DNA of 64,000 bases, taken from positions 4,390,646 through 4,454,645 of the forward strand of contig NC_087391.1 of the NCBI RefSeq assembly GCF_963675165.1. Reading direction: 5' to 3'. The notes below the pieces were generated by a model. It saw only the letters and a program-made list of their open reading frames with translations, did no database searches and was not told where the DNA came from. This stretch comes from Halichondria panicea (Eukaryota; Porifera; Demospongiae; Suberitida; Halichondriidae). A program made the position numbers and the translations under genes. This document shows, in pieces, positions 1-64,000 of this stretch (position 1 is the stretch's first letter; each line of letters begins with the position of its first letter).

Positions 1-984
1 CTATGTTGTGCTTTGGAGGAATAATGTGGAAATAATAGGCGAAAAGAATAATAGGCAATTTGAAAAGAATAATAGGCTGTTAACTTGAGCATAAAAGAAT
101 AGCATAATGGTAATAACTCGAGCATATTAATCTATACCACCCCTAACGTCCGATTATAAATATCGTTATCTTAGAAATATTTGGGTTGCATCCCTCCTCA
201 GAAACAAATTCACCTGCATGTAACTGCTTCGTATATATAGCATTCAATTAGGGTGGGCGTAATCTCGGCAGAGTACGATACATGCACTGATCAGCTGACA
301 GCACATTTTAAGTTAACAAATTCGACACTTGAGAGGATATTGGTCATCAACAAGGAGGGATTTACAGTTAAGTATATATAATAATCATCGATTGCTTTAT
401 CTGGTTGGATGGATGGTGGAACAATTACCAGGTTGAGTTCTATAACAAAAGAATAATCATGAAGCATGCATGCAAGGGTAGTAGTATACAGTGGCCTCTA
501 AACTACGTATATCCAAATTATATATATAGGGCTGTTTAGAGGATAGAATCCTCTAAACCTTTTACAATAAGCATGCATGCACAGTAATAATAATTGTAAT
601 AATTATGAGCTGTGTCTTTTACTCTATCACCACCATCCACACTAACTACCGATTATAGCTATATATATAAGTCACTCATTGGTTGATCCAGGATTCGTTG
701 TCGACAACTTTTGCCTCAAAATATTGTCAACTGCATGAAAGCGAGAAATTGGTTGCAAATATACCATTGATTGAAGTATATGATTGAAGTATATATATAT
801 ATATATACAGTCATAATTATATTATAGTAGATACGTTTCTAAATAATTATATATTATAGGCTGTATAGTATATAAACTATCCATTCACACATTTATAAAA
901 ATATACTTTTAACTACTCAATGACTATACATAAGAATGCTTATAGTGCATGTGCATGGTCCTCATCACTATATAATTCCTATAC
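1..984. other. AT-rich non-coding stretch left of the Death-domain exon
   Basis: No exon could be supported here. The stretch is AT-rich with short AT runs (for example 780-806). A block at about 233-268 containing CATTCAATTAGGGTGGGCG recurs almost exactly at 1837-1869, so at least one dispersed repeat is present. The minus-strand Death-domain gene should continue through this stretch, because the donor at 984-981 requires a further exon beyond it or in it. Confidence 0.5.
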
Positions 985-3900
985 CTGTACATTCCTTCTC
1001 TATAGCCTCAGCAATGGCATCTCGTCTAACTGTTGGTGCTCTGAGACTCTGACATAATTCAGAATAGGTGAGAGTGGCAGTTTCCAAGCGAGCAGTTAGC
1101 ATTTCCCGTAGACTAGTTTGATTGTCTCGATATCTATCACGGATATCACAGAGGGTGTCAGGGCTCATTTTCAGAACAAGTCCCAGGTCAAACCAGTTTC
1201 TAGCAGCTTTTATCAGTTTCTCGTAAACAGATGACAAGTCATTGAGAGTCAAGATGGAGCCTATACCAAGAAAACAGTTCATATACCTAAAAAGACACCC
1301 ACTTACATTACAAAATTCATACATTATACATATACCGTATACTCTACCCAGATTACGCCCACGTCCGAATTACGCCCAGCACCCCACCCCCACTTTTGAG
1401 TGAAAGTTCCTGCATTATAGGCTAATTTGCCTCGAGAATATGCCCACCAGGAAGTGATGCATTTGTCAGTGAGAAAAAAAGTTTATTGTGTACGCTGCAT
1501 GGTTAGCTGCATGGTTAGCTCTGAATATTATAGCATAATAGATATAGTATAAGAGACAAGGACAATCTTCTCTGAATCTCTGTTGAAGACTCTGACAGTG
1601 ACAAGGAACAACCTTCTGATGCAGAATCTTGACTCTTTATACCTAGCTACTTTACCCATGTATTTACCATTGTTGTATATTGAGGTACAAATAGCTGGCT
1701 GGCCTCAGACGCAGACAGAAGAGACTTCGTTTCTTAATGAGTGGGCTTAATTTTGAGGCAAACACCTGGGTGGGCTTAATTTCGAGGCAAAACTGCTGTT
1801 TTTGAAATTAAGCCTGTAGCTACTTTGTATATTATATATAGCATTCAATTAGGGTGGGCGTAATCTCGGTATAGAATATACGATTATACCTGATAAGTTT
1901 GAGCTGGGTTGTTCAGCATATACACTTGCTTGTACCGTTGTATATCCAGAGTTTTCTACTGATGTATATAGAACGAGTAATTATGCAGGATAACTAGTTT
2001 ATATATAAAAGAGACAATGTTATAATTATTACCTGTATTGTACACATAAAACCTTTTACTTACCATGTTTCGAAATGAGTTTTGTAAGCAAAAGCTTTCC
2101 ACCTTTTGTCAAATTCAAATCTGTAACGATCCTTTGGTTCAATTCTCTAAATCCTTCTGGTGTTGTAAACCCTTGGCCTATAATTATGATATAACATTTC
2201 AGTGTAATGTGCATGTATAATATGCATAATAATTATGTATAATAAGTAACCGTATAATATTATACATGCAGGCAGCTATAAAAACAAGTACAATTAAGAC
2301 TTTACCTTTTAATGTAGCAATATCCTTGTCTGGCAATCCTTCTCGTTTCAGCTTGTTGTGTACAACAATGTGAACATCTACAGAATTGAGTTGTGCAAAC
2401 TGTTAGCCATGAATAAAATTAAATGTGGGCTGGAGGTACAAACCATGCACATGCACGTGTGTGTGTGCTGATATCATTTTAAACTAATTAACCACTACAT
2501 CTATACGCACCCACTTAAGATGCGGTCTGAGAGTGACTACCGAAACGTGGTTTACACTTAATAATTTACTGCCACAGTTGGATACTCCTCTTAATGTACT
2601 CCTGATGTACGTGATAGTATAGAATATGCAGATTGCAGATTTCATATGCTATACACAAGCTGTGATGCATGTGATTGCTGCCGTACATTCAAAGAAAATT
2701 TAGAACAAGGAAGAGTAAGAGTGCATGTTGAACTGCTAGTAACAGCATTTTCCTCCTCCTGCGTCATCACTAGGCAATTATGCTAGCATAATTTTGAGAC
2801 TAATAGTGCAGTGGAGCATTGAGCATTATGCCAGCCTAATATAGGCAACAAATATTAGCCTACTATATAGGCAATTTTTACCAAATGTTGGTAGAAAGTA
2901 GCATGAATAATACCTTTACATGTACTTCTGAGCACATGGTCCACGTCGTGGCTAGACTGAGTATATACGTATGGAAGGTGCTAGTAGTACTCAGTTGACT
3001 TTTTTTCTAAGATTTCTTTCACCAAAAATACTTCTTTAGAAGATTATATATTTTTATTATTATTATTATTATTATTAAGACTTTACAGCCTGTAACGTGA
3101 ATGATATAAAAACAAGTGATTGTTGTAGCAAAGACTATAGCTGACAGACTGTGCCGCATTGAGCGACACAGCTGGATAATTTAATGATTACATGTGAAGC
3201 TAGCTATAATTACGTGTGTAGCATCTGTTGCATGGGCACATTAAGTGGTAGGTACATGGGATGTCAGAGACAAAGTTTTGTTTGAAGTGCTCCCAGAAGT
3301 AATGGTGGAGTGTATTCTTTGTTGAAGTTAGTGGTGCGCTGATATCCATCAGCATAGTGGGCATCAAGTTCCATAACCTTGTGATACGATTGAGGTAGAA
3401 GTGTCTGCTTGCGCTGTAGTGATTGGCTTGTACAGTGAGTTTGTTGTTGCAACTGAAGCGGGTGCGACCAGTAACGAATTTGATGTGATCTCTTATGTTG
3501 AAGTTGTCCGAGGGTTCCTTTAGTGACTTTACTAGAAACATTATGTCCTGTATTTCAAACCAGTACATTAGAGGTAGTAGCTTCAAATCGGACAGCCTTG
3601 ATCTGTATGAGCTTGAGTAATCATTGAGTATGAATTTGGTGGCTCTCCTCTGGATTCTTTCTAGTTTTTGAATGTCCTTGATCAAATTTGGTCTCCAGAC
3701 TTGGGAGCAGTAGGTGACCTGGGATCTAACTAGGGTTATATATAACGATTTTTTTGTGCTGGTTTCTGATTTCATTGAAATCGTCCGTCGGATGAGGTTA
3801 AGAGCTCGGTAGGCCTTAGACGATATGAGGTTATAATGCAGTGACCAGGAGAGGTTGTTGGCTATGCACAAGCCTAGGTCTTTTTCTTTTGTAGCAAAGT

Positions 3901-6900
3901 TAAGGTGAGAATTGTGGATTGAGTAGAGTGTATTAGGGTTGTCTTCGTGCCAGCTAGGATGAGTTATGCGCAGCACATTACATTTTCCTTCATTGAGTTG
4001 CATGTTCCAAGTAGTGCACCAGGATGACAACTGGTTGATGTCTGTTTGTAATTCCAATTGGTCTTCCGTAGAAGTGATGCACTTTACTAGCTTTGTGTCG
4101 TCCGCAAATAGAAATGGATTGGCAGATGAGATGCATAGTTGTGATGTTGTAGTATAATTCTCGTTGATGATTTTAAGGGGTAAGGTACAATGCATGAGAC
4201 TGGAGACTAGACTAATAGGCAAAATTTTGAGCATAATTGGGCAAGGCCTGATAGTAATCAGTACTAATTTGCTATGTTAGCAACACTTCCCAGAAACCAC
4301 ACATGCTGTGATTGCGCAGTTCAATGCTACAAACCACAGTTTACTTAACAGCACTCGAATAGTGATGACAGTGATGACGCATGTCAAGGCAAATGCGGAC
4401 TATGCGGTTCCACGATTACTACAGCAGTTCAACACTCTTACTCTTATCTACTCTTGTTATCAGAAAATCTGCAATTCAACTGGAGGTGAGTATATACTTC
4501 ATGTATGTTTACAGCTGCATACTGCAGTACAATACAGTATAGACCTTGTCCTTATCTATGTGCTGCATAACACTCTTAGTCTATATATATAGCAGGGCTG
4601 TAGATGTATATAGCTTAGGTTTGCAGGGGTGGAAAAATAACAGCTGAAAATTGTTACTAATTTCATATTTTCTGAGTATATATATAATTATATAGCTCTT
4701 CATGGCAACTTGTAACTTGAGCAACTAAAAAGGTAGCTTGAGCTGAGATACTCTTACTTCCCAGAGGCAGAGGTGCAGTGAAACTAATTTTCCCAGACAA
4801 TCACTTTTTTCTCAGCAGTCAGCATGCAATCAAATAGCCCTACCCACATTTCAATTTCATTGCAATATATAATTATAGCCATGCACAGGAGACATGCAAA
4901 GTATAACTTTGCTACATGCATGCAGGCTAGTCTGTAATCGCAAGGAAACTCAGAGTGGGCCATGATTGATGCTAAAAAGGATGCCAAAAGTACGAAGTCT
5001 AAAATTAATGGCTGCTGCATCAGAAGAGCCTATATAGCTCTTCTCACTCTTATACAGCTATACCAATAGCGTTCTAGTGTAGAACTATTAAGTATAGAGT
5101 AGCAACACTCCATGGCTATATATATATACACACACTTCTGAAAAGGCTGCTTCAAAGTAAGAACGAAGCATTTTATTTTGCAAATCCACGAATAGAAACA
5201 AGACTATAAAAAGAAGCTTGCACTTCATGAGCAGCAGTCTATATATTAAACAGGGACATTTTTAGAACTTAAAGCAAGGAAGTGCTCAAATTCTTAAAAA
5301 AAAGGTTAACTATTTTTTGACACCCCTATCAGTGTAACTTTCCAATGCTGATTGGGTATGCTCAATAAGGTGTGGTCATGCATGACTATATAGTACGGCC
5401 ATACGAAAATAACCCGCTATATAGGTAATCAAAACTAATTACAGCCCATAAAACGATTATGGGCTTAACGAGCCCATAATCGATAATTTTATTGTGGTAC
5501 TGACATTGTACTCAAGCATCCAGGAATGTTGATTGATTAACCTTTCCCGGCTTTAATTAAAACAAAATAATACAGAATAAATACATGTTTTTCTTTAAAA
5601 ATCCATATCTTATGAACCATACATTGAAATCACTCGTAACTATTTCCTACAGGTAGCCCAGACCCCGGGGGTACCATGACATCATCATCGTTACCTAGCA
5701 ACTGACCACCCCCAACTAATTAGCGATTGTTTACAAACATTCACAATTATGTACACAAACAATATTATACGAAGGCACAAAGTGACTATAGACACTAAGT
5801 AAGTGTTCTCAATGTTCTCACGGTGACATAGTTCGATCAGGATCTGCCGAAACTTCTCTGCGAGGTCGTATCAGCAGACACCCTTTTCCCAGGAAACGTT
5901 CTTCACCTACACACACGTTTACAAGTTCAATGGTGGCTCATGATATCCACTGCTGTACTAACTAGCCTAAGCAAACCTATACTGAAGCTATCCTGAAGCT
6001 ATCAGAATACAGTATGTTGTACAAATGCTACTCTAGACTTACCAGATCCAGAAACTTGGTCCAGCTCCTTCAGGCTCCTCAGGCTCTTTATTTTTTTAGC
6101 TTGAGGTAGCTTCCTACCTAGCTACGATCCCAGTCACTGTCCCCTCACTCTACAAGGCCATAAGCATCGATATTCTCACTGTCTAGCAGCTCTAGAACCC
6201 CACTGAGGTTGTACTACGAAGATCTTGAAGTCATCATCAAACGGTCACTTTTCTTTCGACAGTACTGCACGAAGCGTACCTCGAAGCAAGATGTTGAAAA
6301 TACCACGTGAAAGAGCAGCTCAATGCGCATGTGCTGGTACCTACAGCGTGCGCATAGCTCCAACACAGTGTGCACAGCAAATTTTTGAAAAATCTCGGTC
6401 CGCTGGACGACATATGTCGTCCAAAGCCGGGAAAGGGTTAAATAAATGCGCATGCATAAATTATACTAAGTTATTACTCACCATAATTTATTTTATCAGA
6501 AAAAAGAAATTGGCCATCACAGTCCTTAATTTGACAAGTATAATCCCCTCCATAACGTGACGCAATCTTAGAAATTGTGAGGATAGACGAGTTAGACCCT
6601 TGATAACCTTGATCATCTGAAATCATTGTCTTGCTATGGAACCATTGATAGCTTAGTGGTTCAGCTCCTTCAGCAGACATACTGATCGTAGTTATTTCGT
6701 TACGAGTGTTTAGATTTGGTTGCTTGATTATTTGAAGAGCCTATATATAAAAAGAGAAACACGAATAAAAATGCTATCGCTGTAACGAAGAATGTCATGA
6801 GCTTACCTTGTAGTACCATCGTTTCATTTCTTTGGATAGTTTCATTTTTACCTGGCAACTCAAATTCGAGCATTTTAGAAATCGCTTATGGTCATCGAAA

Positions 6901-8971
6901 ATAACAGATGCAAGTTGCTCATTTCCAAACTCCATTTCGTTAGGAATTTTCTTGTGACGATTAGGACATCTGAAAGCCAACTCATATGTCTTAATAGTCA
7001 GCTTGTACACAGAACCATGTTGTAAGGCATTAATGACATCATCTGCTACCTTGCATAGCTCTTTTCGTACTGTTACAAAGTCAACAGTTTTATCGTACGC
7101 ATTTGGCAATTGGGACACATAGAACTTGCAGTATCTGGGACAAGAGATAAGAATTATTTTAAGCATTCCTTTAAAAGAAACCTCGATGTGATTCTTGTAA
7201 ACATCCTCGCCAAGAAGATTAAACTCAATTCTTGCTATTAAATTAGCCATGAAAGCACACACAAAGCCAAGTGGTACAAAACCTGTTTGAAATCGAATAA
7301 ACATTGGTTCTAGATTTGGTTCTAGATTTGGAACGAAAACGGTGCTAGGCATGCTTCTTAAAACAGCGGGAAGGAAGTACTCTGTAGATGATGGTATTGG
7401 AGCTGCGATGTTTAAATGCACTAGAAGCTCAACTAGACTTTCAACGGGGAGAAGGTCTTTCCTTTTAGTTTCGATGTCTTTGAGTGAGAAGCATCCACGG
7501 TGTATAAAGTGATGGTATTTATCCACGTGCAATTTAGAGTTCGTTGAAGCATACACATCAAAGATGATTTCACTTATACTTAAAAAAATGACCTGAGGGT
7601 CGCATATGACAATATCTCGCAACTTTTCATTATCAGGGAAGTACATTACTAAGCCAATGTACCTGTGTAGAAATTTCAATGCTGTGGTTACTTGTTTCGA
7701 AGTCATTTCGAATAGTTCACCGATTTCATTGCAATATTTGAGTGAAACGAAATGTCCACCTTCTTCTATAGCAAGAAGTTTCAAGCAAATGCTAAGCATA
7801 AGCCATCGTACAGGGATTTTGTATTTTCTGAATCGATTTGCTATCAATTCTTCAAGGCGTTTTCGATAAATAACAATCTCTTTTTCACCTCCATTTTTGT
7901 TATTTACTCTGAAAAAGATTTGACCTTTTTCTCGGTCATAGTATTCTATATTATGAAGACCAGTGTCCTTTAATCGGGTTTTGAGTTCTGTTTCGTTTTG
8001 ATCAACCACTAACTGGACTTCTTTCGTTGCTTTCAAGTATTCATCTTTAAATGTTCCTAACAATAATGTTATTGAACTTGAAAGTTTGTTTGATTTGTTG
8101 TCACTCGCTATGTACTCTTCTATCTCAGCATCCGAATTTCCAAAACATGCAATGCTTGAAAGAGTAGTGAAAATGATATCTTCTGATGTGTAAGTGTACT
8201 CTTCGCACACAATTGGATCTGTATCAACATCGGGCTTGAACGTTACAGGGTGTTCAGTTCCTAATCCGTCTAGGAGCTTCATGAACACCAAGTACATAGC
8301 AGGACCAATTGTTAATGATGGAAGCATATCCAAAAATGCTGGTTGCCCACCTACATCCACTATATTAAGTAGGGTATCAGTCAAAATTTGTGGTTTTACC
8401 CTCAAATTGTATCTTAGCTTATTATATTTATTGAGAACATTTGCTATGTTTGGAGACAATGTATCCTGCTGATATTTATAATCCAGTTTTAGATTGGCAG
8501 TTGAGGTTGTAGCTCCCAGACGTTCCTGAGTACTGGTTGGCAAAGTACTTGAATGACTATTGCATTGTACTTGGGGTTGGTGAGACTCTGCTTCAGGTTT
8601 GTTTATCCTCTGGGATTCTGTTAACTTGGTATTACCAACTTCTTTAACATGCACTTCTTCGTTCACTAACATTGAGGTTAATACGGCAACTTGACTGTGT
8701 AATTCTTCAATAGTGTGCCAATTACCATCCGTAGTAACAGCGGCAGCAATAGGAGTATATTTAATACATACTTGCTGTAAGCGAGCCATTTTTGTGCTAC
8801 AATGAGGTTTTGGATCTGAGTCAATGTCCCATTTCATTTCACCAAGAAGTCTATCGAGAAAGGTTGACTTTCCAACTAGGCCAGGACCAAGAAGAAGGAG
8901 CTTGAGGTAGCGAAGACACACCGTTCGACCGTTCATGATGGCTTCTTGATAAAGGTGCTCTTCCTCCACCC
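985..8971 (-). CDS. Roc/COR-like GTPase with Ig and Death domains (module A, 3' end beyond the window)
   Basis: Exons read on the minus strand are 8971-6807, 6740-6482, 2377-2306, 2177-2064 and 1260-985. All have AG/GT borders and compatible phases, so one reading frame runs through. The first exon (about 720 aa) has a Walker A loop GPGLVGKST near its start, a G3-like DVGGQ about 175 residues later, and a G4-like GTFKDEY. A COR-like helical/winged region follows (from about RWLMLSICLKLL). The second exon is an Ig-like fold (Q-W near the start, G-x-Y-x-C near the end). Two short helical exons follow, then a Death domain of about 90 aa (from LSSVYEKLIKAARNWF). The architecture suggests an intracellular or receptor-type immune or apoptosis GTPase. 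The exact family member is not recognised. The first exon begins at an acceptor, so the true N terminus lies further right. The last donor (GTATAGG) shows that the gene goes on leftwards. Confidence 0.75.
1261..2063. other. Intron of module A with dispersed repeats
   Basis: This intron lies between the Death-domain exon and the preceding exon. It contains a second copy (1837-1869) of a 30-plus-base repeat also found near position 233. It also holds short GGGCTTAATTTYGAGGCAAA-type repeats at about 1742 and 1773. No gene was seen. Confidence 0.5.
3053..4234 (-). pseudogene. 5'-truncated non-LTR retrotransposon, reverse transcriptase C-terminal part
   Basis: The 344-residue open frame (4234-3200) begins just before the catalytic FADDTK block of a LINE-type reverse transcriptase. 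It continues through the thumb and C-terminal region seen in CR1/jockey-like elements (QLSSWCTTWNMQLNEGKC, LYITLVRSQVTYCSQVW, LERIQRRATKFIL, LKLLPLMYWFEIQDIMFLVK). The N-terminal endonuclease and the first RT blocks are absent, so this is a typical 5'-truncated, dead insertion. On the coding strand it ends in a (TAA)n-type run (3054-3077), which fits the simple-repeat tails of jockey/I/CR1-type elements. It lies in an intron of the GTPase/Death gene in the same orientation. Confidence 0.85.
4790..5260 (-). repeat. Dispersed repeat, TGCCTCGGTG family (degenerate copy)
   Basis: This shares blocks with the copies at 29130-29945, 37937-38424 and 51610-52290. Shared features include the ATTGATGCTAAAAAGGATGCC and CTTCTCACTCTTRCAG stretches, the line about an acceptor-like run near GAGTAGCAACACT, and the GCAAATCCACGAA block. 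It is reversed relative to the copies in the MED16 duplication. No coding capacity was seen. Confidence 0.6.
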
Positions 8972-9606
8972 CTGTACAGAAGGAATTCAATTACTCAATT
9001 GCATCAACAAAATACACACCATACATGCATGCATGCATGCATATATAGCGGACAATTTTCTTGAGGTGCAATTTTTGAGGGCAAAGTAGTGAACGCGATT
9101 ATTAAAACTAGGAGAAACTCCTATGCACTGGTATTTCACATGCAAAGGTCTTGGTGGGTGTGGTTCTGACATTAAAACGCGAATAATACAACCCACAAAC
9201 ATTTCTTCTGAGGACTTTTGAAACATTTGCACCAGCGAAAATTTCCCGCTTATACGGTACTCTTATACGGTACTCTACAAAGTGATTGCTGATAATCTAC
9301 CACTGAGTATATAATTTAGGTAGACACTTGTCAATGAACAAACACCATTATAATAAAAGCACTGCTGATGCCTCGGTAGACTCCACCCACCCAGCCCACA
9401 TTTTATTTTATTCATGGCTAACAGTTTACAGTGTTCAGGGGTGTTTCTAGAGATTGGAGCAGGGGGGGTGCTCAAGAGCACAGAAAAAAATGGGGCCCAC
9501 GCGCATAGTGCGTGCGCTATTTTACGCCCCCGCATTTATTGCGGCGCGTCTTTTACATGCATACATAGCGTGATAATAAGAGTATCAAGACATAATTATG
9601 AGTCAG
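8972..9606. other. Upstream intron of module A
   Basis: This contains a CATG microsatellite (9023-9042), a 13-base tandem TTATACGGTACTC pair at about 9243-9268, and a fragment (9380-9425) that matches 2396-2440 in reverse. No exon with support was found. Confidence 0.4.
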
Positions 9607-9753
9607 TCATCTTGTAGGGTCTCCATGCACTATTCTCCTGGGGTACATCCTAGCAAACAGGTCAATCACTGCAGTCATAGTGTTAGTCATTGCTTCTCCG
9701 TATCTCTCAGTGGAGCAAGAGGTGACTGGGAGAGTGCAGAGGATCTTGATCAG
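9607..9753 (-). pseudogene. hAT transposase C-terminal remnant
   Basis: The minus-strand translation gives the hAT dimerisation signature TLPVTSCSTER. After an internal deletion it continues with IDLFARMYPRRI, the usual last helix of this transposase class, and then a stop at 9607-9609. In intact hAT proteins about 40 residues separate these two motifs. Only about 147 bp survive, and no terminal repeats were identified. It is certainly non-functional. Confidence 0.65.
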
Positions 9754-9755
9754 CT

Positions 9756-11578
9756 ATTATAACTGCATTACATAACAACATTGAATGATTGCGCATGCTC
9801 AATTGGGCGTGGTCATGACTTGTAATTGAGATAGAGCTAAATATAACTATAGAGCTGCACGTACCTCTAGCTCTGGAGCTGCACAGCTACTGAGTGATAG
9901 GATTAGTTTCATGGTTGTCTGGGAGGACAGGGGGGTGCTCAAGCTCCCAAAGCCCTCCATTGTACACGCCACTGGTGTTAGTGACGTATTCAGTTCTAGA
10001 CGACGTAGAGCGTGGGAGTTGGATACTCCTCTTAATGAACTCATGCATGATGCATGGTGGCTGTAATAGTGCCTCGAATTAAAGCTGCTATATCTAGCTA
10101 GCTCTATAGCCAACGTGCAAGTTCAAGCTTTGACACGAAGCTTTAACATCAAAATATGCACTATGTTATATAGTTAGAACATGGGCATGAGGTATTTATG
10201 TGTTATAGTATCCCAAAGCTCGAGGGCTTTAGCCCAAGGGATGAGGGACACTATAACCATAGATACCGAATGCACATGTTCTAACTGATTTAGATCCCAA
10301 AACCTATTGGCTACTAGAAATGCACTAGCTTAGCAACAGTCAACCTATATAAACAGCCTACCTAGCAACTGCATCATTATTCTATTGAAAACTAATATCT
10401 GAAGTTGGCATCTCTGTGTCTCTACTAAATCTGTGGTCTCTATTCAAGTCAACCCCGTCCTATCTCAGTTTGATGGACAAAATTATAGTCCTAGCTCCAC
10501 CCACAAAACGGAAACATCCAGCTCCTCCCCCAGTTTTGCAGCAAACAAGCCCAGCAGACTTCCCAAGAAACGAGCAGCTCGTACTACTCTCACATAGCGA
10601 AAGGAAGACACCTAAGCTATAATTTGCAGCAAACAAGCCCAGCAAAGGAGCGGCTCCTATACTACTCTTGAACAAAGCGAAAGGAACTTTAGGAAGAAGC
10701 CAAAGCTAGAATCCCAGCACTTCCATACATCCAGCTCCTCCCCCATGGAGCCTTGCAGCAAAAAAGCACAGCACACTGCCCAAAAAACGAGCGTCTCCTA
10801 CTACTCTCGAACAACACCAAAAAAAAACTAGAGCTTCTCTCTTTCATTCTAGTTCTGTTATTATTACTAGACAAAGCATCTGATCTACAATAATTTTTAT
10901 GTTATTACATGTATATCTTCTTGTAAATCACAATACAATTAATGTGTACAATGTTGTAGTTTGTAGCCCAGAGCAATCGATACTATAGCTCATAGTTCCC
11001 TGTTAAATACACTCAAATGGGACTAATAAAACTATAATAACTTGTTGTGTGAAGGCTATCCATGCTGTAAACGCACCGCTATGGCATCTAGGTGAGCAGG
11101 CTCAGAAATCACAAACAAACAGACAAACCAGCCGACTATACTATATACCCGTGGCCGCCCACACGCCTTGGGTAATAAATAATTGTGTGTTGCAGCAGTG
11201 TTGATTCTTCTAGCTCTGTTTAGAACTTCAAGAAAACCTTCCAGCTAGAGCTACTATGGCATGCACACAGTTAGGAAGAGTAGTGTACCCTTCTTATATG
11301 TTTTATAGAATTGACTTGAGTGAATAACTTCTCGAGTGTCGAGTCTAAAAGCTTTCAGAGTGATCATTAGCTTCTTTATCTTCAGCAATGACGTTTATAA
11401 AACGCATGCAAGATTTGGTAGCAGATGACTTGCCTAAATACCGCAGAGAACCCACAGTAACACTTTCCTATAACACTTTCCTATAACATCCTCAGGTACA
11501 TTGAGGACTGGGACCAACATAACAATTTTTTTTATAAGAGGCACTTCAATTAACCTGCTGCTGTTTACTGTGTAGCTA
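9756..11578. other. Repeat-rich intergenic or intronic stretch
   Basis: A copy of the dispersed repeat whose other copies crowd 24-31 kb appears split here. Its first part is at about 10112-10160 and its second part at about 11030-11190. The roughly 870 bp between them looks inserted. That inserted part contains an imperfect inverted repeat (about 10172-10291) and a three-unit tandem repeat (10510-10815). No exon was seen. Confidence 0.5.
10510..10815. repeat. Imperfect tandem repeat, about three units of 105-130 bp
   Basis: Each unit holds GCAGCAAACAAGCCCAGCA or a close variant, followed by ACGAGCRGCTC and a TACTACTCTC block. The units start near 10540, 10627 and 10755. The short open frames here are repeat-derived and have no recognisable domain. 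Confidence 0.6.
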
Positions 11579-12810
11579 CAGTGCAACAACCAAAGAGAGT
11601 AGATATTTTTTTTCATTTTTTTTTTCACATTTTGTGGCATATCTTCTGAAGTAAAAGTGATGTGATCTATTTGAGTGCAGGTACTGAAAGTTCAACTATT
11701 GGCGCTTCCATTGGACCACCACCTGTTACATCATACGACATCATCACTATGAAATGGCTGTCTGAAGATGTGTACCTCCGAAAATATGTTAGGAATAGAA
11801 GTAGCTTGAGTTAAGATCTGAAATTTGTTGTGCATGTACCTGAGTATATTGCTCATCTTTTGAGCTTCAACGGAAGTCTGGGCTACTAGTAAGTTCTGAG
11901 AAATACTGCATTTTGTTGTTTTTTGGTGGCAAATATGTTAGGAATACAACTTTCGATTTTATGCTAGTTAAGGTCTGATTTTTGAGAAGGATGTACTACA
12001 ATAGTGTAAAATTCATTTGCACTAACTTATACAGAAGCTAAACAAGTCTCTTCTTTGCTAGAGCGGCCCTTCTTGTCAAAAAGGTGATTTTGCTCCGTTT
12101 TTGCTACTTTTGCTGACATATGCAATGATATTCATTGATTTGTGACATCACAAATCATCTTGTTGTTATTTGCTACATCCAAAAGTCATGTGATGTCTAC
12201 CTGCAAATACACAGTTGATGTTGGCCATTCTGTGTCACAGGGGCGTGGCAACTGAGCCTTACACGTAGCCAAATCGCCCCAAAAGTCATAAAAAGCACTG
12301 TTTTTGACAAGATGGGCCGCTCTAGCAAAGAAGAGGCTAGCCTAACCCCTGTAAGTTAGTACAGATGAAAAGTACACTATTGTAGTACATGCTGCTCAAA
12401 AATCAGACCTTAACTAATATAAAATCGAAAGTTGTATTCCTAAAATATTTGCCACCAAAAAACAACAAAATGCAGTATTTCTCAGAACTTACTAGTAGCC
12501 CAGACTTCCGTTGAAGCTCAAAAGATGAGCAATATACTCAGGTACATGCACAACAAATTTCAGATCTTAACTCAAACAAATAAGGTACTTCTATTCCTAA
12601 CATATTTTCGGAAGTACACATCTTCAGACAGTCATTTTATACTGATGATGTCATGTGATGTAACAGGTGGTGGTCCAATGGAAGCGCCAATAGTTGAACT
12701 TTAAGCACCTGCACTCAAATAGATCATATCACTTTTACTTTAGAAGATATGCCACAAAATGTAAAAAATGTGTACCCCAAAAAAATCTACTCTCTTTGGT
12801 TGTTGCACTG
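11579..12810. mobile_element. Foldback (long-inverted-repeat) MITE with TA target duplication
   Basis: The element begins CAGTGCAACAACCAAAGAG and ends with the exact reverse complement CTCTTTGGTTGTTGCACTG, flanked by TA on both sides (11577-11578 and 12811-12812). Each arm is about 515 bp and the two are near-identical in inverted orientation. They leave an unpaired centre of about 200 bp that itself holds the palindrome GATTTGTGACATCACAAATC. CAGTG ends and a TA duplication fit the Tc1/mariner superfamily. There is no transposase frame, so it is non-autonomous. Confidence 0.85.
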
Positions 12811-14768
12811 TATATCAATCTGCGTAAAACTTTTATGATAAAATGAAACACTGGCTTCCATTCTCTAAGAAAATATTAAAATGAAGCCCCGCCCACTAAT
12901 TAATCAGTGGGGGTGGTCCTTTTTGTCGGAGCACTATTTCACTCTTCTATTGAGAAATCGGCGTTTAAACACTAAGTCTATACTACTGTATTTTTCCAAC
13001 ATCTTGCGATTAATTTTGGTGAAACTCCAAATTGCGCATGCGTAGATCTGAATGTTATCAGCAACACATGTCAGAGGAGGCTGAAACCACTTATCTTGCA
13101 GACTACTTCAAGCTGTATCTGCAAGCTTATAAACCTTAATTTCCTTATTTTGCATGCAGGGTGGTCAAATTTTAGTTACTCACAAGTCACTGTCAGTGCT
13201 CTTGTGCTAGCCATGCATAAGCAGGTTCTCGAGGTCATGGCACAGCTGACCTCGACACTCGTATTTTTGCTTCTGGGCAAAATTGGTGAAAACACTTCCT
13301 GAAAAATATAGCTTGAAGTAATCTGCAAGAGAAAGCCTCCTCTGTCCTTCTACATCATGAAAGGGCTTATATAGCTAGGCCTTGGCAAATTGTGCTTTTT
13401 ATTTTGCCTATTATCTTTTATTTGTAGTTGTATTGATAGCACTACCTGAGGTAGCCTTGTTCGTTGTGTCTCTATAGCTAGTATTTTTCAACGTCATTCT
13501 ATTAAATAAAATTGGCCTGGGACCGAGGCTATACCTGAGGTAGCATTACAGAAAGTGAAATATAATCTTTTAGTGCCGAAAGAGAAAATACTCCTCCATG
13601 CCTGCCTAGTGGATATATAGTACAGTAACATATGTCTATCTATAACATAGCTACATTATAAGATGTGAAATTAGGTCTACCAGACTCGGAGGGTCAATTT
13701 AGTGCCCTATTATTCTCAATCATGCTAGTTGCTAGAAATCTCCCTATTATTCCAAAAATTATGCTAACATAATTTGCCAAGCCGCCCTACTTATAACCTT
13801 ATCATCCTTGAGCGTGGTTTTCCTTTGATTTGTCTCACTAGTTTACTCTAGCTTAGCTAAAACAATAGTGTATCTTCTAAAAGAATGACATGAGCCAGTA
13901 GGTGTAACACAATTAAAAGGTGTGTCACAGGAAGTGGGCGTAGCTCCACCTACTGTGCATGCGCATGTACAGAACACCTTTCATGCCGTTATTTGCAAGA
14001 TCTTGGAAATATACAATAGCTGCTCATTATACCTTCATAAGTTGTCATACTTTGTCATACTTTACTGAAATTCAAAGTTTCATATACCATTGGATTCCTT
14101 GTTAAAAAGCGCTTCTATCTATATGCTGTAGAGCTGGTAAGCTCCAACCAGCTAAAAGTTAGCATTTTCCATGTAGAAGTCCCAGGCATACTTGTCCACC
14201 ACATAAAGCATAAAGAAGCCATAATTTACCACATAACTTCCAGGATCGAACTCAACGCAAATAGACTTTAGTTCTATCTAAGCTAATAACTCACTCTAGT
14301 GCTTTGCCTCTGCAACGGATAGAAAGTTGTTGGATGTAGCAGCCTCATCTTGGATAGTAGGCTTTCCAGGGATACGGCCAACAATTTTTGACAAAGTACA
14401 AGGATAAATCAGCTAAGCAAGGCTTATGGAAGTCATCTATTGTCTCACAAGCTTTACTAGAGGGTATTTTAAACGCCGACTAAGTCACTTCTCTAAACTA
14501 ACTGAATTACTGCAGAATGAAAAGGAGTGGTACGTTGAAGTAATGAACGCGTGGGTGGAAACCATGGTGACCTTGTGGGAGGAGCTTAGAATTTGCAGAT
14601 TCAGATTCAGCTAATGCACCTGAGTCTGTTGCCTATATAGCAGCTTATCTCTAATGACTTGGCTTGACACAATATATAAAGGGCGTAAGGACTCAGTCAT
14701 CTTTGCACAATACTTTAGCAATGATGTAACATGGACTATAAATTTCAGAATTAATTTTACTGACAGTA
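12811..14768. other. Non-coding stretch between foldback element and pogo-like MITE
   Basis: No exon was supported on either strand. It includes the short inverted pair GAGGTCATGGC/AGCTGACCTC near 13230-13250 and two GGGACCGAGGCTA/GGAACGAGGCTA-like motifs that recur elsewhere (15173, 19995, 32307). The small open frames at 13096 and 14426 look like chance. Confidence 0.4.
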
Positions 14769-15128
14769 CAGTAGAACCTCGCTAATCCGAACTCCTTTAG
14801 CCGGTCCGAAACCTCGCAAATCCAGACAAAATGGCAAATGAAAAAGAGGAGGGGCTGTCAATAGAATAGACTATAATTATACTGCGCTGATTAGCAATAA
14901 TAAACTGCTCGCTCAATACAATGGCCACAGTAAAGAAAATGAAGAGAGAGCTCATGCACATGGAAGAGAAAGTTGAGATAAAAGACTATTCTAGCTAGCA
15001 GCTTCCCTTCTGGCCACAGTAATACCATAATATTACATGTACACAAGTGTCTTCGTTAATGATATTCAAAGACATCCGTTAATCTGGAAATTTCATGTAT
15101 TCGGATGGGGTCTGGTCCGGCTCTACTG
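14769..15128. mobile_element. pogo/Tigger-like MITE
   Basis: The ends are CAGTAGAACCTCGCTAATCC on the left and the inverted CGGATGGGGTCTGGTCCGGC...CTCTACTG on the right, flanked by TA (14767-14768 and 15129-15130). CAGTRGAACCTCGCTTATCC-type ends are the hallmark of Tigger/pogo elements. The 360-bp body has no transposase frame. It lies near the last exon of module B. Confidence 0.8.
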
Positions 15129-15208
15129 TATCCACAAATATACGGATTACCCTTGAGAGACAAAATCGGTCAGGGAACGAGGCTATATATATATACGTAA
15201 AAACTTAC

Positions 15209-18200
15209 TGGATTTAAGATTCTCCTTTATGTTGATGTGGAGTGTGAGTTCATCATAGAGCACTACTTGTACTTCTTCATATGTGAGATATTCTCTTCCA
15301 TTTAGCGACTGGATCCCACTACTTTTTAACATTTTGTTAAGAAGATTGACCTCCTTAGGACCAATTATCTCGCCATCTAAAATTTAGAAAACAAGTACCT
15401 ATTATAAACGGGCACTAATTTGTAATTAACGTCTGCGCTAAGTAAAAAAAGAAAAAAAAAGAAAATACTTTTGAGAGTATGCTAAGCAAGTTAGCCTTTT
15501 TTCATGACTCCAAACTTTCATACATCTTTTGGACGTGCTAATGAATTGCTGCAAAGCCATCAAACTTAGTACCCTAAAAACAAAATCTGAAAACGCTAAA
15601 ATTATAGTAACCTTAAGGTAATTATAGTACTGAACACAGGTCCAAGTTAATTATTATGGCCGAAAATATACCAATGGTTTAGTGTGGTTTCCACAATATA
15701 ATACAACCAAACATCATTGTCATGCCAACACAACAGGTACAGGGTTTTGCAGAATCTTTGTAACATCAACAATAAAGGTGAGGTTTGAGCGCTCCTTACA
15801 TGGAACGCTTAATTTGCACAACCGTAAGGAATCTTTGTTGATGTTGCAAAGATTCTGCAAAACCCTGTATATCCACTGCTGTACTGATCCAAAATTCATT
15901 TTATCCCCCTCCTGTTTTTAATGCTGAAAACTCGAATAGTTCCATACCTATAGTCAGGTCGGCAGTGTTAGACTTCGTCTCGTGACCAAATGCATCGATT
16001 CCGCCACATCTATAGGACCCCGTGTGCTGTGAGAAGCATCTCTTGATTTGAAGGCAGTATGTAGTAGCCCCACTGTAATCATCACCTTCAGTGCCTATCA
16101 CCTTTTCTTGAAAATACCACTGATATTTTTCGGGAGGTGGCTGCATCTTTACAGTGAATTCTACTCTGTATCCGGGCTTTATATGTTTGTTATCGGGATG
16201 CTTCACAATCGATATGGGCCCTGAGAAGAAATAAAGTGTTTATTCACATACAAGGATGAAGTTACACACTTTGTCTGACCATGGATTAAAAAGGAGAGGG
16301 ATTGGAAACAGATGACGTGACATTTTACATTGATTGACTACTGTATTACGGTTGCACAACACGCGCGGGAAACAAATGTTTCATGACTTATGACCACTGC
16401 AGGACATTCAGAGCCCCCACATCATTCTCATGCCTAACATCATTTGAAGTTCTTATTTTTTGTTGTTGTGAAGATATAGCTATAATTTATAGGCTATCTA
16501 CTGCTGCTGTAGAGTGTGCAAACAGTTTTTATCTCACGCCACAATATATTGCTGAGTCAGGCAAGTTTTTTACATTGAGTTGAATGTGAAATTTGTCAAC
16601 TAAATTACTCATTACTAGTTATTCAGAGAACTCTGAAAGTAGAAGTGTAGCTTCCCAGTATACTGTATATAGAACTATTTGAAGTTACTTGCCCCGACCG
16701 GCCTGCGATGCTGCAAGCTGATGAGAGTCATCGACAGTACAGAAGCTCTCTTAGCTCTAGACATTCAGTCTGTGTGTCTATAGTAGTACCTCACAAACCA
16801 ATATTGGAACTTTTTACAATCTCAAGGATATAGCTTCAGTGCAAAATATGCTCTATTGGCAGCTTGGAAAGAGGCTAGAATTTCAACCCTGTTACGTAAC
16901 GGTTCACCCTTGTCCGACCCCCTGGTTTCACGCTATGAGATTTATAGGCACTGCTTTAGTATCCTGAGTGTAGCGAGGGTATACTACAAGTGCCTGAGGA
17001 CTTCTAAATTACATGGACACCAACTGTCTAGATATCAATGCGCAAGTGCAAACCTTGCCCTACATATTAGTATCCCGTTGTTAAGTAATTGTTGTAGTCA
17101 AGCCTCGAAGCAAGGTTTACCCATATGCACTAGTATTTAAATGAGGACACTGTTTTGTCAGTGTCCATGTGATTTATAGAAGCCCTTGGGCGCTTATAGT
17201 ACCCAAGCTACGCTTGGGATACTAAATCAGTGCCTTTGGGCATCTATAGACACCTCCAAAACAGTAACATTAATCTCGTCATGTTTTGCTTCGCTCAACT
17301 TTCCAAGCAAGAGTTTATTTCCTGTCTATTCGTTTCTCTGTTTCCAAACAATGGCCTGTTGTGTGCTATAAACTAATGAGGATCAGGGTAACAGGTGGTT
17401 AGACAGACCAAGAGGGCTACTGTGGGTCGTCTCCAGAGTCTAGACCTAGAGTGTTGCTATTGGAAGTGTGGGTAGTAGAGATTAAAACCTCATAATTATT
17501 AGCAAAAAGGTCAAGTGGTATCTGACCTCCTCTATAGGTTCATTGTAACCAATATAATTACCATACTTAACCGTCTAACTGCCCACATCAAATAACCGCC
17601 CACCCCCTACTTTTGCCTGAAAGTCCTGTAGAGGCCTATTTGCAATCGTAGAAGCACCCACTATTGCGCATGCGTATAATTGGGTAAAGGTCAACAGGAT
17701 GCATGATTTTTATTTGAGATAGCTAGCTAGAGAGAGAGCTAGAGATATGTCTAGAGTGCTAGCTCAGAAACAATGACTTAGCTAGATCTATATAGTTGTA
17801 CAAGTTTGTTGGATCTATTCTAGAACTGACATCAAGCGTTCAAGATGACACTGTTTCCCTCTGAACACCAGAACACATGCATGGTACTTCCAGCCCTTTT
17901 CCTCTTGACAGCTGTGGCAGAGTGTCTTCTTTCTCATCATTCCTGGAGGCTGTACATCGATCATCCAGCCCATGGACAAATGTATAAACAAGACCTACAT
18001 GAGACAAGAATGGGAGGAGTGGATCAAGCAGGACAGACCTGTACCCACCACTAAAGCTGGGAATCTTGACTGGGTGTCAAGAGCCTGGGCATCCAGCGAT
18101 CACAGTGCATTTCTTTTTAGTCTGTGGATTGGCTAATGCTCTGGATGAAACAGAGGATAATAAAGTTTCGGATGACATCCCTGACATCATATCTGAGGAA

Positions 18201-21200
18201 GACCAAGTAAACCAGGACCCCTCAGACTCAGATGTAGACAGCATGGGGGATCCCTTCTCTGATGAAGACTCTGAAGATCAAGACTGAGCTCACAAATTAT
18301 TATGCTATTGCTTTTTATCTTGCATACATGTATCCTTTCAAGTCTGTTATCTGATTTACTGACAGTGTTAATTGAGTTTGGTGGGCGCTTGCATGGTTCA
18401 GTAGCCACATAATCAAATATCTGCCCACCCCTTGTTTAGCCTAAATGTAGCTATCAAAACATATGGGCGGTTCGAGGGTTAAATACTTAAATACTTTTCT
18501 ATAATTACTAGGAGCATGTTTGGGGCAAGCGAGCAATTTGTGTTTGTTTTACAGTGCATGATGTGGTAATTTAAGTTTATTTATCGAATGAAATGAAATT
18601 AGTAACAGTGATTGTGTAACAGTGAATAAAAACCGAGTAGTCTGATGCAGTGGATTAGATACGATTTCCCTGTGCCAGCTGTATATATACCCGTGACAAT
18701 TATTCTGAGTGGTGTAGGGTTGTTGTGGTCTTTGACTGTGGTGTAACATCAAGATTCAAGGCGAAACATATGTATGAGTGAAAGTTCAGCATGAAAGAGC
18801 TGGCTATACAAACTAACATGAGGAGCAAGGTTAGGAGCAAGGAGATATTACTGGACCCAAATTACAAGATAGTATACTGTGAACAATCCTTGCCGGGTAA
18901 GTAAGTTACTCTGACCTGTTGTAAGCGTGCCATGTGGCCTCAGAAGTTTCCATCTGAGCTGCTCTGACCTGTCGTAGTGACTGGTCTCGATCTCTGTTTT
19001 GTCCTGTTGAGCTAGCAGGTTTATTATCACAAAAACACAAGACTTGGAAGTGAAACATGGCAAGTAAGCTGCTGTAACCTCCTGCAGGCGTGCCTGTGTG
19101 ATCTTAGGCTCAGAAGGTCCCCATCTGAGCTGCTCTGACCTGCTGTAGGCGTGCTTGTAGCCTCAAGAGTCTCTGTGTCTTGTCTGAGCCAGTGTAGCTA
19201 GCTCTAGTGCCCATGCGCAGCTTTCACGTAAAAGTTGGTAAAGGGTCACGAGTACAAAAAACAAATATCGTGCCGATCCATGACACACGTGTACACACAC
19301 ACACACAGACAAAATTGCAACGTTCATCACTAGGAAGGGACTCGCTTCGCTCGCCCCAATAAATAACACTCTAATACTCTAATACCTGATACTTTTTGTA
19401 CCGAGGAACAGAGACTCAAGAGCTAGAATATCGAGAGGCTAGGTTACTATGGTAGTCTCCAAAAATAATTGCATTCATATGCAAAAATCCATGCGAAATT
19501 ATTGGATATTTTTCCCCGTAAAATGTCCTATAATACAAGAAAATATTCTGACAAAGTATTGAAAGTCATACAAAGAGCGACTATAGCTAGCTAGCTAGAG
19601 ACAGAGGCTGAGCTGTATAGGTTTGTTGTACAGCTATTTTCTTTCTGATGGAGTCAGTAGCTAGTAGGCGTTTCACCGAGGTTAGTATTTGATGGGCGTG
19701 GCCTGTCCATATAGGCTCTTGTCAGCTTTCACTCCGTTCAGACGATTGTCTTCCACACTGTTGCTGACTGTGAGTCTTTTATTAACATAGCCGGCTGCTG
19801 TCAGAATACTATCAGATGGGCTAAAAAGCTTCAATCGAACCTTTTATCTACTTCCTTCAATTCATTTCCGTTCGTTGTGACGACATTGCTTTACTGACCA
19901 TAAACGTTATTATCCGGATCCGCCAGATACCGGCGGATGGTTAGCGCATGCGCAAGCAGTCAATACCAGGCCCACTCTTCGAGGAAGTGCGGCCTGGGAT
20001 CGAGGCTAGTTAGTTACTAGAGTTGTTACACTACCGCTCGAGGCATAATGAATACGTTGACACATACACTATACACAAAACCAGATATAGTCTTAACTCT
20101 AGCACACAACGAGCAAGCTCATGCACAAAGGTAATAGTCAAAGTGATGATTCACTAGGTAACTCACGGGTATAGATCATGCATACCTTGTACAGTGACAT
20201 CATTCTTTGGACGCTTTGACAGAGTTTCAACTTCTTTGTCTGATGGCAATGACCTTTTGCGCTGGGTTGAGGCTAGATAATCTGTATGTAGTGCGTAGGA
20301 ACAGATATTATAGAGATAACGCAGTACTATTAATTATAATTATGAAGAATGAAATAGCATTCACTAACTACATGTTGTGACACCACTGAGCTGACTAGCT
20401 AGAGCATGATTGCATTGCAGACCTACACACATGCCGTTGGAATTATAGGACTAGTATAAAAGTATCATAAGTGTGATCTCACCTTCCAGTTTACAAGCAG
20501 AGAGCCAATCTTTGTGACCGTCTTCTAGCTGATACGTCATCTTCTTGCATAGAGTACACCTCATAACATCATCCTCAGCCAGAACACGAGCTGGGTGGTG
20601 GGGCACTTGGGGACTTGGACTAGAGATGGATTGCGAAACGCAGGGACACAAAAATGCGACATCAGGATCCTTATACGTGTATTTCAGGGCTTTGTAAGCA
20701 GATCGAAGACCAGAGTGAATATTTTCATATATCAACAACAGTATTTTTTTTTGATTATTGCTGGAATAAAGTTCAAGGATTGAAAACCCGTCAATTAGCG
20801 TGATAGTACAGTTTCGCTTTTGATGAATCAATTGTACAAAGTTTCTACTCGGCTGATGATCCTCCATTTCAATTTCCCATTCACATTCTTTAATCAGGTA
20901 CACTTGGAGACAACAAAACACTCCACAGCACTGCCAGTTAGTTTTGAAGTGTAAAACGAGTGGGATCAAACCAGTCTTAAGCAATTCAGCTCGTTTGTCA
21001 TTGACTTGAGTTGGTGGGAGCAAGGATAGAAGTGATGGCATATAGAAACGCTTATCTTGCCTTCGCGAGAATATACCAAATGGGGTGGCTATCAGTAAGT
21101 GCTTGAATATTTCAATGAGATGAGTGGGTGCAAAAAGTCCATCGACATAATGTTTTTCAAAATTCTTATGAGATAAAAGTTCAATGGTAATAATTCCTTT

Positions 21201-22594
21201 ATCAGTAAAGTTTCGTAGCCCATGTATTGAAGTGTTACCTCCTCGCGAGTATGCAGCAAACTCGACAAGTTCCGTTGCCTTATCAAGTAGCACTTGAGTA
21301 TCACAGAATACCACATTTGGAAGAATAGCAGGATAGTAGTGAAAGATGTGATGCTCATGGAAGAATTTTAAAGCTTCACAAAGTGCATCTTCGTGAAAAT
21401 TATGTAACGCTTTTGCAATTTCTACACATTCGGTCTTGCTTAAAACTTGTCTGTTTTCATCGTTAGAAACTTTCTCGACTATAATTTCCAAAACAAACCA
21501 CCACAAAGGGACCAGGACTTCATTATTTATATTCAGATTTTGAGAGAGTTTATGAATATATGCACGGATTGTTTGTGCCACATCCTTACTGTCAGAATCG
21601 CAGTGCTTGCAATCCACAGGAAATATGACATCTGTTTTCCGCAAATTGAAGAACATTGTCGACTTCTTAATACAATCCTCCTTGTCAGCAAAATTTAACA
21701 AAGTTTTATTCTTGTCAGATAATGTTTCCTTGCATTCAGATTGATGGTCTTTGTGAGTACCAATGCATATCAGCTTGCAGTTTTCACTGTGAGATTGAAT
21801 TGATTGCACGAGATATTTGAAGTTATCGAGAACTGAGAGATGTGACTTGAAACCTTCACCAACTGGCTCATTGTCCTTGTAGTATTCAATCAGCGGATGG
21901 TCGTCTAGGTAGTCACAGAGACGAAAAATGTACAGAGCTACAGAAATCTTCGGCGTGAAGAGTGGCAGTAGATTATGAAAATGTGGTTGGCCACCACTAT
22001 CGATCATGTAGATCCAATGAGATCCAAACTTTTCTTGAACAGCAGTATGATCATAATCAGAAAACCGCTTAATATTCGCCATTACATTCGAAACAGTGTT
22101 GAGAGATTTACTCCTTTCTCTTTCTTGTGCTCCAGCTCCAGCTGAACGAATTGTGTCAACTTCCATATCGGATTCATTGATAGCTTCAAGTTGCTTTAGA
22201 GCAATGCTGAGTTCTTGTGGGATAGCAGATAATTCAGAGTTAGGATCTGAGCTGGATACATAATATTTAATAGCATCAGCAACAATGCGTTGTAGGTCAT
22301 CACTAGTCACTGGTTTCCATGTTCTTGAGGGATCTTCTTGAGCTACCATTTTCAGCTTTGTAGTGTCACGAATTTGTCTATTAATACGTATCCTCTCTGC
22401 TGTGCTAGCTAATGGAGTGCTATTTCGATCTTGAGGAGGAGGAAGTCCCAGAAGGAGATGTTTAGTGGAGGTTTTACCAGTACCGGCCATTCCAAAGAAT
22501 AAGATATTAGTAGTGTTCACACGGACAAATCCAGCCTTCATGGCTTCATTAAGGACTTGCTCAGATTTTGATGATTCATTGACGGCCTTTGCTT
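15209..22594 (-). CDS. Roc/COR-like GTPase with Ig domain (module B)
   Basis: The minus-strand exons are 22594-20483, 20272-20186, 16220-15948 and 15376-15209. Each starts after one base of a codon (phase 1) and all join in frame. The first exon (about 704 aa) has the Walker A loop GMAGTGKTS, a G3-like DSGGQ about 165 residues later and a G4-like GTHKD. A COR-like region follows (from WWFVLEIIVEK), then a CxxC motif (RCTLCKKMTYQLEDGHKDW) at the end. The second exon encodes a basic linker (RKRSL...KRPK). The third is an Ig-like domain (YQWYF early, GSYRCG late). The fourth is a 56-residue helical segment of unknown type. The layout parallels module A and the two clearly belong to one family. 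The N terminus lies right of 22594 and was not found. The last donor shows that the coding region continues leftwards, either to an unseen 3' exon or into module A at 8971, whose phase fits. Confidence 0.7.
15740..15867. mobile_element. 128-bp MITE with CAGGGTTTTGC inverted ends
   Basis: The 22-base inverted ends begin CAGGGTTTTGCAGAATCTTT and are flanked by TA (15738-15739, 15868-15869). A larger member with the same ends sits at 28102-28484. The element is non-autonomous, of Tc1/mariner type judging by the TA duplication, and sits in the intron between the last two exons of module B. Confidence 0.85.
16221..17944. other. Intron stretch of module B without exons
   Basis: No supported exon. 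A degenerate half end of the CATAGAT transposon family (GGAGAGGGATTGGAAACAG) occurs at about 16293. A hairpin-prone block at about 17160-17240 has CCCAAGCTACGCTTGGG at its centre, and it resembles the inverted repeat near 10205-10255. The 94-residue frame at 16856 shows no known domain. Confidence 0.4.
17945..18287 (+). pseudogene. pogo-family (DDE_1) transposase C-terminal remnant
   Basis: The frame from 17945 reads GGCTSIIQPMDKCINK. This is the motif around the third acidic catalytic region of pogo/Tigger/jerky transposases, whose consensus is PGGCTS-LQPLD. It is followed by EWEEWIK and DWVSRAWASSDHSAF. After one frame change at about 18115 it continues VCGLANALDETEDN and an acidic tail ending at the stop 18285-18287. 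These correspond to the W-x-x-x-AW and F-x-x-CGI-NALDG-ED end of that family. The N-terminal HTH and the first catalytic residues are missing, so it is dead. It runs antisense to the host gene, inside an intron. Confidence 0.75.
18288..20185. other. Intron stretch of module B with degenerate tandem repeats
   Basis: Between about 18895 and 19180 the block GAGCTGCTCTGACCTG plus GTAGGCGTGC recurs imperfectly three to four times. No exon was seen in the rest. A short (CA)n run lies at 19291-19306. Confidence 0.45.
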
Positions 22595-23799
22595 CTGAAA
22601 TAGAATGAAATACAGTGTAACAGACTACCCCAGCACATTTCATTAACTAAGGGGGGTTACGGTGAACAGATCATGGTAACATACTATACTGTATACCGTA
22701 TTGACATTAAACCAAGGGTGTATACTTTGAACGGAAAGCAACTCCATATAATTATAGCAGTGTACTCGGCAAAATTCATGGGAGAAGCAGATATACTATA
22801 GAATCATGGGTGGCGTGTCTAGAATATAATATGATTTCTTTTGATTAAATGCAGTACAACTGATGGATACGTTACACTAGAGCAGTATACAATAGTAAGC
22901 AACAACCTACTTTTAATAGACACCGGTAAAAGATCACTTCAACTGCAAATATTAGTAAAACCAGTAGGTTTTACATAGGATTGGCAGTGGGTTTGCCCGT
23001 GTTTAGCAATATTTCAATTATTTTGACTCATGTTCAAACTGTTCTATCTCTACAGGGAAAGGCCACATCAAGGAACTGGCTGGACAGATAGTTTATTTAG
23101 CCTTTTCTCTCTTTGTATCTCTCATTTCATAATCCATCAACATTTTAATGAATGAATATTGTCATTTTAAAAATTGCACTATTTCGAAGTTTCACCGCTC
23201 TTTGTCTGACTGACTAAGTAAGTAAGTAAGTGAGTAAGTTTCTTGCCCAGCATTTGCTCCAAGTACAGCCATCTCCAGGACATTCTGCACAGGGTTTCCA
23301 AACGACTACAACCTGGATTACAAAGCGCTTCTTCAGATTTGCGATTGCTTCCACGAGGCAGATGACCTCTCAGTCTCTATTTCTCTTACCTAGACAATTC
23401 CGCCATCTTTAATTAATGACTCAATTCATTGTGGCAATTGATAGGCGTGGCTAATAAACCGTGCGCCTAAATCAGCAGTGCTTTTCCAGAGCCTGATGAG
23501 CCTAGAGGTGTTGCTTTTCTTCACACTGCTCAGCTCTAGCTCCCTTTCTCTGACAGGCATGCACTGACATGCACTGGCTAGATAACCAGATATCATGCTC
23601 TTTTAATGGCTGTCATTTAATACTGATTCACAAATTCAACATATCAAGCAATATTACTCATTAATAATTATTAGTCCAGAGATATTCTAGAAGATATCTG
23701 ATTATAGTCCTGTCTTCTCTTCTTGAACTTCTGTACTGTCTCTTGACGTTCCACTTATGCATGTCATGATACGTAAACTGTACTGAAAAAGAAAGGGAA
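22595..23799. other. Region upstream of module B
   Basis: The 5' exons of module B should lie here or further right but could not be identified. Blocks at 22910-22965 and 23036-23100 resemble the dispersed repeat near 26935-26990 and the flank at 63834-63900. The GTAA tandem run (23215-23240) is a simple repeat. Confidence 0.35.
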
Positions 23800-24336
23800 T
23801 CCGACTAGAAAAACATTTGCAATGTGAAAAATTGCTAGGATTGGCCAGGGGAACCACAAAAAAGCGTGGAAACAAGAAATCAGACGAGAGCATAACTCCA
23901 ATCCGTTACAACGTCATGAACATGTACAATACATAGTATAATAATAGACTGTGTTCCAGATCCATCTACCAGCTTCCATCCACCACATCATTCCATGCAG
24001 GTCACCAGTACGGTCCGTGTATGTTACTACGCATGGATGGACTGTGTGTACCTACTGGTTTTACAATTAGGAACATCAATTCGTCACAAATCATCATGAT
24101 TATGTGCCCGCACTTTCCAAAATGGGATAAATATATAGGGATTGGTCATCACTCCACCAGTAAAAATTGCGTGGCATATTGGCTGGGAAAATATGGGGAA
24201 CTACCAGTACATGTGATTAAATTGACGTAACGGATTGGAGTTATGCTCTCGTCTGATTTCTTGTTTCCACGCTTTTTTGTGGTTCCCCTGGCCAATCCTA
24301 GCAATTTTTCACATTGCAAATGTTTTTCTAGTCGGA
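23800..24336. repeat. Inverted repeat with about 110-bp arms
   Basis: The left arm 23800-23909 (from TCCGACTAGAAAAACATTTG) is matched in reverse by 24227-24336 (to GTTTTTCTAGTCGGA). The two are almost identical over the full arm, with a loop of about 317 bp. Part of the arm (AAAAATTGCTAGGATTGGC) also occurs at about 60803. It is probably a MITE, although no clear target duplication was recognised. Confidence 0.75.
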
Positions 24337-24994
24337 TATAGATATACCTCAAACAAAGGTCGCATGTAGAGCTAGCCAACGTGCTTCTTAGCTTCATACG
24401 ACAACGAAGCTTTAACATGGAAAATCTGCCACTATTAAAACTAACAACTTGTTGTGTGAAGGGTAAGCTATGGCATCCAGGTAAGCAGACTCACAAATTA
24501 CAAACAGACAAATTAGAGCACTAAAGTGCAAACCCTCGGACAGTGACATGATAATAAAGAAACCAGAGGAGTGATACCGTACCCTTGTAAAAATACGCCC
24601 ACCTTTTTCTGCAAGAATTCTAGGCTTATATTAGGGGACTGGGCGTTTAATCGCGAACGGTGAGTTTTCATTCGAATATACCCCACCATCAAATCGAGGT
24701 TTACACGTTGCTCTGTGACAATTCTCAGTTCTTTATTAATTAATTTTATTGTCTTTACATATAGTATGAACATCTCATTGACAACAACAATGTTATAAAC
24801 TAATGCATGCATGAGTATGATTGAAGCATGACAAGAGAATGAACATGAAGAAGTGTTACTTGTCGATGTCAGATGTAGCAGAAACTTTCCGCTAAAAATG
24901 TTGGCGTACGCCCACGCCCATCGTTCGGGAAGCCACGCCTACATTAGTGTTACTGCGCATGACAATAGACACGCCTTGATTTACAATAGGACAA

Positions 24995-25640
24995 AGACAA
25001 TCAATCTTCAAGCAGATCTACCATCTGCATCCTTCTTGGATGACGCCTACAAAACTCATCTATATATAGCTACATCAATATTTACAGGTATGTCACGGTG
25101 TATGTGTAGAAGTGATAGTCCAGTTATAGTCGTTCTGTTGTCATAGATGATCATACTGCCATCTTAATTCTTTTTAGACCACTGAAAGATCTCTCTGCTG
25201 AGCAGCTAGTGACAGGCAGATTGTACAATACACTAACCAGATATTGGGAAACATGGTCGTGGCGTGCTTGAGAGTAACAGTAGGACTTCGTGGAAGGCTA
25301 CATCTCCATGGTCCTTACAGTAATACTCCCACTTCATCTGCCTGCAGTGTAGCTCGCTCTCGATGCAGGTTGGTGATGGTAGGTCATCCTTGTACAGGTC
25401 AAATATTTGGCTGACTTTGTAGCTATAATCTTCTGCCGAGAGGCCCACCATAATTGATGGAACTATGGAGAGGCTAGTGCTATCACCAAGAACATCTATA
25501 TCGAAACCATATATAGACGTTAATTTTAAGGATTCTTATTACAATTATTGTAAAGTATTTTTACCAGGTAGAGTGTGATCAGATTCGTCCTCTGATGGTG
25601 GTTGGGTCACTGTCTTGAAATACTTGCATACTTGAAGGTG
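24995..25640 (-). pseudogene. hAT transposase C-terminal region, frameshifted
   Basis: The exon starting at 25495 after an acceptor reads DVLGDSTSLSIVPSIM and then YKVSQIFDLYKDDLPSPTC, SELHCRQMKW. It continues in another frame with LPVTSCSAERSFSGLKRIK (about 25210-25150), TTERL, GLSLLHIHRD, PVNIDVA, DEFCRRHPRRM and QMVDLLED near 24998. This is the complete C-terminal dimerisation region of a hAT transposase or hAT-derived protein. Several one- to four-base indels break it. An upstream segment (about 25610-25565, TVTQPPSEDESDHTLP) joins in frame through a 69-bp intron, so it could once have been a spliced gene. It is currently non-functional. Confidence 0.75.
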
Positions 25641-25750
25641 TGGTCTCCAATCATCGTGTATATAAAAGCTAGTACAAATCCCATGCACCCTAGCATGCTA
25701 GCTTGGCTTCAGTTTAGCTCGCTCTGCTAGTGCTGCTCAGCTCCCAGGTA

Positions 25751-25900
25751 ACCAGTAAGTTACAGTAATTAATGTTAAGCTTAGGGGGGTGCTTGAGCAC
25801 CCTGAGCATCTAGCTGGATACGCAACCAGTAAGTTACAGTAATTAATGATAGCTTAGGGGGGTGCTTGAGCACCCTGAGCCCCTAGCTGGATACGCCACT
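25751..25900. repeat. Two-copy tandem repeat of about 75 bp
   Basis: The block ACCAGTAAGTTACAGTAATT through CTAGCTGGATACGC is present twice in direct tandem (25751-25824 and 25826-25900) with few differences. The GGGGGGTGCTTGAGCACCCT core is itself a short palindrome. A related GGGGGTGCTCAAG motif occurs at about 9465 and 9928. Confidence 0.7.
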
Positions 25901-27004
25901 GAGGTACTATGTTTCAGAAAATCAAGGCAATTAAGGTAATTTGCAAAATTAGCCTATGTGATAACTTTCTTGGACTTTGTGTTTCCTTTCTCAGCATATA
26001 GGACTACTTGTTCCCTGCATATACATACATCTTCAAGGGCAAACAGATCCATAAAGAGAAAGCTATAATTATGTCTAATCTTGGTCCAGCAAGGAGTATA
26101 GTCTTACTAGCTACTATCTAAAACTTCCTTTCTTCACTAAAATTAATAGTGAACATGTGGCATTCAGCTACTGCGCATGCTCAACTCTTTATTCTGGGTG
26201 GGCTTATAATCGAGTGAAAATACCGTCGTGCAAGAACTTCGAAGCAAAAGAGAGGATGGGCGTTTATCAAGATGGGCTTATTTTCGCGAGGGTACGGTAT
26301 AATTATAATGCAGTGCATGTAGTATGTATGACTAGCACAGCAACTTAAAAGCAATAAAACTAAACTAACAACGTGCATGCATGAGACATGCACTGTGGAG
26401 ACCGGGATCACAGCAAAGAAGCCTGGAGTCTTAGACTTAGAGAAGTATGGCTCCTGCCAGGCTGAAGTATAGGATCCAGAGTCAGTCAACAACCAACCCA
26501 GTCACAATTCTACTTTTGACCTGTTCCTGGTATGGATCACTTCAGCTGCAACTACGTAGTCAAGGCCACGTGTAGCTATAGCTAGCTGCTAACGTGCAAG
26601 TTGACAAACAGACAAACAAACCAACCGACTACTATACCCGTGGCCGCACACGCGCGCCTCGGGTAACTAGAGCACTGAAGTGCTAAATCTACAGCTACAG
26701 GTGTATAGTAACCAAAAGAGTGTTATACAATGCTGGCTAAGCAGCAAGTAACAAGAGCTAGAGGCATGTTGATTCATTGTAGACTAGAATCACAGCAAAT
26801 TTGCAAACGCAGTGCTATAATTATGGCATCCAGGTGAGTAGACTCACATGTCACACAAACTAGAGCACTAAAGTGCTAGCCCTCGGCTGTTGACATAAAT
26901 CTATAAAAACCAGCGGAGTAAAGAAGCAACAACTTACAATTCTACTTTTAATAGAGACCGGTAAAGGACCACTTCAGCTGCAAATACGTAGATCTACCTC
27001 GAAC

Positions 27005-27521
27005 CATAGATAGAGTAAAGAGGGATTGGAAACGGAAGTACCCTCGAAGTACCATCCGTGTATCTCCGCGGTTTTAATCGAGGCTTACTTTTTAACACGA
27101 GGGCTAAACATGAATAACTCATGAGAATTGTTTTGCTCTCTGTAAAAAGTCTACGAGCAGTTCTGCTGCTAAACATCAACTTACTCAAATACTTGAGGCC
27201 ATTTGGGACACAGGACACTATTTAGTTACAAAGCTTTAGCTATATCAAAGGTACTATAGGAACACAAGCATGAAAAAGCGCTCCGTGTACCTAAATCGAG
27301 ATTATATTTTCTTTGTTTCCAATTGATACCTACTATCAGGGGGCATGTTATTCAGTAATGGGGGTAGCTCTGAGATGTATGCTTTGGACACAATAAGTTT
27401 CCCAGGATTTTGCGGGAGTTATGAGGAGATACACGGATGGTCCCAGAGCCACTACGTAGACTTCATTGTAAAACATCACGTGAATCACTTCCGTTTCCAA
27501 TCCCTCTCTACTCTATCTATG
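27005..27521. mobile_element. 517-bp MITE of the CATAGAT family with 7-bp target duplication
   Basis: The 35-base inverted ends (CATAGATAGAGTAAAGAGGG on the left) match with one difference. The flanks carry a perfect 7-base duplication CTCGAAC (26998-27004, 27522-27528). The insertion site lies within a copy of the dispersed repeat and splits its CCTCGAA-TAAAGG block. The ends are clearly related to the coding element at 61317-63826, which could have mobilised it. Confidence 0.9.
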
Positions 27522-28101
27522 CTCGAACAAAGGTCACGTCTAGGCACCGTGCAAGTTTAAGGTTTTGCTCGCATTTATATGACAACGAAGCTTTAACATC
27601 GAAATCTGCGAGTTGTGTGGAGGCTATCCATGCTGTAAACACAGTGCTATGGCATCCAGGTGACTATAGACTCACATATTACAGACACTAGAGCACTAAA
27701 GTGAAAACCCTCGGCTGGTGATCAACATAATTATAAAGAAACCAGAAGAGTGATATAAGGGAGTGCGTATAGTGATGTATGACTGAGCTGTTTAGCACGG
27801 AGCAATAAAGATGCTGAAACATTTGAGAACAGATTATATGCACTGTGGACTAGGATCACAGCAAAGAAGCCTGGAGGATCAGAGAAGTACGTATGACTCC
27901 TGGAGTAGGATCCTAGAGTCAGTAACAAACCAGTCACAATTCTAGCTTTCTATTGTAGTGACCCTTTTCCATTGTTCCTGGTACGGGATCACTTCAGCTG
28001 TAAATATGTAGGGTACCTCGAATAAAGGCCGCGTGTAGTTAGCTAGCTGTCAGCTTAAGCTTCTTAGCTATTGCTCGCTTTTATACAACAACAAAGCTTT
28101 A

Positions 28102-28484
28102 CAGGGTTTTGCAGAATCTTTGAAATAGAGGGTATAGAACGTTCCTTATATGGATATATAATGTTTACACATTGTGGTGTCATATACACATTGTGGTGAA
28201 ATGCCAAGTCTGATTGGGAAGCAAAATTCAAAAACAAAATGGCTTTTTCTTGTGAAAAAAGCTGACCAAGGCATTATTTGGGATAAGATGGAGAATAGTG
28301 CATCTGCTTGGACTGTCTTATCATGAGAATCTTCAAGTTGATCCCATCACTGTTTGTAGAATAGTGCATTGTTGACATGCTGACTAAGATCTACAACTTT
28401 ATGGTTGACCACAGATAACCATATAAGGAACGCTCAACGCAAAACGCTTTTTTGTGGATATTGCAAAGATTCTGCAAAACCCTG
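28102..28484. mobile_element. 383-bp MITE with CAGGGTTTTGC ends, nested in a repeat
   Basis: The same terminal 22 bases as the 128-bp element at 15740 are flanked by TA on both sides. The repeat's AAGCTTTAACATCGAA block is interrupted exactly at its TA, which proves insertion into a pre-existing repeat copy. Subterminal GAACGTTCCTTATATGG and its reverse also pair. Confidence 0.9.
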
Positions 28485-28877
28485 TAACATCGAAATCTGC
28501 CACAATTAAACTAATAACTTGTTGTGTGGAGGCTATCCATGTTGTAAACGCAGTGCTATGGTATCCAGGTGAGTAGACTCACATGTCACACACAAACAAA
28601 CAAACCAACGCACTACTACACCCGTGGCCGCCCACGCGACAAACCAAACGACTACTATACCCGTGGTAATAAATTACTCACCTGATGAGGTCTTCGAAGT
28701 GTAAAGGAGTTGATTGGAACCATTTGGAGCATCTGAGGGTGTACATCATGCCAAATACACGGCACTGGATGTTAATTTTAGTAGGCGTGGCAAGAAGGAG
28801 TTCAGGTTAGCTAAGAATTATTTAGGGCGTTCCCAACATCCGGTGTTGTGTATCTGACATCATCCACATAAACTACT

Positions 28878-30083
28878 AGTTGGGCGTGGCGCCAACCCTG
28901 GACGCGGGTTGGGAACCATTGCTATGTCAGGGTTTGGCAACCGGTATTTAGGGTGTGGCTATGAATAATTATGATTAATCATAGTGGGCGGTAACCGCAA
29001 AGATCAGTTAGAATGCTGCAACAAGAGTAAATTTTGCTTGCCACTAGCTCTAACTTGACTTGGTGTGTCAAGATTCTATTATTGTTGCATTTAGATTTGA
29101 CTGAAAGAAATACTACTTACTGGCTGGTTCATAATGAAAGCATCGCGGCCTCGGTCAAAGCTACATAACACTACTAGCTATTGCTAATACACACATGATA
29201 TCACTGATCGATGTGAATATTTTTGTCAGGCTAATCTATTAATCACAGGAAACTCGAAGAGTGGGAAAAGATCGACCATGATTGATGCTAAAAACGATGC
29301 CAAAAGTACACAAAGTCTGGTTACTGCGTCAGTAGAGCCTTGCAGCTCTCTTCTCACTCTTGCAGGTACCAATAGCTAGCATTTAGTGCATAGCTAACTA
29401 CTAAGTAGAGTAGCAACACTTAATGGACAAGTTTTGCTACGCACTCTTCTGAAAAGGTTGTAATGGCATTCCAAGTTAGCCATAACTCAAGCATTATTTT
29501 GCAAATCCACGAAATTGACTAGAAGCCTATAGAAACTACTATCAAGAGTTCATTAGGAAGAGTACGCAACTCCAATAGACTGTACACAAAAAGCATTCCT
29601 CCAGACCTCGGCACAGATACTGGCTGTTGTAACCGTAACTTGCAGGAAAGGCAATGAATAAAATTAACAGGATGTTTTCATTGCCTATCCTACTGGCAGT
29701 TGTAAATGAATAACATTATCACAATCCTCACTATGTTATTCATAGTTTATACAGCAGCATGTGGTTGTGATGTAGGTTGGAAGAAACGCCCCCTATGGTT
29801 TTAAGTGGAGTTGCATACTCTTTCTTCCTAGTGAACTCTTGCTACTACATGTACTTGCATTTCATTGATCCTTGAGCAGCTGTAGCAGCAGTCTACACAG
29901 ACAGACAGACAGACACACACACAAACACACAATGCGCACCGAGGTATAATGAGCTACGCCTTCAGCACTTGAACGCTGTAATCTGATTGGGCTGCAAATT
30001 TTTTGCAGTGACACAAACCCGACATGGCAGTGGTTCTCAACCCTACGCGAGCTCGAGCGTCCAGGGTTGGGCCATGCTCAACT
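28878..30083. mobile_element. 1.2-kb element with AGTTGGGCG inverted ends
   Basis: The left end AGTTGGGCGTGGCGCCAACC extends about 60 bp to CTATGTCAGGGTTTG. It is matched in reverse at the right end (about 30020-30083, finishing TGGGCCATGCTCAACT). The same kind of ends, plus the shared internal block GATTGGGCTGCAAATTT, define a 762-bp relative at 48518-49279. A TGCCTCGGTG-family repeat lies inside. No transposase frame was seen. Confidence 0.7.
29130..29945 (-). repeat. Dispersed repeat, TGCCTCGGTG family
   Basis: This copy runs in reverse orientation. Its right end has GCGCACCGAGGTATA and its left end GCGGCCTCGGTCAAAGCTACA, with the GACAGACAGACAGACACACA simple repeat and the GCAAATCCACGAA block between. 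It is related to the copies at 37937-38424 and 51610-52290. Confidence 0.65.
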
Positions 30084-30159
30084 AATAAACAGGTAAGATC
30101 TACTACGCATAATAATTATGATCATCGTTGTGGGCTATACTAAATAGGGTCTCCTATAC

Positions 30160-31953
30160 CATAGATAGTAAAGGAAAGGGATTGGAAACGCATCACATGC
30201 ACCAATGTTTTCAATAAGAGTCTGGATGGTACAAACCTACTTATGTTATTCATTGCTAGTCAAGAGGTCATTTGCTATTTTTTAAGCTATCTTTTTGGAC
30301 CTCAAGATCATTCTTTCACCGTTCAAGCCAATGAAGTGAGCTGTTTGGGTACATAAAAACATAAGCCAAGTGGTAGTGGTACCATAAAGTTTAGATGCAC
30401 CCAAAAAAGTGCTTTTCTACCTTGAAAGTTAGGGTGAGTTGTTTGCAGGCGCATTATTACTTAATAGGAGGTAACAAGGATTGATTGCACGAAAAAATAT
30501 TTTTCTGGCATAATTGAACTATAAGGTGGTTTATGATAATATAAGAGGCATGATACATAGATTAGTGAGTTATACTTGGTTTTAATCAAAATTATTGTCG
30601 TTATAGTGACAATTTTGTGGGTGCCTTTTCTCAATAATGTTTTGGCAGGTTATTACCCGAGGCGCGCGTGGGCGGCCACGGGTATAGTAGTCTGTTGGTT
30701 TGTTTGTTTGTCACGAGTATCTCTACTCACCTGGATTCCATAGCGCTGCGTTTGCAGCATAGATAGCCTTCACACAACAATATCTTGCTTTAAATAGTGG
30801 CAGATTTCGATGTAAAAGTTTCATTGTCTATAAAAGCTAGCAAAAGCTAAAAAAAAGCTTGAACTTGCACGTGGCAGCTAGCAAACTACACGCGGCCTTT
30901 ATTCGAGATACCCTACGTATTTACAGCTAAGTTGATCCCGTACCAAGAACAATGGAAAAGGGTCACTACAATAGAAAGCTAGAATTGTGACTGGTTTGTT
31001 GTCCCTGGCCCTGTTAGCTGACTCTGGGATCTATGCAGGAGCCATACTTCTCTGAGACTCCAGGCTTCTTTGCTGTGATCCTAATCAACAGTGCATATAT
31101 CTATAGTACCACTACCTGTTAAATGTTAAATGTCTCAAATGTTTCAGCATGCCTCCATTCTTTATTGCTCCTGAGTTGCTGTGCACGTCATACATGATAA
31201 CAACATCACTATATACACTGCATTATATCACTCTTCTGGTTTCTTTATAATCATGTTACCAGCCGAGGGTTTGCACTTTAGTGCTCTAGTTTTGTTTTGT
31301 TTTGTACTCATGCTAGTATTTTGGAGTGATCAGGACATCTACTGATTTACATACATGATTTATATACATGTTTTTTTACAGTGATTTATATAAAATTTAA
31401 TGTCTTTTTAGGATGTGAAGCAAAAGCTCGTAAGCAAGTCATCCTCAACCAGATCCTACCCTCTCTCAACAAAACAAAAGCATCTAGGAAGACATGCCAT
31501 AAGACACTTAGTAACCTCACCTGTCACCTCATTATTAAGTATACATACGTGTTTATTTTTACTTGTGTGTATACACTGTAGTTTTTGTTTCTCTCTGCAA
31601 CCACTTTAAACATTATATAATTTATTATAACAACATTTGACATCCCTTAAAGTACAGTATACACTTATGATTAGTGTCAAGACTCACAAAGTGAGACATT
31701 TTGTCATGTTTATGTGTAAATAAACTAGATCTAGCTTTTTTTTTACTGACTATCATGAAAAGCCCTTATCACTACACTGTCCACAGTATGAGCTTAGACA
31801 TGCTTAGGGCTCAGAGCTTGAGATACACTCTCTATGCTCAAATATCTCGATTTTACGCCGCAATGAAGGGCTTGTAATCGAGGTTAAGATCAGTAAGTAG
31901 GATTGAGCCGTATGTCGTAATGCGTTTACAATCCCTTTCCTTTACTATCTATG
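30160..31953. mobile_element. 1.8-kb element of the CATAGAT family with perfect 7-bp target duplication
   Basis: The ends CATAGATAGTAAAGGAAAGG and their reverse (34 bases, one difference) are flanked by CCTATAC on both sides (30153-30159, 31954-31960). Inside is a reversed copy of the dispersed repeat (30640-31300) and a short plus-strand frame at 31381-31609 with no recognised domain. The right target duplication touches a plausible splice donor of the minus-strand exon at 31965-32030, so the element sits at the very start of that intron. Confidence 0.9.
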
Positions 31954-31964
31954 CCTATACCTAC

Positions 31965-32139
31965 CAGTTGTTTCTGGTTGTTCATTGCCAGCACTGGGTG
32001 TTTGTTGACTGGAGAGAGGGTCAAAGGTCACTGGAGGAGGAATGAGATAGTTGTTCAGACATGTAAGATTTTCCCTATATAGATATATTTAGTCACCTTT
32101 TCGTTTCTTTGTTAGTGGTGGTTCATTCACTGGCTCCAT
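31965..32139 (-). CDS. Possible first two coding exons of a minus-strand gene with a nuclear-localisation-like peptide
   Basis: An ATG at 32139 opens MEPVNEPPLTKKRK up to a donor at 32097. An acceptor at 32031 then gives exon 32030-31965, which joins in phase 1 as VTFDPLSSQQTPSAGNEQPE and ends at a donor GTAGGTATAGG. The joined KKRKV resembles a classical nuclear localisation signal. The next exon may be about 28770-28683 (HDVHPQMLQMVPINSF, phase-compatible), but this is weak. The gene could belong to the hAT-derived C-terminal segment at 25 kb, also phase-compatible, but no sequence link proves it. It diverges from the DED gene 318 bp away. Confidence 0.3.
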
Positions 32140-32274
32140 TGTTGAGAAGGATTGTGATCACCTGATATGCCATGGTGCGCATGCGTAGACTCTGGCGTAG
32201 ATATAAAAGCCAGCCAGAGCGACCATTTTTTATTTATTTAATTAATTTTTCATGTAAAGCCATAACCTCGAATC

Positions 32275-32306
32275 CAGGCCGATTAAAATATTTTAATCGG
32301 CCTGGT
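32275..32306. repeat. Near-perfect 32-bp palindrome
   Basis: CCAGGCCGATTAAAAT is followed directly by its reverse complement ATTTTAATCGGCCTGG. The wider flanks CTCGAAT and TCTCGAG also pair partly. It lies between the two divergent gene starts at 32139 and 32458. It may be a MITE relic or part of a regulatory region. Confidence 0.6.
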
Positions 32307-32457
32307 CTCGAGGCTAGCTGTGTGCATGACTGTATATAATTATAGGTACTCACTTGGTTGGATCCAGAGTTGGATCTGTCTATATTAAACTATTATATGT
32401 AAACTGAGAAGCTTGTAGATCCTGGTAAATAAATCTATAGACTCCAGTAAGTTGCAA

Positions 32458-33426
32458 ATGGCTCTCAGAGATAATACGTACAGGACATTTTTGTTCCAGA
32501 AGATCTGCCAGCAAATGAAAGACAAAGACATGCGCCACCTTCTGTTCACACTGGAGCTGACTATCTCAGATCTGGAACCAACCAGTGTGTTTATCGAGCT
32601 GGAGAAGAGGGGTATGTTTTCAGCTTCAAATCTAAAACCATTGGCCAAGATGATGGAAAACATCAACAGAAAAGATTTAGCTAAAGAATTGGAGAAGTTT
32701 ATTAAGAATCAAAAGCCTTGTACCCAGGCAAGCAAATCGAGTAGGCAGGAAGCCTTAGCCTTAGGGCAAATCACAGCAACACTTCAGAGCATACAGCAAG
32801 TAACAGCTTTACTTTTGGATCAGCTAGAGGGAATAAAAAGTATTGTTTCCAGTGATGCTCAATACAGTAAGGTTGAACGTGAAATAACAAAGGCAATAGC
32901 CGTGGTTGAGAAGAATCTTCAGCCCAAGATTTCGCTAGCTTCGAGGTCACTACCTCAAGAAAGTATTGACTCACTGGACTGTGCCAGCCCAACACCCAGC
33001 TTAAGTAGTAGCTGTAGCAGTCAAGACAAATCTTCCGAAAGTATGTTAATTATCATTTGCCATTGTGTAGATACATAATTATACATGCAGGCATCAAGAA
33101 GAGGCCACTTCCCCCAACACCTTCAGATCTAGAGTTAGAGGAGAATCAGTACGACGTTCTTGCAAACTCACAGGTACTACTATACAAACTCTGTATATAA
33201 ACTAATACGATAAGCTTTTTAGCCAGACAAAGAGGAAGGACAAGAACTAGAGCAATCCGGTACCTTAAAAAGATTTAATACTGGAGATAGTGGATTCACA
33301 GACTCGAGTAAAGAGGAAGTCATGAGTGATGTACTTAATGCTACTGACCATTGCCAAACGTACACTGTACTTCATCCTGATGCGAGAGAAAAAACTCATA
33401 TTTATGCTCAAGCTTCAGATACTTAA
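32458..33426 (+). CDS. Death-effector-domain protein with tyrosine-motif tail
   Basis: Three exons (32458-33040, 33091-33173, 33223-33426) join in frame to 289 residues, from ATG at 32458 to TAA at 33424-33426. Residues about 8-84 form a DED-like six-helix domain (FLFQKICQQM, DMRHLLFTLEL, FIELEKRGMFS, LKPLAKMMENI). It keeps the diagnostic RxDL motif (NRKDLAKEL). A helical stretch (about 100-155) follows, with a Ser-rich linker after it. The tail has the proline motif RPLPPTPS and the tyrosine motifs QYDVL, TYTVL and IYAQ. DED proteins act as adaptors in caspase-8-type death signalling. The tail suggests SH2/SH3 partners, which would be unusual. No caspase domain is present. The upstream TTG at 32452 is not a plausible start. 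Confidence 0.75.
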
Positions 33427-33704
33427 AGGTATGCCGTGCAAGATCATTGTAACTCTGCATGTGATGAAGTTCTCTCTCACTATAAATGTATAGGTGCTAT
33501 ATGAACAATGGAGATACCGACTCATGCAGCTAGCCTGTAAAAACACCTATAATTTTTATAATAATTCTGCAATATGCATGGATACACTAGTAGCATATTA
33601 TGCTAACCTAATGTGTGCCCTGTATATAGTACTTACAATAATTATTGTGAAGATAAAGACTAATATTATACTAATGTAAGTGACGGAGTACATTCTCTTA
33701 AATG
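33427..33704. other. 3' flank of the DED gene
   Basis: A donor-like AAAGGTATGCC directly follows the stop codon, so a 3'-UTR intron is possible. No AATAAA was recognised nearby, and no other gene is supported. Confidence 0.3.
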
Positions 33705-34591
33705 ACAAAATCGATGTACTTTCCTGCAGCTCGAGTGGTAGTTCATTCCATATAGACTAGATATTGCTTTTGGGAAAAAAGAGTTCGCATATGCATTTGT
33801 CCTGCAAATTGGTCTTTCAAACTGTATATTTTTTGTGCTCTTGATTAAGAGGGCATACTCTTCTTTCCAGTGGTGGATCAGGGAATTCCATTTATTACCT
33901 GGTAAAGGTATAATGATAGTTTCAGGTACAATCTTCTTGTGGAAAGGGACGGTATAGGTCCACAGTATCTAATAGGGAGTCGTAGTCCCTATTCCAAAGT
34001 TTTGTGCACATATAAGGGCAAACTTTTGTATTTTGTGAGAATTTGCTTTTTGGTGTGGATCCCAAACAGGGGCAGCATATTCCGTTTTGATCTCACAAGT
34101 GAGATGTAGAGTTGTCTTAAACATTCTAGTGACGAGTGGCCATAGAACTGTCGGTAAATTATACCAACCTGCTTGCAGGCATTTCTGCACATTCCTTCTA
34201 TGTGTTTTGACCATGAGAGGTCATGAGAGATCCACACGCCAAGGTACTTGTAGTGGTCAACTTTAAGTAGGGGACGTCCANNNNNNNNNNNNNNNNNNNN
34301 NNNNNNNNNNNNNNNNNNNNNNNNNNNNNNNNNNNNNNNNNNNNNNNNNNNNNNNNNNNNNNNNNNNNNNNNNNNNNNNNNNNNNNNNNNNNNNNNNNNN
34401 NNNNNNNNNNNNNNNNNNNNNNNNNNNNNNNNNNNNNNNNNNNNNNNNNNNNNNNNNNNNNNNNNNNNNNNNNNNNNNNNCTGATATTGAGACGCATGTT
34501 GGGGAAGTGGTGGGCTGAATTTTCTTGAATTTATACACTTGTTTTGGTTAAACAAGAGTACATTTGTTGTCTCTACGCATGTCTGGCACAT
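33705..34591 (-). pseudogene. Degenerate LINE reverse transcriptase C-terminal fragment interrupted by an assembly gap
   Basis: On the minus strand the readable parts give LKVDHYKYLGVWISHDLSW, LRQLYISLVRS and then, in shifting frames, ADYDSLLD-like, FERPICRTNAYANSFFPKAI and a final NELPLELQ-like end. This is the post-catalytic region of CR1/L2/jockey-type elements. Many stops and frame changes show it is dead. It differs from the element at 3.1-4.2 kb. Bases 34281-34480 are N, so part of the fragment is missing from the assembly. Confidence 0.75.
34281..34480. other. Assembly gap (200 N)
   Basis: An exact 200-base run of N, so the true length is unknown. It falls within the LINE fragment. 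Frames spanning it are meaningless. Confidence 1.
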
Positions 34592-35797
34592 TGCTTGAGT
34601 GCATTAATTAAGAGTTCATATTACTGTAAACGTGCACCACTTCTATAATAATATTATATGTCATGTCATTATTTGGTAATTAATACTAATTGATGTCCAT
34701 GCATGGCAAAAAGTACCTTAAGCTTCACACAGATAACGTTCTACATGTACTGATCATGAGTGTGTGTATACACGCTGCATTACTGTGCTGAACGCCACTT
34801 CTATAATTATGTTGTAATCAATACTAACATGGCAAAAAGTACCTTCACATGCACAGACAAGGTTCTCACATGTACACGTACACTGATGTGCTTTTGCTTT
34901 AACAAGAGCAATCATACATGCATAGTCTGTCGAAATTGGGGGTATTTTCATGTTTCAACTACTGACTCAGCTATAGACTGTAAACACTATATAGTATATT
35001 GAGTATCTAAAAGCCAGTTTCAACCATGCATGCATACCAAGTTCATTGGGTAATCCATTAACATCGATGTCCATGACAAAAAGGTTTACTGCACAAGAAA
35101 TGTAATTAGAATCTACAATGTATAAACTTTATACACTGACAGAAGTGCATTAACACCTGCATGTGTCCAAGAACTAACTGCATGCATGCATGAGTCATTG
35201 TTTTACTGTTTTATAACTGTTAGACTCTATATATAGATCTAGTATGTTTGTATATTTCATGTTCAGAATCACTTTAATGAGTAAAAAAAAGGATTCGTTT
35301 CACGAAATTGCCTTTTGGGCACCAGATCGAACCATGCATGCATGCCTTTAGCTATATATAGTCTCATGAATCAGCTGAGAGGAGCAGCTGATTCACGAGA
35401 CTATAATAGCCCAGTACCTATAGGGGACTTAGAGTTGTACAGGTCTAACCCTCACATACATTAACCCCCATGTTGTACTATATATAGGGGCTACCATGCA
35501 GTGGATTATACCAAGCCTAAAGGTAAGGAGATTAGATCATGTGATTGGTCTAATCCTCACCTATCCCACGTATGCCAGGGGGCATGGGGCATTAGTTTGA
35601 CAAGAGTGCATAATTATAGTTTGATAATCTTTACTGCCAAGAAAAGGGTCATGAAACAAAGAATTCAATCCTGATGAGATCAACTTGCAACTCTTGCATG
35701 CTGAAAAAGAACATTCATTGTCAATGAGCTTGTGCCAAAAAAGTATAATTCATGAATAATAAAGAGCCTTGTAATCCAGCTATAATACGTATATAGG
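34592..35797. other. Left flank of the segmental duplication
   Basis: From about 34.75 kb onward short blocks match 50.24-50.80 kb. Examples are CTTTTGCTTTAACAAG, GGTATTTTCAT, TTTCACGAAATT/TTTACGAAATT, and TCATGAATAATAAAG with TGTAATCCAGCTATAA next to the gene end. They show that the duplication reached past the 3' end of MED16. A hairpin TATAGTCTCATGAATCAGCTG with its reverse lies at 35358-35405. No gene was seen. Confidence 0.55.
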
Positions 35798-37971
35798 TCA
35801 TGTTCGTGAGCCGTTATGCAGTGTCCATGGTGCCCCACAGAGACAGCTGTTGCTCCATCCGCTCCTCCAGTACTGGACAGGGTTGGAGGTCAGACCACTA
35901 GACGAGAGAGAGGTCTGATCACTTTGCAAGCCCTCAGGCGACACTGTCCAACTCCGACACCTGCAAATGTGTACTACACTCAATGTATAAAACAACCCTC
36001 AACAAAGCTTAAGGCTCTGTATACATGCAGTGTAATGACCAAAACATTGTTCCCTAAAGCCTCCATTATTACCAGAGGAGGAATGCCAGTGTCAAAAGGT
36101 TGTTAATTAAAACACTACGTGGCCTTATGTTTTACATGTAAAACTGAGTTCACCCTCATGCCCCTGGGTTTATAGCTTGATCCTTTTTATAATCGCGCCC
36201 CAGTTTGAGAGAAGAGATCTAGATTTTATTGCAACCTTTGACCTTTTATTTTGAAGATAATGGAAAATTAGTCTTCTGCGGTTATAGGGTATACATTCTG
36301 ATGTACTGGCTTGCTGCACTGGATAGATCTACGTATAATAGTAAAGGCAAATAAACAACAGAAGTGCTAGCTGCTATAGCAAAGGTCAAGAACCCAGAAC
36401 AAGTTAACCTTTCAATATTAAATGTGACCCTATATTGACCCTGGCATTCCTCCTCTGCATTATTACGGTGGCCCAGAGAGTTCACAAGAGAATGATTGGC
36501 CTTTGTTAGAGGACAGTACAAGTGACCGTTGCTATAGTGGCCAGTATACACTAGTAGAGAGTACGATTAACCTTCGCTAGTGGAGAGCTAATTTTTTCTA
36601 GTAAAAGATCACCTTTTAGCTAGAGATATTTACCTAGGTACGTAGGGGGCGCTGACCTTATATTTAACTGTTGCTAATTTTTATAGAGCGACAGCATGCA
36701 GGCACAACACTAGCTACTGTAACAGTTCATGAGCTTGTTTGTGTGCTGATGTTTGTTCCTATCTATAAGTTGATTTACATGTATATAGTTGTAGGTTTAA
36801 TTACAATGATTCCTACCTAAGGCTGTTGGGTGAACTTTCAAAAATAGTCAACCCTACTAGCGAAGGTAAACTGTCTACTATCGAAGGTCAATCGCGTACT
36901 GTCCACTAGCAAAGGACAATCGTACTCTTGTGAACTCTCTGGGCCACCGTATACATTATAGAGGGGTCCCACTGTAAGCAACAGGATAAATACACACACA
37001 TTAAAGGTAATATTTGACACAGAGCATACATGTACATGCCAGAATCAACTCATACCCGAACAAAACAAAAACCCATTATTTCAAGTCTGGTTATGCAAAG
37101 ATAATTATTATGCACACACACAAACACACACCTGCTACATTGCTTGAGTTTGGTGTTCTGCACTACGGCTTTGGTCAGCCCTCCTCCATGAACAATGTCC
37201 TTTTGGCCCTCCAAGAAGCAATCCCTCCATGGCGGAGAGAGACCCTTGGGCACCACTAGTGTCAGGGGGGAGTAGGGATCCAGGGAGCTGTAATGTGACT
37301 GGACGCTGGGTCTGATACGACAGGGTTTTCCCCTAATGAAGGACTCGGGCAGCTCAGCAGCTGTCAGACCACTTATGAAACCTGTAGATGAACATTAAGG
37401 TGTATGCAATAATACAGACAATACATTTAGTACGGTGGTGTTTACTTGTTAATAGTAAGAAGTTGTCCTTTACCTTGCAGCTGAGCAGCTTTGCTCAGTG
37501 AGAGAAGGTTGAGATGTAAGATAGTCGGAATGTTGGTGGAGATGTCTAGAGGGAGAAGTAAACACAGTTAAAGCCATATTGATAAATATAGTTACTTCAT
37601 TCTAGCAGCTAGTAAGTTGACAGTAACTTGTTCGGAAGTTTGGGCCAGCAAAAGGGTGCATGTACAGAGAAGGTATGTGTCTACTCACCTTTGAGCAGCT
37701 CATCAGAGAGAGGTGTGGAGGGGGAGTCGAGGTAGACGGTGAGGACCTTGAACAGAAGAGACAGAGCACCATCTGTGAAGAGGGGGAGGAGAAGTTCGTG
37801 AAAGTAATTGACAGGTAGGTACGTATGGGCTAATGGCTTTTCCACAAAACAATTAAAGACCAATAACTAGTATACTGCATGAACTGCACATGCACCATAC
37901 ATTATATAAAAACCAAATAACCAGTTGAGTAGTTATGCCTCGGTGCGCATGCGCAAGCGAGGTATATGGTA

Positions 37972-38002
<31 letters not shown>

Positions 38003-40761
38003 CTGCTACAGCTGCTAAGGATCAACGACAATCAAGTAAGAGTTTCTACAGGCTTCTAGTCATGTTTTTCTGGATATAATTCGTGGATTTGCAATATAGC
38101 CACTGCAGCTTTTCAGAAGAGTGCGTAGCAAAACTTGTCCATAGAGTGTTGCTACTCTACTTAGTATTTAGCTCTGCACTAGAATGCTAGCTATTGGTAG
38201 CTGCAAGAGTGAGAAGAGAGCTGCAAGGCTCTACTGGTGGAGCCATTCTTGGACTTTTGGCATTGATGGTTTTTGACAACAATCATAGTTGATCATTACC
38301 CACTCCTTGAGTTTCTCTGCAGCAAAATTAATGCAAAAATGTTCATCATGATATAATGTGTGTATAGCTAAAATAGCTATAGTACAGCTGTATGTAGCTT
38401 TGACACTTTCACCTCGGCATCAGCACCCGCGGTACTTTTATTCTACAAGTAGTATAGGCTCACCTGTGACCGGTAGAATGGGTTGAGGTAGTGCCCTGTT
38501 CCAGAGGTAAACCAACACCAGGCTCTGTCTCAATAGCCTCAGGGAGAGGTCATCGGGGACCTGTGTGGTGATGGAGGGACAGTATTGGGTTAATAGTGCA
38601 AGGGGGACACTGAAACTGATTGTATACGCTCCTATACTTTACTGCAATCTCTCTCAGTAGGCTATAAGAACATTGTACATTTGTATATAAATGCACTTTA
38701 CGTGACTTACAACAGGCTTTGATTCATCCTTTGCTGCAGCAGCAGCCAAGATGGCCACCAATTTAATGGCTAGGTCCACAACCCAGTGACAGTGGCCTTG
38801 GAGGTGAGCAGACACGTCTAGACATACAATAATTAATGGGTGCGTCATGTCATTCATTTTACAAGAATCTAAAATGACCAAACACATAAAGCAGCTACAT
38901 AGATACATTTTTTATTTCTATACCTACAGTATATACAACTGTACATGTACCTTGAGGAATTATAAAATCCTTTGGATCCAGTTCGTTGACTATCTCTTCG
39001 ATCTTATTCTCACTGGAATTTTCGTCACACACATCTACGAGAAGGGGAGAATGAAAGGGTAACTGTGCATGCACTATTACCACACCCACCATATCCCTTG
39101 GTACCATACCCATCCCATCCCATCTACCATTTCATACCGTCTATCATTTCCCCCGCCCCACGCTCCTCGTCTCGGAAGGTGGGCAGACAGAGAGAGAGCA
39201 GGGTCGTAGTGGCATTCAACCGTGACATCCGACGATATGACAGTGCTGCTAGGAGACCATCAGCCTTAGAGCTGAGGGGAGGCAACAATAGAAGAGAGAA
39301 GGATAATGGGCAATGCACTATACATGTATTCCTAAACAAAGTTAAACATGTGCATGCATACATTTTTAAAGTGTACAAACAACTTTATGTCTGCATCGTA
39401 AACACTGCATTCTAAAAGCACAAACTAGTCATAATTATTGTTCACTTGTAGTTGTCTAGTGAATGTACCAGTGCCGGTCAAGGTCAATCACAAGGCATTA
39501 CATGTGTGGAGCTGCTCACATGCACCCGAGTAATCTCCCTCCCCTAATATACTTTGTCTACATGCAGATACTCTAGCTTGTCACAACATTAGTCTGTCTG
39601 ACCTGTGCAGGAGAGCGGAGGTGGAGTAGAACTGCTGTAAGAGACGACTCTGGGACGAGTTGTTGTTGAAGTCACCAGAGAAATGGTCAAACACTTGGTC
39701 AACAAATCCGACTCCTGATTGTGTGTGTACATGTGACTAGGATAAAATAATGAACTGCACTAACCGTATGTACATAGCTATGAAAACACAACACACTTCG
39801 ATAAGTAAGCATAATTATTGGGTACACAATCTCTATCACATGTTTGGTGAGGGAAGGTCACATATAAATGGTGTACCTTGCTCCTGCTCCAGTCTGCTAC
39901 AAGTGACGGCAAGGTCCCAGGGGGTATGGCCACTGACGAGGGACAGAGAGAGGAGACGAGAGCAGCGGGGGACCACTGGGACAGAGGAGTCTGACGAGGG
40001 AGAGGTGAGAAGTGCGATCATCAATTACAAAAAACCGTATGCCACGTACTAAGGAATGATAATCCTCCATGTATATATAAAATAATAAGCTATCGATTTG
40101 GTAAACCTACAAATGTACATGTACTAGTGAACTTGTGAACCTTTGAGTCCGAGAATGAGCCTGCCAGTGTGATAGAGGAGTACAGTGCTGCCACGGGCAA
40201 CAGCCATACAGCAGGCATTTGGGGAGAGCGTTACCAGGCAACCATGACTGGAATCTGATTGGTCCAACTTCCTTCGCTTAGCAACTGTAAGCAATGCGAT
40301 AAATTAGACGCAACACTATATCATTTTGTGGGGAGCTTAGATTAGTATTATTTACTACTGGATAATCTATAGGGGGGAAGGGGGAGTACACAATGATAGT
40401 CATTAACAAAGATCATAGCATACCTGGAGTGTCAGAGTCACCAGGTACCTGCCACGCCCCCTTTTCCGTCAGCAGTTCCTTGCAAGACCCTCGACTGTAA
40501 AGGGTGACCTCCCCACCCACGGTTCCACACCCCACTACCTCCACAGGCCACCCAGCCCCCTCCTTCATCACATAATCATCTCCAAACACTAGCAACTCGC
40601 TCATTTTGTTCTCAGTGGCAGTCGGATCATGTGACCCGAGACAGAGGGCGGAGCCTGTGAGACTGTGTATGGGGTGGGCGGAACTGTACGATCCGTCGCG
40701 GCGAGACTGATAAGACCCTGATCGAGTGATGTCCTTCACAGACCACTTGTACAGACGACTG

Positions 40762-40795
<34 letters not shown>

Positions 40796-43700
40796 GTGCG
40801 GGGGAGTGTGTGTGTGTGTGTGTCCGGGGGGTGTGCACGCCGTGTCTGTGTGTGTGTGTGGGGGGGTATAGAGTAAGAAGTCGTAATTAGGTAAGGTATC
40901 ATAATTATGTATGTATAAGTTTAGCCTCCTCTACAGGGATCGAGGACCAAGCAATTAAAAGAGAAGAAATGGGTGTGGGGACGAGGTATTATGTAATTTC
41001 TAGGACTTTCTTGTTAAGCTGATAGCTACTAATACGAAGACATGAGAGTACCACTTTGGCTCACTGTTGTAACAGAGGTGAACTTCACAGCCGTCAGAGA
41101 GGGGCAACATCAGCATACTCGTGATCTGCTCTGCATGGGGGAGGGGGTAGGACGGAAACTTAATCGTGACATTTCTGGGAGTACAAAGACCGTGTGTGTG
41201 TGTGTGTGTGTGTGCTCACCTGACTGACTGCTCATCTGATGTAGCTCCGTGGCTAGGGAGGCGGAGAGAGAGAACTCACTGCCCCCCCAAGCCAACCCCA
41301 CACTCACTGAGAACACCTTCACCTGACCACTCTCGTACCCCACACTACACAGGATCGTACCCGCTGGGAGGGAGGCAACAAAGAGTGGGAGTAGATACGA
41401 GTGTAGGGTCAATAATGTATGTACTGTACACTCTTTTAGCTTGCTAGACATTTTGCTTTTACTGTAATGCATTCATTAATGCAGCAAGAATTGGTATACA
41501 TAATACATAGGCTAATGTAAGTAAACACACTTGAACTATACTCATTCCAAACACAAACACATACACACTGTAACCTCAGGCATACTGTACATGTACAACA
41601 CATACACACTGTAACCTCAGGTATACTGTACATGTACAACACATACACACTGTAACCTCAGGTATACTGTACATGTACAACACATACACACTGTAACCTC
41701 AGGTATACTGTACATGTACAACACATACACACTGTAGCCTCAGTACATGTACAACACATACACACTGTAGCCTCAGGTATACTGTACATGTACAACACAT
41801 ACACACTGTAGCCTCAGGTATACTGTACATGTACAACACATACACACTGTCGCCTCAGTACATGTACAACACATACACACTGTAGCCTCAGGTATACTGT
41901 ACATGTACAACACATACACACTGTAGCCTCAGGTATACTGTACATGTACAACACATACACACTGTAGCCTCAGGTATACTGTACATGTACAACACATACA
42001 CACTGTAGCCTCAGGTATACTGTACATGTACAACACATACACACTGTAGCCTCAGGTATACTGTACATGTACAACACATACACACTGTAGCCTCAGGTAT
42101 ACTGTACATGTACAACACATACACACTGTCGCCTCAGTACATGTACAACACATACACACTGTAGCCTCAGGTATACTGTACATGTACAACACATACACAC
42201 TGTAGCCTCAGGTATACTGTACATGTACAACACATACACACTGTAGCCTCAGGTATACTGTACATGTACAACACATACACACTGTAGCCTCAGGTATACT
42301 GTACATGTACAACACATACACACTGTAGCCTCAGGTATACTGTACATGTACAACACATACACACTGTAGCCTCAGGTATACTGTACATGTACAACACAGC
42401 TATAGCCAATCATATTTTGCAGGCAAAGTGTGTCAACAACACTCACTCTGAGTGACATGTGACCTCGCTATGGTAACAGTGCCGCTGGAGGGAAGCTGTA
42501 CTTGTGCCGAGAGCTCTGCCCCTTCCCCTAGATGTGGGAGACTGGTAGAGTCCACTCTCACACAGCCATGACTGGTGATAGAGATAAATCCAGTGCCGAG
42601 AAGCATCCTCAGATGAGGGGAGAAGGGTTGGACCTCCATCACCTCCGACCATTCTGTCTTGGAATGGTGGATCGTCACCTGACGGGGGGGGAATTGTCAT
42701 CTAGTTTGTTAAGGCATCAAATACGTAGTTAGTACAGAGTGCATATAGATACAATGTACAAGGTATAACATGCATTTAAATTGTTGTGGATACAACTTTT
42801 ACTTTCTAATAATGATAAGAAACTCTGTTAAATACATGATTCTTTGGAATACATGCTAATGTACCGGTAAAAAATTAAATGACAGTTGCAATAGTATGCA
42901 AATACGTGCGTGTGAAAACGCCATAATTTCACAATAATTATTCCCACTTCAGATTACACAACATTGGCATTATACTATCAATCAAGTTGCACAATTGCAA
43001 TTAAATAACTCGGAAATCTGACTCCAAGATCTACTTTAACCCATTAGGCACCCATTACCAATGAACACAATAAAACTGAAAGTGGTAATTCCCATAAGAA
43101 TGATAACACATGACAGTGCACTAAAAATATCTCAAAGGCATTGGAGCATAACTCCAATAAAAGGAATGTACGGAGACTAAAGTCTGCATGCCATACAAGG
43201 CTTGAAGCTACGTGCATATAAACTGTACTGCACACAAAGAGAGCTACTTTAAGAAACAGTGCTATACCACCATTCAAGATGAGGAAGCTCCAAGTCATCT
43301 TACTGCTGACTCTCCACATCAGCTTGTCAACCTCAACAGACCAGCTGCTCTGCATAATGCCTGACTGCAACACCACCACTGCATGCAACACCACCACTGC
43401 ATGCCCCAACATGCCCTGTTCCTCCCTCAATGTTGTCCACTCTATCAATTCTTCCATGACACTTCTGTTCCAAGAGGGCACCCACGTACTAACGAAGGAC
43501 ATAATCTTGACTGGCCTGGAGAATGTTTCTTTGATGGCTTACCAAGGAGCTATGGTAACAATACAGTGTGGACCACAGGTTAGGCTGTTATTTCAGGATA
43601 TGGCTAATCTGACTATCGATGGGATCGAATTCATTGAGTGTGGAGCGCATAATAATGCATCAGGAATTACATTCAGCAACCTAACTGGGAGTATAGCAAA

Positions 43701-46700
43701 TATTCGAGTTACAAACAGTTTTTCTGGAGCTGTGAATGTAAGCAACAGTTCGATTAACTTTATAAATATCACAATCGATAACAACAGGATAAACTCCACA
43801 AGTACAACAAGCTTCAGTGCAATGAAAGTCATAAATTCTAACATAGAATTTGCTGGTACTACTCTCATAGCAGGAAATGAAATCTTGCAGGACAATGAGA
43901 TGGAACTCACATGTGGGATAGGCACGTATGAGTACACTGTCATTACCAGTGAAACATTCTCTTGTATCAACAGCACAGTGACAGTGACTGGTACACTAAC
44001 AGTCAGTAACAACACCAGTCCATCAGGGACAATGAACTTTGAGAACAGCAACTTTCAAGCAAATGGAGTCAGCAATTTCAATCATAACACAGTATGCCTA
44101 CACGGAGCCTTGTCTCTAATACAATCAAATGCAACATTCTATGGAGAAACTAACTTTCTAAATAACAATGGCAGTCTTCAGTATTACCCGGGGCTTATAC
44201 CAGTGGGGGCCGTTTCGCTAAGGGACAGCATCTTACTCATGAACGGTAGCATCGATTTCTCTGGTAACCAAGGTGACATTGCTACTATAGAAGCTTATAC
44301 CTCGAGCATAAACATTCATGGAAGCTTAATGAACAGCCAAAACTACGCAACGTACTCGGGGACAATGTTAAGAGCAAACACTAACATGACCGTAAGTGGT
44401 AACATAACTTTCAGAGACAACAATCAAATCAACTCTCTCCTACGAGCAGAATCAAGCAACTTTACTAGCTTTGGTGATATCTACTTCACAAAGAACTTTG
44501 GCTACCCACCATGTCATGGACTAAATTCCTTTTTTAGTTTTAATGGAGTTACAACTTTCAAGAATAACCCGGGAGTAGCGAGGGTTTTTGATACTACGAT
44601 GACATTTAAGGGAAATTCAACTTTCAGTGAGAACAATGTCCGAGACTTCACAGTGGGTGGAGCAATCTCTCTGATAGACAACAGTGAGCTTAATTTGTAT
44701 GGGTTCTATTTGTTTGAGAGAAATAGACTCGCAGATATTGAGGGAGGAGCAATTTACAGCGATAATGGCTACATCACATTCGAAGGACATGGGAGGTTTA
44801 TAGAAAATGTAGCTAGAAGAGGTGGGGCACTGTACTTAAGGAACAACCAAAATATGCAGTTAGAGGCACAAACAATACTGGAATTTATTGGTAACTCGGC
44901 AACCGAAGGGGGTGCTATTTTCGTCTACAGTTCAGTGACGAGCATTGACTGTATAATTACAACGGACAGAGAAGATGATTGCTTTGTTGACTTTAACACA
45001 GAGGAGGGCAACCAATCAATGACATTCGAAAACAATGATTCAACAAAAGGAGGGAGCATACTACATGTAAAGTTTGTGGAAGAGGTCGATTTAGTACACC
45101 AAAAAATAAACTCCTCAACTTTAAATACATTTTCCCGTCTCCCTACAAATGGAAACAGTCAACCTTTGATAGCTTCAGACTCTTTTCAACTTTGCTTCTG
45201 TGATAATGATCTGAACACTTGTAACACTACAGAGAGGCAAATCGTTGTAAGCAGAGGAGAGAAGATAACAGTGAGAATTAAAGCCATTAGTTTAATTCAG
45301 AACAAGGCCATGCACATACGCAGCTATCTACAATCTTCAGCTGATTTTAGGCACCAATCACTGGATGGTGACATACAGCATTTAGAGGAAGGCTGCACAG
45401 ACTTGGAGTATAGAGTGAAATCTACTGGCTCCGAAGAGTACATTACTATATGTGCAGACATATCGTGTGAGGAAGTCTCAGACGTTAAATTAGTTTTGCA
45501 TTTGATATTCGAAGACTGCCCATTGGGATTTGCCATGAATTCAAATAGAACAGAATGTATCTGTGATCAAACCATACTCATGCATTCAACTGAAAAATGC
45601 AACATTGATTCAAGAACGATAACTAAAACCGATCAAAACTTTTGGATTGGAGAACAAGATAAGGACACAAATAAAAGCATGATTTTCTACAAGAATTGCC
45701 CGTTGGATTATTGCACAGCTCCACCAGTCGAAGTGCATCCATCACTACCAGACACACAATGTAGGAATAACCGATCGGGAGTTCTATGTGGAGGATGCAA
45801 AGAAAGCACAAGCCTTGTTCTAGGAGCCTCAAAGTGTGGAGAATGCTCAACCAACTACAACATATTTCTAATCATCCTCTTTGCAATACTCGGAATATTA
45901 CTAGTAGCTTTCCTATTTCTAACTCAATTGACGGTCAGCAGTGGTACTATCCATGGACTAATCCTATACGCTAGTATCATGAACGCTAACTCAGCTATAT
46001 TTGGATTACAAGACGTACGAGTGATAACCGTATTTCTAGAGGGGCTAAACTTGAATTTTGGAATCGAAACATGCTTCTACATGGGATTGAATCAATTACA
46101 ATACACAGGATGGCAATTTGTGTTCCCGATATACCTATGGCTACTGGTAGGCCTGGTGATTGCAGTTTGCCATTTTTCTGTGAGGGCCTCAAGATTTTTC
46201 AGCAATACCAATCCAGTGGCAGTTCTCGCTACCGTCATATTTCTATCCTATACAAAGCTGCTACAGAACGTAATTATCATTCTTTCAGCTGCCCAACCTG
46301 ACTACCCAGCCAATGCAACACAACCGGTATGGATTTACGATGGCAACGTGGTTTTTGGACAGGGAGGTCATGCCGTACTGATTGCTGTAGGGCTATTTGC
46401 ACTGATACTACTCTTCCTCCCTTACACATTTGTACTCTTATTTGCAAAACAATTGGAGAAAAATCGACATGTTTCAAGGCTACTCAATCGACTGAGGCTA
46501 ACACCATTCATACAAGCATACCAGGCACCCTACAAATCAGGTAGCCGGTATTGGGTGGGGCTCTGTCTATTCCTAAGGTTGGTCCTACTGGTTACCATAG
46601 GAACAAGTGGAAACGAGAGCATTAGTCTCCTAGCAACGAGTTCGGTTTGTATACTCATAGTTAGTATAATCGGAATAAGTGGGGGAATATACACCAAGCG

Positions 46701-49605
46701 ATGGCTCGATGCATTAGAGATATCATACATCTTAAACTTAGGCTTGCTCACCGTGACAACCTATCATCTAAAACTCACGTACCAGCCAAACGAAAGAATG
46801 ATTAGGAAGCACGTGATTGGATACATTTCTATAACCGTTTCCCTCATAACATTTATCGGTGTTGTCACAAAGCAGTGTTACACTCGACTAATGAAGACAC
46901 AGCAGTTCATGAAAGCAAAGGACAAGCTCATAAGGAAGAGGAGCATGGACACAGAGCTAACAGATTTTGACAAGCCCAAGCAAAACAATTCGAGGAAGGT
47001 GAGTGTAGTGACCTCAACAGAAATGGTGTTCACAGACGATAATTTACTGATGGAACTACGAGAACCGATGTTGGACTACATCTCCTGATTTAAACTAACT
47101 GAGCCGATTAAACTTTGAAATTATCAGTGAAAGTATTTATGCATGTATTTAAACACAATTCATACTAGTAGTACACATGTAATCACGCATTCATACAGTG
47201 TAACCTGTCTATTGTGGTCACCCTATATAAACATTGAATTTACTCTTATAAGCATACTCTCTGTATATTAAGCTACATGTACGTGTCAATAATAACATTT
47301 ACGGAATCTCTTAATTGAATACAGTTTCACACAATTACTCAGTTGTCTAAAGACACACAAAGAATTAAACTATCACACGACCTGATGTCAAACTATCACA
47401 CAAAGTAGAGAAATGGTTATGAGATAAGCAGGTCATTGACTCACCATTGGTCTAGAGTCCAGCCACCCCACATGCACAACGTCCCCCACAATGTTATGAG
47501 ATAAGTAGTCATTGGCTCACCATTGGTCTAGAGTCCAGCCACCCCACATGCACAACGTCCCCTACAGAGCTACTCTCCACCTTGTTGGCACACACCCAGC
47601 TGTTGATGCAGTTGCTCTGGAGATAGAGAAAGAGGAGATACAATTAAACCTGTTTCGTATTCTGGGGTCATGCAGAGAAAGTTTGGGTAGCATAAAACGG
47701 CTCAATACGTAATACGATAAGTTAATACTATCAAAGTCAGCTCAAGAGGAGAGACCAGGGCAAACAACGCTGTGTGAACTGGTATACAGGAAAGAAGCAC
47801 ATTTACAGTGCATTGTATGAGCGCCCACACTTCTAAAATGGTACTCCAGAATGAGCATAAAATAATGATTCTAGATTGTGCATATCTACTTAATACTTCC
47901 GCTCCATAAGAGTTACAGAAATTTCTTAAATACTTTGTAATTTAAAAGCTCAGAAAGATAGTTCAATTTAGGAAAATATACCTTCATTCTCCATACTCTG
48001 ATGCTGCCATCTTGACTGAGAGCAAGCAGTCTAGTGCCGTCCGTAGACCAAGACACACTCACCACTACTGTCTTGTAGTCACTGGCAACGCTACAGACGA
48101 AGAACACACAATCGAGGTGGGAAAAAGAAGGACATTATTAGATAGGGCAAAATGAGCCTGTACAGAATGAGATAATACTTCAATATACACCATGGCAATC
48201 GGCAGTGCATATTGAAATATACATGTAGCGAAGCAAGGCTTCACTCGAGATTTTGGCGGTGGACGACGACGGCGGACTAGTGGCTCTGATTTCTCCAGAC
48301 TGAAACAGTTTACTTTAAAGTTGGAGGACTAGACACTTTAGCTCAGTTCTATACCTCGGAGGACATTTTTCAAGCGTTCTGGTCATAAGCTAGATAATAT
48401 AGTTCTGACGATTCATGACATTTCGATCATTACCATAGGTAATGTTGCCGGCTTCCGGTCAGCTAACTCTGACACACCCCAACATCATTGAATGTGATAA
48501 ATACACACTCCTATATTAGTTGGGCGGAGTCCAACCAACGCTGCGCTCTGGGTTGGGTATCAGTACACGTAGCAGTTTTGTTCCACCGGTACTTGAGACA
48601 GAGTATGAATATTGTTTAATTTTAAGTGGCTGACAACCGCATGGCTCAGGGGTGCGATATAAAGAAATCAATTAACTATTTGGATGGCTATTCTAGCTGA
48701 CTGGATCTAGCTATAGTTGTTTTGGAATTCAAGAAAGACCTCAGACTCTTAGAGAAAGTAGAAGAATACTGTAGCCTGTAATATAAGATTTAGTACAGGC
48801 AGAAATAAACTTTTTCATAATAGTTAATTAGACATCTAGCACAAGGAGAGGTACAGCCAGCTATAAGACTACCCCAAGGCTTGAGAAGCTTTTCGAAGAC
48901 CAAAGAAGGCATACATAACACAGGTTTTGTCCAAACTAATGATCTAATCTTATTGCATATTGGTAGCACAACAAAACTTAAACAAAGACAAGTCCTTTTA
49001 ATTAATTAATACATAATTATACTGTTCAAGCTTCATTCATAGATGCTAAGATAGACTATGCTTCTTTTCTAGTAGCCTAGATATCCAGCAGGAGCTGTTT
49101 CTGCATTCTCCAGAGAAATACAGTGTCCCAGCTTGCCTTGTCAGCTAAATTGAGCTGTAAGGTTTCCCACTTGAACGCAGCAATCTGATTGGGCTGCAAA
49201 TTTCTTGCAGTGGGAACAAAACTGCTACATGTACTGATACCCAACCATGAGCGAAGCGTTGGTTGGACTCCGCCCAACTACTCCTATATATCCCTTATCA
49301 ATTATTGTATGTGAGTGTTTGCAGTGTGTACGTGTGTGGCTTACGTATGAAACTCCCAGGGTCTGTTCGGATCAAATACCAGTAGCTGATGAGTGATCGC
49401 TCTGCAAAAAACAAGCAATTTCATATTAAGTATAATTATTTTAAATTAATCTACGTATAATTATATCATGAATATACCCGTCGAAATTCTTGGCCACAAA
49501 TCCCTCCATCTGAGCAGACACACTTAGGGCTATGAGGTTCATCCGTGACCACGATATACAATGCACACTCCCAAGGGGGACACTAGTCCGATAGAGCAGC
49601 TCCAT
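35798..49605 (-). CDS. MED16: Mediator complex subunit 16 (19 exons, complete)
   Basis: Exons are 49605-49478, 49401-49345, 48090-47982, 47616-47521, 42678-42447, 41363-41220, 41130-41065, 40762-40424, 40284-40141, 39990-39877, 39714-39603, 39271-39138, 39034-38951, 38817-38711, 38560-38464, 37772-37689, 37545-37474, 37381-37132 and 35960-35798. All borders are GT/AG and every phase fits. The product is 843 aa, against 877 in human. The N-terminal part holds WD40-like blades (ITHQLLVFDPNRPWEFHT, SWSTDGTRLLALSQDGSIRVW, GTGFISITSHGCVRVDS). The C-terminal half is helical. The end carries a Cys cluster, KLKQCSRCRSW then WRSGWSNSCLCGAPW, matching the conserved MED16 tail. MED16 belongs to the Mediator tail module, which links activators to RNA polymerase II. 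The ATG at 49605 is the first in frame. A large intron (47520-42679) holds an opposite-strand gene. Confidence 0.9.
36466..36949. mobile_element. 484-bp MITE with CGGTGGCCCAGAGAG ends
   Basis: The terminal 25 bases (CGGTGGCCCAGAGAGTTCAC...) match the reverse of the right end, and TA flanks both (36464-36465, 36950-36951). Subterminal copies of a CTAGCGAAGGT/AACCTTCGCTAG motif also pair. It sits in the last MED16 intron, and nothing like it is present in the matching intron of copy 2 (about 50960-51160). Confidence 0.8.
37937..38424 (+). repeat. Dispersed repeat, TGCCTCGGTG family, in a MED16 intron
   Basis: It starts TGCCTCGGTGCGCATGCGC and ends near CACCTCGGCATCAGCACCC, so the two ends are short inverted repeats. 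It has a (GT)n run after the start and a CTTTTCAGAAGAGTGCGTAGC block in the middle. It lies in the intron between exons 38560-38464 and 37772-37689. Confidence 0.7.
40763..40862. repeat. (GT)n microsatellite abutting a MED16 splice acceptor
   Basis: On the coding strand the intron before exon 40762-40424 ends in a long (CA)n with interspersed CCCCC runs, and the acceptor CACACAG|GC is formed by the repeat itself. The frames of 90-140 residues rich in HT/PHTHT here are artefacts of the repeat. Copy 2 has a much shorter run at 53564-53578. Confidence 0.85.
41192..41213. repeat. (GT)n microsatellite after a MED16 donor
   Basis: A short alternating GT run directly downstream (coding-strand sense) of the donor of exon 41363-41220, inside an 89-bp intron. 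Confidence 0.8.
41552..42398. repeat. 41-bp minisatellite, about 21 units, in a MED16 intron
   Basis: The unit holds ACACACTGTAGCCTCAGGTA and TACTGTACATGTACAACACA. By counting ACACACTGT I find 21 units. Three of them (near 41735, 41850 and 42130) lack an 11-base piece and are 30 bp long, and two of these three also carry the TCGCC variant. The first units have TAACC instead of TAGCC. The array occupies most of the intron between exons 42678-42447 and 41363-41220. The duplicated intron in copy 2 has only one partial unit at about 54375-54390. Confidence 0.95.
43217..43222 (+). promoter_or_regulatory. Candidate TATA box of the nested membrane-protein gene
   Basis: CATATAAA lies 57 nt before the ATG. 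The surrounding GAAGCTAC-TGCATATAAA and GTACTGCACACAAAGAG are kept at 55103-55108 before copy 2. The conservation and spacing suggest a core promoter, but transcription start is not known. Confidence 0.4.
43279..47088 (+). CDS. Secreted-repeat multipass membrane protein with Pmp-like repeats, copy 1
   Basis: A single uninterrupted frame of 1269 aa. Residues 1-19 are a signal peptide (MRKLQVILLLTLHISLSTS). The ectodomain to about 860 is Asn/Thr/Ser-rich with many N-glycosylation sites and reads like a right-handed beta-helix. Its second half has the paired F-x-x-N and GGA(I/L) motifs of polymorphic-membrane-protein repeats (FERNRLADIEGGAIY, FIENVARRGGALY, FIGNSATEGGAIF, FENNDSTKGGSI). A Cys-rich juxtamembrane segment (CRNNRSGVLCGGCKES) precedes about nine hydrophobic segments (about 861-1200). 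A basic, Ser/Thr-rich cytoplasmic tail ends the protein. It is probably a cell-surface receptor or adhesion molecule; the function is unknown. It lies entirely within a MED16 intron on the opposite strand, is intronless, and has a close paralogue at 55154. Confidence 0.85.
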   Translation: MRKLQVILLLTLHISLSTSTDQLLCIMPDCNTTTACNTTTACPNMPCSSLNVVHSINSSMTLLFQEGTHVLTKDIILTGLENVSLMAYQGAMVTIQCGPQVRLLFQDMANLTIDGIEFIECGAHNNASGITFSNLTGSIANIRVTNSFSGAVNVSNSSINFINITIDNNRINSTSTTSFSAMKVINSNIEFAGTTLIAGNEILQDNEMELTCGIGTYEYTVITSETFSCINSTVTVTGTLTVSNNTSPSGTMNFENSNFQANGVSNFNHNTVCLHGALSLIQSNATFYGETNFLNNNGSLQYYPGLIPVGAVSLRDSILLMNGSIDFSGNQGDIATIEAYTSSINIHGSLMNSQNYATYSGTMLRANTNMTVSGNITFRDNNQINSLLRAESSNFTSFGDIYFTKNFGYPPCHGLNSFFSFNGVTTFKNNPGVARVFDTTMTFKGNSTFSENNVRDFTVGGAISLIDNSELNLYGFYLFERNRLADIEGGAIYSDNGYITFEGHGRFIENVARRGGALYLRNNQNMQLEAQTILEFIGNSATEGGAIFVYSSVTSIDCIITTDREDDCFVDFNTEEGNQSMTFENNDSTKGGSILHVKFVEEVDLVHQKINSSTLNTFSRLPTNGNSQPLIASDSFQLCFCDNDLNTCNTTERQIVVSRGEKITVRIKAISLIQNKAMHIRSYLQSSADFRHQSLDGDIQHLEEGCTDLEYRVKSTGSEEYITICADISCEEVSDVKLVLHLIFEDCPLGFAMNSNRTECICDQTILMHSTEKCNIDSRTITKTDQNFWIGEQDKDTNKSMIFYKNCPLDYCTAPPVEVHPSLPDTQCRNNRSGVLCGGCKESTSLVLGASKCGECSTNYNIFLIILFAILGILLVAFLFLTQLTVSSGTIHGLILYASIMNANSAIFGLQDVRVITVFLEGLNLNFGIETCFYMGLNQLQYTGWQFVFPIYLWLLVGLVIAVCHFSVRASRFFSNTNPVAVLATVIFLSYTKLLQNVIIILSAAQPDYPANATQPVWIYDGNVVFGQGGHAVLIAVGLFALILLFLPYTFVLLFAKQLEKNRHVSRLLNRLRLTPFIQAYQAPYKSGSRYWVGLCLFLRLVLLVTIGTSGNESISLLATSSVCILIVSIIGISGGIYTKRWLDALEISYILNLGLLTVTTYHLKLTYQPNERMIRKHVIGYISITVSLITFIGVVTKQCYTRLMKTQQFMKAKDKLIRKRSMDTELTDFDKPKQNNSRKVSVVTSTEMVFTDDNLLMELREPMLDYIS
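47415..47564. repeat. Tandem duplication of the 3' part of a MED16 exon and its donor
   Basis: A block of about 75 bp (TTATGAGATAAG to CACAACGTCCCC) is present twice, at 47415-47488 and 47492-47564. The inner copy is the end of exon 47616-47521 with its donor GTGAGCC. The outer copy carries a second donor, GTGAGTC. The equivalent position in copy 2 (59223-59295) has one block only, so the duplication arose in copy 1 or was lost from copy 2. Confidence 0.8.
48518..49279. mobile_element. 762-bp element with AGTTGGGCGGAGTCC inverted ends
   Basis: About 70 bp at the left (AGTTGGGCGGAGTCCAACCA to CAGTTTTGTTCC) is nearly the exact reverse of the right end. The internal GATTGGGCTGCAAATTTCTT block is shared with the element at 28878-30083. 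It lies in the second MED16 intron. Confidence 0.8.
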
Positions 49606-50240
49606 CTTGCAAAGCTAGCTAGATAGTAGTGTTTATTGGGGTCAGAGTTTAACTCAGGGGTTGTAGGTTTGCTGAATCAGCAGTAAATTATTGAATGTTA
49701 CCACACCTTCTCGCCTTTTTTTGTTGCCTCCCGAGAGATCTGGCCTAGGTCTGCATGAGCAAAGCCATCTCTCTCACCAGTTCAAGTGAGGGAAGTATCA
49801 GAAGTAAAAATTGATAGCAGGAAAATTGATTATAGAGTCTACCATTGATCCAAATTGCACATGATTGTGCATTGCAATAGGCCATACCAACTGTTTCTCA
49901 TCAGACTTGAACTAGAAATCGTAAGCGGGAGGGTGCTACAAAAACAAACACAGGCTCGTAACCGGAATTATTATCATGTGATGCAATTGGAGGTTGTAAA
50001 TAATGAAGGTGGCACAGTACATAACCCCACTCCACTAACTTGCCTCTGCAATAACAAAAACTATAGGTGAAAGTTTTTTGAATAATATAGGGAAGGAAAG
50101 TGAGAATAAAAGATTTGGCAAAATTGATTGAATAATTAGCTCAGTTATTGCAGGTGCCCTCGTGCAATTTGCAATATTTGGTATGTTGCACTCGTGCTGG
50201 GCAATAACTAATACATAAAGACAACATTCTACTTGTATGC
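49606..50240. other. 5' flank of MED16 and junction between the duplication copies
   Basis: The right end of copy 1 homology is near 49865: TTGATAGCAGG to GATTGTGCATT is shared with 59699-59762. Copy 2 homology begins at about 50.24 kb. The MED16 promoter should lie within the first few hundred bases. No TATA or other element could be named with confidence. Confidence 0.45.
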
Positions 50241-51609
50241 ATGTACACACTACACTGAAGTACTTTTGCTTTAACAAGCAGCATGCAATGCAACCACACC
50301 TGATCGACAGTGTGTGTCAGAGAGCTAAAGTCGTTGTTGGTATTTTCATCGGAAATTAGCTCATGCATGGAACTATTGATCAGCCTACATGCATAAATCG
50401 ATCTACTACATGTATTGGAATTTTTACAGTGACAATAATTAATTTTATGTTGCGTCACTTTATAAAGTAAATGGATCCACTTTACGAAATTTTGTGTCAT
50501 TCATATAATATGACCTATATATATCTTGGCAGTAAAGATCATCACAACTATAATTGTTAGACTATCCATATGGTTAGACCAACAATAATTGCAAAGGATG
50601 ATGGTATAACTAATTAACAAGCAGATTACAATTATGCAACCATACATTCCAATTTAAGTCTTAGCCCGACAAATAAAAATAAGCCAAGCTAATGGTTTTA
50701 TAAGACATGAAATTCTTATCATGTGCCAAAAAAATCATGAATAATAAAGCAAAAGGGCCTTGTGTAATCCAGCTATAACATGTAGTTAATGTTCGTGAGC
50801 CATTATGCAGTGTCCATGGTACCCCACAGAGACAACTGTTGCTCCATCCGCTTCTCCAGTATACTGGACAGGGTTGGAGGTCAGACCACCCGATGAGAGA
50901 GAGAGAGAGGTCTGGTCACTTTGTAAGCCCTCAGGCGACACTGTTCAACTCCGACACCTGCAAATGTGTATACACTTGTGCTAGGCATAAATTATAACTG
51001 TACACTTTTGAATAACTATAAACAAAGGAACTGAAATGTGCATTATTTCAAGGATAAATACACACACAAGGTGCAATGTACATGCTTGTGCCTGATAATA
51101 TTATTATTTCAAGTCTGGTAATACAAACCGATAATATGCACACACACACCTGCATGCTACACATTGCTTGAGTTTGCATGGTGTTCTGCACTACGGCTTT
51201 GATCAGCCCCCTCCATGTGAACAATGTCCTTTTGGCCCTCCGGGAAGCAATCCCTCCACAGTGGAGAGAGGCCCTTGGGCACCACCAGTGTCAGGGGGGA
51301 GTAGGGATCCAGGGAGCTGTAATGTGATTGGATGCTGGGTCTGATATACGATAGAGTTTTTCCCTTATAAAGGACTTGGGCAGCTCAGCAGTCAGACCAC
51401 TTACGAAACCTGTAGAGATAAACATTAAGGTGTACGCAATCATAATTATAATACAGACAATACATTTAGTATACGGTGGTGTTTACTTGTTGTAAGAAGT
51501 TGTCCTTTACCTTGCAGCTGAGCAATTTTGCTCAGTGAGAGAAGGTTGATTGTAAGATAGTTGGGATGTTGGCGGAGATGTCTAGAGGGAGAGCCACTAT
51601 CAATTGATG

Positions 51610-52290
51610 AATATAATTATGCGCCTCGGTGTGCATGCGAAAGCGAGGTATATGGTCTGTGTGTCTGTGTAGACTGCTACAGCTGCTCAAGGATCAATGA
51701 AGTGCAAGTAAGAGTTTCTATAGGCTTCTAGTCATGTTTTCTTGGATTTTAATTCGTCGATTTGCAAAATAATGCTTGGTTTTCGAGTTATGCCTAGTTT
51801 TTCTTACTTGGAATGTTATTACAGCCTTTTCATAAGAGTGTGTAGCAAAACTTGTCCATGCATGGAGTGTTCCTACTCTACTTAGTAGTTATGCCTCGGT
51901 GTACATAGCGCATGCACAACCGAGATATACGGTAGTGTGTTTGTGTGTCTGTGTGTGTGTGTGTATAGACTGATAATAACAGTACGTTTTGTGCTTTCTA
52001 TTTTTGAACCACACGGCTTGCCATACGGCTTGCCATAAGAACGCTATAGCTATTGGTAGCTGCAAGAGTGAGAAGAGAGCTGCAAGGGTGAGGCAGCCAT
52101 TAATTTTAGCTTTAGACTTTGTACTTTTGGCATCCTTTTTAACATCAATCATGGTCGATCATTTCCCACTCTTGAGTTTTCCCGTGATTTAGACAAATAC
52201 AAATTTATGCAGCAATATTACCTATATTTATGTATCTATTAGCAATAGCTATAGTAGCTATGTAGCTTTGACACATTCACCGAGGCATCA
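51610..52290 (+). repeat. Dispersed repeat, TGCCTCGGTG family, two partly nested copies
   Basis: Starts GCGCCTCGGTGTGCATGCG (about 51620) and again ATGCCTCGGTGTACATAGCG (about 51892), and ends near CACCGAGGCATCAGCACTCG (52279). The ends TGCCTCGGTG and CACCGAGGCA are inverted repeats. The repeat now fills the place of the five MED16 exons missing from copy 2. Confidence 0.7.
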
Positions 52291-55102
52291 GCACTCGCAG
52301 TGCTTTCATTATTATACAGTGGAACCTCCGGACACCATTTGGGAACATAAACATGTGCACGCATACATTTTTAAAGTGGACAAACAACTTTAAGTCTGCA
52401 TCGTAAACACTAAAGCACAAACTAGTCATAATTATTGTTCACTTGTAGTTGTCTAGTAAAATGTACCAGTGCCGGTCAAGGTCAATCACAAGGCATTACA
52501 TGTGTGGAGCTGCTCACACCCGAATAATCCCATCTCCCTCCCCTTGGTCTACATACATATATACTATAGTCTGTCACAACATTAGTCTGACCTGTGCAGG
52601 AGAGCGGAGGTGGAGTAGAACTGCTGTAAGAGACGACTCTGGGATGAGTTGTTGTTGAAGTCACCAGAGAAATGGTCGAACACTTGGTCAACAAATCCGA
52701 CCCCTGATGTGTGTGTACATTGACTAGGGATAAAAGAATGAACTGCACCATAATATAACAAGATGTACACGTAGCTATGAAAACACAACACTTCAATAAG
52801 TAAACATATTTATTGGGTACACAATCTATCACATGTTTGGTGAGGGAGGCCAATATAATTGGTGTACCTTGCTCCTGCTCCAGTTTGCTACAGGTGACGG
52901 CAAGGTCTCAAGGGGTGTGGCCACTGACGAGGGACAGAGATAAGAGATGATTGAGAACAGCGGGGGACCACTGGGACAGAGGAGTCTGACGAGGGAGAGA
53001 TGAGAGGTGCAAAATCATCAATTACAAAAAACCGTATGCCACGTACTAAAGATAAGCTCGATTTGACAAAACCTACATACATGTACTGGTGAACTTGTAC
53101 TACTAAGTTAAGTTTGAGTCCGAGAATGAGCCTGCCAGTGTGATAGAGGAGTACAGTGCTGCCCCGGGCAACAGGTATTCAGGGAGAGCGTCACCAGGCA
53201 ACCATGACTGGAATCTGATTGGTTCAACTTCCTTCGAGCAACTGTAAGCAAAACGATAAGTTGAAAATCGATATGAACGCAACACTATATTAGTTTGTGT
53301 GGAGTTTAGATTAATTATTATTTACTACTGGATAATCCAGCATAACTGGAGCAGAGTACCTGGAGTGTCATCACGTAATCATCTCCAAACACTAGCAACT
53401 CGCTCATTTTGTTCTCAGTGGCAGTCGGATCATGTGACCCGAGACAGAGGGCGGAGCCTATGAGACTGTGTATGGGTGGGCGAAGCTGTAGGATCCGTGA
53501 CGACGAGACTGATAAGACCCTGACCGAGTGATGTCCTTCACAGACCACTTGTACAGACGACTGCCTGTGTGTGTGTGTGAGGAAGGGGGGGGGGTAGAGT
53601 AAAGAAGTTGCAATTAGGTAAATTATGATGTATAAATTTAACCTAGCTCCTCCACAGCCAAGCAATTAAAGGAGAAGAAGTGGGCGTGGGGACGCGGTAT
53701 TATGCAGTTTCTAAGACAAATTTAACTTTCTTGTTAAGCTGATAGCTGCTAGTACAAAGGTATGAGAGTATCACTATGTGAAAATGAATAGCCTATTACA
53801 TGTAGTGTATTAGTCTTCTGTTGGCTCACTGTTGTAACAGAGGTGAACCTCACAGCCGTCAGAGAGGAGCAACATCAGCATACTCGTGATCTGCTCTGCA
53901 TGAGGGAGGGGGGAAACAAAGTGAAATTAGTTACAAAACGTATTGTACACAACGTTTTCTAGGAGTACAAAGAGTACCAGTTGTGTGTGTGTGCTCACCT
54001 GACTGACTGCTCATCTGATGTAGCTCCGTGGCTAGAGAGAGAACTTACTGCCCCCCCCCCAGGCCAATCCCACACTCACTGAGAACACTTTCACCTGACC
54101 ACTCTCGTACCCCACACTACATAGGATCGTACTCGCTGGGGGAGGGAGGCAACAAAGAGTGGGAGTAGATACGAGTGTAGGGACAACAATGCATGTACTG
54201 TACACTATTTGAGCTTGCTACACATTTTGCTTTTGCTTCGTAACACTGTAATTAATGCATTCATTACATAATGCATCTATAGGCCAATGAAAGTAAACAT
54301 ACTTGAACTACGTACTCATTACAAACACAAACACATAGCCTGTGGTGTTTTGGCTAATCTGACCCAATGTATATATACATGTACAACACAGCTAGCCAGC
54401 AACATTCTGTTTTGCGGTTAAAGTGTACACCAACAACACTCACTCTGAGTGACATGCGACCTCGCTATGGTAACAGTGCCGCTGGAGGGCAGCTGTACTT
54501 GTGCCGAGAGCTCTGCCCCACCCCTAGATGTGGAAGACTGGTAGAGTCCACCCTTACACAATTAACCACGACTGGTGGTAGAGATGAAGCTAGTGCCGAG
54601 AAGCATCCTCAGATGAGTCCGACCACTCTGTCTTGGAATGGTGGATCGTCACCTGATGGGGTGGGGGCATTGTCATCTAGTTTGTTAACTGCATCAATAC
54701 AAATTAAGTGTATAGAGCAATAACCAATACAATGTACAAAGTTAAAAACTGCCTGGAAACAGTTTTTTAAGGAAACTGTTTTGAATACATGCAACGTTGC
54801 ATGCATATACCACATAAAAATATGTGCATGACCATATTCATATCACACTTCAGATTCTCAACAATGGCATACCAATCAAACAAATTACACTTGCATGAAA
54901 TTTTAAATGTTCTGACTACAAGATCAACTTGAACCCATTAGGCAACCCATTACAAGTGAAAACAATAAAACTGAAAGTGGTAATGCCCATTAGAATGGTA
55001 AACACATAACAGATGCACTAAACACGTTGCAAGGGCATTGGAGCATAACTATATATGCGAGACTAAAGTGTGCACGCCCTATAAGACTTGAAGCTACCTG
55101 CA

Positions 55103-55108
55103 TATAAA
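55103..55108 (+). promoter_or_regulatory. Candidate TATA box of the second membrane-protein gene
   Basis: CATATAAA 46 nt before the ATG at 55154, at the position equivalent to the one before copy 1. The upstream 250 bp are conserved in patches, with small deletions. Confidence 0.4.
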
Positions 55109-55153
55109 TTGTACTGCACACAAAGAGGAGAAACACTGCTACCATTATTCAAG

Positions 55154-58100
55154 ATGAGGAAGCTCAAAGTCATCTTACTGCTGGCTCTCCACATCAGCTT
55201 AACCACGTCAGACCAGCTGCTCTGCATAATGCCTGACTGCAACACCACCACTGCATGCCCCAACATGCCCTGTTCCCCGCTCAAAGCGGTCAACACTACT
55301 ATCAATTCTTCCACGACACTACTATTTCAAGAGGGCACCCACTTACTAACGAAGGACATAATCTTTACTGGCCTGGAGAATGTTTCTTTGATGGCTTACC
55401 AAGGCGCTATGGTAACAATACAGTGTGGACCACAGGTTAGGCTGTTATTTCAGGATATGGCTAATCTGACTATCGATGGGATCGAATTCATTGAGTGTGG
55501 AGTGCATAATAATGCACCAGGAATTACATTCAGCAACCTAACTGGGAGTATAGTAAATATTCGAGTTACAAACAGTTTTTCTGGAGCTGTGAATGTAAGC
55601 AACAGTTCGATTAACTTTATAAATATCACAATCGATAACAACAGGATAAACTCCACAACAAGCTTCAGTGCAATGAAAGTCATAAATTCTAACATAGAAT
55701 TTTCCAGTACTACTCTCATAGCAGGAAATGAAATCTTGCTGGGCAATGAGATGGAACTCACATGTGGGATAGGCACGTATGAATACACTGGCATTACCAG
55801 TGAAACATTCTCTTGTATCAACAGCACAGTGACAGTGACTGGTACACTAACAGTCAGTAACAACACCAGTCCATCTGGGACAATGAACTTTGAGAACAGC
55901 AACTTTCAAGCAAATGGAGTCAGCAATTTCAATCATAACACGGTATGCCTACACGGAGCCTTGTCTCTAATACAATCAAATGCAACATTCTATGGAGAAA
56001 CTAACTTTCTAAACAACAGTGGAACTCTTCAGTATTACCCGGGGCTTATACCACCAGTAGGGGCCATTTCGCTAAGGGACAGCATTTTACTCATGAACGG
56101 TAGCATCGATTTCTCTGGTAACCAAGGTGACATTGCTACTATAGAAGCTTATACCTCAAGCATAAACATTCAGGGCAGCCTAATGAACAGCCAAAACTAT
56201 GCAACGTACTCGGGGACTATGTTAAGAGCAAACACTAACATGACCGTAAGTGGTAACATAACTTTCAGAGACAACAATCAAATCAACTCTCTCCTACGAG
56301 CAGAATCAAGTAACTTTACTAGCTTTGGTGATATCTATTTCACAAGGAACTTCGGCTACCCGCCATGTCATGGACTAAATTCCTTCTTTATTTTTAATGG
56401 AGTCACCATTTTCAAGAATAACCCGGGAGTAGCGAGAGTTTTTGATACTGCAATAACATTTAATGGAAACTCAACTTTCAGTGAGAACAATGTCCGAGAC
56501 TTCACAGTGGGTGGAGCAATATCTCTGATAGACAACAGTGAGCTTAATTTGTATGGGTTGTACTTGTTTGAGAGAAATAGACTCGCAGATATTGAGGGAG
56601 GAGCAATTTACAGCGATAATGGCTACATCACATTCGAAGGACATGGGAGGTTTATAGAAAATGCAGCTAGAAGAGGTGGGGCACTGTACTTAAGGAACAA
56701 CCAAAATATGCAGTTAGAGGCACAAACAATACTGGAATTTATTGGTAACTCGGCAACCGAAGGGGGTGCTATTTTCGTCTACAGTTCAGTGACGAGCATT
56801 GACTGTATAATTACAACGGACAGAGAAGATGATTGCTTTGTTGACTTTAACACAGAGGAGGGCAACCAATCAATGATATTCGAAAACAATGATTCAACAA
56901 AAGGAGGGAGCATACTACATGTAAAGTTTGTGGAAGAGATCGATTTAGTATACCAAAAAATAAACTTCTCAACTTTAAATACATTTTCCCATCTCCCTAC
57001 AAATGGAAACAGTCAACCTTTGATAACTTCAGACTCTTTTCAACTTTGTTTCTGTGATAATGATCTGAACACTTGTAACACTACAGAGAGGCAAATCGTT
57101 TTAAGCAGAGGAGAGAAGATAACAGTGAGAATTAAAGCCATTACTTTAATTCAGAACAAGGCCATGCACATACGCAGCTATCTACAATCTTCAGCTGATT
57201 TTAGGCACCAATCACTGGATGGTGACATACAGCATTTAGAGGAAGGCTGCACAGACTTGGAGTATAGAGTGAAATCTACTGGCTCCGAAGAGTACATTAC
57301 TATATGTGCAGACATATCGTGTGAGGAAGTCTCAGACGTTAAATTAGTTTTGCATTTGATATTCAAAGACTGCCCTTTGGGATTTGCCATGAATTTAAAT
57401 AGAACAGAGTGTATCTGTGATCAAAACATACTCATGCATTCAACTGAAAAATGCAACATTGATACAAGAACGATAATGAAAACCGATCAAAACTTTTGGA
57501 TAGGGGAGCAAGTAAAAGACACCAACAAAAGCATGATTTTCTACAAGAATTGCCCGTTGGATTATTGCACAGCTCCACCATTCGAAGTGCATCCATCACT
57601 ACCAGACACACAATGTAGGAACAACCGATCGGGAATTCTATGTGGAGGCTGCAAAGAAAGCACAAGCCTTGTTCTAGGAGCCTCAAAGTGTGGAGAATGC
57701 TCAACCAACTACAACATAATATTATTTCTAATTATCTTTTTTGCAATACTCGGAATATTACTAGTAGCTTTCCTGTTTCTAACTCAATTGACGGTCAGCA
57801 GTGGTACTATCCATGGACTAATCCTTTACGCTAGCATCGTGAACGCTAACTCGGCTATATTCGGACTACAAGACCTACGAGTGATAACCGTATTTCTAGA
57901 GGGGCTAAACTTGAATTTTGGAATCGAAACTTGCTTCTACATGGGAATGAATCAACTACAATACACAGGATGGCAATTTGTGTTCCCGATATACCTATGG
58001 CTACTGGTAGGCCTGGTGATTGTAATCTGCCATTTTTCTGTGAGGGTCTCAAGATTTTTCAGTAATACCAACCCAGTGGCAGTTCTCGCTACCGTCATAT

Positions 58101-58945
58101 TTCTATCCTATACAAAGCTGCTACAGAACGTAATTGTCATTCTTTCAGCTGCCCAACCCGGCCCAGCCAATGCAACACAACCGGTATGGATTTACGATGG
58201 CAACGTGGTTTTCGGACAGGGAGGTCATGCCGTACTGATTGCTGTAGGTTTATTTGCATTGATACTACTCTTCCTCCCTTACACATTTGTACTCTTATTT
58301 GCACAACAATTAGAGAAAAATCGACGTGCTTCAATGCTACTCAATCGACTGAGGCTAACACCATTCATACAAGCATACCAGGCACCCTACAAACCAGGTA
58401 GCCGCTACTGGGTGGGGCTCTGTCTATTCCTGAAGTGGGTCCTATTGGTTATCATAGGAACAAGTGGAAACGAAAACATTGGTCTCCTAGCAACGAGTTC
58501 GGTTTGTATACTCATATTTAGTATAATCGGAATAAGTGGGGGAATATACACCAAGCGATGGCTCGATGCATTAGAGATATTGTACATCTTAAACCTAGGC
58601 TTGTTCACCGTGACAACCTATCATCTAAAACTCAGTTACCAGCCAAACGAAAGAATGATTGGGAAGCACGTGATTGGATACATCTCTATAACCGTTTCCC
58701 TCATAACATTTATCGGTGTTGTCACAAAGCAGTGTTACACTCGACTAATGAAGACACAGCGGTTCATGAAAGCAAAGGACAAGCTCATAAGGAAGAGGAG
58801 CATGGACACAGAGCTAACAGATTCTGACAAGCCCAAGCAAAACAATTCGAGGAAGGTGAGTGTAGTGACCTCAACAGAAATGGTGTTCACAGACGATAAT
58901 TTACTGATGGAACTACGAGAACCGATGTTGGACTACATCTCCTGA
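55154..58945 (+). CDS. Secreted-repeat multipass membrane protein with Pmp-like repeats, copy 2
   Basis: Intact single-exon frame of 1263 aa. The start is the ATG at 55154 (MRKLKVILLLALHISLTTS signal peptide), matching copy 1; the upstream TTG at 55088 is not a start. The domain order is the same: Asn-rich glycosylated beta-helix-like ectodomain with F-x-x-N/GGA(I/L) repeats, Cys-rich stretch, about nine membrane segments, and an identical C-terminal tail (TDDNLLMELREPMLDYIS). Differences from copy 1 are scattered single substitutions and in-frame indels. Examples are one instead of two NTTTAC units near the N terminus, loss of a two-residue ST, an extra Pro in GLIPPVG, and IILFL for IFL in the first membrane segment. 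No stop or frameshift was found, so purifying selection is likely. It is embedded in the remains of MED16 copy 2. Confidence 0.85.
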   Translation: MRKLKVILLLALHISLTTSDQLLCIMPDCNTTTACPNMPCSPLKAVNTTINSSTTLLFQEGTHLLTKDIIFTGLENVSLMAYQGAMVTIQCGPQVRLLFQDMANLTIDGIEFIECGVHNNAPGITFSNLTGSIVNIRVTNSFSGAVNVSNSSINFINITIDNNRINSTTSFSAMKVINSNIEFSSTTLIAGNEILLGNEMELTCGIGTYEYTGITSETFSCINSTVTVTGTLTVSNNTSPSGTMNFENSNFQANGVSNFNHNTVCLHGALSLIQSNATFYGETNFLNNSGTLQYYPGLIPPVGAISLRDSILLMNGSIDFSGNQGDIATIEAYTSSINIQGSLMNSQNYATYSGTMLRANTNMTVSGNITFRDNNQINSLLRAESSNFTSFGDIYFTRNFGYPPCHGLNSFFIFNGVTIFKNNPGVARVFDTAITFNGNSTFSENNVRDFTVGGAISLIDNSELNLYGLYLFERNRLADIEGGAIYSDNGYITFEGHGRFIENAARRGGALYLRNNQNMQLEAQTILEFIGNSATEGGAIFVYSSVTSIDCIITTDREDDCFVDFNTEEGNQSMIFENNDSTKGGSILHVKFVEEIDLVYQKINFSTLNTFSHLPTNGNSQPLITSDSFQLCFCDNDLNTCNTTERQIVLSRGEKITVRIKAITLIQNKAMHIRSYLQSSADFRHQSLDGDIQHLEEGCTDLEYRVKSTGSEEYITICADISCEEVSDVKLVLHLIFKDCPLGFAMNLNRTECICDQNILMHSTEKCNIDTRTIMKTDQNFWIGEQVKDTNKSMIFYKNCPLDYCTAPPFEVHPSLPDTQCRNNRSGILCGGCKESTSLVLGASKCGECSTNYNIILFLIIFFAILGILLVAFLFLTQLTVSSGTIHGLILYASIVNANSAIFGLQDLRVITVFLEGLNLNFGIETCFYMGMNQLQYTGWQFVFPIYLWLLVGLVIVICHFSVRVSRFFSNTNPVAVLATVIFLSYTKLLQNVIVILSAAQPGPANATQPVWIYDGNVVFGQGGHAVLIAVGLFALILLFLPYTFVLLFAQQLEKNRRASMLLNRLRLTPFIQAYQAPYKPGSRYWVGLCLFLKWVLLVIIGTSGNENIGLLATSSVCILIFSIIGISGGIYTKRWLDALEILYILNLGLFTVTTYHLKLSYQPNERMIGKHVIGYISITVSLITFIGVVTKQCYTRLMKTQRFMKAKDKLIRKRSMDTELTDSDKPKQNNSRKVSVVTSTEMVFTDDNLLMELREPMLDYIS

Positions 58946-59340
58946 TTTAAACTAACAGCAATTATCTGAGACGATTAAACTTTGAAAATCAGTGAAAATA
59001 TTTATGTACATGTACATACTTAAAATAATTTTTGTGTAATCACGCATTCATACAGTATAACCTGTCTATTGTGGTCACCCTACTCGTAAGCATACTCATT
59101 TTAAAAGCTACATGTACATGTCAAATATTTCTAAGAACATTTACAGTTGTCTAAAAGCACACAGAGTAAACTATCACACGGCCCGATGTTAAACTATCAC
59201 ACAAAGTAGATCGAGAGATGGCTATGAGATAAGCAGTCATTGGCTCACCATTGGTCTAGAGTCCAACCACCCCACATGCACAACGTCCCCCACAGAGCTA
59301 CTCTCCACCTTGTTGGCACACACCCAGCTGTTGATGCAGT

Positions 59341-60060
59341 TGCTCTGGAGATAGAGAAAGAGGAGATACAATTAAACCTGTTTCGTATTCTGGGGTCATG
59401 CAGAGAAAGTTTGGGTAGCATAAAACGGCTCAATACGTAATACGATAAGTTAATACTATCAAAGTCAGCTCAAGAGGAGAGACCAGGGCAAACAACGCTG
59501 TGTGAACTGGTATACAGGAAAGAAGCACATTTACAGTGCATTGTATGAGCGCCCACACTTCTAAAATGGTACTCCAGAATGAGCATAAAATAATGATTCT
59601 AGATTGTGCATGTCTACTTAATACTTCAGCTCCATAAGAGTTACAGAAATTTCTTAAATACTTTGTAATTTAAAAGCTCAGAAAGATAGTTCAATTAATT
59701 GATAGCAGGGAAATTAATTGTAGAGTCTACCATTGATCCCAAATTGTATCATGATTGTGCATTCATGATTGCATTAGCTATAGCTAGCTGTGCTTGTAGC
59801 TGCTCACTCAACCTGATTCAGTGGAAACCCAATTCTTATAGGTCCAGTGGCAGGTGGCAGTTGATCCTGAGACTGGTTCTCAAGACAAGCTGTTTGTGCG
59901 AGGCAATCAGGTAGTCGTGGTATTCACCAGAGTTAAAGATTGCGAGGGTGTCGTACAGTACTTGCAGTGTGGAGACAACAGTGTTGCAGGCATTGTGGTG
60001 TCAGTTTGAGGACAGTTCGGTGATGGTGAGTGAGTGGGTGGTACTTGTTAGAGCAAACAT
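59341..60060. other. Right end of the duplication and unique flank
   Basis: To 59698 the sequence matches copy 1 (47617-47966) almost base for base. 59699-59762 matches 49807-49865. Beyond that it is unique. No gene was seen; the short open frames have no domain. Confidence 0.6.
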
Positions 60061-60076
60061 AATAATGTATATATAA

Positions 60077-60350
60077 TTAAGCAAATAACAATGTGAACAG
60101 TATAATAATAATATAAGCGGGCCGCACATGGCAGAGAGTAATTTTATCAGAAGAACGAGTGTTTATGTTTAAAATTGAGAAAAGGTTCAAAATTTTGAAG
60201 CAGTTTGACTGGTACTTATAAGAGTTACAGATAACATAATTAATGTCGGCTATCTCCAGAAAGTACATAAGAGGGAGAAGAGATCTAGTAGTAAGAGCCT
60301 GTCCTTGTTGTTGAGACAAGTCGTTCCCATAACAATTTTAGAGACCTGCT
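60077..60350 (-). pseudogene. Short LINE reverse transcriptase fragment
   Basis: The minus-strand translation RSLLPLMYFLEIADINYVIC with a following FKILNLFSILNINTRSS matches the LKLLPLMYWFEIQDIMFLVK segment of the element at 3.2-4.2 kb. It is a relative with decayed sequence and about 80 residues preserved. Confidence 0.6.
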
Positions 60351-60915
60351 GGTTATATATACACCCTGGTCCCAGTGCTTAATGCCCCCCCCCAATTGCA
60401 AGGTTCATACACTTAGTCTTGGTTCAATCATACTGGGGTATCAATTTGCACAGCTAGGCAGTCTCTGGTTTCTTTCCTCAATTAGTTCCATTTGTTTTGG
60501 TTGAATTTCATACATTTTGCAAAAGCATACCAATTTGTAAGCAAGGCAAACTCTGTATACATCCTAGCTGGTCCCCAGTGCTTCATGCTTTTCTCCATTC
60601 AAAGTTTAATAATGTCTTACTATAATATGCCGGACAAATTTATGACAATGATTATTATGAGGACCAAACTCAATAGACTTTACAATGATCGTTCCATTAT
60701 TTGTCTTGGTGCAAATTAAAGCTAGGTCTCTGGTTTCGTTCCTCCTGTCCCACAAACTGCCTTCCAAAGTGCCTGTACTGCAATTACCCTACCAGCAATG
60801 TAAAAATTGCTAGGATTGGCTAGGAAAAGCGCTAATACCAGAGAAAATCGAACTGGAACATTTTGCGAAAAATGCATGTACATGTAAATGTAACGTTGTA
60901 ACGAATTGGAGTATT

Positions 60916-60976
60916 GAAACACCAAAAGGCGGGTGGGAGCCTTACTGTAAGGCTCTCACCCGCCTTTTGGTGTTTC
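60916..60976. repeat. 61-bp hairpin with 29-nt arms
   Basis: GAAACACCAAAAGGCGGGTG... pairs with ...CACCCGCCTTTTGGTGTTTC around a 3-base loop, with a single mismatch. It may be the centre of a decayed MITE, since AAAAATTGCTAGGATTGGC upstream is shared with the inverted repeat at 23800-24336. Confidence 0.75.
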
Positions 60977-62042
60977 CTCTGCCAACGTTTCACATTGCAA
61001 GAGAAATTAAGTGTCCAACAAATAACAGAGATTTTAGGACTTGTAGTTTCAATGGCTATTGAGGTGAGACAGTGCAGAGAACTAAGGCTAGGTGTGTTTT
61101 GCTTCCTTCCTCCTGCGGCTACAAGCCCAGTCTCGATGGTACTGGTGGGCCGTAGCATATAGGGAGTAGGATCTCCGATGGGATAAAGTGTTAGTGCACA
61201 TCGCATCCCTATTGGCATTTTTATTAAATTAGTGGATTCCTCTGTTGTTAATACGATTAACTGGCACCGCTCTTGAGCTTTTTAGCAATTTTCACGTATT
61301 TTCTCTTATGTTAAACCATAGATAAAGAAGAGAGGGATTGGCAACGGAAGTCAAAACGTAGACTTTTGTGCAGGGGGTGTGGTTAAATCTCAAAACGATG
61401 CGGTTGCCCTCCAGAGACTCCCACTTGCCTCGCGGGAAAGTGTTTTATGCCTTTTCTGTACAGTAACAAAGGATTTTATATGGATAAAGACTTTAAATAG
61501 TATACTATGTATGCCACGTGGCTAGTAATCTTGTTAGCTAAAGACGTTTGACTCTAGTTCGGCGCTTGTTTTAAAAAGTAAGTGTTTTTGGAATTGTGGA
61601 ATTGGCTATGTACCTCTGAAAAGCAAGTTCATTGTATTGATAGTGTTTACTGTATATAAAAGCTTAACAGACATGTTGATTGATAGAAATAAACAATGAA
61701 AGCTTGAATAGCTCAAGTGCAATTGGCATTGAAATAGTGATGAAATAGTGACGATAGTTTGCGATAGTGTGTTTGGCTATGTACCATTTGCTTCCTAGTG
61801 ATTTGTATGTGGATGTCTAGATCACTGACACCTATTATTGAATGACCAATGCATAGAAATGACCTGTCAACAATTATTAAATCCTTCCACAGGAGAAATA
61901 GTGGCCCATGGGCAGAAAGCCGAGAATTTGCTCTATAAAGTATACCGTTATTGGACAAAGAAGGTAGCTAGATTTGGTGTGTGTACTGTTTTTATGCCTT
62001 AGCTAGAGTTGGTTGTGGTACGTTGTGAAAGTGTATTTTTTG

Positions 62043-62575
62043 CTTCAACAGTGGTTACGAGATGATTTTTTGCAATATTTAACTGACTGGGAAAATGAGG
62101 CAAAGGTTAGATCTGCCGGCTCAGATTGGAAATACCATCATTTCACCATAAGTATACTCAAACCTTTGAAGGCCTCAAACTTACTGGTAAATTTCTGGTG
62201 TGCATGTATACTGTCTATTGGGTTTACGTCTCCACTTTCTCATTGTAGTTAACTCATTTGTTGAGCTCAGTCAATATTTGCTGACCAAGCACGAGAAAGA
62301 AAGTTTATTCTTACTAAGTGAGCGGTTAACCCAAGACCCATTGGAGAATTATTTTGGCCAACAAAGGGCAAGAGGACATAGAAATGAAAATCCCACAATT
62401 AACAGTGCCTCCGAAATGCCAATGCATTGAGGGTTCAAAAGAGTTTGGCCTTAAACCCAGTGAGAGGGAACTCTAGCAGAAAGAGGCAATTGTTTAGAGA
62501 CGAAGACATCACAGTTAATGACGATATGAATTCCCCATTACCAAAAAGAAAGTGTTCAAGAAAGACCAATGCTAA
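62043..62575 (+). pseudogene. P-element-like transposase, C-terminal part, one frameshift
   Basis: The frame from about 62043 gives LRDDFLQYLTDWENEA. After a likely intron (62189-62249) comes SFVELSQYLLTKHEKESLFL and then LTQDPLENYFGQQRARGHRN and ENPT. The QD-x-LE-x-FG/S-x-xR-x-G-x-N-x-NP signature is the C-terminal hallmark of P-type (THAP9-like) transposases. A one-base shift near 62415 leads to NALRVQKSLALNP and a basic end (PLPKRKCSRKTNAK) with stop 62573-62575. The THAP DNA-binding and catalytic N-terminal parts are not in the element, so this copy is not autonomous. Confidence 0.65.
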
Positions 62576-62750
62576 ATAGCCAATTCTATAGATACATGCA
62601 GTACATTTATTTTTATAATTAATTGTACATGCAATGGTTGACGCCTATAATATTTCCTTGACTTCTAATTATTATTACAAAATACATAATTATATAGAAT
62701 GCAAAATACGAATTAGCTCAGTGTCTTCCTGATACCAGTGCTCTTCTTCA

Positions 62751-63693
62751 CTAATTTTTTTGTGCACGTTTGTATGCCTCCAACCAATGTGATGCCAATG
62801 AGAAGCCCCGAATTGTTACCCACAAATTAATTGTCTCCGACAACAATTCAGAAGACCACTCTTCTTCATCAATATCTTGAGAAACTAAACTCCAGTAGAA
62901 TAGTACATTTTCATTTTGTCCGACGGCATCAACAATTGTCTTTCTGTTACAGTTAGAATCCTCAGAGACAACAACTCTTGGTAATGTAGTGCGAACAACA
63001 CCTTCCACAGTACAAAAAAATCGAAAAGATTCGTCATTCAATGGGAATAAACCCCATCCACTCTGTAGTGTATTGAGTAAAATCTGTTGGTTCTCCCATG
63101 ACAGCCATTTCTCCAAGACACATCTCAAATTGATCAAATTTTTCGCCTCCTCTCTCTCTCTCTCGTACTTGCGTAGAAGCTTAAGCGCCACGTATCCACA
63201 CGCATAACGCAATGCATTTAACTCATCTTTATTAAATTCGACATCAACAGTAGCTGCACGAGTCACAGGACCAGTATCACAGCCAAACTGTTTCTTCAGT
63301 AACATCTCAAAAAGGGATCTAGCAACACTCTGAATTAGTAAAGGATCCTTTCCCAAAGTCTCAATGTTTAAACACAGTTGAGTCCAAAGAGTGCTTATTT
63401 GGCTTGTAGCTACTGTAAGATATGCCATCCACAGCTTTAACTCAGCAGTTTTTTTGACCTTAAGCTGTGAAACAGGACTTCAGGGCAGTTACTAAAGTTT
63501 GACAAAATGTAACAAAAAGATCATCATCTTTACCAAACAACAACAAATGCTGTCCAATTTCTCTAGCCTTCTTTGCACGAGTAGTATCTACTTGTAGTTC
63601 TTTCTTGGATATTTCTTTTCTGACAGCATCTAAAACCAATTGAAAGTCAACTTCAGGAACAGCTTGAACCTGCTTCAGCCATTGTGCATGCAC
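62751..63693 (-). pseudogene. Unidentified ORF of the P-like element, one frameshift
   Basis: Two frames, 63693-63460 and then 63470-62751, would make one protein of about 315 residues after a single shift near 63470. The first part is helical (MHAQWLKQVQAVPEVDFQLV). The second contains LNALRYACGYVALKLLRKYE, which recalls the Y-x-AGYVARKL helix of some transposases but is not diagnostic. It also has a Trp-rich end (EEEWSSELLSETINLWVTIR, SLASHWLEAYKRA). I do not recognise the family. It converges on the transposase remnant, leaving about 175 bp between the stops. Confidence 0.55.
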
Positions 63694-63826
63694 ATTGGTT
63701 GCCTAGTAATTCATTGGTGGGCGTGGGGAAGGGCAACCGCGGCGTAGTTCGGGGGGCAACACACATCGTTCAGCAAATTTACATGAAATTTACTTCCGTT
63801 GCCAATCCCTCTCTTCTTTATCTATG

Positions 63827-64000
63827 GTTAATTAAACTGTTGTATCTCTGCAGGGAAGCATCACATCTGAACTGACTGCACAGCTAGTTTGTAGAGCTAT
63901 TCTTTTGCATGATTATGTTATAAGATTCAAAAAATGTTCACATGCATAGATATAGACATTTCTAAAAAAATGCACTAATATCGCACTTTACCGCAAATGA
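63827..64000. other. Right edge, no gene seen
   Basis: Bases 63834-63900 (TGTTGTATCTCTGCAGGGAA and onward) resemble 23036-23105, so a dispersed repeat flanks the transposon. Nothing coding is supported. Confidence 0.4.

Follow-up and report, generated by a model that had tools for sequence, protein, structure and literature searches.

Unequal fates of a host gene and its nested guest in a duplicated MED16 locus of the sponge Halichondria panicea

When a gene that lies whole within an intron of another gene is duplicated together with its host, do guest and host share the same fate? This question is raised by a stretch of 64,000 nucleotides of the Halichondria panicea genome (NC_087391.1, positions 4,390,646 to 4,454,645; hereinafter the window, whose numbering is used throughout), in which MED16 and an intronic membrane-protein gene occur in duplicate. 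The two members of a duplicated nested pair have an equal birth date, the same place and a roughly equal neutral rate, and here they have met different fates. Shared age and surroundings remove the usual confounders from a comparison of their decay.

Nested genes have been counted in other sponges: 3358 in Amphimedon queenslandica and 2432 of the 19578 genes of Aphrocallistes vastus are the figures quoted in one source (PMC10282587). The locus resembles animal nested genes, those of sponges included, in that a whole single-exon gene lies on the opposite strand within an intron, but it differs from them in that the pair has been duplicated and its partners have diverged in fate. In one open-licence library, searched through titles and abstract openings, no paper was found that deals with a duplicated nested pair and host loss, or with a MED16 pseudogene adjoining a nested gene. 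In general terms, the locus is a clear case of duplicate sorting of the ordinary kind, complicated by the exchange of DNA among the copies.

Anatomy of the duplicated pair

A blastn self-comparison yields two collinear blocks, 35731..49873 (copy 1) and 50722..59763 (copy 2), which confirms the duplication proposed by an earlier, sequence-only reading of this DNA. Copy 1 carries an intact-looking MED16 on the minus strand (35798..49605) with 19 exons and 843 codons, GT-AG introns, compatible phases and a stop at 35798. The model was curated by hand on splice sites and phases; the automatic exon chain was discarded, as it included a spurious exon running antisense across the nested gene and gave MED16 an in-frame stop. 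Exons 1 to 10 lie at 49605-49478, 49401-49345, 48090-47982, 47616-47521, 42678-42447, 41363-41220, 41130-41065, 40762-40424, 40284-40141 and 39990-39877; exons 11 to 19 at 39714-39603, 39271-39138, 39034-38951, 38817-38711, 38560-38464, 37772-37689, 37545-37474, 37381-37132 and 35960-35798. The identity of the gene is borne out by (i) three solved MED16 chains, which match it (E 6.4e-24, 5.2e-22 and 2.1e-21) above other WD-repeat proteins, residues 17-230 aligning to the corresponding part of solved MED16; and (ii) the Pfam families Med16_bridge (56.3 bits, cut-off 24.1) and Med16_C (31.1 bits, cut-off 21). Med16_N is absent from the 14 Pfam families listed, and a genome search with it (PF11635) gave no match, although its controls gave no signal either. 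Genome-wide, 34 of 37 MED16 matches fall within copies 1 and 2, and a whole MED16 was found at one place only.

Intron 4 (42679..47520, minus strand, phase 0, 4842 bases) houses the nested gene of copy 1 (N1), a single exon of 1269 aa on the plus strand at 43279..47088. Its counterpart in copy 2 (N2), also a single exon on the plus strand (55154..58945), is open along its full 1263 aa. Neither frame has an internal stop, and the earlier claims that copy 1 keeps both genes and copy 2 its nested frame thus stand. N1 has 27 N-glycosylation motifs within its first 800 aa (motif count) and 7 hydrophobic segments from residue 862 onward (hydropathy). Judged by eye, its N terminus is signal-like. A Chlam_PMP repeat in N1, unlisted for N2, scores 18.1 bits, under the Pfam cut-off of 20.6, and is a resemblance only, short of membership of the chlamydial-type PMP repeat proteins. 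A PDB search with the nested protein returned a single chance-level match (E 0.71), and an AlphaFold2 model of its C-terminal 562 residues, built from a two-sequence input and not taken into a fold search, has a mean pLDDT of 36.1.

Immediately beyond the window there is a third copy, in inverted orientation. Its nested frame (N3) is open, as are the other two, and its MED16 is reduced to scrap: part of exon 6 can be recognised, together with a weak trace near exon 5. Beside this copy there is also an exon (L001:7612-7870) like the fragment at 59793..60055 (plus strand), which resembles an ANAPC1-like exon; Pfam ANAPC1 scores 15.9 bits on L001:7393-7842, under its cut-off of 25. Elsewhere in the genome the nested gene has numerous relatives, at least 41 matches at at least 36 places, 9 of them clustered at C11:5353372-5408363; apart from the three copies studied here, the 33 remaining places show 31-39% identity. 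In these numbers, in its cluster and in the mosaic divergence described below, the gene resembles a tandemly expanded membrane-protein family with interlocus conversion. Unlike such a family, the three copies studied carry introns of an unrelated host gene.

In copy 2, MED16 (50787..59344, minus strand) is now a pseudogene, by its frame and by exon loss. Exon-by-exon alignment was used here; whole-block MAFFT misplaced both ends of copy 2. Eleven of the 19 exons align (4-11 and 17-19, exon 8 over 198 of its 339 bases), and eight (1, 2, 3, 12, 13, 14, 15 and 16) are absent, the number that had been proposed. The claimed frameshifts are equally real: the remnants contain 18 indels in 1534 aligned exon bases, 14 of them not multiples of three. 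TGG has become TGA twice, in exon 10 and again in the last exon (50787..50957, minus strand; copy 1 codon at 35950), the latter being the Trp-to-stop change already reported, accompanied by a 2-base insertion; whether exon 9 contains a further stop varies with how it is aligned. The copy 1 segment 47969..49808 (minus strand), which bears exons 1-3 and the start codon, is missing from copy 2, where the alignment jumps at 59696/59697. An AATT microhomology at this junction was considered and rejected, its letters having no shared overlap. With introns kept, exons deleted, frameshifts, stops and a whole parent adjacent, the gene has the marks of an unprocessed (duplicated) pseudogene. It departs from the usual kind in that it surrounds a still-open gene in its intron.

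Could copy 2 instead be an assembly artefact, that is, an uncollapsed second haplotype set in tandem? Allele-like sequence does occur at this locus: -24719..-16555 matches 69562-78026 with 0.9-3.9% mismatches, starting exactly at a scaffold gap. However, beyond the 200-N scaffold gap to the left of copy 1 (34281..34480) there is no N from 34481 to 134000 (extended window coordinates) and no N-gap between copies 1 and 2; hence copies 1, 2 and 3 lie in one gap-free stretch. Besides, a comparison of six introns between copies 1 and 2 shows 10.7% mismatches and 38 indels in 894 aligned bases, the MED16 dS between both copies is 0.147, and copy 3 is inverted. Neither the low divergence nor the contig break between copies that would betray a haplotig is seen, which makes an artefact very improbable. 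Some of the divergence could be older than the duplication, if two different alleles were joined.

Selection and exchange among the nested copies

The dN/dS of the N1-N2 pair is 0.282 (95% interval 0.204-0.388) and not near 1, so the reading that the guest has been retained survives; N1-N3 and N2-N3 give 0.401 and 0.385, respectively. Polarised changes number 28 synonymous and 29 nonsynonymous on the N1 lineage and 43 and 46 on the N2 lineage, in both cases with fewer nonsynonymous changes than under neutrality (p 1.6e-4 and 5.6e-6). The latter result and the open frame uphold the claim that the nested gene of copy 2 is kept by selection; the absence of stops on the N2 lineage is, by itself, weak evidence (p 0.04). 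For every copy, functionality is a prediction from sequence.

Divergence along the nested gene is mosaic. In sliding windows, dS runs from 0 to 0.24 for N1-N2 and from 0.02 to 0.48 for N1-N3. The longest agreeing runs of these two pairs were matched in none of 10,000 permutations (p 1e-4), and those of N2-N3 show no excess (p 0.12), in a test that takes mutation to be even along the gene. Over-long runs of agreement with near-zero silent divergence are the signature of interlocus gene conversion, through which the nested copies have exchanged DNA. A further near-identical tract (47507..47968), which spans exon 4 of MED16 and a portion of intron 3, has 4 differences in 462 bases with respect to 59235-59696. 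The chance of at most 5 differences in 461 bases at the 10.7% background is 1e-16, and this tract, too, is likely the product of gene conversion. Rfam at gathering scores on 34000-62000 and ARAGORN over the window (tRNA genes) both gave 0 matches, so a known RNA gene does not explain it. Since divergence by intron is uneven (2.3% to 16.4% across six introns), conversion may have reached the MED16 introns as well, which makes the neutral rate uncertain.

Such exchange suggests another way of keeping a frame open: conversion from an intact copy might do most of the work by overwriting damage, copies 2 and 3 themselves being under little selection. The significant conversion tracts and the N1-N2 dS of 0 in parts of the gene fit this proposal, but constraint persists where recent conversion is lacking (in the 100 codons from 350, N1-N2 dS is 0.24 and dN 0.026). 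The proposal also predicts relaxed nonsynonymous change on the N2 lineage, and yet N1 and N2 do not differ in their nonsynonymous share (p 1.0). The gaps likewise argue against it. These were taken from a nucleotide alignment, as a codon alignment forces indels to multiples of three: 2 of 8 gaps in N1-N2 (one split, 2+1), 6 of 13 in N1-N3 and 8 of 19 in N2-N3 are not multiples of three, but all of them pair up to sum 3 or 9, with no net frame shift in any of the three pairs. Moreover, unless selection picks between the outcomes, conversion would propagate lesions as easily as it repairs them. Upkeep mainly by conversion is, hence, quite unlikely, and purifying selection on the nested copies is preferred.

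Probable late loss of the second MED16

The sequence-only reading had proposed dN/dS of both genes as a check. Once calculated, the ratio does not separate the genes (0.28 nested vs 0.21 remnants): the dead MED16 remnants give 0.208 (0.125-0.331), or 0.221 without exon 4, not above the nested gene. The contrast between host and guest rests on frame integrity, not on dN/dS. Nor did the pair prove the "clean" test of selection it was said to be, with copies that have exchanged sequence, a third copy in existence and remnants whose dN/dS is no higher than that of the nested gene.

The remnants have not been neutral for the whole time since divergence: 34 nonsynonymous differences are seen vs 65-83 expected had copy 2 always been neutral (p 1.6e-5 to 8e-10). 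Their dN/dS and the distribution of their substitutions by codon position (17/17/52) indicate that coding constraint acted on the second MED16 during much of that time, and that the gene probably died late. The share of time spent dead would be 2-33% from dN, taking a constraint of 0.2 to 0.05, and about 50% from the frame-shifting indels, two estimates that disagree.

This long constraint bears on dosage sensitivity, the view taken in the sequence-only reading, according to which a second MED16 dose would be harmful and quickly removed by selection, while the surface-protein copy would be free to stay. MED16 is indeed a subunit of a large complex and stands whole at one place only. Nevertheless, long constraint speaks against prompt removal, and an identical outcome is expected from redundancy alone. 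Simple redundancy accounts for the loss equally well, and the dosage explanation is regarded as unlikely.

Taken together, the evidence makes it probable that duplication within the nested family carried the single-copy MED16 along, the guest being kept and the redundant host lost. The block, MED16 with the membrane-protein gene in intron 4, would have been duplicated at least twice beside itself: copy 2 arising in tandem and copy 3, inverted, earlier, judging by divergence. As the nested gene comes from a large single-open-frame family, its extra copies were presumably useful or at least tolerated. Purifying selection would then keep the three nested frames open while conversion homogenises parts of them. 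MED16, needed once, would have stayed constrained in copy 2 for a good while before losing exons and frame, by redundancy rather than dosage; in copy 3 it would have dwindled to scrap.

What the pair means

The lost 5' end of the host invites a bolder idea. With that end gone, the nested gene in copies 2 and 3 would be free of opposite-strand read-through from MED16, and a long-constrained second MED16 may have been given up for the sake of this escape from transcriptional interference. This is improbable; if true, the beheading of the host would be an advantage for the guest, beyond mere decay. The locus also exposes a trap: pairwise dN/dS is blind to the difference between a recently dead and a living copy, and it is frame integrity that tells them apart. 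Finally, exchange of DNA between copies is able to reach an exon of a dead host.

Copies of the block and their flanks

The assembly searched comprises 131 Mb in 39 contigs, with the window at C15:4390646-4454645. Self-comparison of the window gives two collinear blocks, at 35731-49873 (copy 1) and 50722-59763 (copy 2). An automatic exon chain for MED16 was flawed; in the curated model used instead, the gene on the minus strand of copy 1 has 19 exons and 843 codons, its stop is at 35798, and its introns are all GT-AG with compatible phases. Its best matches are solved MED16 chains (E 6.4e-24), and two MED16 Pfam domains are above cut-off, Med16_N being absent from the families listed. Intron 5 contains a tandem array at 41570-42380 whose units recur roughly every 41 bases, noticed through the periodic frames among the listed ORFs; most of it has no aligned sequence in copy 2.

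The nested gene of copy 1 (N1, 43279-47088) lies on the plus strand inside MED16 intron 4 (47520-42679) as one exon of 1269 codons. Its protein carries 27 glycosylation motifs up to residue 800; from residue 862 onward there are seven hydrophobic segments. No Pfam family reaches its cut-off in the nested protein, and the predicted structure of the C-terminal part was of too poor quality for use. By genome search, the family occupies at least 36 places in the assembly, nine of them within one 55-kb cluster. The expected outcome for such a pair is that family members are retained, while the Mediator subunit goes back to single copy.

In copy 2, the nested gene (N2, 55154-58945) has an open frame of 1263 codons, and MED16 is broken in several ways: (i) only 11 of the 19 exons align, exons 1-3 and 12-16 being missing and exon 8 shortened; (ii) the 1534 aligned exon bases hold 18 indels, 14 of which are not multiples of three; (iii) TGG has become TGA twice, in exon 10 and in the last exon; and (iv) exon 9 has a stop codon that depends on the alignment. 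This matches the sequence-only reading, which described an intact guest beside a MED16 decayed by the loss of eight exons.

A third nested copy (N3), found by genome search with the nested protein, is located 1 kb outside the window; it is inverted, 86% identical and open over 1257 codons counted from the second methionine. Of the adjoining MED16, part of exon 6 is recognisable, and near exon 5 there is a weak match of 63%. The genome search for MED16 gave 37 matches and no second whole gene: 34 fall in copies 1 and 2, one adjoins copy 3, one is at C15:4366656 and one, weak, is on contig C12 (29% identity, E 0.016). The match at C15:4366656 sits in an 8-kb repeat of the copy 3 flank (0.9-3.9% mismatches), running from L005:5281-10000 into L004, both pieces flanking the window (-24719 to -16555 in window numbering continued outside), against 69562-78026. 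This repeat, directly right of a 200-N scaffold gap, includes the MED16 exon 6 scrap and an ANAPC1-like exon. Recent duplication or the presence of a second haplotype could each account for it; no renewed collinearity was found within 78000-134000. The repeat is a warning that this is a difficult region of the assembly. Copies 1, 2 and 3 lie in a single N-free stretch.

Other features were observed in and around the window. A death-effector-domain frame at 32419-33075 (Pfam DED, 42.4 bits) has a relative with 87.8% identity some 34 kb leftward, at -1753 to -562. The stretch 11577-12812 matches its own reverse complement at 83%, and the DNA of 11577-12500 has relatives of roughly 90-97% identity at many sites on other contigs, as would be seen for a mobile element with inverted repeats. 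A minus-strand frame of 731 aa (6798-8990) gives a COR-A match of 28.2 bits, under the Pfam cut-off of 35.3, and has 91% DNA relatives at C15:4198857 and C15:4234540. A large tandem array, repeating roughly every 164 bases, extends from about -11700 to -9200, and relatives of it in inverted orientation occur around -4390 to -2770.

Selection on guest and host

The dN/dS between N1 and N2 is 0.282 (0.204-0.388), and those of N1 and N2 against N3 are 0.401 and 0.385. With N3 as outgroup for assigning changes, changes on the N1 lineage number 28 synonymous and 29 nonsynonymous, those on the N2 lineage 43 and 46 (difference p 1.0); nonsynonymous changes are below neutral expectation on both (p 1.6e-4 and 5.6e-6, respectively). 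Lack of stops is weak evidence by itself (p 0.04, N2 lineage). In nucleotide alignments of the nested pairs, some gaps of 1, 2 or 8 bases occur, in every case paired so that they sum to a multiple of three, which leaves the frame unshifted overall. Elsewhere, frame-shifting indels number 14 in the 1534 MED16 exon bases and 30 in 894 bases of six introns. If none is counted for the nested gene, as in the codon alignment, it differs from the MED16 exons at p 3e-8; since this zero comes from aligning codons, the full-length open frames are firmer evidence. Judged from sequence, the selection pattern and the open frames without net shift argue that the nested copies are retained.

The dN/dS contrast proposed in the sequence-only reading fails to tell host from guest, as the MED16 remnants of copies 1 and 2 give 0.208 (0.125-0.331; dN 0.031, dS 0.147), or 0.221 without exon 4. 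Third codon positions hold 52 of the 86 remnant substitutions, and 34 nonsynonymous differences are seen against 65-83 expected if copy 2 had been neutral since the split. This excess and this deficit point to a second MED16 that, though plainly dead now, was constrained for a large share of the period since the copies diverged. The dead fraction of that time is 2-33% from dN (assumed constraint 0.2 to 0.05) and about half from frame-shifting indels; these estimates disagree, and both depend on an uneven neutral rate (2.3-16.4% mismatches across six introns). Alternatively, part of the divergence between copies 1 and 2 may predate the duplication. Whether or not it does, the pattern does not suggest a prompt loss of the second MED16 through dosage sensitivity.

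Probable gene conversion and the place of the locus

Silent divergence along the nested gene ranges from 0 to 0.24 between N1 and N2, and from 0.02 to 0.48 between N1 and N3. Under a permutation test that assumes an even mutation rate along the gene, the longest agreement run covers 37 sites in N1-N2 (codons 677-745) and 10 sites in N1-N3 (codons 17-56), each longer than in all 10,000 permutations, and N2-N3 runs show no significant excess length (p 0.12). At 47507-47968, a separate tract that takes in exon 4 of MED16 along with some of intron 3, 4 of 462 positions differ from copy 2; Rfam finds no RNA family there. Conversion near the guest likely also hit a host exon that was no longer important in copy 2.

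Nested genes are described as frequent in sponges and other animals (PMC10282587), and tandem duplicates, duplicate loss and conversion are treated as standard processes (PMC10762295). The idea that loss of the host's 5' part would free the guest stems from transcriptional interference between nested genes and their hosts, a subject discussed in PMC13343718. The locus is a real and unusually legible case of a known kind, in principle unsurprising.
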